From Aminobacter ciceronei (GTDB lineage: Bacteria > Pseudomonadota > Alphaproteobacteria > Rhizobiales > Rhizobiaceae): a stretch of 64,000 bases of DNA. Positions 1 to 64,000 of this stretch are shown here, one piece after another. The notes beneath the pieces were generated by a model. The model did no database searches. It had not been told where the DNA came from and saw only the letters and a program-made list of their open reading frames with translations. Within the stretch, counting starts at the first letter, position 1; each line of letters starts with the position of its first letter. The stretch spans positions 124,001 through 188,000 of the forward strand of contig NZ_JACJHY010000005.1 of NCBI RefSeq assembly GCF_014138625.1, in the 5' to 3' direction. The translations under genes and the position numbers were made by a program.

Positions 1-113
1 ACGACCAGATGGTCGGCCCGGAAAGCCCGCTCGCCGACTACGGTCTGGTTGCTGCTCCGGACGCAGAGCGCGCTGCCCAGCGCGAAGCCTTCGGCGCCGG
101 CAAGACCATGTAA
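1..113 (+). CDS. pstS: Phosphate-binding protein PstS, C-terminal end (partial)
   Basis: Reading from base 3, an open frame runs to TAA at 111-113 and ends in the residues EAFGAGKTM. Only about 36 residues are in the window, too few to show a domain. The call rests on the intact pstC directly downstream and the universal pstSCAB order. PstS is the periplasmic phosphate receptor of the high-affinity importer. The gene starts outside the window, so the promoter and any Pho box of the operon cannot be seen here. Confidence 0.8.
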   Translation, partial: DQMVGPESPLADYGLVAAPDAERAAQREAFGAGKTM

Positions 114-124
114 TCAACGAACTG

Positions 125-158
125 CCACGGGGCGTCGGAAAAATCCGGCGCCCCGTGG
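125..158 (+). other. Intergenic hairpin between pstS and pstC
   Basis: A perfect 10-bp inverted repeat (125-134 with 149-158) continues inward with a further four pairs, one of them G-U, around an A-rich loop. No T-run follows, so it looks less like a terminator than a 3' stabiliser that would leave pstS mRNA in excess over the transporter genes, as is usual for binding-protein genes. Confidence 0.55.
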
Positions 159-215
159 AATATTTCGCCGACTGTCCCGTTCGGCACAAAGAACCGAATT
201 CACCGAGGCCGGCCC

Positions 216-1682
216 ATGTCATTCCTGCTTGTCTTCGCCATCGTGCTCGCAATAGGCTTGGCCGCCTTCGTGGTTGGCCGGCAAAGGGCGCGCGCGCAGG
301 ATGATGGAACCGTCAAGCCGCACTCGCGGGCGCACTACCATGGCTGGTGGGCATTCCTGACCGGCGTCGTGCCGGCGGTGCTGTTCCTCGCCGCCTGGGA
401 CATCGGCGCCAGCGCCTATCTCAACAGCCACATCCATTCGTCCCTGCCGGCCGATGTCGCAGACGGCACCGTCGCGCATGAAGATCTGTCCGCAGGCCTG
501 GTCAAGAGCCTCGCCAGCGGATTGCGCAAGCTCGACAGCCAGACGCTTGCAACACTGCCCTCGACCTTTACCGAGCTGCAGCCGATGCTTGCCGCCAAGG
601 GCGTGGCGCTGGCTCCCGACACACAGGACTACATGATTCCGATCGCGACTGAGACCAACAGCGTCTCCGACCGCCTCGGCATGATCTCGGCCGTCGTCTC
701 GATCGGCCTCGCCCTGATCGGCGTCGGCTTCGGGCTGAAGGGCATCAGCCCGCGCGCCAGGGCACGCAACAATGTCGAGAAGGTGATGCTGTGGAGCCTG
801 CTCGGCGCCTCGACGCTCGCCATTCTCACGACCATCGGCATCGTTTTGTCGATGCTGTTCCAGACGATCGCCTTTTTCGAGAAGGTGCCGCTGACCAACT
901 TCTTCTTCGGCGCGGTGTGGGATCCGCGCTTCGCCGCTGCTGGTGCGGGCGCCAGCGAAGGCCAGTTCGGCCTGATCCCGCTGCTTGCCGGCACGCTCTA
1001 CATTGCCTTCGTCGCGCTGCTGGTCGCAGTGCCGATCGGCCTGATGTCGGCGGTCTACATGTCGGAATACGCAGCACCCAAGGTACGCGCGGTGGTCAAG
1101 CCGGCGCTCGAGCTGCTCGCCGGCATCCCGACAATCGTCTATGGTATCTTCGCGCTCGTCACGCTTGGGCCTTTCCTGCGCGACATCAGCGCGGCGCTCA
1201 CCGGCGGCACCCCGTTCATCCAGGCGCAGTCGATCCTGACCGCCGGCCTGGTCATGGGCGTGATGCTGATCCCGGTGGTCTCTTCGCTCTCCGATGACAT
1301 CATCACCGCCGTGCCGCGCGCCATGCGCGACGGCTCGCTCGGCCTTGGCGCCACGCGCTCGGAAACAATCAAGCGCGTCATCCTCCCAGCCGCTCTCCCG
1401 GGCATCGTCGGCGCCATCCTTCTGACCGCCTCGCGCGCCATCGGCGAAACGATGATCGTGGTGCTGGCAGCGGGCGTTGCCGCCAACCTGACACTCAACC
1501 CTTTCGAGGCGATGACCACCATCACCGTCAAGATCGTCAACCAGCTGACCGGCGATCTTGAATTCAACACGCCGCAGACGCTCGTCGCCTTCGCGCTCGG
1601 CATCACGCTGTTCGCGCTGACGCTGGTGATGAACATCGTCGCCCTTTACATCGTCCGGAAGTACCGGGAGCAGTACGAATGA
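216..1682 (+). CDS. pstC: Phosphate ABC transporter permease PstC
   Basis: The 488-residue membrane protein forms the PstSCAB inner-membrane channel together with PstA. An N-terminal membrane segment is followed by a roughly 150-residue periplasmic stretch, then the MetI-type permease domain from about residue 200. The EAA-like loop is visible as AMRDGSLGLGATRSETIKRV near residue 370. The N-terminal extension is longer than in E. coli PstC but normal for rhizobia. GAGG lies 7-8 bases before the ATG. The stop overlaps the pstA start in ATGA. In Sinorhizobium meliloti 1021 this gene is known to be frameshifted; here it is intact. Confidence 0.95.
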   Translation: MSFLLVFAIVLAIGLAAFVVGRQRARAQDDGTVKPHSRAHYHGWWAFLTGVVPAVLFLAAWDIGASAYLNSHIHSSLPADVADGTVAHEDLSAGLVKSLASGLRKLDSQTLATLPSTFTELQPMLAAKGVALAPDTQDYMIPIATETNSVSDRLGMISAVVSIGLALIGVGFGLKGISPRARARNNVEKVMLWSLLGASTLAILTTIGIVLSMLFQTIAFFEKVPLTNFFFGAVWDPRFAAAGAGASEGQFGLIPLLAGTLYIAFVALLVAVPIGLMSAVYMSEYAAPKVRAVVKPALELLAGIPTIVYGIFALVTLGPFLRDISAALTGGTPFIQAQSILTAGLVMGVMLIPVVSSLSDDIITAVPRAMRDGSLGLGATRSETIKRVILPAALPGIVGAILLTASRAIGETMIVVLAAGVAANLTLNPFEAMTTITVKIVNQLTGDLEFNTPQTLVAFALGITLFALTLVMNIVALYIVRKYREQYE

Positions 1683-2995
1683 CCGATATTTCGCTCGACA
1701 CGCTGACCGCGTCAGCTGCCCGTCCGCGCCGCGACATCGGCCTCAAGAAGCGCTATGCCGCCGAACGCCGCTTCCGACTCTATGGTGTGCTGGCGATCGC
1801 CATCGGCCTGGCCTTCCTGGCAGTGATGCTGACCTCGATCGTTTCCAAGGGCTACACGGCCTTCTGGCAGACGACGGTGACGCTGCCGATCAACTTCGAC
1901 GAAAAGATCATCGACCCGTCCAACAAGCGGGCGACCGATCCGAATGTGCTGATCACTGCGAACTATCCCAAGCTCGCCGAACAGGCGCTGATCGAGAAGC
2001 TCGGCATCGACCCGAACAACAAGGCCGATGTGCGCAAGCTCAAGGGCTTCCTGTCCGACAGCTCGCGGGTCCAGCTCCGGGCGATCGTCGCCGCCGACCC
2101 GTCGGTCATCGGCACGACCCGCAACGTCGACATCCTCGCCGCCGCCAATCTCGACTCGGCCTTCAAGGGTCAGATCGACCTCGACGTGCCGGAAAGCCGC
2201 CGCAAGGTGTCGGACCAGCAGGTCGAGTGGATGAACAAGCTCAAGGCCGAAGGCGTGATGGCCGAGCACTTCAATACCGGTCTGTTCAGCTACGGCGCAT
2301 CAAGCCGTCCTGAAACCTCGGGCGTCGGCGTAGCCCTCATCGGTTCGTTCTACATGATGGTGATCGTGCTCTTGCTGGCGCTGCCGATCGGCGTCGCCGC
2401 CTCGATCTATCTCGAGGAATTCGCCAAGAAGAGCCGCTTCACCGACCTGATCGAGGTCAACATCAACAACCTCGCCGCCGTGCCGTCGATCGTCTTCGGT
2501 CTGCTCGGCCTGGCCGTGTTCATCAATTTCCTCGGCCTGCCGCGTTCGGCATCCTTCGTCGGCGGCCTGGTGCTGACGCTGATGACGCTGCCGACCATCA
2601 TCATCGCGACGCGCGCCGCCTTGGCTGCCGTGCCGCCGTCGATCCGCTCGGCAGCGCTTGGCCTTGGCGCCTCGAAGATGCAGATGGTGTTCCAGCACAT
2701 CCTGCCACTGGCCGCCCCCGGCATCCTGACCGGCACGATCATCGGCCTGGCGCGTGCGCTCGGCGAGACAGCACCGCTGCTCTTAATCGGCATGGTCGCC
2801 TTCGTTGCCGACTATCCCAAGACGCCGTTCGATCCCGCAACCGCACTTCCGGTGCAGATCTACATGTGGGCGAACGAGGCCGAACGCGCCTTTGTCGAGC
2901 GCATGTCGGGCGCCATCATCATTCTTCTCATCTTCCTCATGGCCATGAACATCGTCGCCATCGTCCTGCGCCGCCGCTTCGAGCGCCGCTGGTAG
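1679..2995 (+). CDS. pstA: Phosphate ABC transporter permease PstA
   Basis: This 438-residue permease is the partner of PstC. A cytoplasmic N-terminus and one membrane segment (about residues 37-55) precede a long periplasmic loop, then the six-segment permease core from about residue 210. The coupling loop reads SIRSAALGLGASKMQMVFQH near residue 322. It is translationally coupled to pstC by a 4-bp ATGA overlap. Its length is typical of rhizobial PstA and well above E. coli PstA (about 296), because of the periplasmic insertion. Confidence 0.95.
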   Translation: MTDISLDTLTASAARPRRDIGLKKRYAAERRFRLYGVLAIAIGLAFLAVMLTSIVSKGYTAFWQTTVTLPINFDEKIIDPSNKRATDPNVLITANYPKLAEQALIEKLGIDPNNKADVRKLKGFLSDSSRVQLRAIVAADPSVIGTTRNVDILAAANLDSAFKGQIDLDVPESRRKVSDQQVEWMNKLKAEGVMAEHFNTGLFSYGASSRPETSGVGVALIGSFYMMVIVLLLALPIGVAASIYLEEFAKKSRFTDLIEVNINNLAAVPSIVFGLLGLAVFINFLGLPRSASFVGGLVLTLMTLPTIIIATRAALAAVPPSIRSAALGLGASKMQMVFQHILPLAAPGILTGTIIGLARALGETAPLLLIGMVAFVADYPKTPFDPATALPVQIYMWANEAERAFVERMSGAIIILLIFLMAMNIVAIVLRRRFERRW

Positions 2996-3019
2996 GGCAT
3001 GGACAAGGAGCATCCTGCT

Positions 3020-3844
3020 ATGAACATCATGACCGAAAAATCCCTCGACGACGCGGTGAATGCTGAGATGAACGCCAGAACGAACGAAATCATCAAGATG
3101 CGCGGCGACAAGGTGACCGTGCACTATGGCGAGAAGCAAGCGCTGTTCGGCGTCGATCTCGACGTTCGCCAGAATCAGGTGACGGCGCTGATCGGCCCGT
3201 CGGGCTGCGGCAAGTCGACCTTCCTGCGCTGCCTCAATCGCATGAACGACACCATCGACGCAGCCCGCGTCGGCGGCAAGATCACCCTCGACAGCGAAGA
3301 CATCTACGATCCCAAGATCGACGTCGTCGAGCTGCGTGCCCGCGTCGGCATGGTGTTCCAGAAGCCGAACCCGTTCCCGAAGTCGATCTACGAGAACGTC
3401 GCCTACGGCCCGCGCATCCATGGTCTCGCCAAGAACAAGGCCGAGCTCGACGTGATCGTCGAGAAGAGCCTGCAGAAGGCCGCTCTGTGGAATGAAGCCA
3501 AGGACCGCCTCAACGAGCCGGGCACCGGCCTGTCGGGCGGCCAGCAGCAGCGCCTGTGCATCGCGCGCGCCATCGCCGTTTCGCCCGAGGTGATCCTGAT
3601 GGACGAGCCGTGTTCGGCGCTCGACCCTATCGCCACCGCCAAGGTCGAGGAGCTGATCGACGAACTGCGCGAGAACTACACGATCGTCATCGTCACGCAC
3701 TCGATGCAGCAGGCGGCGCGCGTGTCGCAGCGCACGGCGATGTTCCACCTCGGCTATCTCGTCGAGGAAGGCCCGACCGACAAGATGTTCACCAACCCCG
3801 ACGACAAGCGGACGCAGGACTACATCACCGGCCGCTTCGGCTGA
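3020..3844 (+). CDS. pstB: Phosphate import ATP-binding protein PstB
   Basis: The 274-residue ATPase of the Pst importer has a Walker [10 protein letters not shown], the PstB-specific Q-loop [10 protein letters not shown], the signature LSGGQQQR, Walker B VILMDEP and the H-loop VTHSMQQA. The frame is open from an ATG at 2999, but the ATG at 3020 has AAGGAG ten bases upstream (3005-3010), so 3020 is chosen. It sits 24 bases after the pstA stop within the pst operon. Confidence 0.95.
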
Positions 3845-3882
3845 GTGGGTTTCGTCGCGGCACACGATACGAGGAAGAAATC

Positions 3883-4587
3883 ATGGGCGAACATACAGTC
3901 CGGTCCTTCGACGAAGAACTTCAGCACGTCGACCAGCTCATCCGCGACATGGGCGATCTTTCCGGCGCAATGGTGGCCGGCGCCATCCGCGCGCTTCTCA
4001 CATCCGACCAGGCACTGGCGCAAAACGTCGTTGCCGACGATACGATCATGGACGCCAAGCAGCGCGATCTCGACAATTCGGCGATCACGCTGATCGCCAA
4101 GCGCCAGCCGATGGCGCAGGATTTGCGCGCCGTGGTCGGTGCCATCCGCATGGCGGGTGACCTCGAGCGCATCGGCGACCTCGCCAAGAACATTGCCAAG
4201 CGCGTCGGCGCCGTCGGCCAGTCGCCGACCCCGCGCAATCTCTCGCATTCGATCGATGCGATGGCGCAGCTGGTGCTTGGCCAGGTTCGCGGCGTCGTCG
4301 ATCTCTATGTCGCGCGTCAGGCCGAGGGCCTGAAGGATCTGCGCGCCGACGACCAGAAGATCGACATCCAGTACACCGCCGTGTTCCGCGAACTCCTGAC
4401 CTACATGATGGAAGATCCGCGCAACATCACGGCCTGCACGCATCTGCTGTTCTGCGCCAAGAACCTCGAGCGCATCGGCGACCATGTCACCAACATCGCC
4501 GAGAACGCCTATTTCGTCGTGACGGGTACGCAGCTGCCGCTGAACCGGCCCAAGGTCGACGAGACCACGACGACGGTTCCGGCCTGA
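3883..4587 (+). CDS. phoU: Phosphate signalling regulator PhoU
   Basis: This 234-residue all-helical protein has two repeated PhoU three-helix bundles. The metal-binding E/DxxxD signatures appear as RMAGDLERIGDLAKNIAKR and, in the second half, CAKNLERIGDHVTNIAE. PhoU links the Pst transporter to the sensor kinase PhoR and holds the Pho regulon off when phosphate is plentiful. The ATG at 3883 has GAGGAAG 8 bases upstream. An upstream in-frame extension overlaps pstB and is ignored. Confidence 0.95.
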   Translation: MGEHTVRSFDEELQHVDQLIRDMGDLSGAMVAGAIRALLTSDQALAQNVVADDTIMDAKQRDLDNSAITLIAKRQPMAQDLRAVVGAIRMAGDLERIGDLAKNIAKRVGAVGQSPTPRNLSHSIDAMAQLVLGQVRGVVDLYVARQAEGLKDLRADDQKIDIQYTAVFRELLTYMMEDPRNITACTHLLFCAKNLERIGDHVTNIAENAYFVVTGTQLPLNRPKVDETTTTVPA

Positions 4588-4640
4588 GCATTTCCGCAAC
4601 CGCATGCGTTTGGCGCGGGGGCGCTGCATAGGTTAAATCA

Positions 4641-4667
4641 GCGCATGGTCCAGAAGCGGCCATGCGC
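4641..4667 (+). other. Small hairpin in the phoB leader
   Basis: GCGCATGG (4641-4648) is repeated inverted as CCATGCGC (4660-4667) with an 11-base loop, about 18 bases before the phoB start. No T-run follows. It may influence phoB translation or message processing; nothing more can be said. Confidence 0.35.
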
Positions 4668-4685
4668 AAGGACAAGGTATAGCCA

Positions 4686-5375
4686 ATGATCGCTCCCAAG
4701 GTCATGGTCGTCGAAGACGAAGAGCCGCTGGGCGTGCTGCTTCGCTACAATCTCGAATCCGAAGGCTATCAGGTCGAGGTCGTCACGCGTGGCGACGAGG
4801 CCGAGATCCGGCTCCAGGAAAACGTGCCCGACCTGCTGGTGCTCGACTGGATGGTGCCGGCGCTGTCGGGTATCGAACTGTGCCGCCGGCTCAGGATGCG
4901 TCCCGACACCGAACGCCTGCCGATCATCATGCTGACGGCGCGGGGCGAGGAAAGCGACAGGGTGCGCGGGCTTTCGACCGGGGCCGACGACTACCTGGTC
5001 AAGCCGTTCTCGACGCCGGAATTCATGGCGCGCGTCAAGGCGCTGCTGCGCCGGGCCAAACCCGAGGTGCTGTCCTCGGTGCTCAAGGTCGGCGACATCA
5101 TGCTCGACCGCGAGTCGCACCGCGTCTACCGCAAGAAGAGCGAGATCAAGCTCGGGCCGACCGAATTCCGCTTGCTCGAATTCATGATGCGGCACCCGGG
5201 CCGCGTGTTCTCGCGCAGCCAGTTGCTCGACAATGTCTGGGGCGAGACGATCTATATCGACGAGCGCACCGTTGACGTGCATGTCGGGCGCCTGCGCAAG
5301 GCGGTCAACAACGGCCGCATGCCTGACGTGATCCGGACCATTCGCGGTGCCGGCTACGCCATCCGCGAGGACTGA
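4686..5375 (+). CDS. phoB: Phosphate regulon response regulator PhoB
   Basis: The 229-residue OmpR-family regulator has a receiver domain (1-120) with acidic residues E10-D11, phosphoacceptor D54 in VLDWMVP and the KPF lysine near 105. A winged-helix DNA-binding domain (about 130-229) ends RTIRGAGYAIRED. When phosphorylated by PhoR it activates pst and other Pho genes. It is the last gene of the pst operon; no phoR is present in this window. AAGG lies about 10 bases before the ATG. Confidence 0.95.
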   Translation: MIAPKVMVVEDEEPLGVLLRYNLESEGYQVEVVTRGDEAEIRLQENVPDLLVLDWMVPALSGIELCRRLRMRPDTERLPIIMLTARGEESDRVRGLSTGADDYLVKPFSTPEFMARVKALLRRAKPEVLSSVLKVGDIMLDRESHRVYRKKSEIKLGPTEFRLLEFMMRHPGRVFSRSQLLDNVWGETIYIDERTVDVHVGRLRKAVNNGRMPDVIRTIRGAGYAIRED

Positions 5376-5393
5376 GCCGCTTCGGGCTCTTTT
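5374..5393 (+). terminator. Short terminator after phoB
   Basis: GAGCC (5374-5378) pairs with GGCTC (5385-5389) around a 6-base loop and is followed by TTTT. The stem overlaps the phoB stop. It lies in the short convergent gap with the ROK regulator gene and is only moderately stable. Confidence 0.5.
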
Positions 5394-5401
5394 CCGCTCA
5401 G

Positions 5402-6643
5402 CTAGGCGACGTCGGCACCGGCACGGCGTGGAGCCGTGCCTGCGGCAAAAATCTCCTGATCAACGGCAAGCAGCGCGCGCATCATCGCGCCCTCGCGTTT
5501 GAGCGGAACCTCGTTGGGTTCGGTGTCGAAGGAGATCGCCTTCGAGTGCAGCCCGCCCGCCGTCTTGGCGATGGCCGCGCGCACATGTGGCTCCATGATG
5601 TCGAAGGCGGTTGCGCCGACGCCGACGAAGGCGAGGGGGGCCGGGTCGAACAGCGCAAACATCGAGCCGAGTCCAAAGCCGATGGCTTCGCCGGCCTTGC
5701 GAAAGGCCTCGCGTTCGGGGCCATCATGGTCACGTGCCGCATCGGCCACGGCCCTGATGTCGTCGTCGGACAGGTCGGCCAGCGGCTCGGCATTCTCGTC
5801 GCCAACCCTTGCGTTGCGCCAGATGGCGTAGTTGCCGGCATAGGCCTCGATGCAGCCGCGGCGGCCGCAGCGGCAAAGCGCGCCGTCCGGGCGGTGGATC
5901 ATGTGGCCGAACTCGGCACCCGACGACTGCGTGCCGGTGAACAGCTCGCCCTTGATGACGAGGCCCATGCCGATGCCGTGCGAGAGCAGGATGGCGATGA
6001 AGTCGTCGCGATAACGCACCGGATCTCGCCAGCGCAGGGCCTCGGCGATCATGTTGCAGTCGTTCTCAACCGAAACAGGTACGCCGAACTCCTGCTCCAG
6101 CCGGTCGGCGAAGGGGATGTCGTCGTAGCGGGTGATCGGAGACCACAACAGCTTGCGCGAGGCGGCGTCGGTGATGCCCTGGACGGCGATGGCGATGCGT
6201 AGGACGGCGCCGCCCGAAGCACCGGCGCTGTCGATCAGGCGCCGGACCATTCCGACGCATTCGTCGACCAGCGCCTCGGCAGGCATCTGCTGCGTGACAA
6301 GCCGCCGGGTCTCTTCGGTCACGGTGTTGCCGGCATAGTCGATGATGGCGGCGGACAGGCTGTTGAGCGAGAGCACGACCGCAACGACAGACGCAGCGTC
6401 GGCATCGAGCATCAACCCGACCTGCGGCCGCCCCCGTTTCATGGAGACGGGTTCGCTGAACTTGGCCTCGGCAAGGATGCCTTCTGATATGAGATCGGAG
6501 GAAATCGTCGAGATCGTCGAATGGCTGAGGCCGGTGGTGGCAGCGATTTCGGTGCGCGATGGCTGGCTGGCTCGGCGAACCGCGGATATAACCATGGCGC
6601 GGTTGCGCCGTCTCAGATCGTCGTGACGTATGCCGACCGACAT
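5402..6643 (-). CDS. ROK-family transcriptional repressor (XylR/NagC type)
   Basis: The 413-residue protein has an N-terminal winged helix-turn-helix (about 20-65, containing EIAATTGLSHSTISTISSD) and a ROK sugar-kinase-like domain with the zinc signature CRCGRRGCIEAYAG near residue 260. The start at 6643 is chosen because GGGAGGAAG lies just upstream; a longer frame to 6703 lacks a ribosome site. It is divergent from the xylF operon across 248 bases with two operator-like palindromes. By family precedent it would repress that operon until the sugar or its phosphate binds. Confidence 0.85.
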   Translation of the reverse strand: MSVGIRHDDLRRRNRAMVISAVRRASQPSRTEIAATTGLSHSTISTISSDLISEGILAEAKFSEPVSMKRGRPQVGLMLDADAASVVAVVLSLNSLSAAIIDYAGNTVTEETRRLVTQQMPAEALVDECVGMVRRLIDSAGASGGAVLRIAIAVQGITDAASRKLLWSPITRYDDIPFADRLEQEFGVPVSVENDCNMIAEALRWRDPVRYRDDFIAILLSHGIGMGLVIKGELFTGTQSSGAEFGHMIHRPDGALCRCGRRGCIEAYAGNYAIWRNARVGDENAEPLADLSDDDIRAVADAARDHDGPEREAFRKAGEAIGFGLGSMFALFDPAPLAFVGVGATAFDIMEPHVRAAIAKTAGGLHSKAISFDTEPNEVPLKREGAMMRALLAVDQEIFAAGTAPRRAGADVA

Positions 6644-6741
6644 GTGCTCTCTTCCTCCCGGCGAAGCGCTGCCCTTCTTAAGCGGCAGTCCCTTACGCGC
6701 CAAGTGATTGTGACAGAGCCAGCGCCAAATGTCTCTATTTA

Positions 6742-6756
6742 TTTCGGGCTCCGAAA
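6742..6756. promoter_or_regulatory. Upstream ROK-regulator operator candidate
   Basis: The perfect palindrome TTTCGG-GCT-CCGAAA (6+3+6) lies between the divergent ROK regulator and xylF. It shares the TTTCG-N5-CGAAA pattern with the site at 6812-6832, and the centres are about 73 bases apart, near seven helical turns. That pattern suits a repressor binding two sites and looping. Confidence 0.7.
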
Positions 6757-6783
6757 AAAATAAGGAGCGCTCGCGAAACCATG

Positions 6784-6812
6784 TTGACAGTGGCCGGGCA
6801 TTGAGTCAGTAT
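6784..6812 (+). promoter_or_regulatory. Sigma-70-type promoter of the xylFHG operon
   Basis: A consensus -35 TTGACA (6784-6789) is followed after 17 bases by CAGTAT (6807-6812) as the -10. The downstream palindrome starts on the last base of the -10, so a bound repressor would block polymerase directly. Confidence 0.65.
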
Positions 6813-6832
6813 TTTTTCGAGGCTCGAAAAAA
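6812..6832. promoter_or_regulatory. Downstream ROK-regulator operator candidate
   Basis: This is a perfect 21-base palindrome with 9-base arms and a 3-base centre; the core is TTTCGA-GGC-TCGAAA. It covers the expected transcription start of xylF and matches the upstream palindrome at 6742-6756. Confidence 0.75.
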
Positions 6833-6891
6833 AGAGCTTCTCCAAGGGCTATCGCGAAGTAGGCGCGCCCATTGGGCGCAGGGAGGAAATA

Positions 6892-7932
6892 ATGAAAAAG
6901 TTTACCACCGCCATCCTGGCGGGCGTTGCCATGACTCTGTCGCTTACGGCAGTGGCTTCGGCAAAGGACAAGGTCATCGGCGTCTCCTGGTCGAACTTCC
7001 AGGAAGAGCGCTGGAAGACCGACGAAGCCGCCATGAAGGCCGCCATCGAGGCCGCCGGCGACAAGTACATCTCGGCTGACGCGCAGTCGTCGCCGGCCAA
7101 GCAGCTGACCGACGTCGAAAGCCTGATCTCCCAGGGCGCCAACGCCCTGATCATCCTGGCTCAGGACGCCTCGGCCATCGGACCGGCTGTCGACAAGGCC
7201 GTCGCCGAAGGCATTCCTGTTGTCGGCTACGACCGCCTGATCGAGAACAAGGACGCCTTCTACCTGACCTTCGACAACAAGGAAGTCGGCCGCATGCAGG
7301 CCAAGGGCGTGTTCGCCGCCAAGCCTGAAGGCAACTACGTCTTCATCAAGGGCAGCGGTGCAGATCCGAACGCCGACTTCCTGTTCGCCGGGCAGATGGA
7401 AGTGCTCAAGGAAGCCGTCGACGCCGGCAAGATCAAGAATGTCGGCGAGGCCTATACCGATGGCTGGCTGCCGGCCAATGCCCAGAAGAACATGGAACAG
7501 TTCCTGACCGCCAACGACAACAAGATCGACGCGGTCGTGGCTTCGAACGACGGCACCGCCGGTGGCGCGATCGCAGCGCTTCAGGCACAGGGCCTTGCCG
7601 GCTCGGTGCCGGTGTCGGGCCAGGACGGCGACCATGCCGCGCTGAACCGCATCGCGCTCGGCACTCAGACCGTCTCGGTGTGGAAGGACGCGCGCGAGCT
7701 CGGCAAGAACGCCGCCGAAATCGCCTCGCAGCTCGCCGATGGCAAGAAGATGGAAGAGATCGCCAACGTCACCAAGTTCAAGACGCCTGGCGGCCTCGAG
7801 CTGAACTCGGTCTTCCTGACGCCTGTTCCGATCACCAAGGACAACCTCGACGTCGTCATCGACGCCGGCTGGGTTGGCAAGGACGTGGTCTGCCAGGGCG
7901 TGGCGGCCGGTTCGGTCGCAGCCTGCAACTGA
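6892..7932 (+). CDS. xylF: Xylose-type sugar ABC transporter, periplasmic binding protein
   Basis: The 346-residue protein has a clear signal peptide ([24 protein letters not shown]) and a type I periplasmic-binding fold of the XylF group: [18 protein letters not shown] at the start, the PVVGYDRLI strand and the GQDGDHAAL segment. Its role is to capture D-xylose or a related sugar and deliver it to the permease. GGGAGG lies just before the ATG. A terminator follows the gene, so it is probably made in excess over xylH and xylG. Confidence 0.88.
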
Positions 7933-7955
7933 GATCGGTTCGATCCGGTCGGTCA

Positions 7956-7983
7956 AACGCCGCGGCTTGCCCGCGGCGTTTTT
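7956..7983 (+). terminator. Attenuating terminator between xylF and xylH
   Basis: A perfect 10-bp stem (7956-7965 with 7971-7980), a 5-base loop and a short TTT tail. Because xylH and xylG follow on the same strand with no obvious promoter of their own, it probably works as a partial terminator. Confidence 0.75.
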
Positions 7984-8072
7984 CAAAAGCGCCCGCTTCA
8001 TGACATGGCGGATTGACCCTATCATGCGCACACCGGCTGCCGCTTAGACGGCTATCCGGTCGGGAGGTAACA

Positions 8073-9425
8073 ATGACAGACACGACAACCAACGCGCCGG
8101 CAGACCGAGCGCGAACGACCGAACTCGGCCCGGTCGGACGCTTTCTCAAGGCAACCGAGATCGATACGCGCATGCTCGGCATGGTCGGTGCGCTGCTCCT
8201 GATCTGGGTCGGGCTGCAGGTGATTTCGAGCTTGCGCCTTGGCGTCAACCCGTTCGAATTCGACAGCCGCACCTTCCTGACCGCCCGCAATCTGTGGAAC
8301 CTGTCGGTGCAAGCGTCTGCCGTGGCGATTATGGCGACCGGCATGGTGCTGGTTATCGTCATGCGCAATATCGACCTGTCGGTCGGGTCGGCCGAAGGCC
8401 TGATCGGCATGGTGATGGGCTTTGCCCAGGTGCATTTCCTGGTCAAAGCCGTCGGTCTCGAACTTGGTAATCCGTGGATCTGGGCGTTGGCACTTGCCAT
8501 TGGTATTGCGCTTGGCCTGATGATAGGCGCGCTGCAAGGTTTCGTCATCGCCTACATGGAGGTTCCTGCCTTCATCGTGACGCTGGGCGGATTGCTGATC
8601 TGGCGCGGGGCGGCCTGGTGGGTCACGTCAGGCCAGACGATCGCGCCGCTCGATGCCACCTTCCAGCTCATGGGTGGTGGTCCGCAGGGCGCCATCGGAG
8701 CGACGTGGAGTTGGATCGTCGGCCTTGTCGCATGCCTGGCTGTGGTGTTCCTGCTGCTGCGTGGCCGCCAGCAACGCAAGCGCTTCAAGTTTCCGCTGCG
8801 GCCGGTCTGGGCAGAGGCATTGCTCGGCGCCGTTACCTGCGGGGTCATCCTTGGCGCGATCTGGATCGCCAACTCCTACCCTTGGCCGATCGGTATCGTG
8901 CGTCGCTACGCCGAGGCCAACGGCATTACCATCCCTGAAGGCGGCCTGTTCATCGCCCACGGCATCGCCATTCCCGTCCTGATCGCGGTGGCAGTGGGCA
9001 TCGTCATGACCTTCGTCACCAACCGCACACGCTTTGGCCGCTATGTCTTCGCCATCGGCGGCAACCCGGAAGCAGCCAACCTCGCCGGTATCAACACGCG
9101 CTGGATCACCATGAAGGTGTTCATGATCATGGGCGTGCTGGCGGCGATCTCAGCGGCAGTCTCCAGTGCTCGCCTGAACTCGGCTACCAACTCGCTCGGT
9201 ACCCTGGACGAACTGCTGGTCATCGCGGCAGCGGTCATTGGCGGCACCTCGCTCGCCGGTGGCTCCGGCACCGTTGCCGGTGCCATGCTGGGTGCGCTTC
9301 TGATGCAGTCATTGCAGTCGGGCATGGTGCTGCTCAACATCGACACGCCGCTGCAGAACATCGTCGTTGGCCTGGTGCTGGTCGTGGCCGTCTGGCTCGA
9401 CACGCTCTATCGCAAGCGCGTCTAA
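8073..9425 (+). CDS. xylH: Xylose-type sugar ABC transporter permease
   Basis: The 450-residue BPD_transp_2 family permease has about ten membrane segments. Family marks are VIVMRNIDLSVGS (near residue 105) and GGNPEAANLAGINTRW (near 335). A 20-codon extension upstream to 8013 is rejected because GGGAGGTAACA stands directly before the ATG at 8073. Gene order binding protein-permease-ATPase matches xylFHG-type operons. Confidence 0.88.
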   Translation: MTDTTTNAPADRARTTELGPVGRFLKATEIDTRMLGMVGALLLIWVGLQVISSLRLGVNPFEFDSRTFLTARNLWNLSVQASAVAIMATGMVLVIVMRNIDLSVGSAEGLIGMVMGFAQVHFLVKAVGLELGNPWIWALALAIGIALGLMIGALQGFVIAYMEVPAFIVTLGGLLIWRGAAWWVTSGQTIAPLDATFQLMGGGPQGAIGATWSWIVGLVACLAVVFLLLRGRQQRKRFKFPLRPVWAEALLGAVTCGVILGAIWIANSYPWPIGIVRRYAEANGITIPEGGLFIAHGIAIPVLIAVAVGIVMTFVTNRTRFGRYVFAIGGNPEAANLAGINTRWITMKVFMIMGVLAAISAAVSSARLNSATNSLGTLDELLVIAAAVIGGTSLAGGSGTVAGAMLGALLMQSLQSGMVLLNIDTPLQNIVVGLVLVVAVWLDTLYRKRV

Positions 9426-9446
9426 CGAAATCCGGGAGCCAAGATC

Positions 9447-10235
9447 ATGGAACAGACCCGTATCCCGCTCGTCGACCTCAAGAACATCTCCATCGCCTTC
9501 GGCGGCATCCGTGCCGTCGACGATGCTTCGGTCGACCTCTATCCCGGTGAAGTGGTGGCGCTGCTCGGTCACAATGGTGCCGGCAAGTCGACGCTGATCA
9601 AGATCCTGTCGGGTGCCTACAAGCGCGACGCCGGCACCATCATGGTCCGGGGCGAGGAGGCCGCGATCTCCAACCCGCGCGACGCCAAGAAATACGGCAT
9701 CGAGACGATCTACCAGACATTGGCGCTGGCCGACAATGTCGATGCCGCCGCCAACCTCTTCCTCGGCCGCGAGATCATGACCGCCTATGGCACGCTCGAC
9801 GACGTCGCCATGGAAGCCGAGGCGCGCAAGGTGATGGGCCGGCTCAACCCGCGCTTCCAGCGCTTCAAGGAGCCGGTCAGCAAACTCTCCGGTGGCCAGC
9901 GTCAGTCTGTGGCGATCGCACGTGCCATCCTGTTCAATGCCCGCATACTGATCATGGACGAGCCGACGGCAGCCCTTGGACCACAGGAGACGGCGCAGGT
10001 CGGCGAACTGGTCAAGCAGCTCAAGGCCGATGGCATCGGCATCTTTCTCATCAGCCACGACATCCACGACGTGTTCGATCTCGCCGACCGTGTCTGCGTG
10101 ATGAAGAACGGCCAGGTCGTCGGCACGGCCCGCACCGAGGACGTGACCAAGGATGAGGTGTTGGGCATGATCATTCTCGGCAAGTGTCCGCCTGGCGCAA
10201 CGCCCGGACCGGGGGCAATGCAGATCGCTGCCTGA
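9447..10235 (+). CDS. xylG: Sugar ABC transporter ATP-binding protein, single-domain
   Basis: The 262-residue ATPase has Walker [10 protein letters not shown], signature [15 protein letters not shown], Walker [12 protein letters not shown] and the H-loop [11 protein letters not shown]. coli XylG is a fused double ATPase of about 510 residues; this one has a single nucleotide-binding domain, like the rhizobial fructose ATPase FrcA, and would act as a homodimer. The gene follows xylH after 21 bases and is the last gene of the operon. The symbol is by context. Confidence 0.8.
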
Positions 10236-10279
10236 ACAGGCCCTTTGCCGGCTCAGGCAGGCCGCACGTCTGGCTCAAT

Positions 10280-10320
10280 GCACGATCGCGAAAAGCAGTT
10301 TCACCTTTGCGCGATCGTGC
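10280..10320. repeat. Intergenic palindromic element, possible terminator
   Basis: Eleven-base perfect arms (10280-10290 and 10310-10320, GCACGATCGCG type) flank a 19-base loop and are followed by TTTAA. The arm-loop-arm layout recalls the dispersed intergenic palindromes common in rhizobial genomes. It could also terminate the xyl transcript. Confidence 0.55.
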
Positions 10321-10331
10321 TTTAATGGTGC

Positions 10332-11957
10332 GTGGGTGACGCGAGCCAGCCGGAATTGAGAAAGTACTTCCCCAGTCTGATCTTTATCGCCGTGACCCTC
10401 GTCAGCCTGACGATGGCCGGGCTCGTGTATCTGGCGACCGTGGAGGCGGCGCGGATCAAGTTCCAGTCCGTCGCCGACGACGCGCTCAACCGCATCGAGG
10501 GCAGGCTGGAATTCGACCTTGCCTTGCTGCATGCGACGCAAGCGATGTTCGTGGCGCAGAAGGGCCATCTTTCGCGCGACCAGTTCCGCGACTATTTCGC
10601 TTCGCTCGATGCGGAGAAGAATTTCCCCAGCCTGCGCGGCATAGGCTTCCTCAGGCTGATCGAGACCAGCCAGAGCGAGACGGTCATGCGCGAACTGAAG
10701 GACGGCTACGGCATCGACCGGGCGCTGTTTCCTGAGACGACGCTGAACTGGCGGACGCCCATCGTGCTGTTCGAGCCGATGAGCAAGGCCAGCCTCGATG
10801 CGATGGGCTACGATATGGCAACCGACCCGCTGCGCCGGCCCGCCATCGAATCGGCAATGGCGGCCCAGGGCCAACCCAGGGCGACGGGCAGGGTGCTGCT
10901 CGGCCAGGGCGACAACGAGAAGCAGCCCGGGATCCTGGTGCTTTCACGCGTCGACCGCCCGGCGGCAGAAGGTCCGGCACCCGCTGGTTTTCTCTATGTC
11001 GCCTTCCGCACGTCGGAGCTTTTCCAGGCAGCACTCGGCAAGGCGCCGCTACTGCCGGTGGCGGTGGAGGTATTCGACGGGACGATGGGCGATGACACGC
11101 TTTTGTTCCGCTCGCAGGTGCCACCCGATCCCAGCTATGGCAACGAGTTTTCGGTGACGCGCGAGGCCAATGTCGCCGGCCGCAGATGGACCGTCAATTT
11201 CAGGCCGAGCACAGCGTTTGCGCCGCCATCGCCGCGTGCCGCGCCGCTGATGCTCGGGGTTTTCGGTCTCGTGCTGGCGGGTGCGATCGCGCTTGTCGCG
11301 CGCTATCAGCAGCGCGCCTATGAAGCCGCGGCGCAGTTGCACGAGACGACCGAAAAGAGCCTGCTGGAAAAGGACCTGATGCTTCAGGAAATGAAGCATC
11401 GCATCAAGAACTCGATTGCCCGCGTGCTGGCGATGGCGCGGCAGACCGCGGCGCACTCCGAGAACATCAATGACTTCTCGTCGTCCTTCTCGGCGCGGCT
11501 TCAGGCAATGGCAGCATCGCAGGACATGCTGACACGCTCGCGCTGGCAAAAGGCCGATCTCAGCGAATTGCTGCGCATCGAGTTGGGCCAGGTGTTCGGC
11601 AAGGAATTGCCGGAGGACATGATGAATGGTCCGACGGTCGAACTGGACGAGACGACGACGCAGGCACTTGGGCTGACCTTCCATGAGCTTGCGACCAACG
11701 CGTTGAAATATGGCGACGGCGACAACTCGGTTGGCGGCCTGAAGGTGAACTGGCGCATGAACGGCCAGGGCAAGAAACGGCGGCTGGTGCTCAATTGGGC
11801 CGAACGCAACGGCAATGGCGTATCGGAGCCTGAGAGGACCGGCTTTGGCACCAAGCTTATCGACATGAACATCACCCGCGAGCTCGATGGCAAGATCATG
11901 CGCCGCTACGCCAAGGACGGACTGCTGGTGGAGATCGACATACCCTATCGCGGCTGA
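10332..11957 (+). CDS. CHASE-domain HWE-family sensor histidine kinase
   Basis: This 541-residue membrane sensor has membrane segments at about 13-35 and 305-323 around a periplasmic CHASE domain (about 50-290). The cytoplasmic HisKA_2/HWE kinase core has the phosphorylated histidine H356 in LQEMKHRIKN and the N-box HELATNALKYG. The start is a GTG at 10332, the only one giving the full membrane anchor. No regulator gene is adjacent. HWE kinases commonly feed PhyR in alphaproteobacteria, and phyR is 3 kb away, so that link is plausible but unproven. The CHASE ligand is unknown. Confidence 0.85.
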   Translation: MGDASQPELRKYFPSLIFIAVTLVSLTMAGLVYLATVEAARIKFQSVADDALNRIEGRLEFDLALLHATQAMFVAQKGHLSRDQFRDYFASLDAEKNFPSLRGIGFLRLIETSQSETVMRELKDGYGIDRALFPETTLNWRTPIVLFEPMSKASLDAMGYDMATDPLRRPAIESAMAAQGQPRATGRVLLGQGDNEKQPGILVLSRVDRPAAEGPAPAGFLYVAFRTSELFQAALGKAPLLPVAVEVFDGTMGDDTLLFRSQVPPDPSYGNEFSVTREANVAGRRWTVNFRPSTAFAPPSPRAAPLMLGVFGLVLAGAIALVARYQQRAYEAAAQLHETTEKSLLEKDLMLQEMKHRIKNSIARVLAMARQTAAHSENINDFSSSFSARLQAMAASQDMLTRSRWQKADLSELLRIELGQVFGKELPEDMMNGPTVELDETTTQALGLTFHELATNALKYGDGDNSVGGLKVNWRMNGQGKKRRLVLNWAERNGNGVSEPERTGFGTKLIDMNITRELDGKIMRRYAKDGLLVEIDIPYRG

Positions 11958-11995
11958 ACGCCGCGACATCGGCAAGAAGACCCGGTTCACAAAGA

Positions 11996-12030
11996 AAAAC
12001 CCGGCGAGGCCAGAGCCTTCGCCGGGTTTT
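11996..12030. terminator. Bidirectional terminator
   Basis: A 12-base stem (11996-12007 with 12019-12030) plus three inner pairs, flanked by an A-run on the left and TTTT on the right. It lies between the convergent CHASE kinase and the small lipoprotein gene and can serve both. Confidence 0.8.
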
Positions 12031-12044
12031 GTCTGCAAAGCCGT

Positions 12045-12290
12045 TTAGCGGCAGCGCGCTGTGTAAATCTGGCCACGGCTGTTGCGGTATTCGCAGTAGC
12101 CATTGCGCAGGTTGCGGACCAGCAGGCCCGAGGCCGCGCCGACGGCACCGCCGATGAGTGCGCCCCGGCCGCCGCCGATGAGAGCGCCGGCAACAGCACC
12201 TACGCCCGTGCCGGTGGCTACGTCGCGCTCGGTCGTCGTGCAGCCTGAGATTGCAACGACGGCTGCAACGACAAGGATAAGCTTCTTCAT
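12045..12290 (-). CDS. Small glycine-zipper lipoprotein
   Basis: The 81-residue protein has an N-terminal lipoprotein signal with lipobox AISGC, then a glycine-zipper segment (GTGVGAVAGALIGGGRGALI). A short basic tail holds two cysteines (CEY and ARCR). Glycine-zipper outer-membrane lipoproteins of this size are common in rhizobia; their molecular role is not established. No EcfG-type promoter was found upstream, unlike several neighbours. Confidence 0.75.
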   Translation of the reverse strand: MKKLILVVAAVVAISGCTTTERDVATGTGVGAVAGALIGGGRGALIGGAVGAASGLLVRNLRNGYCEYRNSRGQIYTARCR

Positions 12291-12450
12291 GTGGTCAGTC
12301 CTCTCACTTTAACATCGCCCGGTGAATACTTAGCGTATCGGTCCAAAAATCGGAATCGTTTTTCCGCTCGCCGCATCAATTCAACGGCTTAGCGTATCCG
12401 CATGATGTCGGCTCCTCGGTCTGAAGGGGATAGGCTGATACGCTTGCGCA

Positions 12451-12771
12451 TCAGTGGAGATATGCCGGCTTGCCGCTCGCCGCATCCGCCGCCACGACGA
12501 CGCTGGAAACCGACAGCGACGCTTCGAGCATACCGTTGGGCAGCACATTCCAGGTCAGTTGGTCGTAGTCGTCCTCTAGCGCGGGATCGACCTCGAGGCA
12601 TTTGGCAAAGGCGCGTCTGTCGCGCGATGTGAACGCGGTCAGAACCTTCGGCAACTCGGCCTGGCAGGCGTCATATGCCTCGAACAAGGGCGCTGGCGCC
12701 GGTGTCTCGCGGCAACCCGTCAAATCCTGCGAGCAGGAAACGACCAACAGAAACGCTGCGATGTGTTCCAT
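12451..12771 (-). CDS. Hypothetical small lipoprotein, EcfG-type promoter
   Basis: The 106-residue protein has a hydrophobic start and a possible lipobox LTGC near residue 20, followed by an acidic soluble domain with Cys pairs (ACQAEL, AKCLEVD). I recognise no family. GAGG lies about 8 bases before the ATG. Support that it is real comes from a GGAAC-N17-CGTT promoter 22-47 bases upstream on the same strand. It would therefore be part of the general stress regulon. Confidence 0.6.
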   Translation of the reverse strand: MEHIAAFLLVVSCSQDLTGCRETPAPAPLFEAYDACQAELPKVLTAFTSRDRRAFAKCLEVDPALEDDYDQLTWNVLPNGMLEASLSVSSVVVAADAASGKPAYLH

Positions 12772-12792
12772 GACAAACCACCTCGGCCAAGA

Positions 12793-12818
12793 AACGGCGC
12801 GTGGCGGGCAAAAGTTCC
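12793..12818 (-). promoter_or_regulatory. EcfG-type promoter of the small lipoprotein gene
   Basis: On the minus strand GGAAC (12818-12814), 17 bases, CGTT (12796-12793). This fits the alphaproteobacterial EcfG consensus GGAAC-N16/17-CGTT and sits just upstream of the ATG at 12771. Confidence 0.75.
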
Positions 12819-12869
12819 GTGATCCAATCGAGCTAAACCGTTTGAATCTCCGGTGTCATGTGGCGACGG

Positions 12870-13880
12870 CTAGTCCCTGTCGATTTCGAAGTTCGCCTGG
12901 GGCATGACGAGGCGGTATTGCACCCTGTCGACGCCGATTTCGAGTACGGCACTGCCGCTCAGCGCCGCCGGCACGACGCGCTCGAGCGCGACCGAGCCGA
13001 AGCGCTTCTTGCGTGTCGTCGCGTCGGCAGTCGGGCCGATTGCTTCCGACCAATGCAGCGCCAACTGCCCTTCGCCATCGGGACCGGATACCCTGCTGGC
13101 CGTCACCTCGACGTGACCGTCTGCACGCGAAAGCGCGCCAAAGCTCACTGAATTGACCGCCAGCTCGTGCACGGCAAGACCGATATGCAGGGCGGCATTG
13201 GGGGTGAGATAGGGATCCTCGCCAAGGATGTGGACGGCATGCTCGGTGTCGCTACTGTAGCGTTTGACCTGGCCGATTACGAGTTCGCGAAAGCCTGCGC
13301 CGCGCCAGTTCGACGACGTGACCAGATCCTGCGACGAGGCGAGCGACTGCAGCCGGCCGCGAAAACGCTCGAGGAAGACGTCGATGGAGCCGGAATAGTG
13401 ACCGGTCTGGCTGGCAATGCTCTGGATGATGGCAAGCAGGTTCTTGGAGCGGTGGCTGACCTCGCGCAGCAGCGCCTTCAGCGTTTGCTCGCGCCGCTTC
13501 TGCTCTGTGGTTTCGATGACGGTGACGACGACACCCTGGACCTGGCCGCTCGACGAATGGTCGGCGTCGATACAGACATCGTACCAACGCATGCCTGCCG
13601 AGTTGTCGGCGATGCTGACCTCGAGCCCGTCCGAATTGCCGGTGGCAAGGACGTTCTTCTTTGCAGCCACGAGCCGGTCGGCCTGCTGTTGCGGCAGGGA
13701 GTTGGCCGTCCCGGACTGCTCTTCCAGCACCTCCGCCCAAGGCGGCTGCAGATTTTGTGACCACACCGTCTGCAGGGTGTGATCCTGGTAAAGCACGGCG
13801 ATGCCGGCATTGCGGGAGACGTGGAGAAGAGCGGCGTCCAATCGTGAGCTCGGTCCCATTGATGCTGAGGGATTGGCCAT
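12870..13880 (-). CDS. PAS-domain HWE-family histidine kinase (soluble)
   Basis: The 336-residue cytoplasmic kinase has a PAS-like sensory domain (about 10-130, ending VIETTEQKRREQTLKAL) followed by a HisKA_2/HWE core. The phosphoacceptor histidine is in LREVSHRSKNLLAI and the N-box is HELAVNSVSFGAL, where the usual NALKYG is replaced. The ATG at 13880 follows AAAGG and is preferred to a TTG at 13940. It lies 0.4 kb from phyR on the same strand and is a candidate PhyR kinase or modulator. Confidence 0.8.
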   Translation of the reverse strand: MANPSASMGPSSRLDAALLHVSRNAGIAVLYQDHTLQTVWSQNLQPPWAEVLEEQSGTANSLPQQQADRLVAAKKNVLATGNSDGLEVSIADNSAGMRWYDVCIDADHSSSGQVQGVVVTVIETTEQKRREQTLKALLREVSHRSKNLLAIIQSIASQTGHYSGSIDVFLERFRGRLQSLASSQDLVTSSNWRGAGFRELVIGQVKRYSSDTEHAVHILGEDPYLTPNAALHIGLAVHELAVNSVSFGALSRADGHVEVTASRVSGPDGEGQLALHWSEAIGPTADATTRKKRFGSVALERVVPAALSGSAVLEIGVDRVQYRLVMPQANFEIDRD

Positions 13881-13946
13881 GCCACGAGAGCCTTTGCTCT
13901 GCTTCTTGCGGTTCAGCCGAATGATTTCGGCTGGAACCAAATGGGA

Positions 13947-13985
13947 CCGCCGGGTAACGCGTCAGTGCTGAGCGCTACCCGGCGG
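13947..13985. repeat. Inverted repeat between kinase and DUF1328 genes
   Basis: Ten-base perfect arms (13947-13956 and 13976-13985) with three more inner pairs. It lies downstream of the minus-strand DUF1328 gene and upstream of the kinase gene, so it may end or attenuate the DUF1328 transcript. The T-run after it is weak. Confidence 0.5.
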
Positions 13986-14037
13986 CGCTGGACTCCGACT
14001 GAGGGGGCCGGCTTCCAGTCTCGGGTTGGTTCTTCAT

Positions 14038-14071
14038 GTTACCGACGTCATCACGTTACCGACGTCATCAC
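14038..14071. repeat. Tandem 17-base direct repeat
   Basis: GTTACCGACGTCATCAC occurs twice head to tail (14038-14054 and 14055-14071). The second copy runs into the last codons of the DUF1328 gene. It looks like a local tandem duplication at that gene's 3' end. Confidence 0.7.
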
Positions 14072-14232
14072 GCGCGCCTGAACAGGCCCGCAATGAGCGA
14101 GATGACAAGAAACGCCAGGAAGATGAAGAACAAGATTTGCGCGATGCCGGCAGAAGTTCCGGCGATACCGCCGAAGCCGAGGGCGCCGGCGATAATCGCG
14201 ACGACAAGGAATACGAGCGCCCAATACAGCAT
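14068..14232 (-). CDS. DUF1328 small membrane protein
   Basis: The 54-residue protein reads [20 protein letters not shown] at the start and ends LIAGLFRRA: two hydrophobic helices with a glycine-rich turn ([11 protein letters not shown]). This is the DUF1328/YtjA pattern of stress-associated small membrane proteins. AAGGAG stands 9 bases before the ATG. A GGAAC-N16-CGTT promoter lies 30-54 bases upstream, so it is very probably an EcfG-regulated gene. It is easily missed because of its size. Molecular function is unknown. Confidence 0.88.
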
Positions 14233-14261
14233 GATCTATCTCCTTCAAATGATGAATGAAA

Positions 14262-14286
14262 AACGTGCCGCCGCAAGGATGGTTCC
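14262..14286 (-). promoter_or_regulatory. EcfG-type promoter of the DUF1328 gene
   Basis: On the minus strand GGAAC (14286-14282), 16 bases, CGTT (14265-14262). Exact match to the EcfG consensus, placed correctly for the ATG at 14232. Confidence 0.85.
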
Positions 14287-14307
14287 CTGAGGCGAGGCCA
14301 AAAAGCC

Positions 14308-15102
14308 CTATGCCGCAGCCTTTGCCTGTCTGTCAAAGAACAATGCCTGACTTATCAGCGCCTTGACCATTTCAGGGTTGAACGGCTTGGTGACGAGGAA
14401 GGCCGGCTCGGGGCGCTCGCCGGTCAGCAGGCGCTCGGGGAAGGCGGTGATGAAGATCACAGGCAACGGCGCTGACGACAGCATCTCGTTGACGGCGTCG
14501 ATGCCCGAGCTGCCGTCCGCGAGCTGGATGTCGGCCAGGATCATCTTCGGGCGCGTCCGCTTGAACAGCGCTATCGCTTCCGCACGGGTGCGCGCCGTGC
14601 CGACGACGCGGTGGCCGAGGCTCTCCACCATCTCCTCGATGTCCATGGCGATCAGTGGTTCGTCCTCGATGATCAGGATGTCGGTCGCGACCTGGCGCGA
14701 GATTTCGCCGCTCGCTTCATGGAGCAGCTTGGTGAACTCTTCCTCGTCGGCGTCGAGCACTTCGGCAGCTTCAGCCTCGTTGAAACCTTCAACGGCAACC
14801 AGAAGGAATGCCTGGCGCGGACGCGGCGAGAGTGCGGAGAGATTGGCGGCAGCGCGCTTTTCCCAGGCCAGGCTCGGGCCATCCTGGGGAACGCGGATGG
14901 AGACTGAGGTGAAAAGACGGGCAAATATCTTGTAGAGCGCAATGCGATCGTTGGAAGCGGACGGGAACACATCGATGTCATCGATCAGTGCTTCGAGCAT
15001 CGCAGCCACCAGCGCATCGCCGCTCTCCTGGGATCCTGCCACCGCACGCGAGAAGCGACGGAGATAAGGCAGGTGGGGGGCGATTCTCGTGGATAATGTC
15101 AT
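14308..15102 (-). CDS. phyR: General stress response regulator PhyR
   Basis: The 264-residue anti-anti-sigma regulator has a sigma-like N-terminal half (about 1-135, starting MTLSTRIAPHLPYLRRF) joined to a receiver (about 140-258) with E146-D147, phosphoacceptor D191 in ILADIQL, and KPF at 239-241. When phosphorylated, the sigma-like part binds NepR and frees EcfG. The frame is open to 15156, but ATG 15102 gives the family N-terminus and has GGGAG upstream. It is divergent from nepR-ecfG with its own EcfG promoter, a positive loop. Confidence 0.95.
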   Translation of the reverse strand: MTLSTRIAPHLPYLRRFSRAVAGSQESGDALVAAMLEALIDDIDVFPSASNDRIALYKIFARLFTSVSIRVPQDGPSLAWEKRAAANLSALSPRPRQAFLLVAVEGFNEAEAAEVLDADEEEFTKLLHEASGEISRQVATDILIIEDEPLIAMDIEEMVESLGHRVVGTARTRAEAIALFKRTRPKMILADIQLADGSSGIDAVNEMLSSAPLPVIFITAFPERLLTGERPEPAFLVTKPFNPEMVKALISQALFFDRQAKAAA

Positions 15103-15154
15103 GGTCGACGTCTCCCTCATGTGACGTTGCTGAAACTGTTGTGAAGCGACACAC

Positions 15155-15179
15155 AACGCTTGGTCTGTGCAAAAGTTCC
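15155..15179 (-). promoter_or_regulatory. EcfG-type promoter of phyR
   Basis: On the minus strand GGAAC (15179-15175), 16 bases, CGTT (15158-15155). It is an exact consensus match 53 bases before the phyR ATG. Confidence 0.88.
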
Positions 15180-15187
15180 TCTTTTGT

Positions 15188-15212
15188 GGAACCTATCCGC
15201 ATTTGAGGAGTT
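15188..15212 (+). promoter_or_regulatory. EcfG-type promoter of nepR-ecfG
   Basis: GGAAC (15188-15192), 16 bases, AGTT (15209-15212): one base off the -10 consensus. It starts 9 bases from the divergent phyR promoter, so both arms of the switch are autoregulated from one small region. Confidence 0.75.
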
Positions 15213-15297
15213 GGGTGCAAAATTCGATAAACCGCAAAGGTTGTTGCGCGCCGTTTGGGGCGGGACGTCCGACGGGGCAAAAGGGCAAAGCAAGCAT

Positions 15298-15495
15298 ATG
15301 ACAAGGCAGACAAGTGGCGCCGCCAGCGCCAGGCCGAACCGTCTTCGCGACGGTGAGCCCCTTGGGGCAAATTCAGAAATCGGCCGCAAGCTCAAGCAAT
15401 ATTACGATGAACTGGTGTCCGACGAGGTGCCGGATCGATTTGCCCAGCTGTTGAGCCAGCTGGAACAAGCCGAACCTGAGCAGCAGAAGGACTGA
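15298..15495 (+). CDS. nepR: Anti-sigma factor NepR
   Basis: The 65-residue protein has the NepR helix signature IGRKLKQYYDELVSDEVPDR followed by FAQLLSQLE. NepR sequesters EcfG and is itself captured by phosphorylated PhyR. A longer open frame to 15160 would run through the promoter; the ATG at 15298 fits the family. The ecfG start follows after only 6 bases, so the pair is translationally coupled. Confidence 0.92.
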   Translation: MTRQTSGAASARPNRLRDGEPLGANSEIGRKLKQYYDELVSDEVPDRFAQLLSQLEQAEPEQQKD

Positions 15496-15501
15496 CCGGG
15501 C

Positions 15502-16050
15502 ATGGCAGCTTCCCAAGGTTTCAAGGGCGACCTGCTCGCGACCATTCCTGGCCTGCGCGCTTTCGCCATGTCGCTGTCGCAGAACGCCGACAGGGCCGAC
15601 GACCTTGTCCAGGAAACGCTGGTCAAGGCGTGGGACAAGCAGTCGAGCTTTCAGCCCGGCACCAACCTCAAGGCGTGGCTGTTCACCATCCTGCGCAATG
15701 AGTTCTATTCGCAGATGCGCAAGCGTGGCCGCGAGGTGCAGGACAGCGACGGCCTTCTGACCGCACGGCTCGCCGTGCATCCGAGCCAGCCCGGCCGACT
15801 TGATCTCGACGATTTCCGCAAGGCGCTCGAGCAACTGCCGGAAGACCAGCGCGAGGCGATCATCCTGATCGGCGCGTCGGGCTTTTCCTATGAAGAGGCG
15901 GCGGAAATCTGCGGCTGTGCCGTCGGCACCATCAAGAGCCGGGTCAGCCGCGCCCGCAACAGGCTGCAGGAGATACTGGACATCTCGGGCGAGGCCGACT
16001 ACGGCCCCGACGCGATCGCGGCCCAGGTGATGGGCTCAACTGTCAGCTGA
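15502..16050 (+). CDS. ecfG: ECF sigma factor EcfG (general stress sigma factor)
   Basis: This 182-residue ECF15-group sigma factor has region 2 at about 20-85 (DRADDLVQETLVKAW and NLKAWLFTILRNEF) and region 4 at about 115-165 (LPEDQREAIILI, then SYEEAAEICGCAVGTIKSRV). It directs polymerase to GGAAC-N16/17-CGTT promoters, nine of which lie within 9 kb here. It forms an operon with nepR. Its last 15 bases overlap the convergent receiver gene. Confidence 0.95.
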   Translation: MAASQGFKGDLLATIPGLRAFAMSLSQNADRADDLVQETLVKAWDKQSSFQPGTNLKAWLFTILRNEFYSQMRKRGREVQDSDGLLTARLAVHPSQPGRLDLDDFRKALEQLPEDQREAIILIGASGFSYEEAAEICGCAVGTIKSRVSRARNRLQEILDISGEADYGPDAIAAQVMGSTVS

Positions 16051-16419
16051 GCGCGCGCGCTTGCGAATGCTCTCGGTGACTGCCTCGATGAGATCGGCGC
16101 CGGCGTAAGGCTTGCTCACCAGGGTCACGTCAGGGAAGTCGACAAAGATCTCGTCAAGCTTGTCGTAGCCCGAAGCGAATACGAACGGAACGCCAGCCGC
16201 TTCCAGCGAGCGGGCGAAGTCGAAGGTCGGCTCGCCGCCGATCATGACGTCGATGATGGCGGCATCAAAGGGCGCGGAGATTTCACGTGCTTCGCGGAGA
16301 TTGCCAGCGATGGCGACTTCGCCGGCGCCGTGGTCCCTGCAAAGCTGCTCGACGTCGAGTGCGATCAGCGCCTCGTCTTCGAGAACAAGTATACGCAGTC
16401 CTGAAAGCGGGCTCGACAC
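16036..16419 (-). CDS. Stand-alone receiver (response regulator) protein
   Basis: The 127-residue protein is a single receiver domain: E14-D15 acidic pair, D57 in AAIIDVMIGG, FASGYD around 81-86, and K103 in VSKPYAG. No output domain. The frame is open far upstream, but GTG 16419 has GGAG about 11 bases before it and yields a domain-length protein; an ATG at 16491 is the alternative. Short receivers next to phyR or ecfG occur in other alphaproteobacteria as phosphate sinks or relays, which is the likely role. Confidence 0.78.
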   Translation of the reverse strand: MSSPLSGLRILVLEDEALIALDVEQLCRDHGAGEVAIAGNLREAREISAPFDAAIIDVMIGGEPTFDFARSLEAAGVPFVFASGYDKLDEIFVDFPDVTLVSKPYAGADLIEAVTESIRKRARSADS

Positions 16420-16515
16420 GTCGTAGGGCACTCCATGGAATCGAAGCCGAACATGACGGCAGTCGCGGCTGCTGTCATTTAAAAAAGACATGCTGCGGCA
16501 GCGGCGCACCCGTGA

Positions 16516-16541
16516 GGAACCTTCGGCGCCATTAAGGCGTT
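16516..16541 (+). promoter_or_regulatory. EcfG-type promoter of the Crp/Fnr gene
   Basis: GGAAC (16516-16520), 17 bases, CGTT (16538-16541), ending 25 bases before the ATG at 16567 with a GGAGG ribosome site between. It places the regulator below EcfG in the stress cascade. Confidence 0.75.
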
Positions 16542-16566
16542 GCCGGTCACATTTCTGGAGGAATTC

Positions 16567-17328
16567 ATGGCCGAGCAAGGCATTCCGACCGACACTGTGC
16601 GGCAGGTTTCGTGCGAGAAGTGCCCGCTCAGGCCATTGCCGACCTTCCGGCCGTTCGACAATGACGAGCTGGCTTTTGTCAGCAGCTTCAAGCGCGGCGA
16701 GCTGTCCGTCGACAAGGGCGCGACGCTGCTTTCCGAAGGCAGCAACAGCGCCCATCTCTACACTGTGCTGGCGGGATGGGGGTTTCGCTACAAGCTGCTG
16801 GAGGACGGGCGCCGCCAGATTCTCAACTACGTGCTGCCTGGCGACATGATAGGCCTGCAGGGCAGCCTGATGGGCGAGATGCAGCACTCGGTGGAGGCGC
16901 TGTCGCCGATGCTTTTGTGCATGTTCGAGCGCGACAGGCTGATGGAGCTTTATCGCGGCTATCCGGGGCTGGCCTACGACATCACCTGGATCGCCTCGCG
17001 CGAGGAGCGCATGCTCGACGAGAACCTGTTGAGTGTCGGGCGCCGGTCAGCCCTGGAGCGAGCCGCCTATTTGCTGGCCTTCATTGCCAGCAGGGCGCGG
17101 AAGGTCGGCATGGACGGGACCGGCAAGGTGGAGATTCCGATCACCCAGCAGCACGTCGCCGACACGCTCGGACTGTCGCTGGTCCACACCAACAAGACCA
17201 TCCGCAAGCTGATCGACCGCAAACTCGTGCAGTGGCGCGATGGCGGCTGCAAGGTGCTCGACATCGAGGGATTGATGGCGCTGGCGAACTGGGGCGGCCT
17301 CGACGAAGGTGTCCGCCCTCTGCTTTGA
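16567..17328 (+). CDS. Crp/Fnr-family transcriptional regulator
   Basis: The 253-residue protein has a short Cys-containing N-terminus (SCEKCPLRPLP), a cyclic-nucleotide-binding-like beta-barrel (about 30-150) and a C-terminal HTH (about 165-235, ITQQHVADTLGLSLVHTNKT). The two N-terminal cysteines recall Fnr, but the full four-Cys iron-sulfur set is not evident (another Cys is in LLCMFERD). The ATG has GGAGG upstream. An EcfG promoter precedes it. The effector is unknown. Confidence 0.85.
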   Translation: MAEQGIPTDTVRQVSCEKCPLRPLPTFRPFDNDELAFVSSFKRGELSVDKGATLLSEGSNSAHLYTVLAGWGFRYKLLEDGRRQILNYVLPGDMIGLQGSLMGEMQHSVEALSPMLLCMFERDRLMELYRGYPGLAYDITWIASREERMLDENLLSVGRRSALERAAYLLAFIASRARKVGMDGTGKVEIPITQQHVADTLGLSLVHTNKTIRKLIDRKLVQWRDGGCKVLDIEGLMALANWGGLDEGVRPLL

Positions 17329-17400
17329 CAGGAGCGTTGTCTTCTTGTGCTTGCGCAATTCCGGACGGGAAAACGCGGCCAATTTTTCCTGGAACTGCGC

Positions 17401-18513
17401 TTAGCGCCCGTATTGTCGGTCGAGTTCGTCGACGCCCCAGTTCACGCCGGGCAACACATTGCGGATGATGGCGTAGCCGACGAGCAAGGCCGGGATGGCG
17501 ATGAAGCCGCCTACGGCGCCCCACAGCCAGATCCAGAACGCCAGTGCCAGCAGCACGACGAAGGGATTGAGCGTCATCGTCCTGCCGATGACCAGCGGGG
17601 TGACGAACTGGCCCTCGACGGTGTTGACGCCGAGATAAAGGATCACCGGCAGCAGGCTCGCAGCCAGCGTGTCGAACTCGGTCAAGCCGACGGCGAACAG
17701 GATCGCCACCATGGCCAGCGGGCCGATGAAGGGGACGAAATTGGTGAGGATGGCGAGCGCGCCCCACAGCGGCGCCGAGGGCACGCCGAGCAGATAGAGG
17801 CCGATGCCGACGGTGATGCCCTCGGCGATGTTGATGACGGTGATCGACAGCAGATATTGCGACACCAGTTGCTCGACGTCGCGGAAGATATGGGCGACGC
17901 GCCAGCGCAGGCGACGGTTGAAGCAGACCCTGAGGATGGCGATCCTGGTCTGGTCGCGCGTGGCGACGAAGAAATAGAGGCTGGCGAAGAACAGCAGGAT
18001 CTGGGCGATGACCGCGGGCGCCAGTGTCGCCATCGTCTCCACGCCCATGCCTTCGTCGACCGAGACCGACACGCCTTCGCCGCCGGTGACCTGGCGCAGC
18101 TGGTCGCGCATGCTCTTGAAGGTCTCGAGCGGCCCCTTGAGGTCAGCCAGCTGGGTCGCGAGCTGAGACCAGATCTGCGGCAGGCGTTGGAGCCAGAAGC
18201 TGAGCGGTGAGCTGACCAGCAGCGCAAAGACGCAGACCGAGACGATGAACAGCAGGACGACGATCGCCGCCGACAGTGCCGGCGGCACCTTGAAGCGTTC
18301 AAGCCGCGAGGCAAGCGGACCAAGCATCAGGCCGACGACGACGCCAAGTACGATGGGGGTGAGGATGAACTCGCCGGCATGCAGGGCGAACACCGTGACG
18401 ACGACGCCGATGAAGATGATCGATACCTGTGCACCGCGCGTGAGAAGAATCTCGAAGTTGGATTTCGGCGGAAGGCGCACGGTCGGCGCCTTCTTGATGG
18501 TGCGAGTTGGCAT
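17401..18513 (-). CDS. AI-2E (PerM) family membrane transporter
   Basis: The 370-residue membrane protein starts MPTRTIKKAPTVRLPPKSNF, with paired membrane segments near 25-75, a hydrophilic middle region and several C-terminal membrane segments typical of the PerM/AI-2E exporter superfamily (NFVPFIGPLAMVAILF, then a Gly-rich segment). Substrates of this family vary; autoinducer export is known for one E. coli member only. The frame is open to 18624, but the EcfG promoter at 18545-18570 lies inside that extension, so the ATG at 18513 is the probable start. Confidence 0.82.
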   Translation of the reverse strand: MPTRTIKKAPTVRLPPKSNFEILLTRGAQVSIIFIGVVVTVFALHAGEFILTPIVLGVVVGLMLGPLASRLERFKVPPALSAAIVVLLFIVSVCVFALLVSSPLSFWLQRLPQIWSQLATQLADLKGPLETFKSMRDQLRQVTGGEGVSVSVDEGMGVETMATLAPAVIAQILLFFASLYFFVATRDQTRIAILRVCFNRRLRWRVAHIFRDVEQLVSQYLLSITVINIAEGITVGIGLYLLGVPSAPLWGALAILTNFVPFIGPLAMVAILFAVGLTEFDTLAASLLPVILYLGVNTVEGQFVTPLVIGRTMTLNPFVVLLALAFWIWLWGAVGGFIAIPALLVGYAIIRNVLPGVNWGVDELDRQYGR

Positions 18514-18544
18514 CGAAGATTTTCCAGCTGAATGAGGCTGGCAA

Positions 18545-18570
18545 AACGTCCGGTGGTCGGCGATGGTTCC
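18545..18570 (-). promoter_or_regulatory. EcfG-type promoter of the AI-2E transporter gene
   Basis: On the minus strand GGAAC (18570-18566), 17 bases, CGTT (18548-18545). Transcription would start near 18538, about 25 bases before the ATG at 18513. Confidence 0.72.
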
Positions 18571-18580
18571 TTGGAACGAC

Positions 18581-18605
18581 GGAACCGACAGGCGCATGAG
18601 GCGTT
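18581..18605 (+). promoter_or_regulatory. EcfG-type promoter of the DUF883 gene
   Basis: GGAAC (18581-18585), 16 bases, CGTT (18602-18605), ending 30 bases before the ATG at 18636. It is back to back with the promoter at 18545-18570. Confidence 0.82.
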
Positions 18606-18635
18606 TCGACCCCATCGAACGCAAGGAGCAATGAC

Positions 18636-18962
18636 ATGGCTGCAGCTGCAGGAAAGGCCGGCAACGGCACTAAGACGACGCCGGACCTCGAGGCCGACAT
18701 CAAGCAATTGAAGGCCGATATCGAGGCGTTGGCCAAGCAATTGGCGGCGACCGGCGAACATGGCTATGGCGCTGCGCGGCGTGCCGCGGCGCTGGGGGCA
18801 GAGCAGATGAAGGCGCAAAGCGACGCAGCCGTCGAAGCGTTGCGCAGCAATGCCCGTGACATCGAAGACCAGATCATGACCACCGTGCGCGAGAAGCCGG
18901 TGACGTCGCTTGCCATCGCCGCCGGCGTTGGTTTTCTCGTCGCGCTGCTGGCGCGGCGCTAG
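18636..18962 (+). CDS. DUF883/ElaB-YqjD family membrane-anchored protein
   Basis: The 108-residue protein has a charged helical, partly coiled-coil region (about 15-85) and one C-terminal membrane anchor (KPVTSLAIAAGVGFLVALLA). This is the ElaB/YqjD/DUF883 layout; E. coli relatives are stationary-phase, inner-membrane ribosome-associated proteins. It is the first gene of a pair with the holin-like gene downstream. The upstream EcfG promoter is an exact consensus match. Confidence 0.85.
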   Translation: MAAAAGKAGNGTKTTPDLEADIKQLKADIEALAKQLAATGEHGYGAARRAAALGAEQMKAQSDAAVEALRSNARDIEDQIMTTVREKPVTSLAIAAGVGFLVALLARR

Positions 18963-18964
18963 CG

Positions 18965-18998
18965 CGCCGATCGGAGATCAACCGATCTTCGATCGGCG
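18965..18998. repeat. Inverted repeat between DUF883 and holin-like genes
   Basis: Nine-base arms CGCCGATCG / CGATCGGCG with nested GATC copies in the loop; a short T-run follows at 19007-19010. It may partly terminate the DUF883 transcript before the next gene. Confidence 0.45.
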
Positions 18999-19031
18999 AT
19001 GCGAAATTTTCAGGCACAAGCCGGGGGACAT

Positions 19032-19484
19032 ATGCTGGCATCACTGATTGCGAGTTTCGCGACCGGCGAGACGACTTTGGCACTGAGGCGGACACGTCGC
19101 GCGGCGGCTGCCTACCTGGCGGCCGGGATCGCTGGCCTATGCGGCGCGGGCTTTCTCGTCGGCGCCGCCTTCATCTGGGCGGCTGAGAAATATGGTCACC
19201 TCGAAGCGGCAATCGGCTTTGGCCTCGGTTTCCTGCTGCTGGCGGGGTTGATCCTGCTCGTGCACAAGCTGATGGCCGGGTCGCGGGCACGCGAAGACGA
19301 GCGTCGCCGGCGCGCCGATATCGCGGCGCTGGGTACGACGGCCGTGATGGCAGTGCTGCCGACATTGCTGCGCAGCAAGGGTGGCATCGGCGCGCTGCTG
19401 GGACCGGTGGTGGCGCTGGCCGCCTATGCGATCTATCGCGAGAATCGCAAGCCGGACGACGGCGATGGCGTGGCGGGCGAATAG
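19032..19484 (+). CDS. Phage-holin-like/YqjE-type inner-membrane protein
   Basis: The 150-residue protein has two central membrane helices (about 30-55 and 65-85) and another hydrophobic stretch near 120. This matches the holin superfamily III/DUF1469 pattern that pairs with DUF883 proteins, as yqjE pairs with yqjD in E. coli. No phage genes are nearby, so a lytic role is unlikely. The ATG at 19032 has GGGG upstream; an upstream ATG at 18999 is less likely. Confidence 0.72.
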   Translation: MLASLIASFATGETTLALRRTRRAAAAYLAAGIAGLCGAGFLVGAAFIWAAEKYGHLEAAIGFGLGFLLLAGLILLVHKLMAGSRAREDERRRRADIAALGTTAVMAVLPTLLRSKGGIGALLGPVVALAAYAIYRENRKPDDGDGVAGE

Positions 19485-19496
19485 GCCCGCCAGATG

Positions 19497-20933
19497 TCAG
19501 GCTTCGGCCGTTTCACCCAGCGGCATCGAAATGTGGGCACGCACGCCCTCGCTCGGAAATTCGTGCGTCACCTCGCTGGAGATGACTTTTGCCAGGCTGC
19601 GGCGGATGAGGATCGAGCCGAAACCGTGATGGCTCGGCGGGACGACCTCCGGTCCGCCGCTTTCAGTCCATTGTAGCTCCAGCCGCTTGTCGCTGGTCAC
19701 TGTCCACGACACCACAACGCTGCCACCCGGCGCCGACAGCGCGCCATATTTAAGCGCATTGCTGGCCAGCTCGTGCAGGATCAAAGCCAGGCCCAGCGTC
19801 TGATCAGGGCTGAGCAGCGCGTCGGGGCCAGAGATTGAAATGCGCGGGGCGTCATCGTCGTCGAAGGGCGAGAGTTCCAGCCGCGCGAGGTCACGGATGC
19901 CGATGCCGCGCCATTCATATTCCGACAACAATCCGTGGGCGAGGCCAAGCGCGCGCAGGCGCTGGATGAAGGCGTCGAGGAATTCACGCGGCTCGCGGGC
20001 GTGGCGCACCGTCTGGGTGGCCAGCGCTTGCACGGTGGCGAGCGTGTTCTTGACCCGGTGATTGATCTCGCGCAACAGCAGGCGCTGGCGCTCCTCGGCA
20101 CTGCGGCGCTCCGTGATGTCGTAGTTGACGCCGAAGACCAGCGTCGGACGGCCGTCGGCGTCACGCTCGACGACGCGGCCGCGGGCGGCGAGCCAGCGCG
20201 GCGGGTCGAAGCCGCGGATGCGGTATTCGCCGGAATAGTCGTCGCTGCCCTCAAGCGCTTCCTGGAAAATCTTGCGTGTCTTGCCGATGTCGCGACGGTC
20301 GATGGAAACGACGATGTCGCGCGCCCGCATTTTTGCAGCCGACGGCATGTTGAAGAGTTCGGGCAGCAGCGTGTCGCATTCGACGATGCCGGTGCGCGGA
20401 TCCCAGACCCAACTGGCAAGGGCAGCGGCTTCAAGTGCTATCGCGCGGCGGGTTTCGGCATGCACAAGCGCGGCCTCGGCGCGCGCGCCGGCTTGCGAGC
20501 GGTCGCGCAGGACGACGAGGCTGCCCGCAAGGGCGGCGACGTCCTGCAACTGCGCCTGCCTGTCCGGATCGGGCGCAGGGCGCCGTTCGTTGTCGAGCAC
20601 CAGCAGTGCTCCGAAGGTGCGTCCTGACATGACGATCGGCGCGCCGGCATGCAGAAAAAGCGTACGGTTGACTGCTTCGGCAGGGCCGTTTGCGAGGAAC
20701 CCTTCCGCCAGATCCAGTGCCTCAGTGATCTGAGCGGAGGACAGTCCGACGTCCGCCTGGACAAGCTGTCGTCCGTCCTGGTCGGCGAGGGTGAGCAGTG
20801 CTGCCGGTGCCGACATCAGGGCGGCTGCAAGCTTTGCCAGCCGGTCGAAATCAGGATCGCGCTGCGCGCGCCCTTGGGCCTCGTCGGCGCTGTCGTCGGC
20901 GTCGTTGCTCGCATTGCTTCTGTCGTCTTGCAC
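19497..20933 (-). CDS. GAF-PAS HWE-family histidine kinase
   Basis: This 478-residue soluble kinase has a GAF-like domain (about 25-150), a PAS domain with PAC end (about 165-280, FGVNYDITERRSAEERQ) and an HWE/HisKA_2 core. The phosphohistidine is in LLREINHRVKNTLATVQA, and the N-box is HELASNALKYGAL. With its position inside the EcfG regulon it is a good candidate PhyR kinase. No partner receiver gene is directly adjacent. No EcfG promoter was seen upstream. Confidence 0.85.
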   Translation of the reverse strand: MQDDRSNASNDADDSADEAQGRAQRDPDFDRLAKLAAALMSAPAALLTLADQDGRQLVQADVGLSSAQITEALDLAEGFLANGPAEAVNRTLFLHAGAPIVMSGRTFGALLVLDNERRPAPDPDRQAQLQDVAALAGSLVVLRDRSQAGARAEAALVHAETRRAIALEAAALASWVWDPRTGIVECDTLLPELFNMPSAAKMRARDIVVSIDRRDIGKTRKIFQEALEGSDDYSGEYRIRGFDPPRWLAARGRVVERDADGRPTLVFGVNYDITERRSAEERQRLLLREINHRVKNTLATVQALATQTVRHAREPREFLDAFIQRLRALGLAHGLLSEYEWRGIGIRDLARLELSPFDDDDAPRISISGPDALLSPDQTLGLALILHELASNALKYGALSAPGGSVVVSWTVTSDKRLELQWTESGGPEVVPPSHHGFGSILIRRSLAKVISSEVTHEFPSEGVRAHISMPLGETAEA

Positions 20934-21003
20934 TTGGCCATCCCTCTTGGCCTGGGGAAACTAGACGGGTGCGGCACGCTTGAAAAGCCTTGGCCGAAAC
21001 TTG

Positions 21004-21028
21004 GGAACCATGCCGTTATGCTGTCGTT
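21004..21028 (+). promoter_or_regulatory. EcfG-type promoter of a small membrane-protein gene
   Basis: GGAAC (21004-21008), 16 bases, CGTT (21025-21028), ending 31 bases before the ATG at 21060. Confidence 0.82.
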
Positions 21029-21059
21029 AGCCCTCCTGGAACCATTTGGGAGAGCAGCG

Positions 21060-21230
21060 ATGAGCAAGATCATTCCAGCCCGAAAGGCGCGTCAGGGAAC
21101 GCGCGGCCGTCACGTCCTGCTGGTGCTTCTGGCAGCGCTGATGCTGGCCATGGCGGCATGGGGTGCCGCAGAATTCTATGGCGAGATGATCGATCAAGAT
21201 GCCAACCAGACGACCACGGCTCCCGGCTAA
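21060..21230 (+). CDS. Small single-pass membrane protein, EcfG-regulated
   Basis: The 56-residue protein has a basic N-terminus (MSKIIPARKARQGTRGRH), one membrane helix (VLLVLLAALMLAMAAWGAA) and a short acidic tail. GGGAG lies 8-12 bases before the ATG. It matches no family I can name. The exact EcfG promoter just upstream and good ribosome site argue it is real despite its length. Confidence 0.7.
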   Translation: MSKIIPARKARQGTRGRHVLLVLLAALMLAMAAWGAAEFYGEMIDQDANQTTTAPG

Positions 21231-21258
21231 GTATCTTGGTTTCCATGGAGATTTCGTC

Positions 21259-21280
21259 TCGCCCGTCCAATTGCGGGCGA
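21259..21280. repeat. Short inverted repeat after the small membrane-protein gene
   Basis: TCGCCCG (21259-21265) and CGGGCGA (21274-21280) with an 8-base loop, 29 bases after the stop of the 56-residue gene. Possible weak terminator; the T-run is poor. Confidence 0.4.
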
Positions 21281-21325
21281 CGGTTTCGAAGGCTAGGCCG
21301 GCCAATCCCGACAGGGGAAAAATTC

Positions 21326-21350
21326 GGAACCATGGCGGGGTCACGGCGTT
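21326..21350 (+). promoter_or_regulatory. EcfG-type promoter of the PRC-barrel gene
   Basis: GGAAC (21326-21330), 16 bases, CGTT (21347-21350), 91 bases before the ATG at 21442. Confidence 0.8.
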
Positions 21351-21441
21351 GTGAACCCGTAGGAGGCCGCGCCCGACCGTTCCGGCAAAAGACAGGTCAA
21401 GGCGCGGCATGCATGAACAACACGCACGAGGAGACTTTAAC

Positions 21442-22389
21442 ATGATCCGCAACCTCTTGGCCACGACCGCCATTGCAGCCCTGCTTGCGACGGGCGCCTA
21501 TGCCCAGGACACCACAGCACCTGCACCGGCTCCGGCAGCCCCTACGGAAGCTGCCCCCGCGACACCTGAGGTGATCCCGCATGCCGAGGGCTTCCTTGCC
21601 GCCAACATCATTGGCGAGAAGGTCTATAACGGCACCGCCGACGACGCCGAGAACATCGGCAACGTCAACGACATCGTCCTGACCGCCGACGGCAAGGCCG
21701 ACCAGTTGGTGATTGGTGTCGGCGGTTTCCTTGGTATCGGCGAAAAGAATGTCGCCGTCAGCTTCGACAAGTTCGACTGGGCCGAGAAGAACGGCGACCG
21801 CTGGCTGGTGATGTCGACGACCAAGGAGCAGCTGCAGGCGCTGCCCGATTTCAATCGCCGCGCCTATGATCCGGCTCCCGCAGCCGTAGCGGCGACCGAT
21901 CCGGCCGCGCCGGCCACCGACCAGACGGCGCAGGCGCCGGCAACGCCCGAGGCGACGCCCCCTGCGACGGAACAGACCGCCCAGGCGCCGGCCGCCACGC
22001 CTGATGCGGCGACGGCCGACGACACCAAGACGGCGGCGATCGACAAGTCGACTCTGAAGGAGCTGCCGGCGGCCGATCTGCGCGCCGAAGAGCTGATGGG
22101 CACCACCGTCTATGGTGCTGACGATGCCAATATCGGCGAGATCGGCGATATCCTGATGACCGCCGACGGCAAGATCGATGCCTATGTCATCGACGTTGGC
22201 GGCTTCCTTGGCGTCGGTGAAAAGAAGGTCGCGGTCGGCAGCGACAACCTTGCCTTCATGGTCGATGCCGACGGCAAGAAATATCTCTACACCACCTTCA
22301 CCAAGGAGCAGCTCGAAGGCCATCCCGTTTATGACGCGGGCAGCTGGGCCGAAAAGCGCGACGAGCAGCGCCTGATCATCGTTCAGTAG
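21442..22389 (+). CDS. Secreted protein with two PRC-barrel domains
   Basis: The 315-residue protein has a signal peptide (about 1-22, cleaved near AYA-QD), then a PRC-barrel repeat (about 45-135), a Pro/Ala/Thr-rich linker (about 140-195) and a second PRC-barrel (about 210-305). Both barrels carry near-identical cores (VGGFLGIGEKNVAV and VGGFLGVGEKKVAV), so the gene arose by internal duplication. PRC-barrel proteins of this type are envelope stress proteins in rhizobia. The ATG at 21442 follows GAGGAG; the in-frame ATG at 21409 is rejected. Confidence 0.85.
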   Translation: MIRNLLATTAIAALLATGAYAQDTTAPAPAPAAPTEAAPATPEVIPHAEGFLAANIIGEKVYNGTADDAENIGNVNDIVLTADGKADQLVIGVGGFLGIGEKNVAVSFDKFDWAEKNGDRWLVMSTTKEQLQALPDFNRRAYDPAPAAVAATDPAAPATDQTAQAPATPEATPPATEQTAQAPAATPDAATADDTKTAAIDKSTLKELPAADLRAEELMGTTVYGADDANIGEIGDILMTADGKIDAYVIDVGGFLGVGEKKVAVGSDNLAFMVDADGKKYLYTTFTKEQLEGHPVYDAGSWAEKRDEQRLIIVQ

Positions 22390-22411
22390 TTGCGGCGTAC
22401 CTGAGAGGAGG

Positions 22412-22437
22412 GGCCCGCGCTTCGGCGCGGGCCTTTT
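22412..22437 (+). terminator. Terminator after the PRC-barrel gene
   Basis: Nine perfect pairs (22412-22420 with 22425-22433), a TTCG tetraloop and TTTT. Strong rho-independent form, placed between convergent genes. Confidence 0.88.
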
Positions 22438-22445
22438 CGTTGAGG

Positions 22446-24116
22446 TTATGGCAAGCGCAGGAAATGGCCTGTCGGGCCATTCTCGGCCAGCTCCGATAGC
22501 GCCAGTGACTGGTCGAGATGCTTGGCGCGCCAGGCCAGCAGCCTTTCGGCAAATTCCAACCGCACGGCCAGCCACTCCGGATCATTGGCGAGGTTGCGTG
22601 TTTCGCCGGGGTCATTGGCGAGGTCGTAGAGCAAAGGCGGCAGGCCGCCGCCGAAATGCACGTATTTGACCGTTTCGGTGCGGATGACCGACAGGTTGAG
22701 CTGTCGCGAACCGGTGCCGAAATAGGCTTCCGTGGTTCCGTTGGCGACCGAGCGGAAATCGTATTCCCAATGGGCGGCGTCGCGCCAGTCGGCGGGCTCG
22801 TCGCCATCGAGGAAGGGTTTCAGCGATTGGCCGTCGAGATGCGGCTGCGCCGCTCCGCCGACCAGCTCAAGCAAGGTCGGCATGATGTCGACGGCAGCGG
22901 TGAAGCGGTCGACGGTGCTACCGGCCGCCCGCTCATGACCGGGTGCCTTGACGATGAGCGGGATGTGGTAGGAGCCGTCGAACCAGCCGCCCTTGCCGAG
23001 CATGTGGTGTTCACCCATCATTTCGGCGTGGTCGGAGGTCAGGATGACGATGGTGTTGTCCCAGTCGCCCTTGTCGCGGATGCCTTGCCAGATGCGCCCA
23101 AGCTGGGAATCGACCTCCGAGATCATGCCGTAATAGAGCGCGCGGATCTTGCGGAATTCGTCCTCGCTCCAGTCGCCGACCTTGCCGGGGGCGCCGGGGA
23201 TGAAGCTCGACTTACCCTGGTGATGCTCGAGGTGGTAGGCGAGGAAGGGGTGGCTTGCCTTCTCCGCTTCGAAGCTCGGCGCCCTGTTGTAGGCCGGGCC
23301 TTCCGCCGGATCGTACATGGTGTTGAACGGCTCTGGCACGATGAAGGGCGGATGCGGGCTGAGGAAGGAGACATGGGCGAACCAGGGCTCGCCCTTGTCC
23401 TGTTCGCCGAGCCAGCGCAGGAACTCGCCGGTGAGGAAAGCGGCCGGCGTTTCGTCTTTCGAATAAATGGGAACCGCGTTGCTGACCTCGAGCGCATCGG
23501 CATTGGACGGCCGGTGGACATCGGGGAAGCCGGCGCTGGAATCGATGCCGCGCTGGGTGAGCCAGGAAAGCCAGCCCTTCTGGTGCTCGGGCAGAAGCTG
23601 GCGCGTGGTGAAGCCGGGCAGGACACCTTCATAGCTGCGCAGGAACGGGTCGCCCGGCGCGCGGTTGCGCGGGTCGGGCGAGACGTCGGTGTAGCCGAAC
23701 AGGGTCGGGTCGTAGCCGACGCGGCGCGCGGCACGGGCGATGTTGTCGTGGCGATCGTCGAGCGGCGTGCCATTGCGGCAGACGCGGTTGTTCATCTGGT
23801 AGAGGCCGGTGTAGAGGCAGGCGCGCGCCGGCGAACAGGGGGCCGCACCGGCATAGTGGCGGGAAAACAGCACGCCCTCGCGCGCCAAAGCGTCCGAATT
23901 TGGCGTCTTCACCACGGGATGACCGACAGCCGACAGGCTGTCGCCGCGCCACTGGTCGCAAGTGATGAGAAGAATGTTCTGCCGTCTGCCGGTGCCTGCC
24001 AAGCTCGCCCCCTGGAACTGAAATCGCGGGCCAAGGAAGCCGGATTCACCGCCATGCGCAAGCGTCCTCTCTGCCGCAGCGGGCATACCAGAAAGTGTGA
24101 ACGAGCTCGCCTTCAT
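22446..24116 (-). CDS. Sulfatase-superfamily hydrolase (arylsulfatase/phosphonate monoester hydrolase type)
   Basis: The alkaline-phosphatase-superfamily enzyme carries the formylglycine motif CSPARACLYTGLY, where Cys would be oxidised, metal residues in LLITCDQWRGD, and ILTSDHAEMMGEHHMLGKGG. The run GLYQMNNRVCRNGTPLDDRH resembles rhizobial phosphonate monoester hydrolases, so phosphonate esters or sulfate esters are both possible substrates. Start is uncertain: the frame opens at 24116 (556 residues) without a ribosome site. A TTG at 24002 has AGGGGG upstream and would give a 518-residue protein starting just before the core. No signal peptide is seen. Confidence 0.82.
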   Translation of the reverse strand: MKASSFTLSGMPAAAERTLAHGGESGFLGPRFQFQGASLAGTGRRQNILLITCDQWRGDSLSAVGHPVVKTPNSDALAREGVLFSRHYAGAAPCSPARACLYTGLYQMNNRVCRNGTPLDDRHDNIARAARRVGYDPTLFGYTDVSPDPRNRAPGDPFLRSYEGVLPGFTTRQLLPEHQKGWLSWLTQRGIDSSAGFPDVHRPSNADALEVSNAVPIYSKDETPAAFLTGEFLRWLGEQDKGEPWFAHVSFLSPHPPFIVPEPFNTMYDPAEGPAYNRAPSFEAEKASHPFLAYHLEHHQGKSSFIPGAPGKVGDWSEDEFRKIRALYYGMISEVDSQLGRIWQGIRDKGDWDNTIVILTSDHAEMMGEHHMLGKGGWFDGSYHIPLIVKAPGHERAAGSTVDRFTAAVDIMPTLLELVGGAAQPHLDGQSLKPFLDGDEPADWRDAAHWEYDFRSVANGTTEAYFGTGSRQLNLSVIRTETVKYVHFGGGLPPLLYDLANDPGETRNLANDPEWLAVRLEFAERLLAWRAKHLDQSLALSELAENGPTGHFLRLP

Positions 24117-24233
24117 TGTTCACTTTTTGAATACTGACCATTCTGTGACCGGCCACTATGACGCGACAATCGATGCGCCCATATTCGGCCCAACAGAGCG
24201 GCAGGGGCCGCGGCAAGCGAAAGGAGCAAGACG

Positions 24234-25166
24234 ATGCTCAACCAGATCAAGGGCCTGCACCACGTTACCTCGATGGCTGGGGATGCGGCTGAAAACAACC
24301 GGTTCTTCACCCACAAGCTCGGCCTGCGCCGGGTCAAGAAGACAGTCAATTTCGACGCGCCCGACGTCTACCACCTCTATTATGCCGATGAGCTGGGCAC
24401 GCCCGGTTCTGTCATGACCTATTTTCCGTTCCCGAACATCGGCAAGGGCCGTCCCGGGGTCGGCGAGGTCGGCACCACTGTGTTCTCCGTTCCCGAGGGT
24501 ACGCTGCCCTTCTGGGAGAAGCGCTTCACCGAGCAGGACGTCAGCGGACTCGCGCGTGACGAGCAGTTCGGCGAGAAGCGCCTGAGCTTCGCCGGTCCCG
24601 ATGGCGACGGTTTCGCGCTTGTCGAGGCCAAGGGCGACAGCCGTGCGCCCTGGATCAAGGGCGGCGTCGGCAATGACGAGGCGATCCGTGGCTTCCACTC
24701 GGCTTCGCTCAGGCTGCGCGATGGCGGGGCGACCGAAGAGCTTTTGAAGTTCATGGGCTATGAGACGGTCGACACGTCAGGCAACATCAAGCGGATGGCG
24801 TTGAAGGACGGCAATGGCGCCGACGTCATCGACATCGAGACGTTGCCGGGTGCGTCCTTCGCCGGTCTCGGTGCGGGATCAGTGCACCACATCGCCTTTG
24901 CTGTCGAGAATCGGGCCAAGCAGCTCGAGGTGCGCAAGGCGCTGATGGAGACGGGCTACCAGGTGACGCCGGTGATCGACCGCGATTATTTCTGGGCGAT
25001 CTACTTCCGCACCCCCGGTGGCGTGCTGTTCGAGATCGCGACCAACGAACCCGGCTTCGACCGCGACGAGGACACCGCCCATCTCGGCGAGGCTTTGAAG
25101 CTGCCGTCGCAGCACGCGCATCTCAGGGATTATCTGGAAAACAACCTGCAGCCGCTGGGCGACTGA
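24234..25166 (+). CDS. VOC-family ring-cleaving dioxygenase (MhqO-like)
   Basis: The 310-residue protein has two vicinal-oxygen-chelate modules: about 5-140 beginning IKGLHHVTSMAGDAAENNRFF, and 150-300 with SVHHIAFAV and GVLFEIATNEPGF. Metal ligands are the His residues of LHHVTS and VHHIAF and Glu of LFEIAT. Bacillus MhqO is a hydroquinone/catechol dioxygenase in quinone detoxification. The next gene is an MhqD-like esterase, so the same job is likely here. AAAGGAGCAAG lies before the ATG. Confidence 0.8.
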   Translation: MLNQIKGLHHVTSMAGDAAENNRFFTHKLGLRRVKKTVNFDAPDVYHLYYADELGTPGSVMTYFPFPNIGKGRPGVGEVGTTVFSVPEGTLPFWEKRFTEQDVSGLARDEQFGEKRLSFAGPDGDGFALVEAKGDSRAPWIKGGVGNDEAIRGFHSASLRLRDGGATEELLKFMGYETVDTSGNIKRMALKDGNGADVIDIETLPGASFAGLGAGSVHHIAFAVENRAKQLEVRKALMETGYQVTPVIDRDYFWAIYFRTPGGVLFEIATNEPGFDRDEDTAHLGEALKLPSQHAHLRDYLENNLQPLGD

Positions 25167-25176
25167 GGAGGGACCG

Positions 25177-25803
25177 ATGAGCAAGGACGCTTACATCCAC
25201 AAGGTGCTGCCGGGGGAACCCGGCGGACCGCTGGTCTTTGCCTTCCACGGCACCGGCGGCGACGAGAACCAGTTGCTTGGCTTTGCCCGTGAGCTGGTGC
25301 CGGGGGCGACCATCGTGTCGCCGCGCGGCGACGTCTCCGAAATGGGTGCGGCGCGCTTCTTCCGCCGCACCGGCGAGGGCCTCTACGACATGGAGGATCT
25401 CGCCAGGGCGACCGGCAAGATGGCCGAATTCGTCAAGACGCATGTCGCGGCAGTGGAGCCGTCGCAGGTGCTGGCGCTCGGCTATTCAAATGGCGCCAAC
25501 ATCCTGGCCTCGGTGCTGTTTGCCGAGCCCGATTTGTTCGATGCTGTCGCACTGATGCACCCGCTGATCCCGTTTGCGCCTGACGTGAAGGGCAGCCTCA
25601 GCGGCCGGCATGTGTTGATCACGGCGGGGCGGCGCGATCCGATCTGTCCGCCTGACCTGACGAGCCGGCTCGACGCCTGTTTGCGGCAAGCCGGCGCCGA
25701 TATCAGTCTCGAATGGCATGACGGCGGCCACGAGGTGCGGCCCAACGAAATCGAAGCGGTGAAAAGCCTTTTCGCCGGCGTGACAAAAGGAGCGGCAGCA
25801 TGA
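25177..25803 (+). CDS. Alpha/beta hydrolase, MhqD-like carboxylesterase
   Basis: The 208-residue protein has the nucleophile elbow ALGYSNGAN (Ser near 109), an acid residue in TAGRRDPICPP and the catalytic His in WHDGGHEVRPNE. An oxyanion segment is FAFHGTGGDENQLLGFA. The family is phospholipase/carboxylesterase. It follows the dioxygenase gene after 10 bases and overlaps the next gene by ATGA, so all three form one operon. Confidence 0.82.
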   Translation: MSKDAYIHKVLPGEPGGPLVFAFHGTGGDENQLLGFARELVPGATIVSPRGDVSEMGAARFFRRTGEGLYDMEDLARATGKMAEFVKTHVAAVEPSQVLALGYSNGANILASVLFAEPDLFDAVALMHPLIPFAPDVKGSLSGRHVLITAGRRDPICPPDLTSRLDACLRQAGADISLEWHDGGHEVRPNEIEAVKSLFAGVTKGAAA

Positions 25804-26099
25804 CTGAAGAACTGGCGGCGATCGAGCGCGAGGACCGCGGCAGCAAGGGACGTTATGTCATACGCGGTGCCGGCGGCGCCGATGCGGAGATGACCTACAG
25901 CAATGTCAGCGAGACGCTGTTCATCATCGACCACACCGAGGTGCCCGATGCGTTCCGCGGCCAGGGCGCCGGCCTGAGGCTGGTGACGCGGGCGGTCGAG
26001 GACGCGCGCGCGGCGGGCAAGAAGATCATCCCGCTCTGCCCGTTTGCGGCGGCGCAATTCCGCCGTCACCCCGAATGGGCCGACGTGCTCAACAGCTGA
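25800..26099 (+). CDS. GNAT-like N-acetyltransferase (YjdJ type)
   Basis: The 99-residue protein matches the short GNAT family: IIDHTEVPDAFRGQGAGLRL is the acetyl-CoA pyrophosphate loop (RGQGAG), and IIPLCPFAAAQFRRHPEW closes the fold. Substrate unknown. Translationally coupled to the esterase by a 4-base overlap. Relatives in many bacteria sit beside unrelated genes, so its role in the operon is open. Confidence 0.82.
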   Translation: MTEELAAIEREDRGSKGRYVIRGAGGADAEMTYSNVSETLFIIDHTEVPDAFRGQGAGLRLVTRAVEDARAAGKKIIPLCPFAAAQFRRHPEWADVLNS

Positions 26100-26147
26100 C
26101 ATTGAGAGTTGTTGTCTGGCGTCGGCCAGGCAGCAGCATAGCGATCG

Positions 26148-26191
26148 CGAAAGGCCGGTGCAGGCGACTGCATCGGCCTTTCGTTTCTTTT
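26148..26191 (+). terminator. Terminator of the dioxygenase-esterase-GNAT operon
   Basis: A 16-pair stem (26148-26163 with 26168-26183; one G-U), 4-base loop, then TTTCTTTT. Strong. Confidence 0.85.
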
Positions 26192-26285
26192 CGAATGTGC
26201 CTGAATTTCAGGCAGGCTGTTACAAAGGCGATTCTGTCTGTTTCTCGAAATGGTACAGCCTCCAGGTGGAAATGACTGAAATGGC

Positions 26286-26328
26286 GACTGTTTGTGACCG
26301 ATTAGACAGAAATGCTGACTGTTTGTGA
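26286..26328. repeat. Paired direct repeat in the 26.1-26.4 kb intergenic region
   Basis: GACTGTTTGTGA occurs at 26286-26297 and 26317-26328, 31 bases apart (three helical turns). The gap from 26100 to 26436 holds only the operon terminator, this repeat and an AT-richer stretch before the next gene. The repeat could be a regulator site for the downstream gene. Confidence 0.5.
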
Positions 26329-26436
26329 TGTTTATCGGTTGTTGCATTAGGCGTCACTGATCAGCATCGCTGTGTTACAAAGCGCGATTACATTCACATT
26401 AACAGGGGAATGAAATTTAACGAAAAGAGCTGCCCA

Positions 26437-26847
26437 ATGTCCGGTTCCACCCAGCTTGCCGAGTTCGACCACAAGTTCCAGCCGCGTTCACACATCTATC
26501 GCCGCCCGCGCCTTGCCATCCGCCAGCGTGCCAACGAGCACCCGATGGCAATGTTTTCGATTTTCGTATTTGCCTCGCTGGCGTCGATGGCCCTGGCGCC
26601 GACCAGTGGTCCGGCCTTTGCCTCGATGGGCACGCGGCTCGGTGCGTTCGAGGGCGCGCACACGACCGCCAAGACAGACCGGCTGCCGCTGTCCGAGACC
26701 GATATCGCCTGCCGCGGGCAGGCCTGGGGCGCCGAAAGCAAGATCTGCGTCGAGACCATCGCCAAGGAAACCGGCATGCGCGAAGCCCGTAAGGTCAGGC
26801 TGATCGCCAGTGCCGAGCCGGTCCGCACCACGCCCAACATCTTCTAG
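26437..26847 (+). CDS. Hypothetical secreted or membrane-anchored protein
   Basis: The 136-residue protein has a basic N-terminus (RSHIYRRPRLAIRQRA), one hydrophobic segment (MFSIFVFASLASMALAP) ending at a possible signal cleavage after AFA, and a small periplasmic domain with two cysteines (IACRGQAWG, SKICVETIA). I recognise no characterised family. The ATG at 26437 has AAGAG upstream; an ATG at 26410 adds nine residues and is possible. A strong terminator follows. Confidence 0.65.
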   Translation: MSGSTQLAEFDHKFQPRSHIYRRPRLAIRQRANEHPMAMFSIFVFASLASMALAPTSGPAFASMGTRLGAFEGAHTTAKTDRLPLSETDIACRGQAWGAESKICVETIAKETGMREARKVRLIASAEPVRTTPNIF

Positions 26848-26907
26848 CGCTCTCCGAGCGCTGCCACCTATCCCCGCGCCTGCACAGATATCCTCCAGCG
26901 CGTACCT

Positions 26908-26939
26908 CCCCCGCGGCCTCGGCTGCGGGGGCTTTTTTT
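26908..26939 (+). terminator. Terminator after the hypothetical secreted protein
   Basis: CCCCCGC (26908-26914) pairs with GCGGGGG (26925-26931) with further inner pairs, followed by seven T (26933-26939). Confidence 0.85.
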
Positions 26940-27030
26940 GTTCCGGTGTCGGCCGGCCTTAGTCTCTCGGGACGATGCAGCAACGACCGTCGTCGCGCGA
27001 CCGTCGTACCCTCAAGCGAGGGGAGCAGCG

Positions 27031-27804
27031 ATGGGCCGCGTCGAAGGAAAAGTTGCGATCGTCACCGGAGCGGCGTCAGGCATGGGCGAGGCGAGCGCCA
27101 GGCTGCTGGCCCGCCAGGGTGCCGCCGTCGTCGTCAGCGACCTGCAGGCCGACAAGGGCCGCCAGGTCGCCGAGGCGATCAGGATCGCCGGTGGACGCAG
27201 CCTCTATGCCGAACATGACGTAACCTCGGAAGCAGGCTGGCAAGAGGTGATGGCAAGGACGCTCGAAGCATTCGGCGGGCTCCACATCCTGGTCAACAAT
27301 GCCGGTGTCGGCGCGCCCTTCGGCAGCGTCGAGGACCTCAGCCTCGACGACTGGCGCCAGGTGATGGCCGTCAACATGGAGGGCGTGTTCCTCGGCACCA
27401 AATATGGCATCGAGGCGATGCGAAGGACCGCCAAGGGCGGGTCGATCGTCAATTTTTCGTCGACCATGGGCCTTGTTGGAAGCCCGTCGACGGCTGCCTA
27501 TGTCGCGAGCAAAGGTGGGGTGAAGCTGTTCACAAAGTCGGCCGCCTTGCACTGCGCCAAGCAGCGCTACGGCATCCGTGTCAACTCGATCTGTCCCGGC
27601 TGGATCCGCACGCCGATGTCGTCGGGCGCGCTGGACAAGCTGGCTGCGAGCGGCGAAGGCAACAAGGCGGTCGAGCTGACGCCGCTCGGTCGGGTCGGCG
27701 AACCCGAGGACGTCGCCTACGGCGTGCTCTATCTCGCTTCGGACGAATCGGGCTTCGTGACCGGTACCGAACTGGTCATCGACGGCGGCTACACGGCGCA
27801 GTGA
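27031..27804 (+). CDS. Short-chain dehydrogenase/reductase (SDR)
   Basis: The 257-residue classical SDR has the cofactor loop TGAASGMG (about 13-20), D after beta-2 in VVSDLQADKG suggesting NAD preference, NNAG near 90, catalytic Ser in NFSSTMGLVG, and YVASK. The C-terminal VTGTELVIDGGYTAQ is typical. Substrate cannot be told from sequence. GAGGGGAG lies before the ATG at 27031; an upstream in-frame start at 26938 lies at the terminator and is rejected. Only 2 bases separate it from the convergent kinase gene. Confidence 0.87.
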   Translation: MGRVEGKVAIVTGAASGMGEASARLLARQGAAVVVSDLQADKGRQVAEAIRIAGGRSLYAEHDVTSEAGWQEVMARTLEAFGGLHILVNNAGVGAPFGSVEDLSLDDWRQVMAVNMEGVFLGTKYGIEAMRRTAKGGSIVNFSSTMGLVGSPSTAAYVASKGGVKLFTKSAALHCAKQRYGIRVNSICPGWIRTPMSSGALDKLAASGEGNKAVELTPLGRVGEPEDVAYGVLYLASDESGFVTGTELVIDGGYTAQ

Positions 27805-27806
27805 GC

Positions 27807-29891
27807 TCAGGCTCCGTCGGCGACCTGTTCGCTGACGGCGCTGAGTGCGCTGCGAACGTCGAAAGTGCTGAACGGCTTTTCCAGAATATGCGGCTTGAGG
27901 TTGGGCGGCAGCTGCTCAAGCTCGGCTTTGGCGCCGATCAGGTCGCCGGTGACGAGCACGAAGCGTGGCGCCATCTCGGGCTGTGTCGCGACGATGTCGC
28001 GGAAGATGGTGATGCCGCTGCGGTCGGGCATGCGCAAATCGGAAAAGATGATGTCGGGCTGATCGGCGAGCGCCTCCGAGACCGAGTCCCAGGTCGAAAC
28101 GATGCGCGACTTGACGCCCATCAGTTCGAGAATGTCGGCCAGCGAAGCGGCAACGTCGGGCTCGTCGTCGATGATGACGGCATGGCGCAGCCCGCTCGAC
28201 TTCGGCGTCGCTTCGAGCATCGTGCCGTGGCCGTCGCCCATCGGCGGCAGTTCGACGACGAAGCGGGCACCCGTCGGCATCACCGGCTCGAACCAGACCT
28301 TGCCGTTGTGGCGGTCGACGATGGCCTTCGAGATGGACAGGCCGATGCCGGTGCCGACGCCGACCGGCTTGGTGGTGAAATAGGACTCGAAGATGCGGTC
28401 GCGGATCGCCTCTGATATGCCGGGGCCGGTGTCCTCGACCGAGAAGCCGGCGCTGCCGTCGGCATTGCGGAACGTCCTGACGCGAATGATGCGGTCGCCG
28501 GGTGCCGCGGCCAGCGCATGTTGGCTGTTGACCAGGAAGTTGGCGGCCACCTGGGTCATGTGGTCGGCGTCGGCCATGACGCTCAGCGTGCCCGGCACCA
28601 ACTCGGTGGCGATGCTGATGCCGCTGGAACGCGCGCCATAGGCGGTGACTTCGAGGGCGGCGCGGATGACCTGGTTGAGGTCGGTCTCGGCGCGTGAGGT
28701 CGGGTGCAGACGGACCATGCCGAGGAAGCTCTTGACGATGCGGCCGCAGCGTTCCGCGGCCGCCCGCACTTTCTCGGCGCGGACCTTGGTCTGAGGGTCG
28801 TTGGCAAATTCATGCAGCAGCGTCGATTGCGCCACCACCACGGCGAGCGGATTGTTGAGCTCGTGCGAGACGCCGGCGAGCAGCGAGCCCATTGCCGCCA
28901 TCTTTTCGTTCTGATGCAGCTTTTCGCGCTGGCGGTTGATTTCTTCCTCGGCGCGGTGCTTTTCCCTGAGGTCGCGGATCGAGCCGAGCACGAGGCGACG
29001 GTCGGCGAGCCGCATCTCGTTGGCGGTGAGCTCGATCGGAATGATCTCGCCCGACGCGTTCTGGGTCACGGTCTCGAGCCGGTGGCCGACCATCGGCGAG
29101 CCACGCCCGGCCAAATATTCGGCACCGTTGTTGTAGCCCTTGCGGTAGTAGGTGGGGATCACCGTGTCGAGCAGGTCCTTGCCCAGGATTTCGTCGCGGG
29201 TCCAGCCGAACATCTTCTCGGCCGCCGGGTTGAACTCGATGATCGAGCCGGTCTCGTCGACCACCATGATGGCGTCGAGCGAGGCCTGCAGCATCGTCCG
29301 GCGGATGATCTCACTGACATGATACTCCGACAGCGAACGCTCGATGGCATCGCCAAGGGCGGCCGCGATGATCTCGAGTGCTGCGATTTCGTCGTCGTTC
29401 CAGTGGCGCTCGACGATGCAGTCATTGACGGCGAGCGTGCCCCAGAGATGGCCATGCGCCGACACCGACACCGACAGGAACGACTTGATGTGCTGCTTTT
29501 CGAAGTCATTGCGCAGGAAGCCGCTGAGGTCGCGGGTCAGGCCGGTGAAGATCTTGCCTTGGCGGCCTTCCTCGGCGAGGCGTTCAAGCAGCGGGTCGGA
29601 ATCGACAAGCGTCTGGTTGATCGTCGTCGGCGGCGCAGCGACGGCGTCGATCTTCGGGTCGACCCAGAATGCGGCGATCGACTGCGCGAAGCCCTGGCCG
29701 GGCACGTCGCGCAGCCGGAACAGGATGGTGCGATGACCGCCGAAACCTGTAGCGAGACTGCGCAGGATCGTGTCGATCTCGATCTGCCAATCCTGGGCTG
29801 CGCGCAGCCGGCGCACGATCTGCCCGGCCACGATGGTGGGGCTCGGCGTGCCCGACGGGTTGTCGGTGCGGGAGACGGTCAACAATGTCAT
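27807..29891 (-). CDS. Hybrid sensor histidine kinase with GAF, PAS and receiver domains
   Basis: A soluble kinase of about 694 residues. Order: GAF (about 20-185), PAS (about 195-310, VVDETGSIIEFNPAAEKMFG), a HisKA dimer domain with HELNNPLAVVVAQS, HATPase_c (about 410-545, GIGLSISKAIVDRHNG), then a C-terminal receiver with phosphoacceptor in IIFSDLRMPDRSG. The ATG at 29891 has AGGA ten bases upstream; alternatives are ATG 29930 and GTG 29948. It lies downstream of the OmpR-type regulator gene on the same strand and probably works with it. Confidence 0.85.
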   Translation of the reverse strand: MTLLTVSRTDNPSGTPSPTIVAGQIVRRLRAAQDWQIEIDTILRSLATGFGGHRTILFRLRDVPGQGFAQSIAAFWVDPKIDAVAAPPTTINQTLVDSDPLLERLAEEGRQGKIFTGLTRDLSGFLRNDFEKQHIKSFLSVSVSAHGHLWGTLAVNDCIVERHWNDDEIAALEIIAAALGDAIERSLSEYHVSEIIRRTMLQASLDAIMVVDETGSIIEFNPAAEKMFGWTRDEILGKDLLDTVIPTYYRKGYNNGAEYLAGRGSPMVGHRLETVTQNASGEIIPIELTANEMRLADRRLVLGSIRDLREKHRAEEEINRQREKLHQNEKMAAMGSLLAGVSHELNNPLAVVVAQSTLLHEFANDPQTKVRAEKVRAAAERCGRIVKSFLGMVRLHPTSRAETDLNQVIRAALEVTAYGARSSGISIATELVPGTLSVMADADHMTQVAANFLVNSQHALAAAPGDRIIRVRTFRNADGSAGFSVEDTGPGISEAIRDRIFESYFTTKPVGVGTGIGLSISKAIVDRHNGKVWFEPVMPTGARFVVELPPMGDGHGTMLEATPKSSGLRHAVIIDDEPDVAASLADILELMGVKSRIVSTWDSVSEALADQPDIIFSDLRMPDRSGITIFRDIVATQPEMAPRFVLVTGDLIGAKAELEQLPPNLKPHILEKPFSTFDVRSALSAVSEQVADGA

Positions 29892-29929
29892 CGCGGTTCC
29901 TGGCGGGGCCCGGAGGCTTTGGTGCGCCA

Positions 29930-29947
29930 TGCGTCCAATAGGACGCA
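29930..29947. repeat. Hairpin between regulator and kinase genes
   Basis: Perfect 7-base arms TGCGTCC / GGACGCA with an AATA loop, in the 129-base gap between the OmpR-type regulator gene and its downstream kinase. It may tune kinase expression or be an operator. Confidence 0.5.
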
Positions 29948-30020
29948 CAAAGTACGCTCCAGTTTCATAATCTGCGCATCGTGCTTTCCGAAAATCGACT
30001 GCGATTATCGGGTCGATGCG

Positions 30021-30800
30021 CTAGTAGCCTTCGCTGCCGGGCAAGGAGAAGATGTAGCCTTCGCCACGCACGGTGCGCAGAAATTTCGGGTTCGCCGGAT
30101 CGTCTTCGATTTTCTTCCTCAGGCGCATGATGCGAATGTCTACGGCGCGTGAGGATTCGGGGTCTTCGGCAAAGCCGATGGCCTCGGAAATCGTGGTTCG
30201 GCTGAGCAGCCGGTTGGGCCGCGTCAGGAAAACCTCGAGCATGTCGAATTCGCTCTTGGCGAGATCGATGATGGCGCCACTGCTGCCGGTGACGAGGCGA
30301 CCGTCGAGGTCGGCCTGGAACGGCCCGAAGGCGATGGTGCGGCGCGGCGGCTGGGCGGCCAGCAGCGACTGCCGGTAACTCTCGGGCTGCGGCACGCGCC
30401 GGATGACCGAGCGCACGCGGGCCAGAAGTTCGCGCAGTTCGTAGGGCTTGACCATATAGTCGTCGGCGCCGATCTCGAGGCCGACGATGCGGTCGAGAGC
30501 CGTGCCTGCGGCGGTGGCGTAGATGATGCCGATCGGCATTTTCGCTCTGAGCCAGCGGCCGAGCGACAGCCCGTCTTCGCCGGGCATGGCGATATCCAGG
30601 ATGGCAAGCTGGAATTGTTCGGTTTCGATGATGCTGCGCAGGGCAGCGGCACTCTCGACAGCAGTCACGTCGAAGCCGTTCGCGCCGAGATATTCGGCGA
30701 CGGCATCCCTCAGGTCGGGCTCATCTTCGACGATGACAATCCGAGCGCGCAGTTTAGTCTCGCCTCCGCTACCGGCGGAAAGTAGATTGGGTATAAACAT
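30021..30800 (-). CDS. OmpR-family response regulator
   Basis: The 259-residue protein has a short N-terminal extension, a receiver (about 18-135; E-D pair in IVIVEDEPD, phosphoacceptor in LAILDIAMPGEDG, Lys in YMVKPYEL) and a winged-helix output domain (about 155-255, ending LRTVRGEGYIFSLPG). The kinase gene follows downstream, suggesting a regulator-kinase operon. The signal is unknown. The first in-frame ATG is used; the true start could be a little downstream. Confidence 0.85.
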   Translation of the reverse strand: MFIPNLLSAGSGGETKLRARIVIVEDEPDLRDAVAEYLGANGFDVTAVESAAALRSIIETEQFQLAILDIAMPGEDGLSLGRWLRAKMPIGIIYATAAGTALDRIVGLEIGADDYMVKPYELRELLARVRSVIRRVPQPESYRQSLLAAQPPRRTIAFGPFQADLDGRLVTGSSGAIIDLAKSEFDMLEVFLTRPNRLLSRTTISEAIGFAEDPESSRAVDIRIMRLRKKIEDDPANPKFLRTVRGEGYIFSLPGSEGY

Positions 30801-30999
30801 GATGTCCAGCGATCATTTCAGGTGGGCAGTTGCCAATGGCTTCCTGCCTCGTTAGGGGCGATTTTGGGCTAGGGGCGAGGCGACTGGGGACCCATCCCCG
30901 GCCGAGCGCATCCCTGGGCATTTTTTTGCCACGGCAGGCGCCGCGCAGTCCGCGCCGGCAGGCCATGGTCGCACTGAGGCTGACGATGCGGGGTGGAAC

Positions 31000-31725
31000 G
31001 TGGCTGGAAGATCGGTCGTAGCGCTTATCGCCATTGCGGAGGTGATTGCCTCCGACCTGACCGATCATCTCGAACGGCGCGGCCATGACGTGCGTTGTGC
31101 CAAGCGGCTGTGGGAGGCCGAGCCGCTTTTGTCGGCGAAGGGGATCGATGTCGTCGTTGTCGGCGACGGCGTGACCCCGGCCGAGGGGCGTGACCTGCTG
31201 CGCCGTTTCGGCGGCGAGGGCGGTCCCGACTTCGTGCTGATCTGCCGACCCGGTGAACTGGTCGACAAGGTGCTGGCGCTCGAACTTGGCGCCGCCGATG
31301 TCGTGGAGAGCCCTCTCGTGGTGAGGGAGCTCGCCGCGCGCATCGGCGGCCTCCTCACGCGCCGGGGACGCGGCACGCAGGAATTGGTGGTGCTGGAGAA
31401 TTCGACGGTCGACCTGCGCTCCGCACTCGTCATGCACAGCACCGGCGAGGAAGAGCAGCTGTCGCCCGGCCAGATCGCGCTGCTCAAGCTGTTCCTGTCG
31501 CAACCAAGGCGCGTGCTGACCCGCGACGACATCATGGCGGCGGCGCCGGCTGAAAGTGCCGATGCCTTCGACCGCTCGATCGACTCGCGCATCGTGCGCC
31601 TGCGCCGCAAGCTCGACACCGAAAGCATCACGACCATCCGGGGTTCGGGCTATCGTTTCGACCCCCCGACAAGGACGGCCGGCCAGGAGGCCGGCACAAC
31701 CACTCCAACCGAAAACCCGAACTGA
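31000..31725 (+). CDS. OmpR-type winged-helix regulator with degenerate receiver
   Basis: The 241-residue protein has a receiver-like first half in which the acidic pair is missing (ALIAIAEVIAS) and the switch Lys is replaced (VVESPLVVRE); an Asp remains in VVVVGDGVTP. The C-terminal half is an intact OmpR winged helix (VLTRDDIMAAAP, then RIVRLRRKLDTES and TIRGSGYRFDPP). Phosphorylation control is therefore doubtful. GTG 31000 after GGGGTGG is the best start. It is divergent from the two-component pair at 27.8-30.8 kb. Confidence 0.78.
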   Translation: MAGRSVVALIAIAEVIASDLTDHLERRGHDVRCAKRLWEAEPLLSAKGIDVVVVGDGVTPAEGRDLLRRFGGEGGPDFVLICRPGELVDKVLALELGAADVVESPLVVRELAARIGGLLTRRGRGTQELVVLENSTVDLRSALVMHSTGEEEQLSPGQIALLKLFLSQPRRVLTRDDIMAAAPAESADAFDRSIDSRIVRLRRKLDTESITTIRGSGYRFDPPTRTAGQEAGTTTPTENPN

Positions 31726-31747
31726 TGACGCCGAGTTGACCAAAATG

Positions 31748-31912
31748 TCAGCTTGCCGGAGCAACGACCGCCGGCGCGGCCATCTCGACAATCGCCGTCT
31801 CTTCGGCATGGGCCCTGTCCTTGAGGAGCACGCTCGCTACGCCCGCGAAGCCAAGCAGCCCCTGGGCATAGAGCAGTGCCGAAAGCACCGATGCTACGAA
31901 CTGTCTCTTCAT
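31748..31912 (-). CDS. Small hypothetical membrane or secreted protein
   Basis: The 54-residue ORF begins MKRQFVASVLSALLYAQGLL, a basic start followed by a hydrophobic helix to about residue 30, then KDRAHAEETAIVEMAAP and a Pro/Ala tail. It looks like a signal peptide or anchor with a short exported tail. Ribosome site is weak (GGGG about 9 bases up). No family recognised. Its stop is 22 bases from the convergent regulator gene at 31725. Confidence 0.5.
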   Translation of the reverse strand: MKRQFVASVLSALLYAQGLLGFAGVASVLLKDRAHAEETAIVEMAAPAVVAPAS

Positions 31913-31956
31913 TGCAGTGGCCCCGTTTTCCGTTTCAGGGGTTCAATCAAAAAAGG

Positions 31957-32271
31957 CTACCGAGATACCCGCGCCGCCTGACCTGCCGTGGACGGCGCGG
32001 GTATCCTGTCCTCGCTGCGAATGACGCGCGAGGGTCTGCTCACCCAGGCCAGGCACCCACGCCCATGGACCCGGCCGATGTGCAGAGTTGCGACGAACAA
32101 GGCTGCTGCGAAGAATATGGCTGCGGAGGCCACCGGCGCCATGTCCTGCACCGGTGGCAATTCAGCTGCCATAGCGTTGCCCGGACTGGCCAGAAAGCCG
32201 ATTCCTGACAGAATCGCCGTAGCGACGCCCACCCGCAGGAACCATTTCGCAGCCAGCCGTTTCGCGCCCAT
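31957..32271 (-). CDS. Possible small membrane protein
   Basis: The 104-residue frame from ATG 32271 (GAAGG 6 bases upstream) has a hydrophobic signal-like N-terminus (RVGVATAILSGIGFLAS, then AMAAE) and a second hydrophobic stretch (VASAAIFFAAALFVATL). The C-terminus (RPSRVIRSEDRIPAPSTAGQ) overlaps an inverted repeat and looks low in constraint. It may be real, perhaps shorter, or a chance ORF. Confidence 0.35.
   Translation of the reverse strand: MGAKRLAAKWFLRVGVATAILSGIGFLASPGNAMAAELPPVQDMAPVASAAIFFAAALFVATLHIGRVHGRGCLAWVSRPSRVIRSEDRIPAPSTAGQAARVSR
31964..32005. repeat. 13-base inverted repeat, possible minus-strand terminator
   Basis: GATACCCGCGCCG (31964-31976) and its exact reverse complement (31993-32005) with a 16-base loop. 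On the minus strand a run of six T lies 9 bases after the stem, so it could end a minus-strand transcript from the 32 kb region. Confidence 0.55.
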
Positions 32272-32671
32272 CCAACCTTCGCAACGTTCGTTTCGTCGTG
32301 GCTGAATGTGCCGGCCGGCTGTATCGGGAAGATGCCGCCGGATGGCCTTTAGTGCTTCCGAATGTTTCAAGGACGTTGCCGGGCCAGCCGGCGCTTGCCT
32401 TGCGCTTTCAGCGGCATACCCCGACGTCATATCAAATGAATCATAAGCGGCGGCGGCCTGCGAGCGCTGCTTCAGCCCAGTTTGCGTCGCCGCGCGGCTG
32501 TTGCAAACCTAGGGACGTCAATGACTGCGAAACCAAACTTGGCAATTTGGAAACGAATATGAAACGTAAAGAATATCTAAACGAAATATGTCTGAAACAC
32601 GGCTCTGGCAAAAGACGTCCATTCCGAAAATGCATTTTTACTGCCGGCGCGGCCGGCTCAAGGGGGACGTC
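32272..32671. other. Intergenic region before the L,D-transpeptidase gene
   Basis: No convincing gene in these 400 bases. The last 170 bases are AT-richer than the surroundings and presumably hold the transpeptidase promoter. A small palindrome (GCCGGC-GCG-GCCGGC, 32643-32657) sits just before the AGGGGG ribosome site. Confidence 0.4.
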
Positions 32672-33133
32672 ATGAATTCCGAACTGAAGAAGCGCATCAT
32701 CAACATGGCCGCCATCGCAATGACCGGCGCTGCACTGCTGCTGGCTGCCGGCCAGGGCAGCGCCTTTGCCGCGAGCAAGATCGTGGCGCGGGTGTCGATC
32801 AGCCAGCAGCGCATGCATGTCATCATCGATGGTCGATCGGCCTTCATCTGGAAAGTGTCGACTGCGGGCCGCGGCTATGTCACGCCGAAGGGCTCCTACA
32901 AGCCGACGCGCATGCACGAGATGTGGTATTCGAAGAAGTACGACAATGCGCCGATGCCGCATTCGGTGTTCTTCAATGGCGGCTACGCCGTGCATGCGAC
33001 CAACCACATCAGCCGCCTCGGCCGCCCGGCCTCGCATGGCTGCGTGCGCCTGCACCCCGACAATGCGGCCGACTTCTACGAGCTGGTCCAGGCCTATGGC
33101 CCGTCCAACACCAGCATCCAGATCGTCAACTAG
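32672..33133 (+). CDS. L,D-transpeptidase (YkuD domain)
   Basis: The 153-residue exported enzyme has a signal peptide (about 1-30, ending GQGSAFAAS) and a YkuD catalytic domain with the signature HATNHISRLGRPASHGCVRL, containing the catalytic His and Cys (SHGCVR). It would form 3-3 crosslinks in peptidoglycan or attach proteins to it. The domain is close to minimal length, with no LysM or binding module. ATG 32672 follows AGGGGG; an earlier in-frame ATG at 32588 would spoil the signal peptide. Confidence 0.87.
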   Translation: MNSELKKRIINMAAIAMTGAALLLAAGQGSAFAASKIVARVSISQQRMHVIIDGRSAFIWKVSTAGRGYVTPKGSYKPTRMHEMWYSKKYDNAPMPHSVFFNGGYAVHATNHISRLGRPASHGCVRLHPDNAADFYELVQAYGPSNTSIQIVN

Positions 33134-33171
33134 GCATTCGGGCCAGCCCGGGCGGGCGCGACCCGTCTCGG

Positions 33172-34108
33172 CTAAAGCGCGTTGTTGACAAACCAGTCGT
33201 AGGTCGAGCGGATGCCGCTTTCGAGTTCGATGCGCGGGCGCCAGCCGAGATGGGCGAGCTTGTCGCCGCTCATCAGCTTGCGCGGCGTGCCATCCGGCTT
33301 TGACGTGTCGAGGGCGATGCGGCCCTCGAAGCCGACGACACGCGCCACGGTCTCGGCCAGTTCGAGGATCGTTACGTCGGTGCCGGAGCCGACATTGACG
33401 TGCTGGTCGCCGGAATAGGACTTGAGCAGGAACACCATGGCGTCGGCGGCGTCGTCGACATGGAGGAACTCGCGCCGCGGCGTGCCGCTGCCCCAGATCG
33501 TCAGTTCGGCCGCACCAGACAACTTGGCCTCATGCGCCTTGCGGATCAGCGCCGGAAGGACGTGGCTGGACGTGAGATCGAAATTGTCGCCCGGGCCGTA
33601 GAGGTTGGTCGGCATCGCCGAGATGAAGTCGGCCCCATGCTGCTTGCGATAGGCTTCAGCAAGCTTGAGGCCGGCGATCTTGGCGATGGCGTACCACTCG
33701 TTGGTGGGTTCGAGCGCGCCGGTGAGCAGCGAATCCTCCGCGATCGGCTGCGTCGCGAATTTCGGATAGATGCAGCTCGAACCGAGGAACAAAAGCTTTT
33801 CCACGCCGATCTTGTGCGCGGCATGGATGACGTTGGTTTCGATCGCCATGTTCTCGTAGAGAAACGCGGCGGGATAGGTGGCGTTGGCGAGGATGCCGCC
33901 GACCTTGGCGGCAGCGAGCAGCACCGCTTGTGGGCGGGTCTCGCCCAGCCAGGCCTCGACCTCGGCCTGCCGGGTCAGGTCGACGGTGTCGCGCCCGGCG
34001 GTGATGACTTCGCAGCCTTCCCGTGCGAGGCGGCGCACAAGCGCTGAGCCGACCATGCCGCGGTGTCCGGCGACCCAGACGCGCTTGCCGGCGAGCGGAT
34101 AGAGGATG

Positions 34109-34116
<8 letters not shown>
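33172..34116 (-). CDS. fcl: GDP-L-fucose synthase
   Basis: The 314-residue SDR-extended enzyme converts GDP-4-keto-6-deoxy-D-mannose to GDP-L-fucose. Visible: the nucleotide-binding [14 protein letters not shown] (about 17-30), AAKVGGI near 70, catalytic GSSCIYPK and the YAIAK motif ([13 protein letters not shown]), and NLYGPGDNF. The start ATG at 34116 overlaps the gmd stop by 8 bases, so an open frame further upstream is only gmd in another frame. Same operon as gmd. Confidence 0.93.
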
Positions 34117-35200
<1,084 letters not shown>

Positions 35201-35349
35201 TCCGTTTCCTTGCCCGATTCCTGCGGTTCCTGCGTGCGGCGCACCCTAGAGATGTTGAGTGCACTGCGAAAGAGGCGGCGTTGGGGTCATGCGCCGAGTG
35301 CGCTTTCCCGGGCATTTCTCCATGTTTTGCCACAGCAACATTTTGTGCA

Positions 35350-35365
35350 TTGCACGGCAGTGCAT
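35350..35365. promoter_or_regulatory. LacI-type operator, one mismatch
   Basis: TTGCAC-GGCA-GTGCAT matches the palindrome TTGCAC-N4-GTGCAA except at the last base. It lies 101 bases upstream of the perfect copy at 35451. Confidence 0.6.
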
Positions 35366-35422
35366 ATTTGCGGCATGCAAGGGTTGTCCAATCGAGGTTG
35401 ATGAAGCCAGCATGGGCAAAAT

Positions 35423-35450
35423 TTGGCCATTTCAGACAAAATCATATGTT
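35423..35450 (+). promoter_or_regulatory. Candidate promoter of the first importer operon
   Basis: TTGGCC (35423-35428), 16 bases, TATGTT (35445-35450). The operator at 35451-35466 starts right after the -10, as expected for repression. The match is fair, not strong. Confidence 0.45.
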
Positions 35451-35466
35451 TTGCACGCCTGTGCAA
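35451..35466. promoter_or_regulatory. LacI-type operator, first importer operon
   Basis: TTGCAC-GCCT-GTGCAA, perfect 6-base arms. The same palindrome precedes the second inositol-phosphatase gene and the lacI gene itself. Confidence 0.75.
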
Positions 35467-35756
35467 ATTTTTGCAGAATCTGGATTGACATGAACGTACC
35501 GTCGATGGAATGAATATGCCAACAGGCACGGGAATGTGCCGCACCGCCGGGAGGCGGCGGTGGTGTCGGAAGCAGGACGGGTGAGGTGTGTCCGGGCGGC
35601 TCAAGCTGCGGGGCGCAAGGTCCGCTTCGAGGCGCCCAACGGAGGAGAATTCATGCTCATGCCATCGCATGCAAGCCATGCAGTGCATCTGCGCCGGGTC
35701 GTCCCCGGTGACGTGTGCAGCAGCCATGACGGAATCTGCCGGCGGGGCGTGACCTC

Positions 35757-37634
35757 GTGAGCGGCCAATCGCAGAGTTCTGTCCAGACGGTGGTGAAGCC
35801 GGCGACCGTAACCCACGGGACTGTGGCTACCCTGAAGTCGCCGACCCGCTCACAGCGCCTGCGCTACCGGACCAAGGTGGCGCTGCGCGAGCCGACGACG
35901 ATCATCGGCGTGCTCGCCGCGGCACTGTTTGCCTATCTCATCGTGGTGCCGATCATCTCGATGCTGTCGGATGCGATGCGGGTGCAGTTCGGCGACGAAC
36001 GCCGCATCAAGCAGGATGTCGGCGAACTGACCTGGTACTACATCGACCGCGTCTTTCTCTCGCGCATCTCGCACGACCTGTTCTGGGAGCCGCTGGTCAA
36101 CACGCTGAGCGTGGCGGCCGGCGCTATCACGCTGTCGATGCTTGTCGGCGGCACGCTTGCCTGGCTGCTCAGCCGCACCGACATGTTCGGCCGCCGCTGG
36201 TTCGCCACCGCCCTCATCGTGCCCTACATGCTACCGGCCTGGACCTTCGCACTGGCCTGGACGACCCTGTTCAAGAACCGAACCGTCGGCGGACAGCCCG
36301 GCTGGCTGGAATCGATCGGTTTTTCGCCGCCCGACTGGCTGTCCTACGGCCAGTTGCCGGTGACAATCATCCTGGCGCTGCACTACTCGCCCTTCGTCAT
36401 CCTTTTGTTCGGCAACGCGCTGCGCCGCTTCGACTCGCAACTCGAGGACTCGGCCCGGATTCTAGGCGCCGGCAGGCTGACGGTGGCCCGCAAGATCATC
36501 ATGCCGCTGATGCGCCCATCGCTGATGTCGGCGATGGTGCTGATCTTCGCCAAATGCCTCGGCGAGTTCGGTGTGCCCTACGTGCTCGGCCTGCCGGTCA
36601 ATTTCGACGTCCTGGCGACCTCGCTCTACCAGAACATCTCGTCGCGCCAGGTCGGCGTGGGAGCGGTGCTGGCAGGCGCCATCATGCTGATCGGCATCAT
36701 CACCATCACCATCGATGCCCGGCTGATGCGCGAGGCGCGCCGCTTCGTCACCATCGGCTCGAAAGGCTCGATGAACCGGCTGAGCCCGCTCGGCATCCTC
36801 AGGCTGCCGGCGACCGGCTTTGCCGCGCTGATGTTCCTGCTCAGCGTCGGCCTGCCCATCGGCACGCTGTTCCTGTCGACTGTTATGCGGGTGCCCGGCC
36901 AGTTCAACCTCGACAATTTCACGCTCGACTACTGGATCGGCACCAACCTCAACACGGTGGCGCTGCAGACCGGCATCCTGCTCAGCCCGGATCTTTGGAA
37001 CGCAGCCTGGAACAGCTTGCGCATCGTCGGTGTCGCCTCGATCACCTCAGGTATCCTCGGGCTGCTGGTCGGTTATGTGGTGGCGCGTACTCCGGTGAAG
37101 CCGCTCGGCACCTTCCTGCGCCAGGTGACGTTCCTGCCTTATCTGGTGCCCGGCATCGCCTTTGCAGCTGCCTATCTGTCGCTGTTTGCCGTGCCGCGCG
37201 GGCCGATCCCGGCACTCTACGGCACGACGCTGATCCTGATGCTGGCGCTGATCGCCGACCAGATGCCCTATGCCTCGCGCGCCGGCATCGCCGCCATGAC
37301 ACAGCTCGGAAAGGATCCGGAAGAGGCGGCTCAGATCGCCGGCGCCGGCTGGTTCCGCCGCATGATCTCGATCGTCATCCCGATTCAGAAGGGGTCGCTG
37401 ACGACGGGCATCCTGTTGCCCTTCATCTCGGGCATCAAGGGCCTCAGCCTGTTCGTCGTGCTGGCGGTTCCTTCGACCGACGTGCTGACCACCTATTCGC
37501 TCCGGCTCGTCGACTACCACTACACGCAGGCCGCCAACGCCGTCGTGCTGATCATCGCCGGCCTCGCCTATTTCGGCGCGCTGCTCGGCCAGAAGCTGAC
37601 CAAGACCAATCTCGCGCAAGGACTGGGGAACTGA
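35757..37634 (+). CDS. ABC transporter permease, fused double-domain FbpB/AfuB type
   Basis: The 625-residue membrane protein has two MetI-type permease domains in tandem (about 80-310 and 400-615), each with an EAA loop (EDSARILGAGRLTVARKI and EEAAQIAGAGWFRRMISIV). This is the FbpB/AfuB architecture of the Fe3+/sugar-phosphate/2-aminoethylphosphonate importer group. GTG 35757 is the start that includes the whole N-terminus. It is first gene of an operon with the ATPase one base downstream and two binding proteins. Confidence 0.85.
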   Translation: MSGQSQSSVQTVVKPATVTHGTVATLKSPTRSQRLRYRTKVALREPTTIIGVLAAALFAYLIVVPIISMLSDAMRVQFGDERRIKQDVGELTWYYIDRVFLSRISHDLFWEPLVNTLSVAAGAITLSMLVGGTLAWLLSRTDMFGRRWFATALIVPYMLPAWTFALAWTTLFKNRTVGGQPGWLESIGFSPPDWLSYGQLPVTIILALHYSPFVILLFGNALRRFDSQLEDSARILGAGRLTVARKIIMPLMRPSLMSAMVLIFAKCLGEFGVPYVLGLPVNFDVLATSLYQNISSRQVGVGAVLAGAIMLIGIITITIDARLMREARRFVTIGSKGSMNRLSPLGILRLPATGFAALMFLLSVGLPIGTLFLSTVMRVPGQFNLDNFTLDYWIGTNLNTVALQTGILLSPDLWNAAWNSLRIVGVASITSGILGLLVGYVVARTPVKPLGTFLRQVTFLPYLVPGIAFAAAYLSLFAVPRGPIPALYGTTLILMLALIADQMPYASRAGIAAMTQLGKDPEEAAQIAGAGWFRRMISIVIPIQKGSLTTGILLPFISGIKGLSLFVVLAVPSTDVLTTYSLRLVDYHYTQAANAVVLIIAGLAYFGALLGQKLTKTNLAQGLGN

Positions 37635-37635
37635 C

Positions 37636-38766
37636 ATGCCGAAGATCAACCTGAGCGGCGTCGAGAAGAACTACGGCGGCAACTCGGCCAACGCAGTGGC
37701 CGATCTCGATCTCGAAATCGGCGATGGCGAGTTCATGTGCCTGTTGGGCCCATCCGGCTGCGGCAAGACCACGACATTGCGCATGATCGCCGGGCTGGAG
37801 CATCTGACGGCGGGCGAGATCCGCGTCGGCCAGCGTGTCGTCGATTCGGTCGTCGATGGCGTGTTCGTGCCGCCGGAAAAGCGCGAGATGGGGTTGGTGT
37901 TCCAGAGCTACGCGCTGTGGCCGCATCTGACCATCGAGCGCAACACCGACTTCGGCCTGCGCCTGCGCAAAATGCCCAAGGCCGAGCGCGAGCAGCGCGT
38001 CGACCAGGTGATGAAGACGCTTGGCATCGAGAAGTATCGAGATCGCTATCCCTCGCAACTGTCTGGCGGCCAGCAGCAGCGCGTGGCGCTGGCCCGCATG
38101 CTGGCGGTCAATCCGGAGGTGCTCTTGCTCGACGAGCCGCTGTCCAACCTTGATGCCGCTCTTCGTCTTGAGATGCGGGCCGAGCTCAAGCGGCTGCACC
38201 GCGAGTTCAAGACCACCATCGTGTTTGTCACCCACGACCAGTGGGAGGCAATGACGCTGGCCACCACCATCGCGGTGATGAGCGAGGGTGAGTTGCAGCA
38301 GGTCGGGACGCCCAACGACATCTACGAGCGGCCGGCCAACCGCTTCGTGGCGCAGTTCGTCGGCAATCCGCCGATCAACATCGTCGAGCTGGGTGATGGA
38401 AAATCGGAGGTGTCGCAGCTCGCCAATGCCTATCTCGGCGCACGTTTCGCTGAGTTGCGCGACGCGGGCTCGATCGGCATCCGACCGGAGGCGATCCGGC
38501 TGGCTGATGCCGAGCGCGGCGTGGCCGACGGCGCCGTTGCCGGCCAGGCCGAGGTGACCGGCATCCTGCCCACCGGCGGCAGCTGGATCATCGAGCTCAC
38601 CGCTGGCGGCGAGAAGCTGTTCATGACCACGCACCAGTCGCCGGAGGTCGAGGTCGGCGAGGCCGTGACCTGGTGGGCCAAATCAAAGGCGCTGCATGTC
38701 TTCGACAAGGCAGGCCAGCGCATGGAAGTGGCCGACAGGCTGATGCGGCCGGCGAAGCTGCATTGA
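37636..38766 (+). CDS. ABC transporter ATP-binding protein, FbpC/AfuC-UgpC type
   Basis: The 376-residue ATPase has Walker A GPSGCGKTT, Q-loop LVFQSYALWPHLT, signature [14 protein letters not shown], Walker B VLLLDEPLSNLD and H-loop VTHDQWEA, plus a C-terminal TOBE region (about 245-365). It energises the permease encoded 1 base upstream. Confidence 0.88.
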   Translation: MPKINLSGVEKNYGGNSANAVADLDLEIGDGEFMCLLGPSGCGKTTTLRMIAGLEHLTAGEIRVGQRVVDSVVDGVFVPPEKREMGLVFQSYALWPHLTIERNTDFGLRLRKMPKAEREQRVDQVMKTLGIEKYRDRYPSQLSGGQQQRVALARMLAVNPEVLLLDEPLSNLDAALRLEMRAELKRLHREFKTTIVFVTHDQWEAMTLATTIAVMSEGELQQVGTPNDIYERPANRFVAQFVGNPPINIVELGDGKSEVSQLANAYLGARFAELRDAGSIGIRPEAIRLADAERGVADGAVAGQAEVTGILPTGGSWIIELTAGGEKLFMTTHQSPEVEVGEAVTWWAKSKALHVFDKAGQRMEVADRLMRPAKLH

Positions 38767-38870
38767 GGAGAATTCCCTTCGGGCGGTGGAGGACTGCCCC
38801 GGGGCGAAGCAAGCAGGACCATCGGGAACGACACGGCCGGCATGGCGCCGGCCTGACAAGGGAGGAGAGA

Positions 38871-39998
38871 ATGAGCAGGGATTTCAGTGTGAAACGGCTC
38901 CTGGCGGCGACGGCACTGGCTGCCGCTGTCGGATCGTTTGCCGGCGCGACACAGGCCGAGGAATTCGACCTCAACGCGCTGGTCGAGGCGGCGAAGAAGG
39001 AACCGCCGATCAATGTCTATTCGAGCACCGGCAAGATCGTGAAGCAGGCCGAGGCCTTCACCAAGAAGTACGGCGTGCAGGCGACCGGCACCAAGGCCAA
39101 TGCCGCGGCGCAGCTGGAAATGGTGATCCGCGAGGGCCAGGCCAAGAACGTGCAGGGCGACGTCATCCAGATCAGCGACGTGCCCGCCGGCGTGGCGCAG
39201 CTGGTGCCGCAGGGCTTCGTCGAGAGCTGGCTGCCGCCGGATCTCGCCGCCAAGATCCCGGCGCAGTACCAGAACCCGCTGACCGTCTCCAACGAGGCCA
39301 ACGTCTTTGCCTACAACACCCAGCTCAACGAAAGCTGCCCGGTCAAGAATATCTGGGAGCTGACGGAGGCCAAGTGGAAAGGCAAACTCGCCATGCAGGA
39401 CCCGCTCAACAAGGCGTCCTATGTCGACTGGTTCAACCAGATGGCGACCAACGCCGATGACAAGGTGGCTGCCGCCTACAAGGAGTATTACGGCAAGGAT
39501 CTCGAAGCGGGTGAGGACGGCGCTACCGGCGCCTGGGTCAAGGCGCTCGCCGCCAACGGCCCGTTGCTCACCGATGCCGACGAGGCAGCTGCCCAGGCGG
39601 TCGGCGCTCCCGACCAGAAGGAGCAGTTCATCGGCCTGATCAGCTCGGCCAAGTTCCGTAACAACCAGGACGTCGGCTCCAAGCTTGGCCTGTGCAAGGA
39701 TTTGAAGCCCTTTGCCGGTTGGATGTATCCGAGCCTCGGCTTCATCGCCAAGGGCACCGACAGCCCGAACGCATCCAGGCTGTTCATCCACTATCTGATG
39801 ACCGAGGAGGGCATCGCCCCGCAGGCGGCCGACGGCAAGATGTCGACCAACAGCGACGCCAAGCTGACCGACGACGAACCCTCTGGCATCGGCAAGGTGC
39901 TGGACCAGATCTTCCCCTACGACTCGGCGTCGGCCCAGAGTGACTGGGACGCGCGCCAGGATTGGCAGGACCTCTGGCGCATCAACTACAAGAAATAG
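38871..39998 (+). CDS. ABC transporter substrate-binding protein (first of a tandem pair)
   Basis: The 375-residue extracytoplasmic protein has a signal peptide (about 1-29, cleaved near TQA-EE) and a type II binding fold of the AfuA/FbpA group. It opens FDLNALVEAAKKEPPINVYS. The neighbour at 40066 has the same layout and is plainly a paralogue. No tyrosine cluster typical of Fe3+ binding is evident, so an organic ligand is likelier than iron. GGAGGAG precedes the ATG. Confidence 0.82.
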   Translation: MSRDFSVKRLLAATALAAAVGSFAGATQAEEFDLNALVEAAKKEPPINVYSSTGKIVKQAEAFTKKYGVQATGTKANAAAQLEMVIREGQAKNVQGDVIQISDVPAGVAQLVPQGFVESWLPPDLAAKIPAQYQNPLTVSNEANVFAYNTQLNESCPVKNIWELTEAKWKGKLAMQDPLNKASYVDWFNQMATNADDKVAAAYKEYYGKDLEAGEDGATGAWVKALAANGPLLTDADEAAAQAVGAPDQKEQFIGLISSAKFRNNQDVGSKLGLCKDLKPFAGWMYPSLGFIAKGTDSPNASRLFIHYLMTEEGIAPQAADGKMSTNSDAKLTDDEPSGIGKVLDQIFPYDSASAQSDWDARQDWQDLWRINYKK

Positions 39999-40011
39999 CG
40001 CTTGCGATTGT

Positions 40012-40040
40012 CGCGCCCGGCACTGACGCCGGGCGCGTTT
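40012..40040 (+). terminator. Terminator or attenuator between the two binding-protein genes
   Basis: Perfect 10-base stem (40012-40021 with 40028-40037), 6-base loop, then TTT. Confidence 0.75.
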
Positions 40041-40065
40041 CAGCCGGATTTTTGGGGAGGAAACG

Positions 40066-41208
40066 ATGAAACCGGCATTTGGAACGAGCAGGAAAGTTGC
40101 ACTGGCAACGACGGCGCTGGCCGGGCTGATGACGGCCATGGTGATGGCGTCGGCTCCGGCGCGCGCGGAAACCTTTGACCTCAACGCGCTGGTCGAGGCG
40201 GCGAAGAAGGAAGCGCCGATCAACATCTATGACAGCACCGGCAAGATCGTCGAAATGGCCGAGAACTTCACCGCCAAATACGGCGTGAAGGCAACCGGCA
40301 TCAAGGTGTCGGCGAGCGCGCAGCTCGAGATGATCGTGCGCGAGGGCCAGGCCAAGAACGTCAAGGGCGACGTGGTGCTGATTACCGACGCGCCGGCCGG
40401 CCTGGCGCAGTTGCTGCCGCAGAAATTTGTCGAGAGCTACCTGCCGCCTGACATGGCCGACAAGATCCCGGTCAAGTTCCAGAACCCGCTGGCGATCACC
40501 ACCAATGCCGCTGTCTGGGCCTACAACACCGAGGCCTACGATGCCTGCCCGGTGAAGAACATCTGGGAGCTCACCGATCCCACGTGGAAAGGCAAGGTCG
40601 CCTTCTACGATCCGCTGTCGAAGGGCACCTATCCCGACTGGTTCAACCAGACTGCGACGCATGACGACGACAAGATGAAGGCTGCCTACAAGGCGCATTT
40701 CGGCAAGGATATCGAGGTCGGCGAAGACAGTGCGACGGCTGCCTGGGTCAAGGGCTTTGCCGGCAATTCGCCGCTGCTTGCGGATGCCGACGACGCGATC
40801 TCCGAAGCTGTCGGCGCGCCCGGCCAGAAGGAACCGTTCTTTGGGCTGATGAGCTCGGCCAAGTTCCGCGACAATGCCGACAAGGGTTTCAAGCTCGGGC
40901 TCTGCGAAGGGCTCGATCCCTGGCCGGGCTGGACCTATGTCAAGCTCGGACTGATCGCCACCGGCACCAAGAGCCCGAACGCGGCCAAGCTGTTCATCCA
41001 CTACATCCTGACCGCGGAGGGCATCGCGCCGCAGGTGAAGGACGGCAAGCTGCCGACCAACCCCGACATCGGCCTGCCTGCCAACGAGCCGTCGGGCATC
41101 GGCAAGGTGCTGGACAAGCTGCAGCAATACGACGCCTCGACCGCACTCGAAGATTGGGACGCGCGCCAGGATTGGCAGGACCTCTGGCGCGTCGCCTACA
41201 AGAAATAG
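40066..41208 (+). CDS. ABC transporter substrate-binding protein (second of a tandem pair)
   Basis: The 380-residue paralogue of the preceding protein shares long blocks (DLNALVEAAKKEAPINIY, then REGQAKNVKGDVVLITDAPA) and the same C-terminal DWDARQDWQDLWR. Signal peptide about 1-35. The pair arose by tandem duplication and may bind related but different ligands for one permease. A strong terminator follows. GGGGAGG precedes the ATG. Confidence 0.82.
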   Translation: MKPAFGTSRKVALATTALAGLMTAMVMASAPARAETFDLNALVEAAKKEAPINIYDSTGKIVEMAENFTAKYGVKATGIKVSASAQLEMIVREGQAKNVKGDVVLITDAPAGLAQLLPQKFVESYLPPDMADKIPVKFQNPLAITTNAAVWAYNTEAYDACPVKNIWELTDPTWKGKVAFYDPLSKGTYPDWFNQTATHDDDKMKAAYKAHFGKDIEVGEDSATAAWVKGFAGNSPLLADADDAISEAVGAPGQKEPFFGLMSSAKFRDNADKGFKLGLCEGLDPWPGWTYVKLGLIATGTKSPNAAKLFIHYILTAEGIAPQVKDGKLPTNPDIGLPANEPSGIGKVLDKLQQYDASTALEDWDARQDWQDLWRVAYKK

Positions 41209-41223
41209 TTTCCCGGTGGGCTA

Positions 41224-41263
41224 GGGACGGGGCCCTTCTCCTTCGGCTCCGTCCCGCTTTTTT
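41224..41263 (+). terminator. Terminator after the second binding-protein gene
   Basis: Eleven-pair stem (41224-41234 with 41245-41255; one G-U), 10-base loop, then GC and six T. Strong; downstream phosphatase genes would depend on readthrough or another promoter. Confidence 0.85.
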
Positions 41264-41293
41264 CCGCTTTCATCGGGAACAACTGGAGACGTG

Positions 41294-42103
41294 ATGATGT
41301 CTGACAATTCGGGGCGAAAACTCGCGCCACCCAGGGCATTGCTGCTCGACTTTGGCGGCGTGATCGTATCGACGACGCACCTGCCCGGCTGGCGGGAGCG
41401 GCTGGCCTTGCATGTGCATGGCCTGCTCGTCCAGGCCGGCGCGCAGGCGTCGGCACTTTCGGTCGAGCAGATCACCGCCGACATCAAGGCCGGCGGCATC
41501 GCCGACTCGCACTGGAAGGATGCGATGTCGCGACCACTTGCGCCGCGCGAGCTGCGCCACGAGGAATTCTGGGGCGACTTCGTCGCCGGCGACTGGCCGC
41601 AGCAGGCGCGGGATATCGTCGTGGCCGAGGCCTACGACCTCTGCCGCAAGATGGGCAACTGGAAGAGCGAGCGTGTCTTGCGCACCGGTATGCTCGACCT
41701 GCTCGACGCGGCAGATGGCGCAGGCGTGCCGGTCGGCATCGTCAGCAACGCGCTGTGCGGCCAAGTGCATATCGATTTCCTCGACGCGCATGGCCTCACC
41801 GCGCGCTTCGCCGCCATCGTCCACAGCGACGAGGTCAAGCTGCGCAAGCCCAATCCGGAGATGATCTGGCTGGCGACGCGGGCGCTCGGTGTCGAAGCAG
41901 GCGAGGCCTGGTATGTCGGCGACAATTTCGACCGCGACGTGCTGTGCGGCAAACGCGCCGGCATCGGCGGCAACATCCTGATGGAAGCCAAAGGTACATA
42001 CGACCTGCCTTATGACCTCAAGCTCAAGCCGGATGCCATCGTGGCGGATCCTGTCGGGCTGCTCGGCCTGTTCCGCGAAGCCGGGCGCGGGATCGCGGCA
42101 TGA
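41294..42103 (+). CDS. HAD-superfamily hydrolase
   Basis: The 269-residue protein has HAD motif I LLLDFGGVIV (nucleophile Asp; the usual second Asp is Gly), motif II IVSNALCG, motif III Lys in EVKLRKPNPEMI, and motif IV WYVGDNFDRDV. The set fits a small-molecule phosphatase of the subfamily I cap type. GGAG lies 5 or 8 bases before the two candidate ATGs (41294, 41297). The stop overlaps the next gene in ATGA. It is a candidate for dephosphorylating the imported compound. Confidence 0.82.
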   Translation: MMSDNSGRKLAPPRALLLDFGGVIVSTTHLPGWRERLALHVHGLLVQAGAQASALSVEQITADIKAGGIADSHWKDAMSRPLAPRELRHEEFWGDFVAGDWPQQARDIVVAEAYDLCRKMGNWKSERVLRTGMLDLLDAADGAGVPVGIVSNALCGQVHIDFLDAHGLTARFAAIVHSDEVKLRKPNPEMIWLATRALGVEAGEAWYVGDNFDRDVLCGKRAGIGGNILMEAKGTYDLPYDLKLKPDAIVADPVGLLGLFREAGRGIAA

Positions 42104-42954
42104 CGAGCATCGAAGAGTCGAAGCGCCTGCGGACGGTTGCCGAACAGGCGGCGCAGCTGATGCGCGCCCCGCTGCTGGCGGCATTTCGCTCCAACATGGC
42201 GGTCGACTACAAGGTCGATCTGCATGACGTGGTGACCCAATACGACAAGGAAGCGGAAGTGGCGATCCGCGCCTTCATCCTGGCCGAGGTGCCCGGTTCC
42301 GTGGTGATAGGCGAGGAGGCCGGCGAAAGCGGTGCCGGCCGGGTGCGCTGGTATGTCGATCCGATCGACGGCACCTCCAACTTCGCCCGTGGCTTTGCCT
42401 TCTGGTGTGTGTCGGTCGGCGTGGCGATCGAAGGGCAGGTCGTTGCCGGCGCGGTTTATGACCCCGTCGCCGACAAGCTGTTTTCAGCCGATCTGACTGG
42501 CGCCTGGCTGAATGGCGAGCCACTGCGCTCGTGCGCCATATCTGACGAGCGACATGCGACGCTGATCACGGGCTATCCCGTGGCGCGCGACTTCCGGCGC
42601 GACGGGCAAGAGCAGACGCTGGCCAATTTCGCCGAACTGGTCGAGACGTTTTCGACGTTGCGGCGGCCGGGCAGCGGCGCGCTCAGCCTCTGCCATGTCG
42701 CTGCCGGCTGGGTCGATGCGTCAGCCGGCTTCGGCTCCAATCCCTGGGACGTGGCGGCAGCGGTGCTGATCCTCACACAGGCCGGCGGCAGCTATCACCC
42801 GCTGACCCTTGGCAAGGTCGATGCCGGCGTGCCCGCCTTCATGTGTCCCGGTTATGTCGCACTCGGTGAAGGTGCCGACTATCCGACGTTGATGCGGGTG
42901 GCGCGGCGCATCTCCGACGAACGCGATGCAGCCCGTGCGCGAGACGCCGCATGA
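42100..42954 (+). CDS. Inositol-monophosphatase family phosphatase (first)
   Basis: The 284-residue enzyme has metal motifs VIGEEAGESG and WYVDPIDGTSNFARGF and the C-terminal WDVAAAVLILTQAGG. The family includes inositol monophosphatase, fructose-1,6-bisphosphatase-like, histidinol-phosphate and nucleotide 3'-phosphate phosphatases; which one this is cannot be told. Coupled to the HAD gene by a 4-base overlap. Confidence 0.85.
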   Translation: MTSIEESKRLRTVAEQAAQLMRAPLLAAFRSNMAVDYKVDLHDVVTQYDKEAEVAIRAFILAEVPGSVVIGEEAGESGAGRVRWYVDPIDGTSNFARGFAFWCVSVGVAIEGQVVAGAVYDPVADKLFSADLTGAWLNGEPLRSCAISDERHATLITGYPVARDFRRDGQEQTLANFAELVETFSTLRRPGSGALSLCHVAAGWVDASAGFGSNPWDVAAAVLILTQAGGSYHPLTLGKVDAGVPAFMCPGYVALGEGADYPTLMRVARRISDERDAARARDAA

Positions 42955-43047
42955 TCGTTGGAACGCGTGTGCATCGATGTCAGATCACGGGCTTTCTGCG
43001 CTTCTGTCGACTGCAGAAATATTATCCAACTTAATGCGTTGACGATT

Positions 43048-43063
43048 TTGCACAGCTGTGCAA
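43048..43063. promoter_or_regulatory. LacI-type operator before the second inositol-phosphatase gene
   Basis: TTGCAC-AGCT-GTGCAA is fully palindromic over 16 bases. A TTGACG (43039-43044) just upstream could be a -35. It marks a second regulated promoter inside the phosphatase cluster. Confidence 0.75.
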
Positions 43064-43096
43064 TCTGACGTCAACCACACCACAGGCGGCATAGAA

Positions 43097-43915
43097 ATGA
43101 CGGTTCACGCAACAGCCACCACTGCAGAAACCGGCCTCGACCGGCGTGCAGCATTCTGCCGCGACATTGCGCGTTCGGCGGGCGCGGTGGCGCTCGACGG
43201 GTTCACCAATCGCGTGGCCGGTTTCGACATGAAGGGGCCGCAGGATTTCCTGACCGAGACGGACGCGGCTGTGGAGCGGCACCTCAAGGCGCGTATCGCC
43301 GAAGAATTCCCCGAGGACGGTTTCCTCGGCGAGGAAGGCGGCGGGGCGATCAAGGCGGACATCTGGGTCGTCGACCCGATCGACGGCACGGCGAATTTCG
43401 CCCGCGACATTCCGCATTTCTGCATTTCGATCGCGTTCGTCAGCAATGGCGAGACCGAGATCGGCGCGATCTACAACCCGGTGTTGGACGAGTTGTATTT
43501 CGCCCGCCGCGGACATGGTGGCACCCGCAATGGCAAGCCGTTGTCAGTTGCCAAGACGCGCGATTTCGATGCTGCCTGCGTCGAGTTCGGCTGGTCGAAT
43601 CGCAAGACCAACACGCGTTATCTCGACGTGCTCTCCAATATCCTCAAGCGCGGCGCCAACGTCCGTCGCGGCGCCTCGGGCGCGTTGGGGCTCGCCTATG
43701 TCGCCGATGGCCGCTCGGATGCCTATGCCGAGCTCCACATGCATGCCTGGGATTGCCTGGCGGGGCTGCTGATGGTCAGGGAGGCCGGAGGCGTCGTCGC
43801 GCCGTTCCTTTCGGTCGGCGGCTTGACCGAGGGCGGGGCCGTTCTGGCTGCGGCGCCCGGCGTGGCGCTCGGCATGAGCGAGGCGACAGGCATCGCGCTC
43901 GAGGCCGGCAAGTGA
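43097..43915 (+). CDS. Inositol-monophosphatase family phosphatase (second)
   Basis: The 272-residue enzyme has FLGEEGGG, VVDPIDGTANFARDIPHF and HAWDCLAGLLMVREAGG. It is a clear but distant paralogue of the first. An in-frame ATG at 43058 is unlikely because it leaves almost no room between the operator and the coding region; 43097 has AGGCGG upstream. It heads a unit with the dual-specificity phosphatase and metallophosphoesterase genes. Confidence 0.85.
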   Translation: MTVHATATTAETGLDRRAAFCRDIARSAGAVALDGFTNRVAGFDMKGPQDFLTETDAAVERHLKARIAEEFPEDGFLGEEGGGAIKADIWVVDPIDGTANFARDIPHFCISIAFVSNGETEIGAIYNPVLDELYFARRGHGGTRNGKPLSVAKTRDFDAACVEFGWSNRKTNTRYLDVLSNILKRGANVRRGASGALGLAYVADGRSDAYAELHMHAWDCLAGLLMVREAGGVVAPFLSVGGLTEGGAVLAAAPGVALGMSEATGIALEAGK

Positions 43916-43950
43916 GAGTCCCAGATACCCTCAAGCGTCAAGGCCGCCAG

Positions 43951-44583
43951 ATGGACAGCAACAGCCCGCGATATGAGCGCCCGGCGCTCAGCCTGATCGA
44001 GCGTGACATCGCCGGCTACGGCATCGACATCTATGTCGGCGGTATGGACGGCGCGGGCGACCTCGAACTGCTCAGGGAAAAGAACATCACCACGGTGGTG
44101 AACTGCGCCGTCAATCTCGACTTCAACTACGCCACCGAGCCGTTCGGCGAAGGGGAGGCGGCTGACGCGATCTACGGCATCGGCGCCGTGCGCTACTACA
44201 AGCTCGGCCTGATCGACGGCCACGGCAATCCCGAGACCATGATGTTGTCGGGCTTCTACCTGCTGCGCGGAGCGCTGAGCCAGGTGCTGCCTGACAAGGC
44301 CACCTACAAGCGTCGCGAAAAGGGCAATGTGCTGGTCAACTGCCGTGGCGGCCGCAGCCGCTCGGTGTCGCTGGTGGCGCTGTTCCTGCATGTCGAGATG
44401 CCGACCAAGTTCCCGACGCTGGATGCAGCGCTCGACCATGTGCGCACCCGGCGTGATTTGCGCCGCGACGAATGGCATGAAGCGCCCAAGCCGATGCTGG
44501 TCGAGGCCGCACGCAAGGCAGCGCAATGGATCGCCATGATTGACAAGGGCTTTCCTGCGCCGGCCCTGGCCTCCAAGGACTGA
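43951..44583 (+). CDS. Dual-specificity/tyrosine-phosphatase-like protein
   Basis: The 210-residue protein has a CX5R active site in VLVNCRGGRSRSVSLVALF (Cys then Arg five residues on) preceded by Asn rather than the usual His. A likely general acid Asp is in KLGLIDGHGNPE. The fold is DSP-like; substrates may be phosphoinositides, sugars or proteins. ATG 43951 has AAGG upstream; GTG 43912, overlapping the previous stop, is an equally possible start adding 13 residues. Confidence 0.75.
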   Translation: MDSNSPRYERPALSLIERDIAGYGIDIYVGGMDGAGDLELLREKNITTVVNCAVNLDFNYATEPFGEGEAADAIYGIGAVRYYKLGLIDGHGNPETMMLSGFYLLRGALSQVLPDKATYKRREKGNVLVNCRGGRSRSVSLVALFLHVEMPTKFPTLDAALDHVRTRRDLRRDEWHEAPKPMLVEAARKAAQWIAMIDKGFPAPALASKD

Positions 44584-44612
44584 CGGCGCGCTCGTTTTGC
44601 TGTGAGACTGAC

Positions 44613-46340
44613 ATGAAGATTGCCGTCATCGCCGACCCGCATTTCCACGACATCGACAATCGCCAGAGCGTGGGGCGTGGGGACAGGGTGGCGTTGCGGA
44701 CGCTTGCCGACACCAATGCCTCGACGCGGGTGTTCAACGAAAGCTTCCATGCCACGCACGCACTGCTCGACGACATAGTCAGGCGCGGCATCTCGCTTGT
44801 CATCATCGCCGGCGACCTGACCGATGACGGCCAGCAGTCGACGATGGCCGCGGCGACGGCGCTGCTTGCCGAGTATTCCAGGCGCTTCGGCCTGCGCTTC
44901 GTGGCGACGCCCGGCAATCACGATCTCTATGCGATCCACGGCCGCCACCAGAGCAAGCGCTTCCTCAACCCGGACGGATCGCACATGCTGGTGACGAGCG
45001 ATCCCTTGGCGGAGCAGGGCGGCTCGGTCGAGCGCATCGTCTCGGACGACATGTATTGCGGCGGGTATGGCGCAGCTATCCCGGCACTGGGTGATCTCGG
45101 CTTCTTCAGGCGCGACGGCGACCTTCATTGGGAATGCCCGTTCGGCACCGACGACAGGCTGGAGGCGCGGACCTTCGAGATCGTGTCCGGGGATGGGCAG
45201 ACGATGCGGCGGATGATTGACGCCTCGTTCCTCGTCGAACCGGTCGAGGGGCTGTGGCTCTTGTCCATTGACGCCAATGTCTTCGAGCCGAAGAACGGCG
45301 ACCTCGATCCGACGCTGGAGAAGAGCTACCACGACAGCACGGACGCCGGCTGGAACGCGATGCCGCGCAACAAAGGTTTTGTCCTCGACTGGATGAAGGA
45401 CGTTGCTGCGCGCGCCGAAGCGTTGGGCAAACGGCTGGTCGCCTTCTCGCACTACCCTGTTATCGACCCGCTCAACGGTACCTGGGCGGACGAGGCGAGG
45501 CTGCTCAACGACACCAGTTTCCTGCGCCGCACGCCGCGGGCGGAGGTGTCGAAGGCGGCAGCTGCCACAGGCATCAACGTGCATTTCAGCGGCCACCTGC
45601 ACATCAACGACACCGCCGTCTTCCGCGACGGCGACGACTGGCTGGTCAACATCGCCGTGCCGTCGATGGTCGGCTTTCCACCGGCCTACAAGGTCGTGGA
45701 GATATCCGGCGAAAGACTTGAGGTCGAGACGGTGGTCGTCAGCGACGTGCCGTCATATGACACTGCCTTTGCCCTCTATCGTGTAGAGGCGGAGCAGGAG
45801 GGAACGTCGGCTGCCGTGACCGAAGCGACCGGCCATGCCGATTTCCTCTGCCGGCATCTCGCCGAGATGGTCAGGCATCGTTACCTGCCCAAGGAGTGGC
45901 CGCAGGACCTGGCTGCGCTCGTGCCGCAGCTTTGCCTCGGCGACCTGGAGATGCTGGCGGGGACCGTGGCGCCGCTGACTCCGAAAGATCTACCCTCGGT
46001 CGTTGCTTCGGTGTCCAGAACCGGACCGACGAAGCTGCAGGACTTGCCGTTCTTTGAGATGATCGTCGACTGGTACAGGCTGCGCAAGGGCCGCGAGCTG
46101 GCGCTCGACTTCATCGAGCCCGCGCGCATCGCGGTCTATCGTCATCTCGCCGCGCGTTTCGCCGCCGGCGCCTGGCCGGCGGGAAGCCTTCAGGACAGGC
46201 TGGCATCGTTCATGCGGATGCTGAGCGACTGGCTGGCCAGTGCCCCGTCACGCGACTTTTCCGTCGACCTCGCCACTGGCGAGGTGATGCCAAGGGATCA
46301 TTTGGGCCGTACGGTCCGGCGCCAGACCGGGTCGGCGTGA
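44613..46340 (+). CDS. Calcineurin-like metallophosphoesterase
   Basis: The 575-residue enzyme has all five metal motifs: IADPHFHD (about 5-12), AGDLTDDGQQ, TPGNHDLY, AFSHYPVID and FSGHLHIND. About 190 C-terminal residues beyond the catalytic domain are of unknown function. CpdA-like and phosphodiesterase substrates are usual for the family, so a phosphodiester could be cleaved here. Its last 43 bases overlap the convergent lacI gene. No signal peptide: cytoplasmic. Confidence 0.85.
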   Translation: MKIAVIADPHFHDIDNRQSVGRGDRVALRTLADTNASTRVFNESFHATHALLDDIVRRGISLVIIAGDLTDDGQQSTMAAATALLAEYSRRFGLRFVATPGNHDLYAIHGRHQSKRFLNPDGSHMLVTSDPLAEQGGSVERIVSDDMYCGGYGAAIPALGDLGFFRRDGDLHWECPFGTDDRLEARTFEIVSGDGQTMRRMIDASFLVEPVEGLWLLSIDANVFEPKNGDLDPTLEKSYHDSTDAGWNAMPRNKGFVLDWMKDVAARAEALGKRLVAFSHYPVIDPLNGTWADEARLLNDTSFLRRTPRAEVSKAAAATGINVHFSGHLHINDTAVFRDGDDWLVNIAVPSMVGFPPAYKVVEISGERLEVETVVVSDVPSYDTAFALYRVEAEQEGTSAAVTEATGHADFLCRHLAEMVRHRYLPKEWPQDLAALVPQLCLGDLEMLAGTVAPLTPKDLPSVVASVSRTGPTKLQDLPFFEMIVDWYRLRKGRELALDFIEPARIAVYRHLAARFAAGAWPAGSLQDRLASFMRMLSDWLASAPSRDFSVDLATGEVMPRDHLGRTVRRQTGSA

Positions 46341-47317
46341 AAGCTGACGCTGCCGCCACGCTGGCGCAGCGGATCCTCGCCGTCGAGCAGCATGGTGATG
46401 TGATCGGCCACCTGCACGATCGGTTGGCGGAAGGTGGTCAGCTGGTATGACGCCCAGCCTGCCTGCTCGATGTCGTCGAAACCGACGACGCAGAGTTCCT
46501 CCGGCACATTCATGCCGAACTCGACGCGTGCCGCATCCATGAAACCGCAGGCCAAAAGGTCGGTGACGCAGAAGGCGGCGTCCGGCCGGTGCGAGCCGCT
46601 GAGCAGAAGTCGTCCGGCCTCGAAACCTGCGCCGTAGCCGGTGGGGCCGGCGCGCGTGATGGTAACATCCAGCCCCGCTTCACCAGCGGCCGTCTCGAAG
46701 GCGCGCTCGCGCGCCACCAGGCTCGGCGTTCCGGCCTGCGACGACACCACAGCAATGCGCCGGCTGCCGGCACGGTGCAGCATGTGGAAGGCCTCGCGGG
46801 CGGCCGCCGCATTGTCGACGCTGATGTTTTCCGGCCCGTCGAGATGATCGTCGCGGTTGATCAGGATGACATGTTGGCCGCTGTTGAGGCAGGTGTTGAT
46901 CAACGATGTCGGGGGCGTGCCCGACAGGACGACCGTCGCGTTGGCGCGGTAGTTCAGCGTCTGGCGCAGCGCTGCTTCGACGCTGTCTGTGTCGCCAGAG
47001 GTGTTGATGACCATGGCGACGCGGTTGATCGCCTGCAGGCGCCGGGTGATCGCGTCGATCAGGCGCGAATGGTAGGGCGTGTTGATGTCGGCGCCGATGA
47101 GGCAGACGATGCCGCTGTCCTCATGGATCAGGCTGCGGGCGAGGTGATTGACGTGGTAGCCGAGCGTTTCGGCGGCCTCGAGCACCTTCTTGCGCGTGGT
47201 TTCGGAGACGCTGGCGCCGTCGGTGAAGGTGCGGGACACGGCCGAGCGTGAAACGCCGGCCAATTCGGCGACCTGCTGTGCGCTTACGAATGACCTGCCC
47301 GGCTTGAGTTCGGACAT
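46298..47317 (-). CDS. LacI-family transcriptional repressor
   Basis: The 339-residue regulator has an N-terminal LacI helix-turn-helix (about 8-60: AQQVAELAGVSRSAVSRTFT and the hinge ARSLIHEDS) and a periplasmic-binding-like ligand domain (about 65-335). ATG 47317 follows TGGAG; a longer frame to 47416 would cross its own operator. A perfect TTGCAC-N4-GTGCAA site 44 bases upstream suggests autoregulation, and copies occur before the importer and phosphatase units. The effector is probably the imported compound or its product. Confidence 0.87.
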   Translation of the reverse strand: MSELKPGRSFVSAQQVAELAGVSRSAVSRTFTDGASVSETTRKKVLEAAETLGYHVNHLARSLIHEDSGIVCLIGADINTPYHSRLIDAITRRLQAINRVAMVINTSGDTDSVEAALRQTLNYRANATVVLSGTPPTSLINTCLNSGQHVILINRDDHLDGPENISVDNAAAAREAFHMLHRAGSRRIAVVSSQAGTPSLVARERAFETAAGEAGLDVTITRAGPTGYGAGFEAGRLLLSGSHRPDAAFCVTDLLACGFMDAARVEFGMNVPEELCVVGFDDIEQAGWASYQLTTFRQPIVQVADHITMLLDGEDPLRQRGGSVSFHADPVWRRTVRPK

Positions 47318-47360
47318 CGGCGGCTCCAGTTTGGGTCGGTCGTCGACCGCATTGGGCTGC

Positions 47361-47376
47361 TTGCACAAATGTGCAA
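47361..47376. promoter_or_regulatory. LacI-type operator of the lacI gene
   Basis: TTGCAC-AAAT-GTGCAA, perfect arms, 44 bases before the lacI ATG. Confidence 0.78.
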
Positions 47377-47470
47377 GGACTGATCCCCTGATACAATCGG
47401 ATCGGGCAGTCTGCAATCCTGGAGCCCGGAATCTTGCAATGTCGGCGAGCCGAAATCCCGCCGCCCGCTG

Positions 47471-47950
47471 TCAGGCAGCGACGGGCTCGGGCTGGAGGAG
47501 ATCGGCGAGCGTGAGATTGCGGATCAGGGTCGACAGCTCGGGCTCGTCGATGAGCACGGCCGCGTCGGTTGGCGTCAGCCAGGCGCGTTGGCGGGCACCC
47601 GCTTCCTGCCAGGCTTCAAGTTCCTCGGTCACCTCGATAAGATAGGCCGTGACCACGACGTGGACGAAGCTGGTCGACAGCCGCTTCCAGTAGCAATAGC
47701 TGCCAGCGGGCTTTTTCAGGGCTTTGCCGCGCACGCCGGCCTCTTCGCGCGCCTCGATCAGCGCGGCCTGGCGCCCGCTCTTGCCCTTCATCGGCCAGCC
47801 TTTGGGGACGATGAAACGGCGCGTGCCGCGCGACGTCACAAGCATGACCTGAAGCTCGCCGCCCTCGTTCACGCGGAACGGGATAGCAGCGACCTGGGCA
47901 ATGCGCTCGCCCTTGCTCGCCTTGCGGATGGTCTTCTTGTCCTTCGGCAT
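47471..47950 (-). CDS. Nudix hydrolase
   Basis: The 159-residue protein has a Nudix box in PKGWPMKGKSGRQAALIE followed by AREEAGVRG; the REEAG core with its metal-binding glutamates is intact. The PKGWPMKGK form is seen in diphosphoinositol-polyphosphate-type and related Nudix enzymes, which is notable next to two inositol-phosphatase genes, but substrate prediction is weak. The C-terminus ends in LLQPEPVAA. Confidence 0.82.
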   Translation of the reverse strand: MPKDKKTIRKASKGERIAQVAAIPFRVNEGGELQVMLVTSRGTRRFIVPKGWPMKGKSGRQAALIEAREEAGVRGKALKKPAGSYCYWKRLSTSFVHVVVTAYLIEVTEELEAWQEAGARQRAWLTPTDAAVLIDEPELSTLIRNLTLADLLQPEPVAA

Positions 47951-48054
47951 TTTCGCCCGTTCATTCCTTTGTCGGTATGAAGCACTGTCGGCTTCGATTG
48001 TATCGCCTCGGCCCGTTAGGGTTCATGACGCTCAAGATAGTGCAATGAACACGA

Positions 48055-48069
48055 TTGCAAAATGCGCAA
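48055..48069. promoter_or_regulatory. Degenerate LacI-type site before the second importer
   Basis: TTGCAAAATGCGCAA resembles the 16-base operator with one base missing and one changed. Placed 78 bases before the binding-protein ATG. It would extend LacI control to the second importer, but the match is imperfect. Confidence 0.35.
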
Positions 48070-48146
48070 AAAGCACTCACTCTGCAAGTGACCAAAGCGA
48101 CAACAGATCGTTAGACGGCGAATAATTGTGTGGAGGGAATCGAGAT

Positions 48147-49172
48147 ATGAAAACTGCCCTTTTGCGTTCGGCCGCGCTGGCCGGGTTGATGATGGCCGGC
48201 GGCGCGTCGGCGCATGCTGAAAGCCTGACGCTCTATTGCAGCGCCGACGAGGCCTGGTGCCAGCAGATCAAGACCGGCTTCGAGGAAAAGACCGGCATCA
48301 CCGTCGATATGACCCGCAAGAGCTCGGGCGAGACCTATGCCCAGGTGCGCGCCGAAGCGAGCAACCCCAAGGGCGACGTGTGGTGGGGCGGCACCGGCGA
48401 CCCGCATCTGCAGGCAGCCGAGGAAAACCTGACCGAGGAATATGTCTCGCCGATGCGCGGCGAGTTGCACGACTGGGCGATCAAGCAGGCCGAGGCGGCC
48501 GGCAACAAGACGATCGGCGTCTACTCTGGCGCGCTTGGCTTCGGTTACAACAAGGACTTGCTCGCCAAGAACGGCTTGCCTGAGCCGAAGTGCTGGGCCG
48601 ATCTGACCAAGCCCGAATTCAAGGGCCAGATCCAGATCGCCAACCCGAATTCGTCGGGCACCGCCTACACGACGCTGGCGACGATGGTGCAGCTGATGGG
48701 CGAGGATAAGGGCTTCGAGTTTATGAAAGCCCTGCACAAGAACGTCAACCAGTACACCAAGTCGGGCTCGGCGCCGATCAAGGCCGCCGGCCTCGGCGAG
48801 ACCACCGTCGGCATCGTGTTCATGCATGATGCGGTGGCGCAGACGGCCGCTGGCTTCCCGATCGTGACGGTCGCCCCCTGCGAGGGCACCGGCTACGAGA
48901 TCGGCTCGATGTCGATCATCAAGGGCGCGCGCAATGCTGAGGCGGCCAAGAAGTTCTACGACTGGGCGCTGTCCGCCGACATGCAGGGCAAGGCCAAGGA
49001 CGTGAAGTCGTTCCAGCTGCCGTCGAACAAGGCGGCGACCGTCTCCGAGCTGACGCCTGATCTCTCGACGATCAAGCTGATCGACTACGACTTCAAGAAG
49101 TACGGCTCCAGCGAGGAGCGCAAGCGGCTGCTTGGCAAATGGGACATGGAGGTCTCCTCGCTGCCGCAATAA
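48147..49172 (+). CDS. ABC transporter substrate-binding protein, AfuA/FbpA type
   Basis: The 341-residue protein has a signal peptide (about 1-24, cleaved near AHA-ES) and a type II binding fold: LTLYCSADEAWCQQIKTGFE, then GDVWWGGTGDPHLQAAEE and GVYSGALGFGYNKDLL. It is distinct from the tandem pair at 38.9-41.2 kb. The group includes Fe3+, sugar-phosphate (AfuA) and 2-aminoethylphosphonate binders. ATG 48147 is preferred over GTG-like starts upstream (TGGAGGGAAT lies before it). Confidence 0.83.
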   Translation: MKTALLRSAALAGLMMAGGASAHAESLTLYCSADEAWCQQIKTGFEEKTGITVDMTRKSSGETYAQVRAEASNPKGDVWWGGTGDPHLQAAEENLTEEYVSPMRGELHDWAIKQAEAAGNKTIGVYSGALGFGYNKDLLAKNGLPEPKCWADLTKPEFKGQIQIANPNSSGTAYTTLATMVQLMGEDKGFEFMKALHKNVNQYTKSGSAPIKAAGLGETTVGIVFMHDAVAQTAAGFPIVTVAPCEGTGYEIGSMSIIKGARNAEAAKKFYDWALSADMQGKAKDVKSFQLPSNKAATVSELTPDLSTIKLIDYDFKKYGSSEERKRLLGKWDMEVSSLPQ

Positions 49173-49175
49173 TCC

Positions 49176-51431
49176 ATGCGCTCCCGCGACGTAAGCGGCC
49201 GCCTGCATCCGACCGTCGTCCTCTGGACGGTGGTCGGATTGCTCGGCTTTGCCGTGCTGCCCTGGTATGGCGTCGAAGACGGGTTCTTCGGCTTTTCCTG
49301 GCTGTTCGAGGGTTATCCGCTCGACAGCGAGTTCGCACCGGTGCTGATCCTCAACCTCAAGGGTGAGAAGCTGTGGCTGGCGCCGCTCGGTCTGCTCCTG
49401 GCCGCGCCGCTGTTCTTGTGGGGGCGGACGAAATCCGATCCGATCTTCGGCAAGCTGCTGGTTGCGGTCGGTGCCGCGGGTTTTGCCTGGCTGCTGTTCC
49501 AGGGTTTCGCCATCGGCTTGCGGGGCTGGCAGTTCGGCTGGCTCGAAGGACTGTTCGGCGAGCTTGGCGATCGCCAGTTCGGCATGGGTTATGGCGCGCT
49601 GCTGGTCGGCCTCGCCTTCCTGTTCCTGTTTTCCGTCGGTCTTGCCGCGCGCGGCGCCGTCGGCGGCGACGTCTTCGTCGTCTCGACAATCGCTTTCGTG
49701 GTGGCGGCGGTCGGCCTTTTCATCTTCATGCCGATTCTGCAGATGCTGGCCAATGCGCTGGTCACCGAGGACGGCGGCTATTCGGTCACCACCTTCCTCG
49801 GAAAGCTGTTCAGTCCGCGGCTTTGGAGCCTCGACTGCCTGGCCGGCGGCAGCCGCTGCGGCGTCGCCTGGAACTCGCTGTTCCTCGCGGTGCTCGTCGG
49901 GGTGCTGACGACGGTGCTCGGCCTCGTCTTTGCGCTGATGGTGACCCGCACCGGCTTCCGCCATGGCAAGCTGCTGCGCGCACTGACGGTGCTGCCGATC
50001 ATCACGCCGCCCTTCGTCATCGGCCTCGCCATCATCCTGCTCTTCGGCCTATCCGGTGCTGTCACGCAGACCTTTTCGGAGCTGTTTGGCATCCAGCCGA
50101 CGCGCTGGATCTATGGCCTGCCGGGCCTGTTGATCGCGCAGCTGCTCGCCTTCACACCGATCGCCTTCCTGGTGCTTATCGGCGTCGTCGAAGGCGTCAG
50201 CCCGTCAATGGAGGAGGCGGCACAGACGCTGCGCGCCAATCGCTGGCAGACCTTCTGGACGGTGTCGCTGCCGCTGATGCGACCGGGCCTCGCCAATGCC
50301 TTCCTGCTCGGCTTCATCGAGAGCATGGCCGACTTCGGCAACCCGCTTGTGCTGGGCGGCAATTTCGACGTGCTGTCGACGGAAATCTTCTTCGCCATCG
50401 TCGGCGCGCAGAATGACGAGGCGCAGGCAGCGGTGCTCGCCATCGTGCTGCTCGTCTTCACGCTGCTTGCCTTTTACGCCCAGCGTTTCTGGCTCGGCAA
50501 GAAGTCGTATACGACGATGTCCGGAAAGGGCGATGCTGGCGTTCATCCGCAGCTGCCCGCGGGCCTCAAGCGCGCCGTCTACGCCACGGCTGGCTTCTGG
50601 GTCGCCTTCACCATCTTCGTCTACGCCACCATCTTCTACGGCAGCTTCGTCAAGCTGTGGGGCGTCGATCACAGCCTGACCTTCGCCCATTATGTGAAGG
50701 CATTCGCGGTGGGCTGGAACGAGTTCGGCATCCACTGGAAGGGCTCGGCCTGGAGCTCGTTCTGGACGACTTTGCAGATCGCCTTGATCTCGTCGCCGCT
50801 GACGGCGGCCGTCGGCCTGCTCACCGCCTATCTTCTGGTGCGGCAGAATTTTGCCGGCAAGAACGCTTTCGAGTTCGGCACCATGCTGTCCTTTGCCATT
50901 CCGGGCACCGTCATCGGTGTGAGCTATGTCATCGCCTTCAACGTGCCGCCGATCGAGCTGACCGGCACCGGCATCATCCTCGTTCTGTCCTTCATCTTCC
51001 GCAACATGCCGGTCGGCGTGCGGGCAGGGGTGGCGTCGATGTCGCAGATCGACAAGAGCCTGGACGAGTCATCGCTGACGCTGGGCGCCAATTCGTGGCA
51101 GACCTTCCGCAAGGTGGTGCTGCCGCTGCTCCGGCCGGCGATCGTCGCAGCACTCGTCTATTCCTTCGTGCGCGCCATGACGGCGATCAGCGCCATCATC
51201 TTCCTGGTCAGCGCCCGCTACGACATGTCGACGAGCTACATCGTCGGCCGTGTCGAAAACAACGAGTACGGTATCGCGATCGCCTATTCGGCGGTGCTGA
51301 TCGGCGTCATGCTGGCGGTGGTCGGGCTGATGCAGCTGCTTGTCGGTCGCCGCAACATCGGTCGCCGTGGCCATGAACTCTCGCAGTCGCGCACCAATGT
51401 GAGCCAACCGGCATTTTCGGGAGGGAGCTGA
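49176..51431 (+). CDS. ABC transporter permease, fused double-domain with extra N-terminal membrane region
   Basis: The 751-residue protein has about 170 N-terminal residues with four or five extra membrane helices, followed by two MetI-type permease domains (about 225-430 and 530-735), each with an EAA loop (EEAAQTLRANRWQTFWTV and DESSLTLGANSWQTFRKVV). Long AfuB proteins have the fused core; the N-terminal membrane extension is an unusual addition. It starts 3 bases after the binding-protein stop, and its stop overlaps the ATPase start. Confidence 0.85.
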   Translation: MRSRDVSGRLHPTVVLWTVVGLLGFAVLPWYGVEDGFFGFSWLFEGYPLDSEFAPVLILNLKGEKLWLAPLGLLLAAPLFLWGRTKSDPIFGKLLVAVGAAGFAWLLFQGFAIGLRGWQFGWLEGLFGELGDRQFGMGYGALLVGLAFLFLFSVGLAARGAVGGDVFVVSTIAFVVAAVGLFIFMPILQMLANALVTEDGGYSVTTFLGKLFSPRLWSLDCLAGGSRCGVAWNSLFLAVLVGVLTTVLGLVFALMVTRTGFRHGKLLRALTVLPIITPPFVIGLAIILLFGLSGAVTQTFSELFGIQPTRWIYGLPGLLIAQLLAFTPIAFLVLIGVVEGVSPSMEEAAQTLRANRWQTFWTVSLPLMRPGLANAFLLGFIESMADFGNPLVLGGNFDVLSTEIFFAIVGAQNDEAQAAVLAIVLLVFTLLAFYAQRFWLGKKSYTTMSGKGDAGVHPQLPAGLKRAVYATAGFWVAFTIFVYATIFYGSFVKLWGVDHSLTFAHYVKAFAVGWNEFGIHWKGSAWSSFWTTLQIALISSPLTAAVGLLTAYLLVRQNFAGKNAFEFGTMLSFAIPGTVIGVSYVIAFNVPPIELTGTGIILVLSFIFRNMPVGVRAGVASMSQIDKSLDESSLTLGANSWQTFRKVVLPLLRPAIVAALVYSFVRAMTAISAIIFLVSARYDMSTSYIVGRVENNEYGIAIAYSAVLIGVMLAVVGLMQLLVGRRNIGRRGHELSQSRTNVSQPAFSGGS

Positions 51432-52501
51432 TGATCAAGAGCAACGCCGCTTCGGTGGAGTTTCGCGCGGTCACCAAGGTCTACGGCAAGAGCCCGGCGC
51501 CGGCGGTCAACGACGTGTCTTTGTTTGTCGAGGCAGGCAAACTGGTGACGCTGCTCGGCCCGTCCGGCTGCGGCAAGACGACGACTTTGCGCATGATCGC
51601 GGGGCTGGAAATGGCGACGCGCGGACAAATCCTTATCGGCGGGACCGACGTTACGCATCTGCCGGCGACCGACCGCGACGTGTCGATGGTGTTCCAGTCC
51701 TATGCACTGTTTCCGCATATGACGGTCAATGAGAACGTCGAATACGGGCTGAAATTCTCCGGCTTCGCCAAGCGGGAAATCGGCGATCGTGCCCGCGCCG
51801 GGCTCGAACTCGTCGGCCTCGGGGGGTATGGCAACCGTCTGCCGAGCGAGCTGTCCGGCGGCCAGCAGCAGCGCGTCGCCGTGGCGCGGGCGCTTGTGCT
51901 GGAGCCGCAGGTGCTGCTGTTCGACGAGCCACTGTCCAATCTTGATGCCAAGCTCAGGCGCCGGGTACGCGAGGAAATCCGCGACATCCAGACCAAGCTC
52001 GGCCTGACGGTAGTCTACGTCACGCATGACCAGGAGGAGGCCTTGGCCGTCTCCGACCGCATCATCGTCATGAACAATGCCGTCATCGCCCAGGACGGCA
52101 CGCCGCGCGAACTCTACGACGCGCCGGCGGATGCCTTCGTCGCCGACTTCATCGGCGAGGCCAACATCTTCGATTGCGATATCGCCTCGGTAGAAGGTGA
52201 GCTTGCCACTGTGCGGCTAGGCGGTTTCGAAACGCAGCTCGACGCGCGCGGCATGCGGCCGGGGCCGGCGAAGCTGGCGGTGCGGCCAAGCCGGATCCAG
52301 ATCCGGGCGGTGGGCGCGCCGAGCACCATTCCCGGGAGGCTCGGTAAGGTGACCTATGTCGGCTCCGACCTCGAGTTCATGATCGGCACCGAGTTCGGCG
52401 AGGTCTTTGCCGTGTCGCCCGACGTCGATGCGCCGTTCGTGCCGGGGCAGGACGTTGGCGTGGGGTTCGCCGCACGGGGGCCGGTGTTGATCAGGGCCTG
52501 A
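51431..52501 (+). CDS. ABC transporter ATP-binding protein, AfuC/FbpC type
   Basis: The 356-residue ATPase has Walker A GPSGCGKTT, MVFQSYALFPHMT, signature [14 protein letters not shown], Walker B VLLFDEPLSNLD, H-loop VTHDQEEA and a TOBE domain from about 240. Its ATG begins on the last base of the permease stop (TGATG). It completes the second importer. Confidence 0.9.
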   Translation: MIKSNAASVEFRAVTKVYGKSPAPAVNDVSLFVEAGKLVTLLGPSGCGKTTTLRMIAGLEMATRGQILIGGTDVTHLPATDRDVSMVFQSYALFPHMTVNENVEYGLKFSGFAKREIGDRARAGLELVGLGGYGNRLPSELSGGQQQRVAVARALVLEPQVLLFDEPLSNLDAKLRRRVREEIRDIQTKLGLTVVYVTHDQEEALAVSDRIIVMNNAVIAQDGTPRELYDAPADAFVADFIGEANIFDCDIASVEGELATVRLGGFETQLDARGMRPGPAKLAVRPSRIQIRAVGAPSTIPGRLGKVTYVGSDLEFMIGTEFGEVFAVSPDVDAPFVPGQDVGVGFAARGPVLIRA

Positions 52502-52571
52502 GGTTGCCTGTTGCACCGAAGCGCTTCGCTTGAACACAGTTGCCATGCCGTGACCAAGACGCTTGCCTCAG

Positions 52572-52597
52572 GAGACCAGTCCAGACGGGTTGGTCTC
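52572..52597. repeat. Short inverted repeat between convergent genes
   Basis: GAGACCA (52572-52578) and TGGTCTC (52591-52597) with a 12-base loop at the end of the second importer operon and the YqaA-like gene. No T-run, so its role as terminator is doubtful. Confidence 0.4.
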
Positions 52598-53033
52598 AGA
52601 TGAAACTCTGCGCTGCCGCCGCCACTGCGAGGTAGCGCAGCAGCTTGGCGGCCCCGACCAACCCCAGAAAACTCCACAACGGCTCTTTCAGCATGCCGGC
52701 GATCAAGGTCAGCGGGTCGCCGATAACAGGCACCCAGGAGAGCAGCAGCGACCAGCGGCCGTAGCGGTGGTACCAGGCCTCGGCGCGGGCGAGAGCGCCC
52801 GGACTGGCGGGAAACCAGCGGCGGTCCTTGAAGCGCTCGACCTGGCGGCCGAGCAACCAGTTGACGAGCGAACCGAGCACGTTGCCGAGGGTGGCGACGG
52901 CGATCAGCAGGGCGAGCGAGTAGCCGCCATTGACGACCAGCCCGGCGAGCAGGGCTTCGGACTGGGCGGGCAAAAGCGTCGCGGCGGCGAAGGCCGCGAC
53001 GAAGAGGCCGCCATAGGCGGCGAGGCTGGTCAT
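52596..53033 (-). CDS. YqaA-family (VTT/SNARE-associated type) membrane protein
   Basis: The 145-residue protein has four or five hydrophobic segments: LFVAAFAAATLLPAQSEALLAG at the start, then NVLGSLVNWLLGRQ and WSLLLSWVPVIGDPLTLIAGML. These match the YqaA subgroup of DedA-like proteins. Function is unknown. It lies 10 bases after cueR on the same strand and so shares the copper-responsive promoter. Confidence 0.82.
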   Translation of the reverse strand: MTSLAAYGGLFVAAFAAATLLPAQSEALLAGLVVNGGYSLALLIAVATLGNVLGSLVNWLLGRQVERFKDRRWFPASPGALARAEAWYHRYGRWSLLLSWVPVIGDPLTLIAGMLKEPLWSFLGLVGAAKLLRYLAVAAAAQSFI

Positions 53034-53043
53034 CGAAAGCCGG

Positions 53044-53439
53044 CTACTGGGTGACGCGGCCGGACAGGCCGTCGATGATCGGGCAGTCCGGGCGGCTGTC
53101 GCCATGGCAGTTATGCACGAGGTGGCGCAGCGTGTTGCGCAGCTCGGTCAGCTCGGCGAGCTTGCGGTCGATCTCGGTAAGCTTGGTCTCGGCAAGGGCC
53201 TTGACGTCAGCACTTTCGCGCTCCTTGTCGCCATAAAGCGACAACAGCTGGCGGCATTCCTCGACCGAAAAGCCGAGGCTGCGCGAGCGCTGCAGGAAAC
53301 GCAGGCGGTGCACGTCCGACATCGAATAATCGCGATAGCCGTTGTCGGCGCGGTCGGGGCGCAACAGGCCGATGTCCTCGTAATAACGGATGGTCTTGGC
53401 CGGCAGACCCGACTTTTCCGAAGCGGTACCAATGTTCAT
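53044..53439 (-). CDS. cueR: Copper-responsive MerR-family regulator CueR
   Basis: The 131-residue protein has the MerR winged helix (about 1-70, TIRYYEDIGLLRPDRADNGYR), a dimerisation helix and a metal loop with two cysteines at NCHGDSRPDCPII (spacing C-X7-C) as in CueR. It activates genes whose promoters have a 19-base spacer when Cu(I) binds. Three such boxes are seen in this window, including its own. Confidence 0.9.
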   Translation of the reverse strand: MNIGTASEKSGLPAKTIRYYEDIGLLRPDRADNGYRDYSMSDVHRLRFLQRSRSLGFSVEECRQLLSLYGDKERESADVKALAETKLTEIDRKLAELTELRNTLRHLVHNCHGDSRPDCPIIDGLSGRVTQ

Positions 53440-53514
53440 CTGTCACTCCTTGCGCATCCTGGAGCGGCCTTGTGCGTCCATCCGGATGCACGGCGCTCGA
53501 GAGCGAGTTGTTGT

Positions 53515-53545
53515 CATATAAAGCTTCCAGTAACTGGAAGTTCAA
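53515..53545 (-). promoter_or_regulatory. CueR-type promoter of cueR
   Basis: On the minus strand TTGAAC (53545-53540), a 19-base spacer and TATATG (53520-53515). The spacer contains the dyad CTTCCAGT-A-ACTGGAAG (53524-53540). The 19-base spacing is the MerR-family mark. Confidence 0.85.
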
Positions 53546-53605
53546 GGGGCTGGCGAAATCGTGATGGGCCGGGGCAGCTGATGCCGCCCCGGCACACTTT
53601 CAGGT

Positions 53606-55168
53606 TCAGTCGGCGTAGGCCATCGACGTCATCATGCCGCCAACCATGTGGTAGAGATGGTGGCAATGCAGCGCCCATTTGCCGGCATTGTCGGCGTCGA
53701 AGGCGATGGTCACCATGCCCATGTTGGCCGGCACCAGCACCGTGTCACGCACCGCGCCGGCAAAACGCTTGCCGTTGACAGCGACCACCTGGAAATGGTG
53801 GCCGTGCAGATGCATCGGGTGCGACATCGTGGTGTGGTTCATGAAGGTCAGCTCGAAGCGGTCGCCGCTCGCCACCGCCAGCGGCTTGTCCTGGCCGTGC
53901 ATGGCGCCATCGAGCGTCCAGACATAGTTGGGGCCTTCGCCGAGCATCATCGTGTGCTTGCGAGTTGCTGCCTTCTCGGACAGCGGCTTGGTGGCACGCA
54001 GCCTTTGCTCAAGCTCGACGCCCACGGCGGGGAAATCCTCGTCGGCCATGTCGGCAAGCTTGCCGACCGACGCGCCCTTGGCGGCGAGCACGACACCGGT
54101 GCGCATGCGGCCACCTTCCTGCACGGCGAAGACCGGCCAGGCAGAGGCTTCCTTCGGCAGTTCGAGTAGGATGTCGAGTCGCTGGGCGACGGCGAACTCG
54201 AAGCGCGTGCCTTCAACCGGTTCGACCGGCATGCCGTCGACCGCAATGAGTTTGCCCTGGAGCTTGTCGAGGTCGAGCCACATGTTGGTCGAGGCGGCGC
54301 CGTTGATGAGGCGCAGCCTGACACGTCCGCCTGGCTCGACGGAGAATATTTCCGGGTTGTCGAGGGTGCGATCGTTGGCCAGAAGCGCGTCGTACTGCAC
54401 GTCCTGCAGGTGGGACATGCCGCCCATCTGGCCGCCCATCTGGCCGGCCGCCTGGCCACTCATCTGCATGGCGCCCATCGCGCCGTGGTCCATCGTGTCG
54501 TGGCTTGTCTGGCCGCTGGGCATCGCCGTGCCGGACATGTTGTGGCCCTCGTGGCCGCCGCCGGCTGCCGGCGCGGGTGCGGGAGCAGGCGCCATGGCGC
54601 TCATGTCGTGGCCGCCCGCCTTGAGTTCGGCGAGGATCTCCTGCGGGTCGCGGAAGGTGAAGTCGTGGAACAGAACCACCACCTCCTGCACGTCCTGGCC
54701 TGCTTCGTCAGGGTCGCGAACGATCAGCGGAGCTGCGAGCATCAACTGCTCCTGAAGGCCGAAATGTGAATGCATCCAGAAGGTGCCAGGGCGGGCGAGG
54801 GGGAAGTCGTAGTCGTGGCTGCCGCCGTCGGGGATCGGCTCCTGCGAGATGCCGGCGACGCCGTCCTGCTGCCATGGCGGGGTGAGGCCGTGCCAATGGA
54901 TGACGGTCGGCTCGCCGATGAGGTTCTTCAACCGGACGCGGAAGTTTTCGCCGGCATTCATGACGATGCCGGAAGAGCCGTCGGCTTGATGAAGGCCGAA
55001 GACATTGGCGGCCTTGCCCTTGACCTCGATGACGCGCTTGCCGGCGGTGATGACCTTGTGGCCGTCGGCACGGGCCGGGCGGACCGGCATGAGCAGGGAC
55101 GGGACTGCGGCAGCACAAAGCGTTGCCGCTGATGCCGCGAGGAAGCCGCGGCGCGAAAGGGTGTTCAT
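53606..55168 (-). CDS. Multicopper oxidase (CueO/CopA type), Tat-exported
   Basis: The 520-residue oxidase has a Tat signal (SRRGFLAAS at 6-14), copper motifs HWHG (91-94) and HSH (133-135), HPMHLHGHHF near 450 and HCHHLYHMVGGMM from 501. A His/Met-rich insertion (about 187-253, repeated MGGQMGG) would help bind Cu(I). It probably oxidises Cu(I) in the periplasm. The frame opens at 55201 but GGAGAC lies before ATG 55168. Terminology varies; no symbol is given to avoid confusion with the ATPase CopA. Confidence 0.9.
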   Translation of the reverse strand: MNTLSRRGFLAASAATLCAAAVPSLLMPVRPARADGHKVITAGKRVIEVKGKAANVFGLHQADGSSGIVMNAGENFRVRLKNLIGEPTVIHWHGLTPPWQQDGVAGISQEPIPDGGSHDYDFPLARPGTFWMHSHFGLQEQLMLAAPLIVRDPDEAGQDVQEVVVLFHDFTFRDPQEILAELKAGGHDMSAMAPAPAPAPAAGGGHEGHNMSGTAMPSGQTSHDTMDHGAMGAMQMSGQAAGQMGGQMGGMSHLQDVQYDALLANDRTLDNPEIFSVEPGGRVRLRLINGAASTNMWLDLDKLQGKLIAVDGMPVEPVEGTRFEFAVAQRLDILLELPKEASAWPVFAVQEGGRMRTGVVLAAKGASVGKLADMADEDFPAVGVELEQRLRATKPLSEKAATRKHTMMLGEGPNYVWTLDGAMHGQDKPLAVASGDRFELTFMNHTTMSHPMHLHGHHFQVVAVNGKRFAGAVRDTVLVPANMGMVTIAFDADNAGKWALHCHHLYHMVGGMMTSMAYAD

Positions 55169-55239
55169 TTCATTGTCTCCAGAACTGATGTCTCCCGGCA
55201 CGGGAATGTGCCGGGGCGTGCGCGTCCAAACGCGTCAGT

Positions 55240-55683
55240 TCAGGAGAGGGACGGTGGCCGGAGATGCGGCGAGGCGATCGATCCGTGGAGCGGTTCGGTC
55301 CTGGCCGGAGCCGGCGAAATGCCTGTCAGGTCGGGGAAGGCCGTCGCCATAGGCAACGGCGCGCAATAGCTGCACGAGACGAGGCACTGCGCCAGGCATG
55401 CCTTCTCGTCCTGCGTGAGGTCGCCACAGCAGGCAATGTCAGCCTTGGCATGATGCGATACGCTCTGGGCAGCATGTGGCTGATGCTGGCTGCCGCCCTG
55501 ATGCGCGGAAGCTGCCTGGCCTAGCGCGAGGACAAACAGCAGCGCCAGCGGCAACATCAGCCGCAGGATCTTGAACGCCTTGGCCCTGCCGTCGTCCATG
55601 ACGGCAATGCGCGCGCCAATCTGCCCGCGCCGGTTGGCGAGGAAAGGGCGGGTTGTGTCTGCGATGTGCCGCATGGATTGCAT
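55240..55683 (-). CDS. Cys/His-rich membrane-anchored protein in the copper locus
   Basis: The 147-residue protein has a basic N-terminus, one membrane or signal helix (ILRLMLPLALLFVLALGQAASA, about 40-60), a His-rich stretch (HQGGSQHQPHAAQSVSHHAK) and a Cys cluster (IACCGDL, KACLAQCLVSCSYCAP). This resembles DUF2946-like metal-locus proteins, and a copper role is likely. The start may instead be the ATG at 55674. It lies 71 bases before the oxidase gene, same strand. Confidence 0.65.
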   Translation of the reverse strand: MQSMRHIADTTRPFLANRRGQIGARIAVMDDGRAKAFKILRLMLPLALLFVLALGQAASAHQGGSQHQPHAAQSVSHHAKADIACCGDLTQDEKACLAQCLVSCSYCAPLPMATAFPDLTGISPAPARTEPLHGSIASPHLRPPSLS

Positions 55684-55715
55684 ATCCTATCAATGGGGAT
55701 TGCACCCCTGCAAGG

Positions 55716-56729
55716 TCAAGCGCCGTTGTTGTCGCTGCCCTCGGGGGTGAAGAAGACGTCGGCGTGAATGTCGAAGGCATGCACCCCAAGCGCTCCAAGT
55801 GCCGCCAAACAGGAATCGACCATCGCAGGCGGTCCGGCGACATAGGCCTTGGCGCCGTTGAGGTCGCTGTGGTCCTGTGCCAGCGCATCGGCGACGAAGC
55901 CGTTACGCCAGCCATCGGATGCGGTCTGGGACAGCACCGGCATGAAGCTCAGGTTGCGAAACTGTCTTTCCAGCGCACGGAAATGCTCGACCAGATAGAG
56001 GTCACGCTCGGCGCGGACGCCGAAATAGACATGGATCGGCTGGGCCATGCCCTGATGCAGTGCCGTCTCGACGATCGACTTGATCGGCGCAAGGCCGCTG
56101 CCGCCGGCAAGGGCGACGATCGGGCCTGAATGCACCTCGCGGAGATAGGCGGAACCGGCCGGGCCATCTATCTGGACGGTGTCGCCCGCAGCAAGCGAAG
56201 CGTGGATCCGGCCGCTGGTCAGGCCGCCCGGCACGGCCCTGACATGCAGCTCGACAAGCTCCTCGTTCGGCCGGCTGGCCATCGAATAGTTGCGCGCCGG
56301 TGCACCCGGCACCGCCAGCGACAGATATTGGCCGGCGGCGAAGCGGAAGCTTGTACGATCGGCGAGCGCGAGGCGGATCGAAAGGATGTCGTGCGTCATG
56401 CGCTCGATGGCGACCACCTCGGCCTTCTGTGCCTCTGCCGGCTGAGCAGCGAAGGCTTCGGCCAGCCATTCGACGACGACGTCGTCGCTCGGCACTGCAC
56501 GGCAGGCAAGGATGAAGCCGTCGGCGCGGTCCTGTTCGGAGAGCGCGAAGGGCGAGTGTTTGCCGAGCTCGACATGGCCTGAGACCAGACGCGACTTGCA
56601 GGCGCCACAGCGGCCGGAACGGCAGCTGTGGGGGAAGGCGATGCCGGCATCGAGCGCTGCCTGCAGGATCGTCTTGCTATCGCCGACGGCAATGCGGCGG
56701 CCCTGTTGGGGAAGGGTCAGGAAGGTCAT
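55716..56729 (-). CDS. 2Fe-2S ferredoxin-NAD(P)H reductase-type flavoprotein
   Basis: The 337-residue protein has an N-terminal plant-type 2Fe-2S domain with CRSGRCGACKSRL and the distant ILACRAV (fourth Cys). An FAD domain follows (RNYSMAS, about 145) and a C-terminal NAD-binding domain (VALAGGSGLAPIKSIVETA, then AYVAGPPAMVDSCL). It is an electron-transfer reductase, like oxygenase reductases. Partner unknown; its presence in the copper operon suggests redox handling under copper stress. Confidence 0.82.
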   Translation of the reverse strand: MTFLTLPQQGRRIAVGDSKTILQAALDAGIAFPHSCRSGRCGACKSRLVSGHVELGKHSPFALSEQDRADGFILACRAVPSDDVVVEWLAEAFAAQPAEAQKAEVVAIERMTHDILSIRLALADRTSFRFAAGQYLSLAVPGAPARNYSMASRPNEELVELHVRAVPGGLTSGRIHASLAAGDTVQIDGPAGSAYLREVHSGPIVALAGGSGLAPIKSIVETALHQGMAQPIHVYFGVRAERDLYLVEHFRALERQFRNLSFMPVLSQTASDGWRNGFVADALAQDHSDLNGAKAYVAGPPAMVDSCLAALGALGVHAFDIHADVFFTPEGSDNNGA

Positions 56730-56731
56730 TG

Positions 56732-56995
56732 TCAGGCCGCCCGTGTCAGGTCGAGCAGTGCCTCGATCTCGGCGCGCTGGACGGCGAACGTGCCATAGAA
56801 GACATGCTTGCCGTCGATGATGGTGATGGGGGCGACGCGCACGCCGGTGCGGCGCTTGGCTTCGTCGGCGATTGCAGGATCGCGCAGGTCGCGCTCGACG
56901 AAGGGCAGTTGCTCAGCATTCAACCAGCGCTTCAGTGCCAGGCAATCGGGGCAGGTCGGCGTGGTGTAGATCTCGATCCAGGGAGCGTTCGGCAT
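56732..56995 (-). CDS. Glutaredoxin-like protein
   Basis: The 87-residue thioredoxin-fold protein has active site TPTCPDCLALKRWL (CXXC at about 13-16), a cis-Pro in VRVAPITIIDG and a helical C-terminus. It is a small NrdH/glutaredoxin type. ATG 56995 has GAGG upstream; an ATG at 57040 would add 15 residues. It sits between copA and the reductase gene and probably protects thiols from copper. Confidence 0.8.
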   Translation of the reverse strand: MPNAPWIEIYTTPTCPDCLALKRWLNAEQLPFVERDLRDPAIADEAKRRTGVRVAPITIIDGKHVFYGTFAVQRAEIEALLDLTRAA

Positions 56996-57104
56996 GGCGG
57001 CCTCGCGTGATGAAGATTGGGGAGGAGCGGCCTGCGTCATTGCGCGAGCGTGCCGTCCGGAAGGTTCCGGTTGCACGCGCCGCCAAGCAGGCCGCTGGAC
57101 TGAC

Positions 57105-59627
57105 TTATTCGGCCGGGACCAGCGACGGTGCGCCGGATACGGTGGTAGCACGGGCCGGAGCCTTGAAGCGCTTCAGCCGCATCGCGTTGCCCAGCACGAA
57201 GACGCTCGACATTGCCATCGCGCCCGCCGCCAGCATCGGCGACAGAAGCGTGCCGCTGACCGGGTAGAGCACGCCCGCCGCGACCGGGATGAGAGCGGCG
57301 TTGTAGGCGAACGCCCAGAACAGGTTCTGCCTGATGTTGGCAATCGTCGCCTTCGACAGGGCGATGGCGTTGGTCACGCCGAGCAAGTCGCCCGACATCA
57401 GCACCACGTCGGCGCTTTCGATCGCAACGTCGGTGCCGGTGCCGATGGCGATGCCGACATCGGCCTCGGCGAGCGCCGGCGCATCATTGATGCCGTCGCC
57501 GACAAAGGTCACTGCCCGGCCACCGGCACGCAGGCGCTTGACGGCGTCGACCTTGCCGTCGGGCAGAACCTCGGCGACGACCTCGTCGATGCCGAGCTGG
57601 GCGGCGATGGCTTCGGCCGTGCGACGGTTGTCGCCGGTGATCATCGCCACCTTCAAGCCCAAGTCGTGCAGGGCGCGGATCGCCTGCGGCGTCGTCGGTT
57701 TGATCGGGTCGGAGACCGCAATCACCGCAGCCAGCTTGCCGTCGACCGCCGCATAGAGCGGGGTCTTGGCCTTGAGCCCCATGCGGATCGCCGTCTCGGC
57801 GAAGCCCTGCACCGAGATGCCGAGCTTGGCCATGTAGCGGTCGGCGCCGACGGCGACGTTGTGGGTGCCGACGCTGGCGCTGACGCCGAAGCCGGGCACC
57901 GCCTCGAAGGAACCGACCTCGGCCAGAACAAGGCCTTCATCCTTGGCCGCTGCGACGATGGCTGCCGCAACCGGATGCTCCGACTGGGACTCGACGGCTG
58001 CCACCAGCGCCAGCACCTTGGTGCGGTTGAAACCTTGGGCGACGTCCAGATCGGTCATGACAGGCTTGCCGGCGGTCAGTGTACCGGTCTTGTCGAGCGC
58101 TACGACCTCGGTCGATTTCAGTGACTGCAGCGCCTCGCCGTTGCGGAACAGGACGCCGAGTTCGGCGGCGCGGCCGGTGCCGACCATGATCGAGGTCGGC
58201 GTGGCGAGACCCATGGCACAGGGGCAGGCGATGATCAGGACGGCAACGGCGTTGACCAGCGCGAAGGTGGCGGCCGGCTGGGGGCCGAAGACCAGCCAGA
58301 CGAGGAAGGTCGCAGCCGCTGCCACCATCACGGCAGGCACGAACCAGGCGGTGACCTTGTCGACCATTGCCTGGATCGGCAGCTTCGAGCCCTGGGCCGT
58401 TTCGACCATGCGGATGATCTGGGCCAGCAGCGTGTCGGCACCGACCTTGGTGGCGCGGTAGGTGAAGCTGCCGGTCTTGTTGATCGTGCCGCCGACGACC
58501 TCCGCACCCTCGCCCTTGCTGACGGGAATGGGTTCGCCCGAAATCATCGATTCGTCGACGAAGGACGAGCCTGAAAGCACGATGCCGTCGACCGGAACCT
58601 TGTCGCCGGGACGCACCTGGACGACGTCGCCGAAGACAACCTCATCGAGCGGGACGTCGACGAAGCTGCCGTTGCGCTCGATACGCGCCGACTTCGCCTG
58701 GAGGCCCACAAGCCGCTTGATCGCCTCGGAGGTGCGGCCCTTGGCCTTGGCCTCGAGCACGCGACCGAGCAGGATCAGCGTGACGATGACGGCCGACGCT
58801 TCGTAATAGACGTTGGCGGTGCCCGCCGGCAGCAGGCCCGACGCAAAGGTGGCGACGACCGAATAGGCCCAAGCGGCGGTGGAGCCGAGCACGACCAGTG
58901 AATTCATGTCTGGTGCCAAGCGCAGCAGTGCCGGCACACCCTTCCTGTAGAAGCGCATGCCGGGACCGAACTGGACGATGGTCGCCAGCACGAAGAAGGC
59001 GATGTAGAGCTGCTGCTGGGGGACGTTCATCATCAACCAGTGGTGCAGCGCCGGGATGGCATGCCGGCCCATCTCCAGCACGAAGATCGGCAGGGTGAGG
59101 GTGGCGGCGACGGCGAAGTCGCGCTTGAGGTGGGAGAACTCGCGATTGCGCGCCTCTTCGCGGCTGTCGCTGCTGGCGGCCGCGAGCGACGCGCCGGTCC
59201 GGCGCGGCTCGTAGCCGGCCTTGCGGATGGCGGCGTCGATGACCGAGCGGGTGGTGCCGCCCAGCGTCTCGATGGTGGCGCGTTCGGTGGCAAGATTGAC
59301 TGAAGCCGTCGTCACGCCGGGCACTGCGGCGATGGCCTTTTCGACCCGACGCACGCAGGAGGCACAGGTCATGCCCTCGATCTCGACTGCGATCGTCTCG
59401 GCCGGCACGTCGTAGCCGGCATTGCGGATCGCGGCGATGACGCCGTCGGAATTGACGTCGGCGTCGAAGCTCACATCGGCGCTTTCGGTGGCGAGGTTGA
59501 CCGATGCCGTGACGACGCCGGGGACAGCCGCAATCGCCTTCTCGACGCGGCGCACGCAGGACGCGCAGGTCATGCCCTCGATCGGGAAGCTTTGTCTTGT
59601 CGTTGCCAGGTTCAAGGGAGCGTTCAT
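57105..59627 (-). CDS. copA: Cu(I)-exporting P1B-type ATPase CopA
   Basis: The 840-residue pump has two N-terminal HMA domains (CASC at 21-24 and 88-91), eight predicted membrane helices, actuator motif ISGEPIPVS (362-370), membrane CPC at 468-470, phosphorylation D512 in DKTGTLT, an HP motif in [12 protein letters not shown] and [10 protein letters not shown]. It exports Cu(I) to the periplasm. The two HMA domains are near copies. Upstream lies a CueR-type promoter. A second copper gene, copZ, is divergent. Confidence 0.95.
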
Positions 59628-59663
59628 CGGTGCGGACCTCTAGTTAATCACTTTCGGCCCAGA

Positions 59664-59694
59664 GGTCTAAGGGTTCCAGCGTTGGGAAGGTCAA
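59664..59694 (-). promoter_or_regulatory. CueR-type promoter of copA
   Basis: On the minus strand TTGACC (59694-59689), 19 bases, TAGACC (59669-59664). The spacer holds an imperfect dyad (CCTTCCCAACGCTGGAACC), as in other copper promoters. Confidence 0.8.
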
Positions 59695-59826
59695 TAGAGC
59701 TTTTTGCGATTATCGTCGATTTGGTCAACATGCTGAAAATACTGAACTTTCCTGATGGAGAGTGCCGGATCTTCCGGGTTTTCGCGCAATCCCAAGCTGG
59801 TAACATATCCGTGATCGACAGATCGA

Positions 59827-59857
59827 TTGACCTTCCTGTAGCTGGAAACACCAGATT
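59827..59857 (+). promoter_or_regulatory. CueR-type promoter of copZ
   Basis: TTGACC (59827-59832), 19 bases, CAGATT (59852-59857), spacer containing CCTTCCTGTAGCTGGAA. Less perfect -10 than the others, but same layout. Confidence 0.65.
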
Positions 59858-59898
59858 GCAGGAACGGCGCGATGCCGGCCCAACCAAGGATTTCTTGA

Positions 59899-60096
59899 AT
59901 GCTGAAGATGAATGTTCCCGACATGACCTGCGGTCATTGCGCCGGCATGGTGACCAAGGCCGTGCAGAGCGTGGACGCTGCCGCCCGCATCGACATCGAC
60001 CTGAAGGCGCAAACCGTTTCGATCGAAACCGCGGCGGATGCCGCCAAGGTTGCCCAGGCGCTCGACGCCGCCGGCTATCCGGCCCAGGCTGTCTGA
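59899..60096 (+). CDS. copZ: Copper chaperone CopZ (HMA domain)
   Basis: The 65-residue protein is a single heavy-metal-associated domain with the Cu site DMTCGHCAGMV (Cys at 11 and 14) and the end AAGYPAQAV. It would hand Cu(I) to CopA. Divergent from copA with its own CueR-type promoter. The ATG lacks a strong ribosome site (only a partial match to GGATTTC), which is worth noting but does not undermine the call. Confidence 0.88.
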   Translation: MLKMNVPDMTCGHCAGMVTKAVQSVDAAARIDIDLKAQTVSIETAADAAKVAQALDAAGYPAQAV

Positions 60097-60128
60097 AACC
60101 TGCCTTCCGGAAGGGCGGCGCGACCCGG

Positions 60129-60144
60129 GGGCGGTGCGCCGCCC
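60129..60144 (+). terminator. Weak hairpin after copZ
   Basis: GGGCGG (60129-60134) pairs with CCGCCC (60139-60144) with a 4-base loop; a short TTT appears 6 bases on. Weak candidate. Confidence 0.35.
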
Positions 60145-60335
60145 GCTTGGTTTGACTTCGCCTTCGACAGCACAAACCTTGCCGCGCAAGAGTTTCCGCA
60201 GCCACAAGTGGCCGCGCGAACATGACGCAACCTGCAACCGCCCTCGTCCCCTAGTATTTCCGCGCCAAATCAAGCTATGATGCGGCTGGCCTTCCTCAAG
60301 GGACAGCGTCCCCTGGAATGCCGGGAGGACAGAGG

Positions 60336-61181
60336 ATGGCCATAGCGCTCGTACTCGTTCTTGTTGTCATTGGCTCGGTGCTGTTCCACGTGCTGAGCCC
60401 TTGGTGGTGGACGCCGATAGCCTCCAACTGGGGCTACATCGACAGCACTCTCGTTGCGACCTTCTGGATCACCGGCGCCGTCTTCTCGGCGGTCGTTCTG
60501 TTCATGGCCTATTGCGTCTATCGCTTCCGCCACAAGGAAGGGCAGAAGGCCGCCTACGAGCCTGAAAGCAAGAAGCTCGAATCCTGGCTGACAGCGATCA
60601 CCGCCATTGGCGTGGCGGCGATGTTGGCGCCTGGTCTCTATGTCTGGAAGCAATTCGTCACCGTGCCCAAGGATGCGACCGAGGTCGAGGTCGTTGCCCA
60701 GCAATGGCAGTGGAGCTTCCGGCTGCCCGGCGCCGACGGCAAGCTCGGCACCTCCAATGCCCGCCTTGTCAGCTCCGACAATCCGCTCGGCATCAATCCC
60801 GACGACCCGAACGGCAAGGACGACGTCGTGGTCGAGGCCGCCGACCTGCATCTGCCGATCGACAAGCCAGTCAAGATGCTGTTGCGATCTATCGACGTGC
60901 TGCATGATTTCTACGTGCCCGAATTCCGCGCCAAGATGGATATGGTGCCGGGCATGGTCACCTATTTCTGGTTTACCCCGACACGGACGGGAACCTTCGA
61001 GGTGCTGTGCGCGGAACTCTGCGGCACCGGGCACGGCTTCATGCGCGGCATAGTCATGGTCGACACCGCGCAGGACTACACGACATGGCTGCAGCAGCAG
61101 TCGACCTTTGCCCAGTTGAGCGGCCCCGCCAAGGTTGGCGTGCTGGTCGACCGGGGCAAAGTCACGGCCAGCATGGAATAG
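60336..61181 (+). CDS. coxM: Alternative cytochrome c oxidase subunit II
   Basis: The 281-residue subunit has an N-terminal hydrophobic segment, two membrane helices (about 27-55 and 83-100) and a cupredoxin domain with the Cu-A site: DVLHDFYVPEF, then CAELCGTGHGFM (two Cys, His, Met). No heme-c domain. GGGAGG stands before ATG 60336; an ATG at 60318 is less suited. Order II-I-III-III matches Bradyrhizobium coxMNOP, so that symbol is proposed. Confidence 0.85.
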   Translation: MAIALVLVLVVIGSVLFHVLSPWWWTPIASNWGYIDSTLVATFWITGAVFSAVVLFMAYCVYRFRHKEGQKAAYEPESKKLESWLTAITAIGVAAMLAPGLYVWKQFVTVPKDATEVEVVAQQWQWSFRLPGADGKLGTSNARLVSSDNPLGINPDDPNGKDDVVVEAADLHLPIDKPVKMLLRSIDVLHDFYVPEFRAKMDMVPGMVTYFWFTPTRTGTFEVLCAELCGTGHGFMRGIVMVDTAQDYTTWLQQQSTFAQLSGPAKVGVLVDRGKVTASME

Positions 61182-61251
61182 GAGACACGGCGCGACCGCT
61201 CGAAGGCGGCCTCACCGCGAAAGCAGAGGCATAGAGCAACAGGGTGCACGC

Positions 61252-63024
61252 ATGGTCGATGTCACGCCGCATGGAGCAGACCTCATCCCGCCGGCCGAAG
61301 TGGGCGAGATGGAGCTCTACCATCCGCACAGCTGGTGGACGAAGTACGTCTTCGCGCAGGACGCCAAGGTCATTGCGATCCAGTATTCGGGTACGGCACT
61401 GGCCATCGGGCTCGTCGCGCTGGTGCTGTCCTGGCTGATGCGGCTGCAGCTCGGTTTTCCCGGCACCTTCGATTTCATCACGCCCGAGGCCTATTATCAG
61501 TTCATGACCATGCACGGCATGATCATGGTCATCTACCTGCTAACCGCGCTGTTCCTCGGCGGCTTCGGCAATTACCTGATCCCGCTGATGGTCGGCGCCA
61601 GGGACATGGTATTTCCCTACGTCAACATGCTGAGCTACTGGATCTACCTGCTCGCCGTGCTGGTGCTGGTGGCAAGCTTCTTTGCGCCGGGCGGGCCGAC
61701 CGGCGCCGGCTGGACGCTCTACCCGCCGCAGGCGATCTTGTCTGGCACGCCGGGCGGCACGGGACCGGGCATCATCCTGATGCTGGTGTCTTTGATCCTG
61801 TTCATCATCGGCTTCACCATGGGTGGCCTCAACTATGTCGTGACCGTGCTGCAGGCGCGGACGCGCGGCATGACACTGATGCGGCTGCCGTTGACGGTGT
61901 GGGGCATCTTCACGGCGACCGTCATGGCGCTGCTGGCCTTTCCTGCGCTGTTCGTCGCCTGTGTGATGATGTTGTTCGACCGCGCCATCGGCTCGAGCTT
62001 CTTCATGCCGGCGATCGTCGAGATGGGCGAGCAGTCGCCGCACAATGGCGGCAGCCCGATCATGTTCCAGCACCTGTTCTGGTTCTTCGGCCACCCCGAG
62101 GTCTACATCGTGGCGCTGCCGGCCTTCGGCATCGTTTCCGACCTGATCAGCACGCACGCCCGCAAGAACATCTTCGGCTACCGCATGATGGTGTGGGCCA
62201 TCGTCGGTATCGGCGCACTCAGCTTCGTGGTCTGGGCGCACCATATGTATGTCTCGGGCATGCACCCCTATTTCGGCTTCTTCTTCGCCACCACGACGCT
62301 GATCATCGCGGTGCCGACGGCGATCAAGGTCTACAACTGGGTGCTGACATTGTGGCGCGGCGACATCCACCTGACCATTCCGATGCTGTTTGCGCTCGCC
62401 TTCATCGTCACCTTCGTCAATGGCGGGCTGACCGGCCTGTTCCTCGGCAACGTCGTCGTCGACGTGCCGTTGTCGGACACAATGTTCGTGGTTGCCCACT
62501 TCCATATGGTGATGGGCGTGGCGCCGATCCTCGTGGTCTTCGGCGCGATCTATCACTGGTATCCCAAGATATCAGGCCGGATGCTCAACGAGTTCATGGG
62601 CCGGTTCCATTTCTGGGTCACCTTCATCGGCGCCTATCTGATCTTCTTTCCGATGCATTATGTCGGGCTAGTCGGCGTTCCCCGGCGTTATCCCGAGCTC
62701 GGCGACACCGCCTTCATCCCGCCGTCGGTTCACACGCTGAACGAGTTCATCACGGTTGCGGCACTCACCGTCGGCTTCGCCCAGCTGGTGTTCCTGTTCA
62801 ACCTGTTCTGGAGCATCCGCCACGGCAAGAAGGCGGGTGACAATCCATGGCGGGCGACGACGCTGGAATGGCAGACCGCCGGCACGCCGCCGCCGCACGG
62901 CAATTTCGGCAAGGAGCTGCCGGTCGTCTATCGCTGGGCATATGACTACAGCGTGCCCGGCGCGCCCGAGGACTTCATCGCGCAGAACGACCCGCGCCCG
63001 TCGACGCAAGGCGGGCATGCATGA
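61252..63024 (+). CDS. coxN: Alternative cytochrome c oxidase subunit I
   Basis: The 590-residue catalytic subunit has about 12 membrane helices. Ligands: MTMHGMIMV (low-spin heme His), FFGHPEVYIVALP (Cu-B His with the His-Tyr crosslink and proton-channel Glu), VWAHHMYVSGM (Cu-B His pair) and VAHFHMVMG (both heme His). It is an A-type heme-copper oxidase. ATG 61252 follows GCAGAGGC; an earlier in-frame start at 61135 lies inside coxM. Its stop overlaps coxO in ATGA. Confidence 0.92.
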   Translation: MVDVTPHGADLIPPAEVGEMELYHPHSWWTKYVFAQDAKVIAIQYSGTALAIGLVALVLSWLMRLQLGFPGTFDFITPEAYYQFMTMHGMIMVIYLLTALFLGGFGNYLIPLMVGARDMVFPYVNMLSYWIYLLAVLVLVASFFAPGGPTGAGWTLYPPQAILSGTPGGTGPGIILMLVSLILFIIGFTMGGLNYVVTVLQARTRGMTLMRLPLTVWGIFTATVMALLAFPALFVACVMMLFDRAIGSSFFMPAIVEMGEQSPHNGGSPIMFQHLFWFFGHPEVYIVALPAFGIVSDLISTHARKNIFGYRMMVWAIVGIGALSFVVWAHHMYVSGMHPYFGFFFATTTLIIAVPTAIKVYNWVLTLWRGDIHLTIPMLFALAFIVTFVNGGLTGLFLGNVVVDVPLSDTMFVVAHFHMVMGVAPILVVFGAIYHWYPKISGRMLNEFMGRFHFWVTFIGAYLIFFPMHYVGLVGVPRRYPELGDTAFIPPSVHTLNEFITVAALTVGFAQLVFLFNLFWSIRHGKKAGDNPWRATTLEWQTAGTPPPHGNFGKELPVVYRWAYDYSVPGAPEDFIAQNDPRPSTQGGHA

Positions 63025-63725
63025 GCGCCATCCTGATCTTCCTGGGCCTGGTCACCGCGATTGCCGGCTGGTGGCTGGCGCGGCAGCGGCTGATGTCGAA
63101 GCCTTGGCTCGAGGTCGGTCCGATCGACGCCTTTCCCGAGACGGAAGCGCCGGTCATGCATCCGGCGAAGATCGGGCTCGGGGTCTTCCTCGCTGTCGTC
63201 GGCGCGATTTTCGCGCTTTTGATCAGCGCCTATTTCATGCGCATGGCCTATGCCGACTGGCAAGCGACGCCGATGCCGTGGCTTTTGTGGCTCAACACCG
63301 GCATGCTGGTGCTGGCGAGCGTGGCGTTGCAATGCGCGGTGGTAGCCGCGCACAAGGGCCAGCTCGACAATCTCAAGTTCGCGCTGCTGACCGGAGCGCT
63401 GACGTCGGTGGCATTTCTGGGCGGCCAGCTGCTGGCATGGCGCGATCTTGCCGCTGGCGGCTACTACGCCGCCGACAACCCGGCGGTCAGTTTCTTCTAC
63501 CTGATCACCGCGATGCATGGCCTGCACATCATCGGCGGGCTCTTCGTACTTGGCCGGGCGAATGTCAGGGCATGGCGCGGCGACAAGCTTGCGCGGCTCG
63601 TGCTGACGACAGAGCTGTGCGCCATGTACTGGCACGCGCTGCTCGTCGTCTGGCTGGTGCTGTTTGCCGTACTGATGGGCTGGGCGGCCGACTTCATCGA
63701 CATCTGCCGCAGATTGCTGAGCTAG
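63021..63725 (+). CDS. coxO: Alternative cytochrome c oxidase subunit III-like protein (short)
   Basis: The 234-residue membrane protein has a hydrophobic N-terminus, a basic loop, then several helices with the subunit III signature MHGLHIIGGL and MYWHALLVVWLVLF. It is translationally coupled to coxN by a 4-base overlap. In the coxMNOP layout subunit III material is split over two genes, of which this is the first. Confidence 0.82.
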   Translation: MSAILIFLGLVTAIAGWWLARQRLMSKPWLEVGPIDAFPETEAPVMHPAKIGLGVFLAVVGAIFALLISAYFMRMAYADWQATPMPWLLWLNTGMLVLASVALQCAVVAAHKGQLDNLKFALLTGALTSVAFLGGQLLAWRDLAAGGYYAADNPAVSFFYLITAMHGLHIIGGLFVLGRANVRAWRGDKLARLVLTTELCAMYWHALLVVWLVLFAVLMGWAADFIDICRRLLS

Positions 63726-63737
63726 GAGGACACGCCG

Positions 63738-64000
63738 ATGGCCGAGACCTCGCTGGGACATGTCGACCACACCGCGCCGCGGCCGCCGGGCCTGCGCGGC
63801 TTCATCGCCGACTGGTCGTCGGACCAGCGCGCCTTCAAGGGCGTGTCCTGGGGGAAGGCGATGATGTGGATCTTCCTGCTCAGCGACACCTTCATCTTCG
63901 GCTGCTTCCTGCTGTCCTACATGACCGCGCGCATGTCGACGGTCGTGCCGTGGCCGAACCCGAGCGAGGTCTTCGCCCTGCATCTGTTCGGCCAGAACAT
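63738..64000 (+). CDS. coxP: Alternative cytochrome c oxidase subunit III (partial, runs off window)
   Basis: The open frame from ATG 63738, with AGGAGGA just before it, reads MAETSLGHVDHTAPRPPGLR at the start and then a membrane segment (KAMMWIFLLSDTFIFGCFLL), which fits the first helix of subunit III. About 87 residues are in the window. The gene continues past 64000. Confidence 0.82.
   Translation, partial: MAETSLGHVDHTAPRPPGLRGFIADWSSDQRAFKGVSWGKAMMWIFLLSDTFIFGCFLLSYMTARMSTVVPWPNPSEVFALHLFGQN

What the first reader, a model, noticed from the sequence alone, without database searches (positions are those of the whole stretch)
35757..52501. Candidate undescribed uptake-and-dephosphorylation system: two AfuABC-like importers around five phosphatases
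Two complete importers of the AfuABC/FbpABC class, three binding proteins, and HAD, two inositol-phosphatase family, DSP-type and calcineurin-like phosphatases plus a Nudix enzyme share one LacI regulator. AfuABC of Actinobacillus imports sugar phosphates and the related PhnSTUV imports 2-aminoethylphosphonate. All phosphatases here lack signal peptides, so dephosphorylation would occur after import. A phosphorylated polyol, inositol phosphate or glycerophosphodiester is a reasonable guess.
Basis: inference. Interest (0 to 1): 0.78.

Follow-up and report, generated by a model that had tools for sequence, protein, structure and literature searches.

The report
Inositol-phosphate import and dephosphorylation gene cluster
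A soil bacterium carries a gene cluster, found in varying forms in other proteobacteria, that most likely pulls phosphorylated inositol into the cell, strips off the phosphates and passes the inositol on as food, a route for which no bacterial transporter turned up in the papers searched.

Summary
In detail: two ABC importers, three binding proteins, a HAD, two IMPase-family proteins, a DSP-type and a calcineurin-like phosphatase, a Nudix protein and a LacI regulator lie at 35757-52501 of an Aminobacter-like genome. (1) Importer 1, IMPase, DSP and LacI form one conserved system: all six core genes in 75 of 80 DSP loci. (2) The genome has exactly three perfect copies of TTGCACN4GTGCAA, upstream of permease 1, of IMPase 2-DSP-phosphoesterase and of lacI; 52 of 85 loci carry it. 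(3) myo-Inositol catabolism genes lie within about 10 kb in 8 of 80 loci, six genera, three orders; 10 of 10 genomes with a DSP match have iolB, 89 of 249 overall. (4) Importer 2 keeps AfuA's ligand residues; its relatives adjoin IMPase in 10 of 20 and iol genes in 6 of 20 loci, controls 0 of 20. One locus (L176) joins both importers, LacI, operators and iol genes. In the window, importer 2 has no such operator. Substrate and mechanism are inferred; nothing biochemical was tested.

The parts
35350..35365 (.). secondary LacI-type operator, 11 of 12 (TTGCACGGCAGTGCAT)
   Evidence: same place in the seven Aminobacter-type loci
35451..35466 (.). perfect operator TTGCACGCCTGTGCAA, about 290 bp upstream of permease 1
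35757..37634 (+). importer 1 permease (two fused BPD_transp_1 domains)
37636..38766 (+). importer 1 ATPase (UgpC/PhnT2-like, below both cut-offs)
38871..39998 (+). importer 1 binding protein SBP1; in the tree it groups with the single SBPs of Marinomonas and Vibrio
40066..41208 (+). importer 1 binding protein SBP2 (paralogue of SBP1, 63-66% identical)
41294..42103 (+). HAD-family hydrolase; 11 of 80 loci
42100..42954 (+). IMPase-family phosphatase 1
43048..43063 (.). perfect operator TTGCACAGCTGTGCAA upstream of IMPase 2
43097..43915 (+). IMPase-family phosphatase 2; nearest solved relatives are named inositol-1-monophosphatase
43951..44583 (+). DSP-type Cys phosphatase (CRGGRSRS); part of the conserved core
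44613..46340 (+). calcineurin-like metallophosphoesterase; 38 of 80 loci
46298..47317 (-). LacI-family regulator
47361..47376 (.). perfect operator TTGCACAAATGTGCAA, about 44 bp upstream of lacI (suggests autoregulation)
47471..47950 (-). Nudix protein; only in the 7 Aminobacter-type loci of 80, so probably a passenger
48147..49172 (+). importer 2 binding protein SBP3, AfuA type (S, T, H, D, E retained)
49176..51431 (+). importer 2 permease (fused, AfuB type)
51431..52501 (+). importer 2 ATPase (AfuC type)

Best explanation
A LacI-controlled inositol-phosphate scavenging system. SBP1 and SBP2 catch inositol phosphates (probably different isomers or phosphorylation states) in the periplasm, and permease 1 with ATPase 1 imports them intact. 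In the cytoplasm the DSP removes phosphates from the more highly phosphorylated forms, the phosphoesterase opens diesters such as glycerophosphoinositol where it is present, and the IMPases finish to myo-inositol, which enters the iol pathway. A Na/Pi-cotransporter-family protein in many relatives would deal with the surplus phosphate. LacI represses the importer-1 operon, the IMPase 2-DSP-phosphoesterase genes and itself until an inositol compound accumulates. Importer 2 is an AfuABC-type importer of a cyclic polyol or sugar phosphate, in this lineage probably an inositol monophosphate. Shown here: gene content, conservation, operators, linkage to iol genes. Inferred: ligands, order of enzyme steps, effector, direction of phosphate flow.
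For: Core of six genes in 75 of 80 loci. Operators: 3 exact in 6.77 Mb, all in this cluster, about 0.27 expected from base composition; in 85 loci 93 sites at 11 or more of 12, 82 of them near the start of a core gene, against 0-6 for five scrambled palindromes. iolB, C, D or E within about 10 kb in 8 of 80 DSP loci of six genera, in different arrangements; iolB of L083 373 bits against cut-off 205, iolG of L062 433 against 355. Genomes with a DSP match that have iolB: 10 of 10, background 89 of 249 (hypergeometric 2e-5, kinship ignored). IMPase 2 is nearest to solved inositol-1-monophosphatases. L176 holds iolD, E, B, the importer-1 system with Na/Pi and LacI, and a divergent AfuA-type sbp3-permease with one perfect and two 11-of-12 operators between. 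AfuA-type relatives: IMPase in 10 of 20, iol in 6 of 20, controls 0 of 20.
Against: 72 of 80 DSP loci show no iol gene in the ~10 kb held, and in the own genome iolB is on another contig. 33 of 85 loci, many of them Rhizobiaceae, have no operator at 11 or more of 12. Five of the ten DSP matches in the order sample are weak and belong to a third variant (L171-L175) with a metallo-beta-lactamase-fold protein instead of IMPase, so the substrate may vary. Permease 1 relatives in G084 and G197 (about 60% identity) stand without DSP or IMPase. In the ten genomes that also gave the controls, IMPase adjoins the AfuA-type locus in 4 of 10 and iol in 2 of 10 (Fisher 0.008 and 0.10). IMPase-family proteins act on several phosphates; NCBIfam scores lie under every equivalog cut-off. 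No beta-propeller phytase in the own genome or in the five genomes with strong permease 1 and DSP (3 of 249 overall). No ligand was docked or measured.
Confidence: 0.7

Rival explanations
1. Two neighbouring but separate systems: importer 1 with its phosphatases takes up inositol phosphates, while importer 2 is an ordinary AfuABC for hexose-6-phosphates that happens to lie next door.
For: SBP3 keeps the sugar-phosphate residues of AfuA; its closest solved relative is 8x1a, titled periplasmic G6P-binding protein VcA0625; no operator upstream of SBP3 in the window; importer 2 is next to the system in only 9 of 80 DSP loci, 7 of them Aminobacter-type; 0 of 20 AfuA-type loci have a DSP.
Against: AfuA-type relatives adjoin IMPase in 10 of 20 and iol genes in 6 of 20 loci against 0 of 20 controls; the operator precedes sbp3 in L089, L135 and L176; the adjacency recurs outside Aminobacter in L062, L089 and L176.
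Confidence: 0.37
2. The real substrate of importer 1 is an inositol phosphodiester (glycerophosphoinositol or inositol 1,2-cyclic phosphate from phosphatidylinositol breakdown), the phosphoesterase acting first.
For: Phosphoesterase in 38 of 80 loci, with a motif order like GpdQ's (motifs; the likeness is recalled); ATPase 1 scores best with UgpC (371 bits, cut-off 432); the third variant has a metallo-beta-lactamase-fold protein beside its DSP.
Against: Of the enzymes sought, the minimal systems of Marinomonas and Vibrio have only IMPase and DSP. Glycerophosphodiesterases of the GDPD family were not searched for.
Confidence: 0.2
3. A non-inositol sugar or nucleotide phosphate is imported and the iol linkage is incidental.
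For: IMPase-family enzymes are broad (recalled); 72 of 80 loci lack iol neighbours.
Against: iol linkage in six genera and three orders with different arrangements, and for importer-2 relatives too.
Confidence: 0.15
4. Ferric-iron or metal-citrate importers, as fold neighbours and family names suggest, with unrelated phosphatases.
For: Fold neighbours of SBP1 are MctA and FbpA-type proteins.
Against: SBP1 has SSAKFR where AfuA has its ligand-binding His-Asp (that FbpA has a tyrosine pair there is recalled); conserved phosphatases and iol linkage would be unexplained.
Confidence: 0.03

Closest known systems
AfuABC of Actinobacillus pleuropneumoniae (PMC4546632) and VcA0625 of Vibrio cholerae (PDB 8x1a)
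   Same: Importer 2: binding protein E 2.5e-93 to 4r72 and 1.1e-94 to 8x1a, all five named ligand residues kept, fused permease plus ATPase.
   Different: Relatives in alphaproteobacteria lie beside IMPase and iol genes, and a few beside a LacI with this operator; the held text of the AfuABC paper has no occurrence of 'inositol'.
UgpABCE and PhnSTUV-type importers of phosphorylated compounds
   Same: ABC import of an intact phosphorylated compound; ATPase 1 resembles UgpC and PhnT2.
   Different: Scores lie below the NCBIfam cut-offs; SBP1 and SBP2 match no NCBIfam model at 1e-5; several phosphatases in the cluster. A direct comparison with UgpB was not made.
Pyridoxal-5-phosphate importer P5PA (PMC8427247, listing only; PDB 6wce)
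   Same: Same binding-protein branch as SBP3 (E 1.8e-73).
   Different: P5PA has Ala where AfuA and SBP3 have Asp206 (alignment).
myo-Inositol catabolism (iol) clusters with inositol importers
   Same: Same end product and, in eight of 80 DSP loci, physical linkage.
   Different: Known inositol uptake moves free inositol (recalled); here phosphatases and a phosphate-compound importer would precede it.

Membership tests
AfuABC (importer 2) | AfuA residues H205, D206, E229 for the ring and S37, T150 for the phosphate | tested here: met
   all five present in SBP3
AfuABC (importer 2) | binding protein, permease and ATPase genes side by side | tested here: met
AfuABC (importer 2) | binds G6P, F6P or S7P | not testable with these tools
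   needs ligand binding
AfuABC (importer 1) | AfuA H/D/E motif in the binding protein | tested here: not met
   the positions align with A232, K233 and a gap in SBP1
PhnSTUV / PhnS2T2U2 (2-aminoethylphosphonate) | NCBIfam equivalog cut-offs | tested here: not met
   PhnU2 136 and 272 of 593; PhnT2 334 and 361 of 458; phnS2 222 of 393
FbpABC ferric importers | ferric ligand residues in the binding protein | tested here: inconclusive
   SBP1 has SSAKFR at the position aligned with AfuA's His-Asp; FbpA's tyrosine pair is recalled and was not aligned directly
Inositol monophosphatase family | Pfam Inositol_P and metal-site motifs | tested here: met
   (motifs recalled)
Inositol-1-monophosphatase (equivalog) | NF008027 cut-off of 332 bits | tested here: not met
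   113 and 160 bits
Dual-specificity phosphatases | CX5R loop and DSP fold | tested here: met
   Pfam DSPc just under its cut-off
LacI regulators | HTH, periplasmic-binding-like domain and palindromic operator | tested here: met
   binding itself not tested

The most novel reading that the evidence does not exclude
Many soil, rhizosphere and marine bacteria import inositol phosphates intact with two classes of binding protein (a new family, plus AfuA-type proteins often annotated as iron transporters) and use a bacterial dual-specificity phosphatase as a cytoplasmic inositol-polyphosphate phosphatase, so that part of the inositol-phosphate pool is eaten as carbon inside cells rather than dephosphorylated outside.
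Probability: 0.45. Interest if true: 0.78.

Novelty: new variant of a known kind. Interest (0 to 1): 0.63.

Why it matters
[quoted passage not shown] The listings of eight literature searches showed no bacterial importer for them (some searches were capped). If right, a transporter family gets a substrate, AfuABC annotated as iron transport in alphaproteobacteria needs a second look (two such papers seen in passages), and a bacterial DSP gets a metabolic role. It can be tested in Sinorhizobium meliloti, which carries the system on pSymB.

Tried and rejected
Own-phytase link: beta-propeller phytase (PF02333) was sought in 249 order genomes; 3 hits, none in the own genome or in the five genomes with strong permease 1 and DSP. 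Uptake of a self-made phytase end product is not supported for these; other phytase families were not searched.

Iron reading: set aside on residues and context, with the limits stated.

Nudix as a part: set aside; 7 of 80 loci, all Aminobacter-type.

S. meliloti locus tags, recalled and not checked against the record (the pSymB record carries one annotated feature here), gave one paper with one occurrence; not followed.

Pocket geometry of SBP1: not computed; no model coordinates were found in the Python box, so only conservation was used. The VIA aligner was not available.

First neighbourhood run on AfuA-type loci took in the wrong loci through a file filter and was repeated.

Rows and limits: only the best 80 of 181 DSP relatives were kept by the tool. 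SBP rows: 177 found, 120 after length and identity thinning, 82 rows used for the structure. DSP rows: 89 found, 67 after thinning, 55 rows used. The duplicate S. meliloti record L009 and the first own-genome loci were left out of tree and alignments. iolA-like hits of 28-30% identity (L054, L055, L093) were not counted as iol genes. In one search, IMPase hits under 33% (in L134 and L148) were not counted. L081 lacks a DSP in the ORF count although tblastn had found its locus with a DSP query. The DSP match of G080 has one stop inside. AfuA-type loci: 20 of the 21 other genomes with a match were taken (G259 left out); the 20 control stretches were placed by me and come from 10 of the 20 genomes, two each.

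Changed on checking: confidence in the best explanation from 0.72 to 0.70 and in the first rival from 0.35 to 0.37, because the matched-genome control is weaker than the pooled one.
Full report
What is there. The window lies in a 6.77-Mb genome whose DSP is 91-95% identical to that of five of the six Aminobacter genomes found and 83% to the sixth. Importer 1 is a fused permease, an ATPase and two paralogous binding proteins; then come a HAD hydrolase, two IMPase-family proteins, a DSP-type phosphatase and a calcineurin-like phosphoesterase. A LacI gene and a Nudix gene point the other way; then follows importer 2 (binding protein, fused permease, ATPase). Motifs of the IMPases, the DSP and the phosphoesterase are present; the HAD shows its first motif and KPNP but not the third pattern tried.

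One conserved system. The DSP, aligned with relatives from plasmid records, found 181 relatives in the genome collection; the best 80 were kept. In these 80 loci BLAST finds permease in 79, ATPase in 79, binding protein in 80, IMPase in 77, DSP in 79 and LacI in 78, all six in 75 (some loci are cut by contig ends). Optional parts are the phosphoesterase (38), a Na/Pi-cotransporter with PhoU domain (45; Pfam run on one member) and the HAD (11). The smallest version, in Marinomonas and Vibrio, is permease, ATPase, one binding protein, IMPase, DSP and LacI, as far as the query panel shows. The binding proteins fall into several paralogue clades (FastTree, some deep forks weak), which fits several related ligands served by one importer. 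Eight loci (L050, L055, L061, L062, L072, L074, L089, L090) carry a more distant importer (permease about 40%, binding protein about 30% identical) with the DSP and, in most, the same regulator and phosphatases.

Regulation. Three promoter regions of the window carry TTGCACN4GTGCAA: upstream of permease 1, of IMPase 2-DSP-phosphoesterase and of lacI. The genome has exactly these three exact copies, against about 0.27 expected from base composition. With one mismatch allowed there are four more places, one in the permease promoter and three on other contigs, and the backward-read control pattern gives four, so only the exact copies are informative genome-wide. In 85 loci there are 93 sites at 11 or more of 12, in 52 of the 85, Vibrio and Marinomonas included; five scrambled palindromes gave 0 to 6. 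Of the 93, 82 lie near the start of a permease, binding-protein, IMPase, DSP, lacI or Na/Pi gene. The other 33 loci, many of them Rhizobiaceae, have none at that threshold.

The substrate. Clustering of neighbouring ORFs turned up iolG and iolB. With reference iol proteins, 8 of 80 loci have iolB, C, D or E in the 10 kb held: Devosia, three Marinomonas, Alloyangia, Cucumibacter, Neorhizobium and Parasedimentitalea, in different orders and orientations; the Alloyangia locus (L062) has the more distant importer type. In 249 genomes of the order, all 10 with a DSP match also have iolB over its cut-off, against 89 of 249 with any iolB match. Five of the ten are strong DSP matches of this system (5 of 5 with iolB); the other five are weak and turned out to be a third variant. 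The hypergeometric values, 2e-5 and 0.005, ignore kinship. IMPase 2 is nearest to solved inositol-1-monophosphatases. Against this, 72 of 80 loci show no iol neighbour, and in the own genome iolB lies on another contig.

Importer 2. SBP3 matches AfuA and the V. cholerae G6P-binding protein strongly and keeps the five residues that the AfuA paper names (passages read). Relatives at E 1e-80 or better were found in 22 of 289 class genomes, the own one included. In the 20 loci taken (L129-L148), an IMPase-family gene lies nearby in 10 and iolB, C, D or E in 6; in 20 stretches of 17 kb that I placed elsewhere in ten of these genomes, 0 and 0 (Fisher 0.0002 and 0.01). Restricted to those ten genomes the counts are 4 of 10 and 2 of 10 against 0 of 20 (Fisher 0.008 and 0.10). 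None of the 20 has a DSP. Operators of the same type precede sbp3 in L135 and L089, each beside a LacI. In L176 one 20-kb stretch holds iolD, iolE, iolB, phosphoesterase, Na/Pi, DSP, LacI, two IMPases, three binding proteins, ATPase 1 and permease 1, and, divergent from it with one perfect and two 11-of-12 operators between, an AfuA-type sbp3 (57%) and permease 2 (47%), where the stretch ends. So both importers may well serve the same kind of substrate; a hexose phosphate for importer 2 cannot be excluded.

Importer 1 is not AfuABC. A confident model of SBP1 (mean pLDDT 96) matches type II binding proteins at about 20% identity or less, metal-citrate-binding MctA first; a profile search agrees. 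A profile alignment with SBP3 puts Ala232, Lys233 and a gap at AfuA's His, Asp and Glu. Conserved basic residues include K27, K47, R59, K153, K233 and R235; whether they line the cleft was not measured.

The DSP model (mean pLDDT 86) has the VHR/DUSP fold, with D89, C131 and R137 invariant in 55 rows. That it acts on inositol polyphosphates is inference.

Counter-evidence and variants. Permease 1 relatives at about 60% in G084 and G197 lack the phosphatases sought. The third variant (L171-L175) pairs DSP, LacI and, in 4 of 5 loci, the operator with a metallo-beta-lactamase-fold protein (Pfam run on two) and a distant importer, without IMPase. No beta-propeller phytase accompanies the system in the genomes checked. 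The system may therefore serve a family of phosphorylated polyols rather than one compound.

Literature. All ten searches of the open library were used. Eight bear on an inositol-phosphate importer; their listings, capped (12 of 15; 15 of 209; 12 of 27; 12 of 169), show no bacterial one. Searches concerned AfuA and S. meliloti locus tags. Of six papers holding both AfuABC and inositol, I looked at passages of two; both treat AfuABC as iron transport. In a survey of inositol utilisation, 'phosphatase' and 'ABC transporter' do not occur in the main text (passages). Most subscription papers are not in the library, so priority is not proven.

Verdict.

Noticed in passing
L171-L175: Variant system: ATPase, distant binding protein and permease, a further ORF beside the DSP (metallo-beta-lactamase fold by Pfam in the two checked, L171 and L173), DSP (34-40%) and LacI (47-50%), with the operator in 4 of 5 and no IMPase.
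   Followed up: partly
L169 and L170 (G084, G197): Importer 1 relatives (about 60% permease identity) without the phosphatases; in L169 a response-regulator-like ORF lies close by (by eye).
   Followed up: partly
L050, L055, L061, L062, L072, L074, L089, L090: More distant importer type (permease about 40%, binding protein about 30% identical) with a DSP and in most the LacI, phosphoesterase and Na/Pi genes.
   Followed up: partly
L012 and L009 (S. meliloti pSymB): Two IMPase-DSP pairs flank the system, with an RpiR-type HTH protein of 122 aa at the end; in L012 PdxA, an alcohol dehydrogenase and a four-carbon acid sugar kinase lie upstream.
   Followed up: no
L037 (Vibrio sp. HDW18 plasmid): The minimal system lies on a 599-kb Vibrio plasmid, which hints at horizontal spread.
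   Followed up: no
window 33172-35200: GDP-L-fucose synthase and GDP-mannose 4,6-dehydratase genes on the minus strand just upstream of importer 1.
   Followed up: no
window 53606-55201: ORF like CopA-type multicopper oxidases, below the family cut-off, downstream of importer 2.
   Followed up: no
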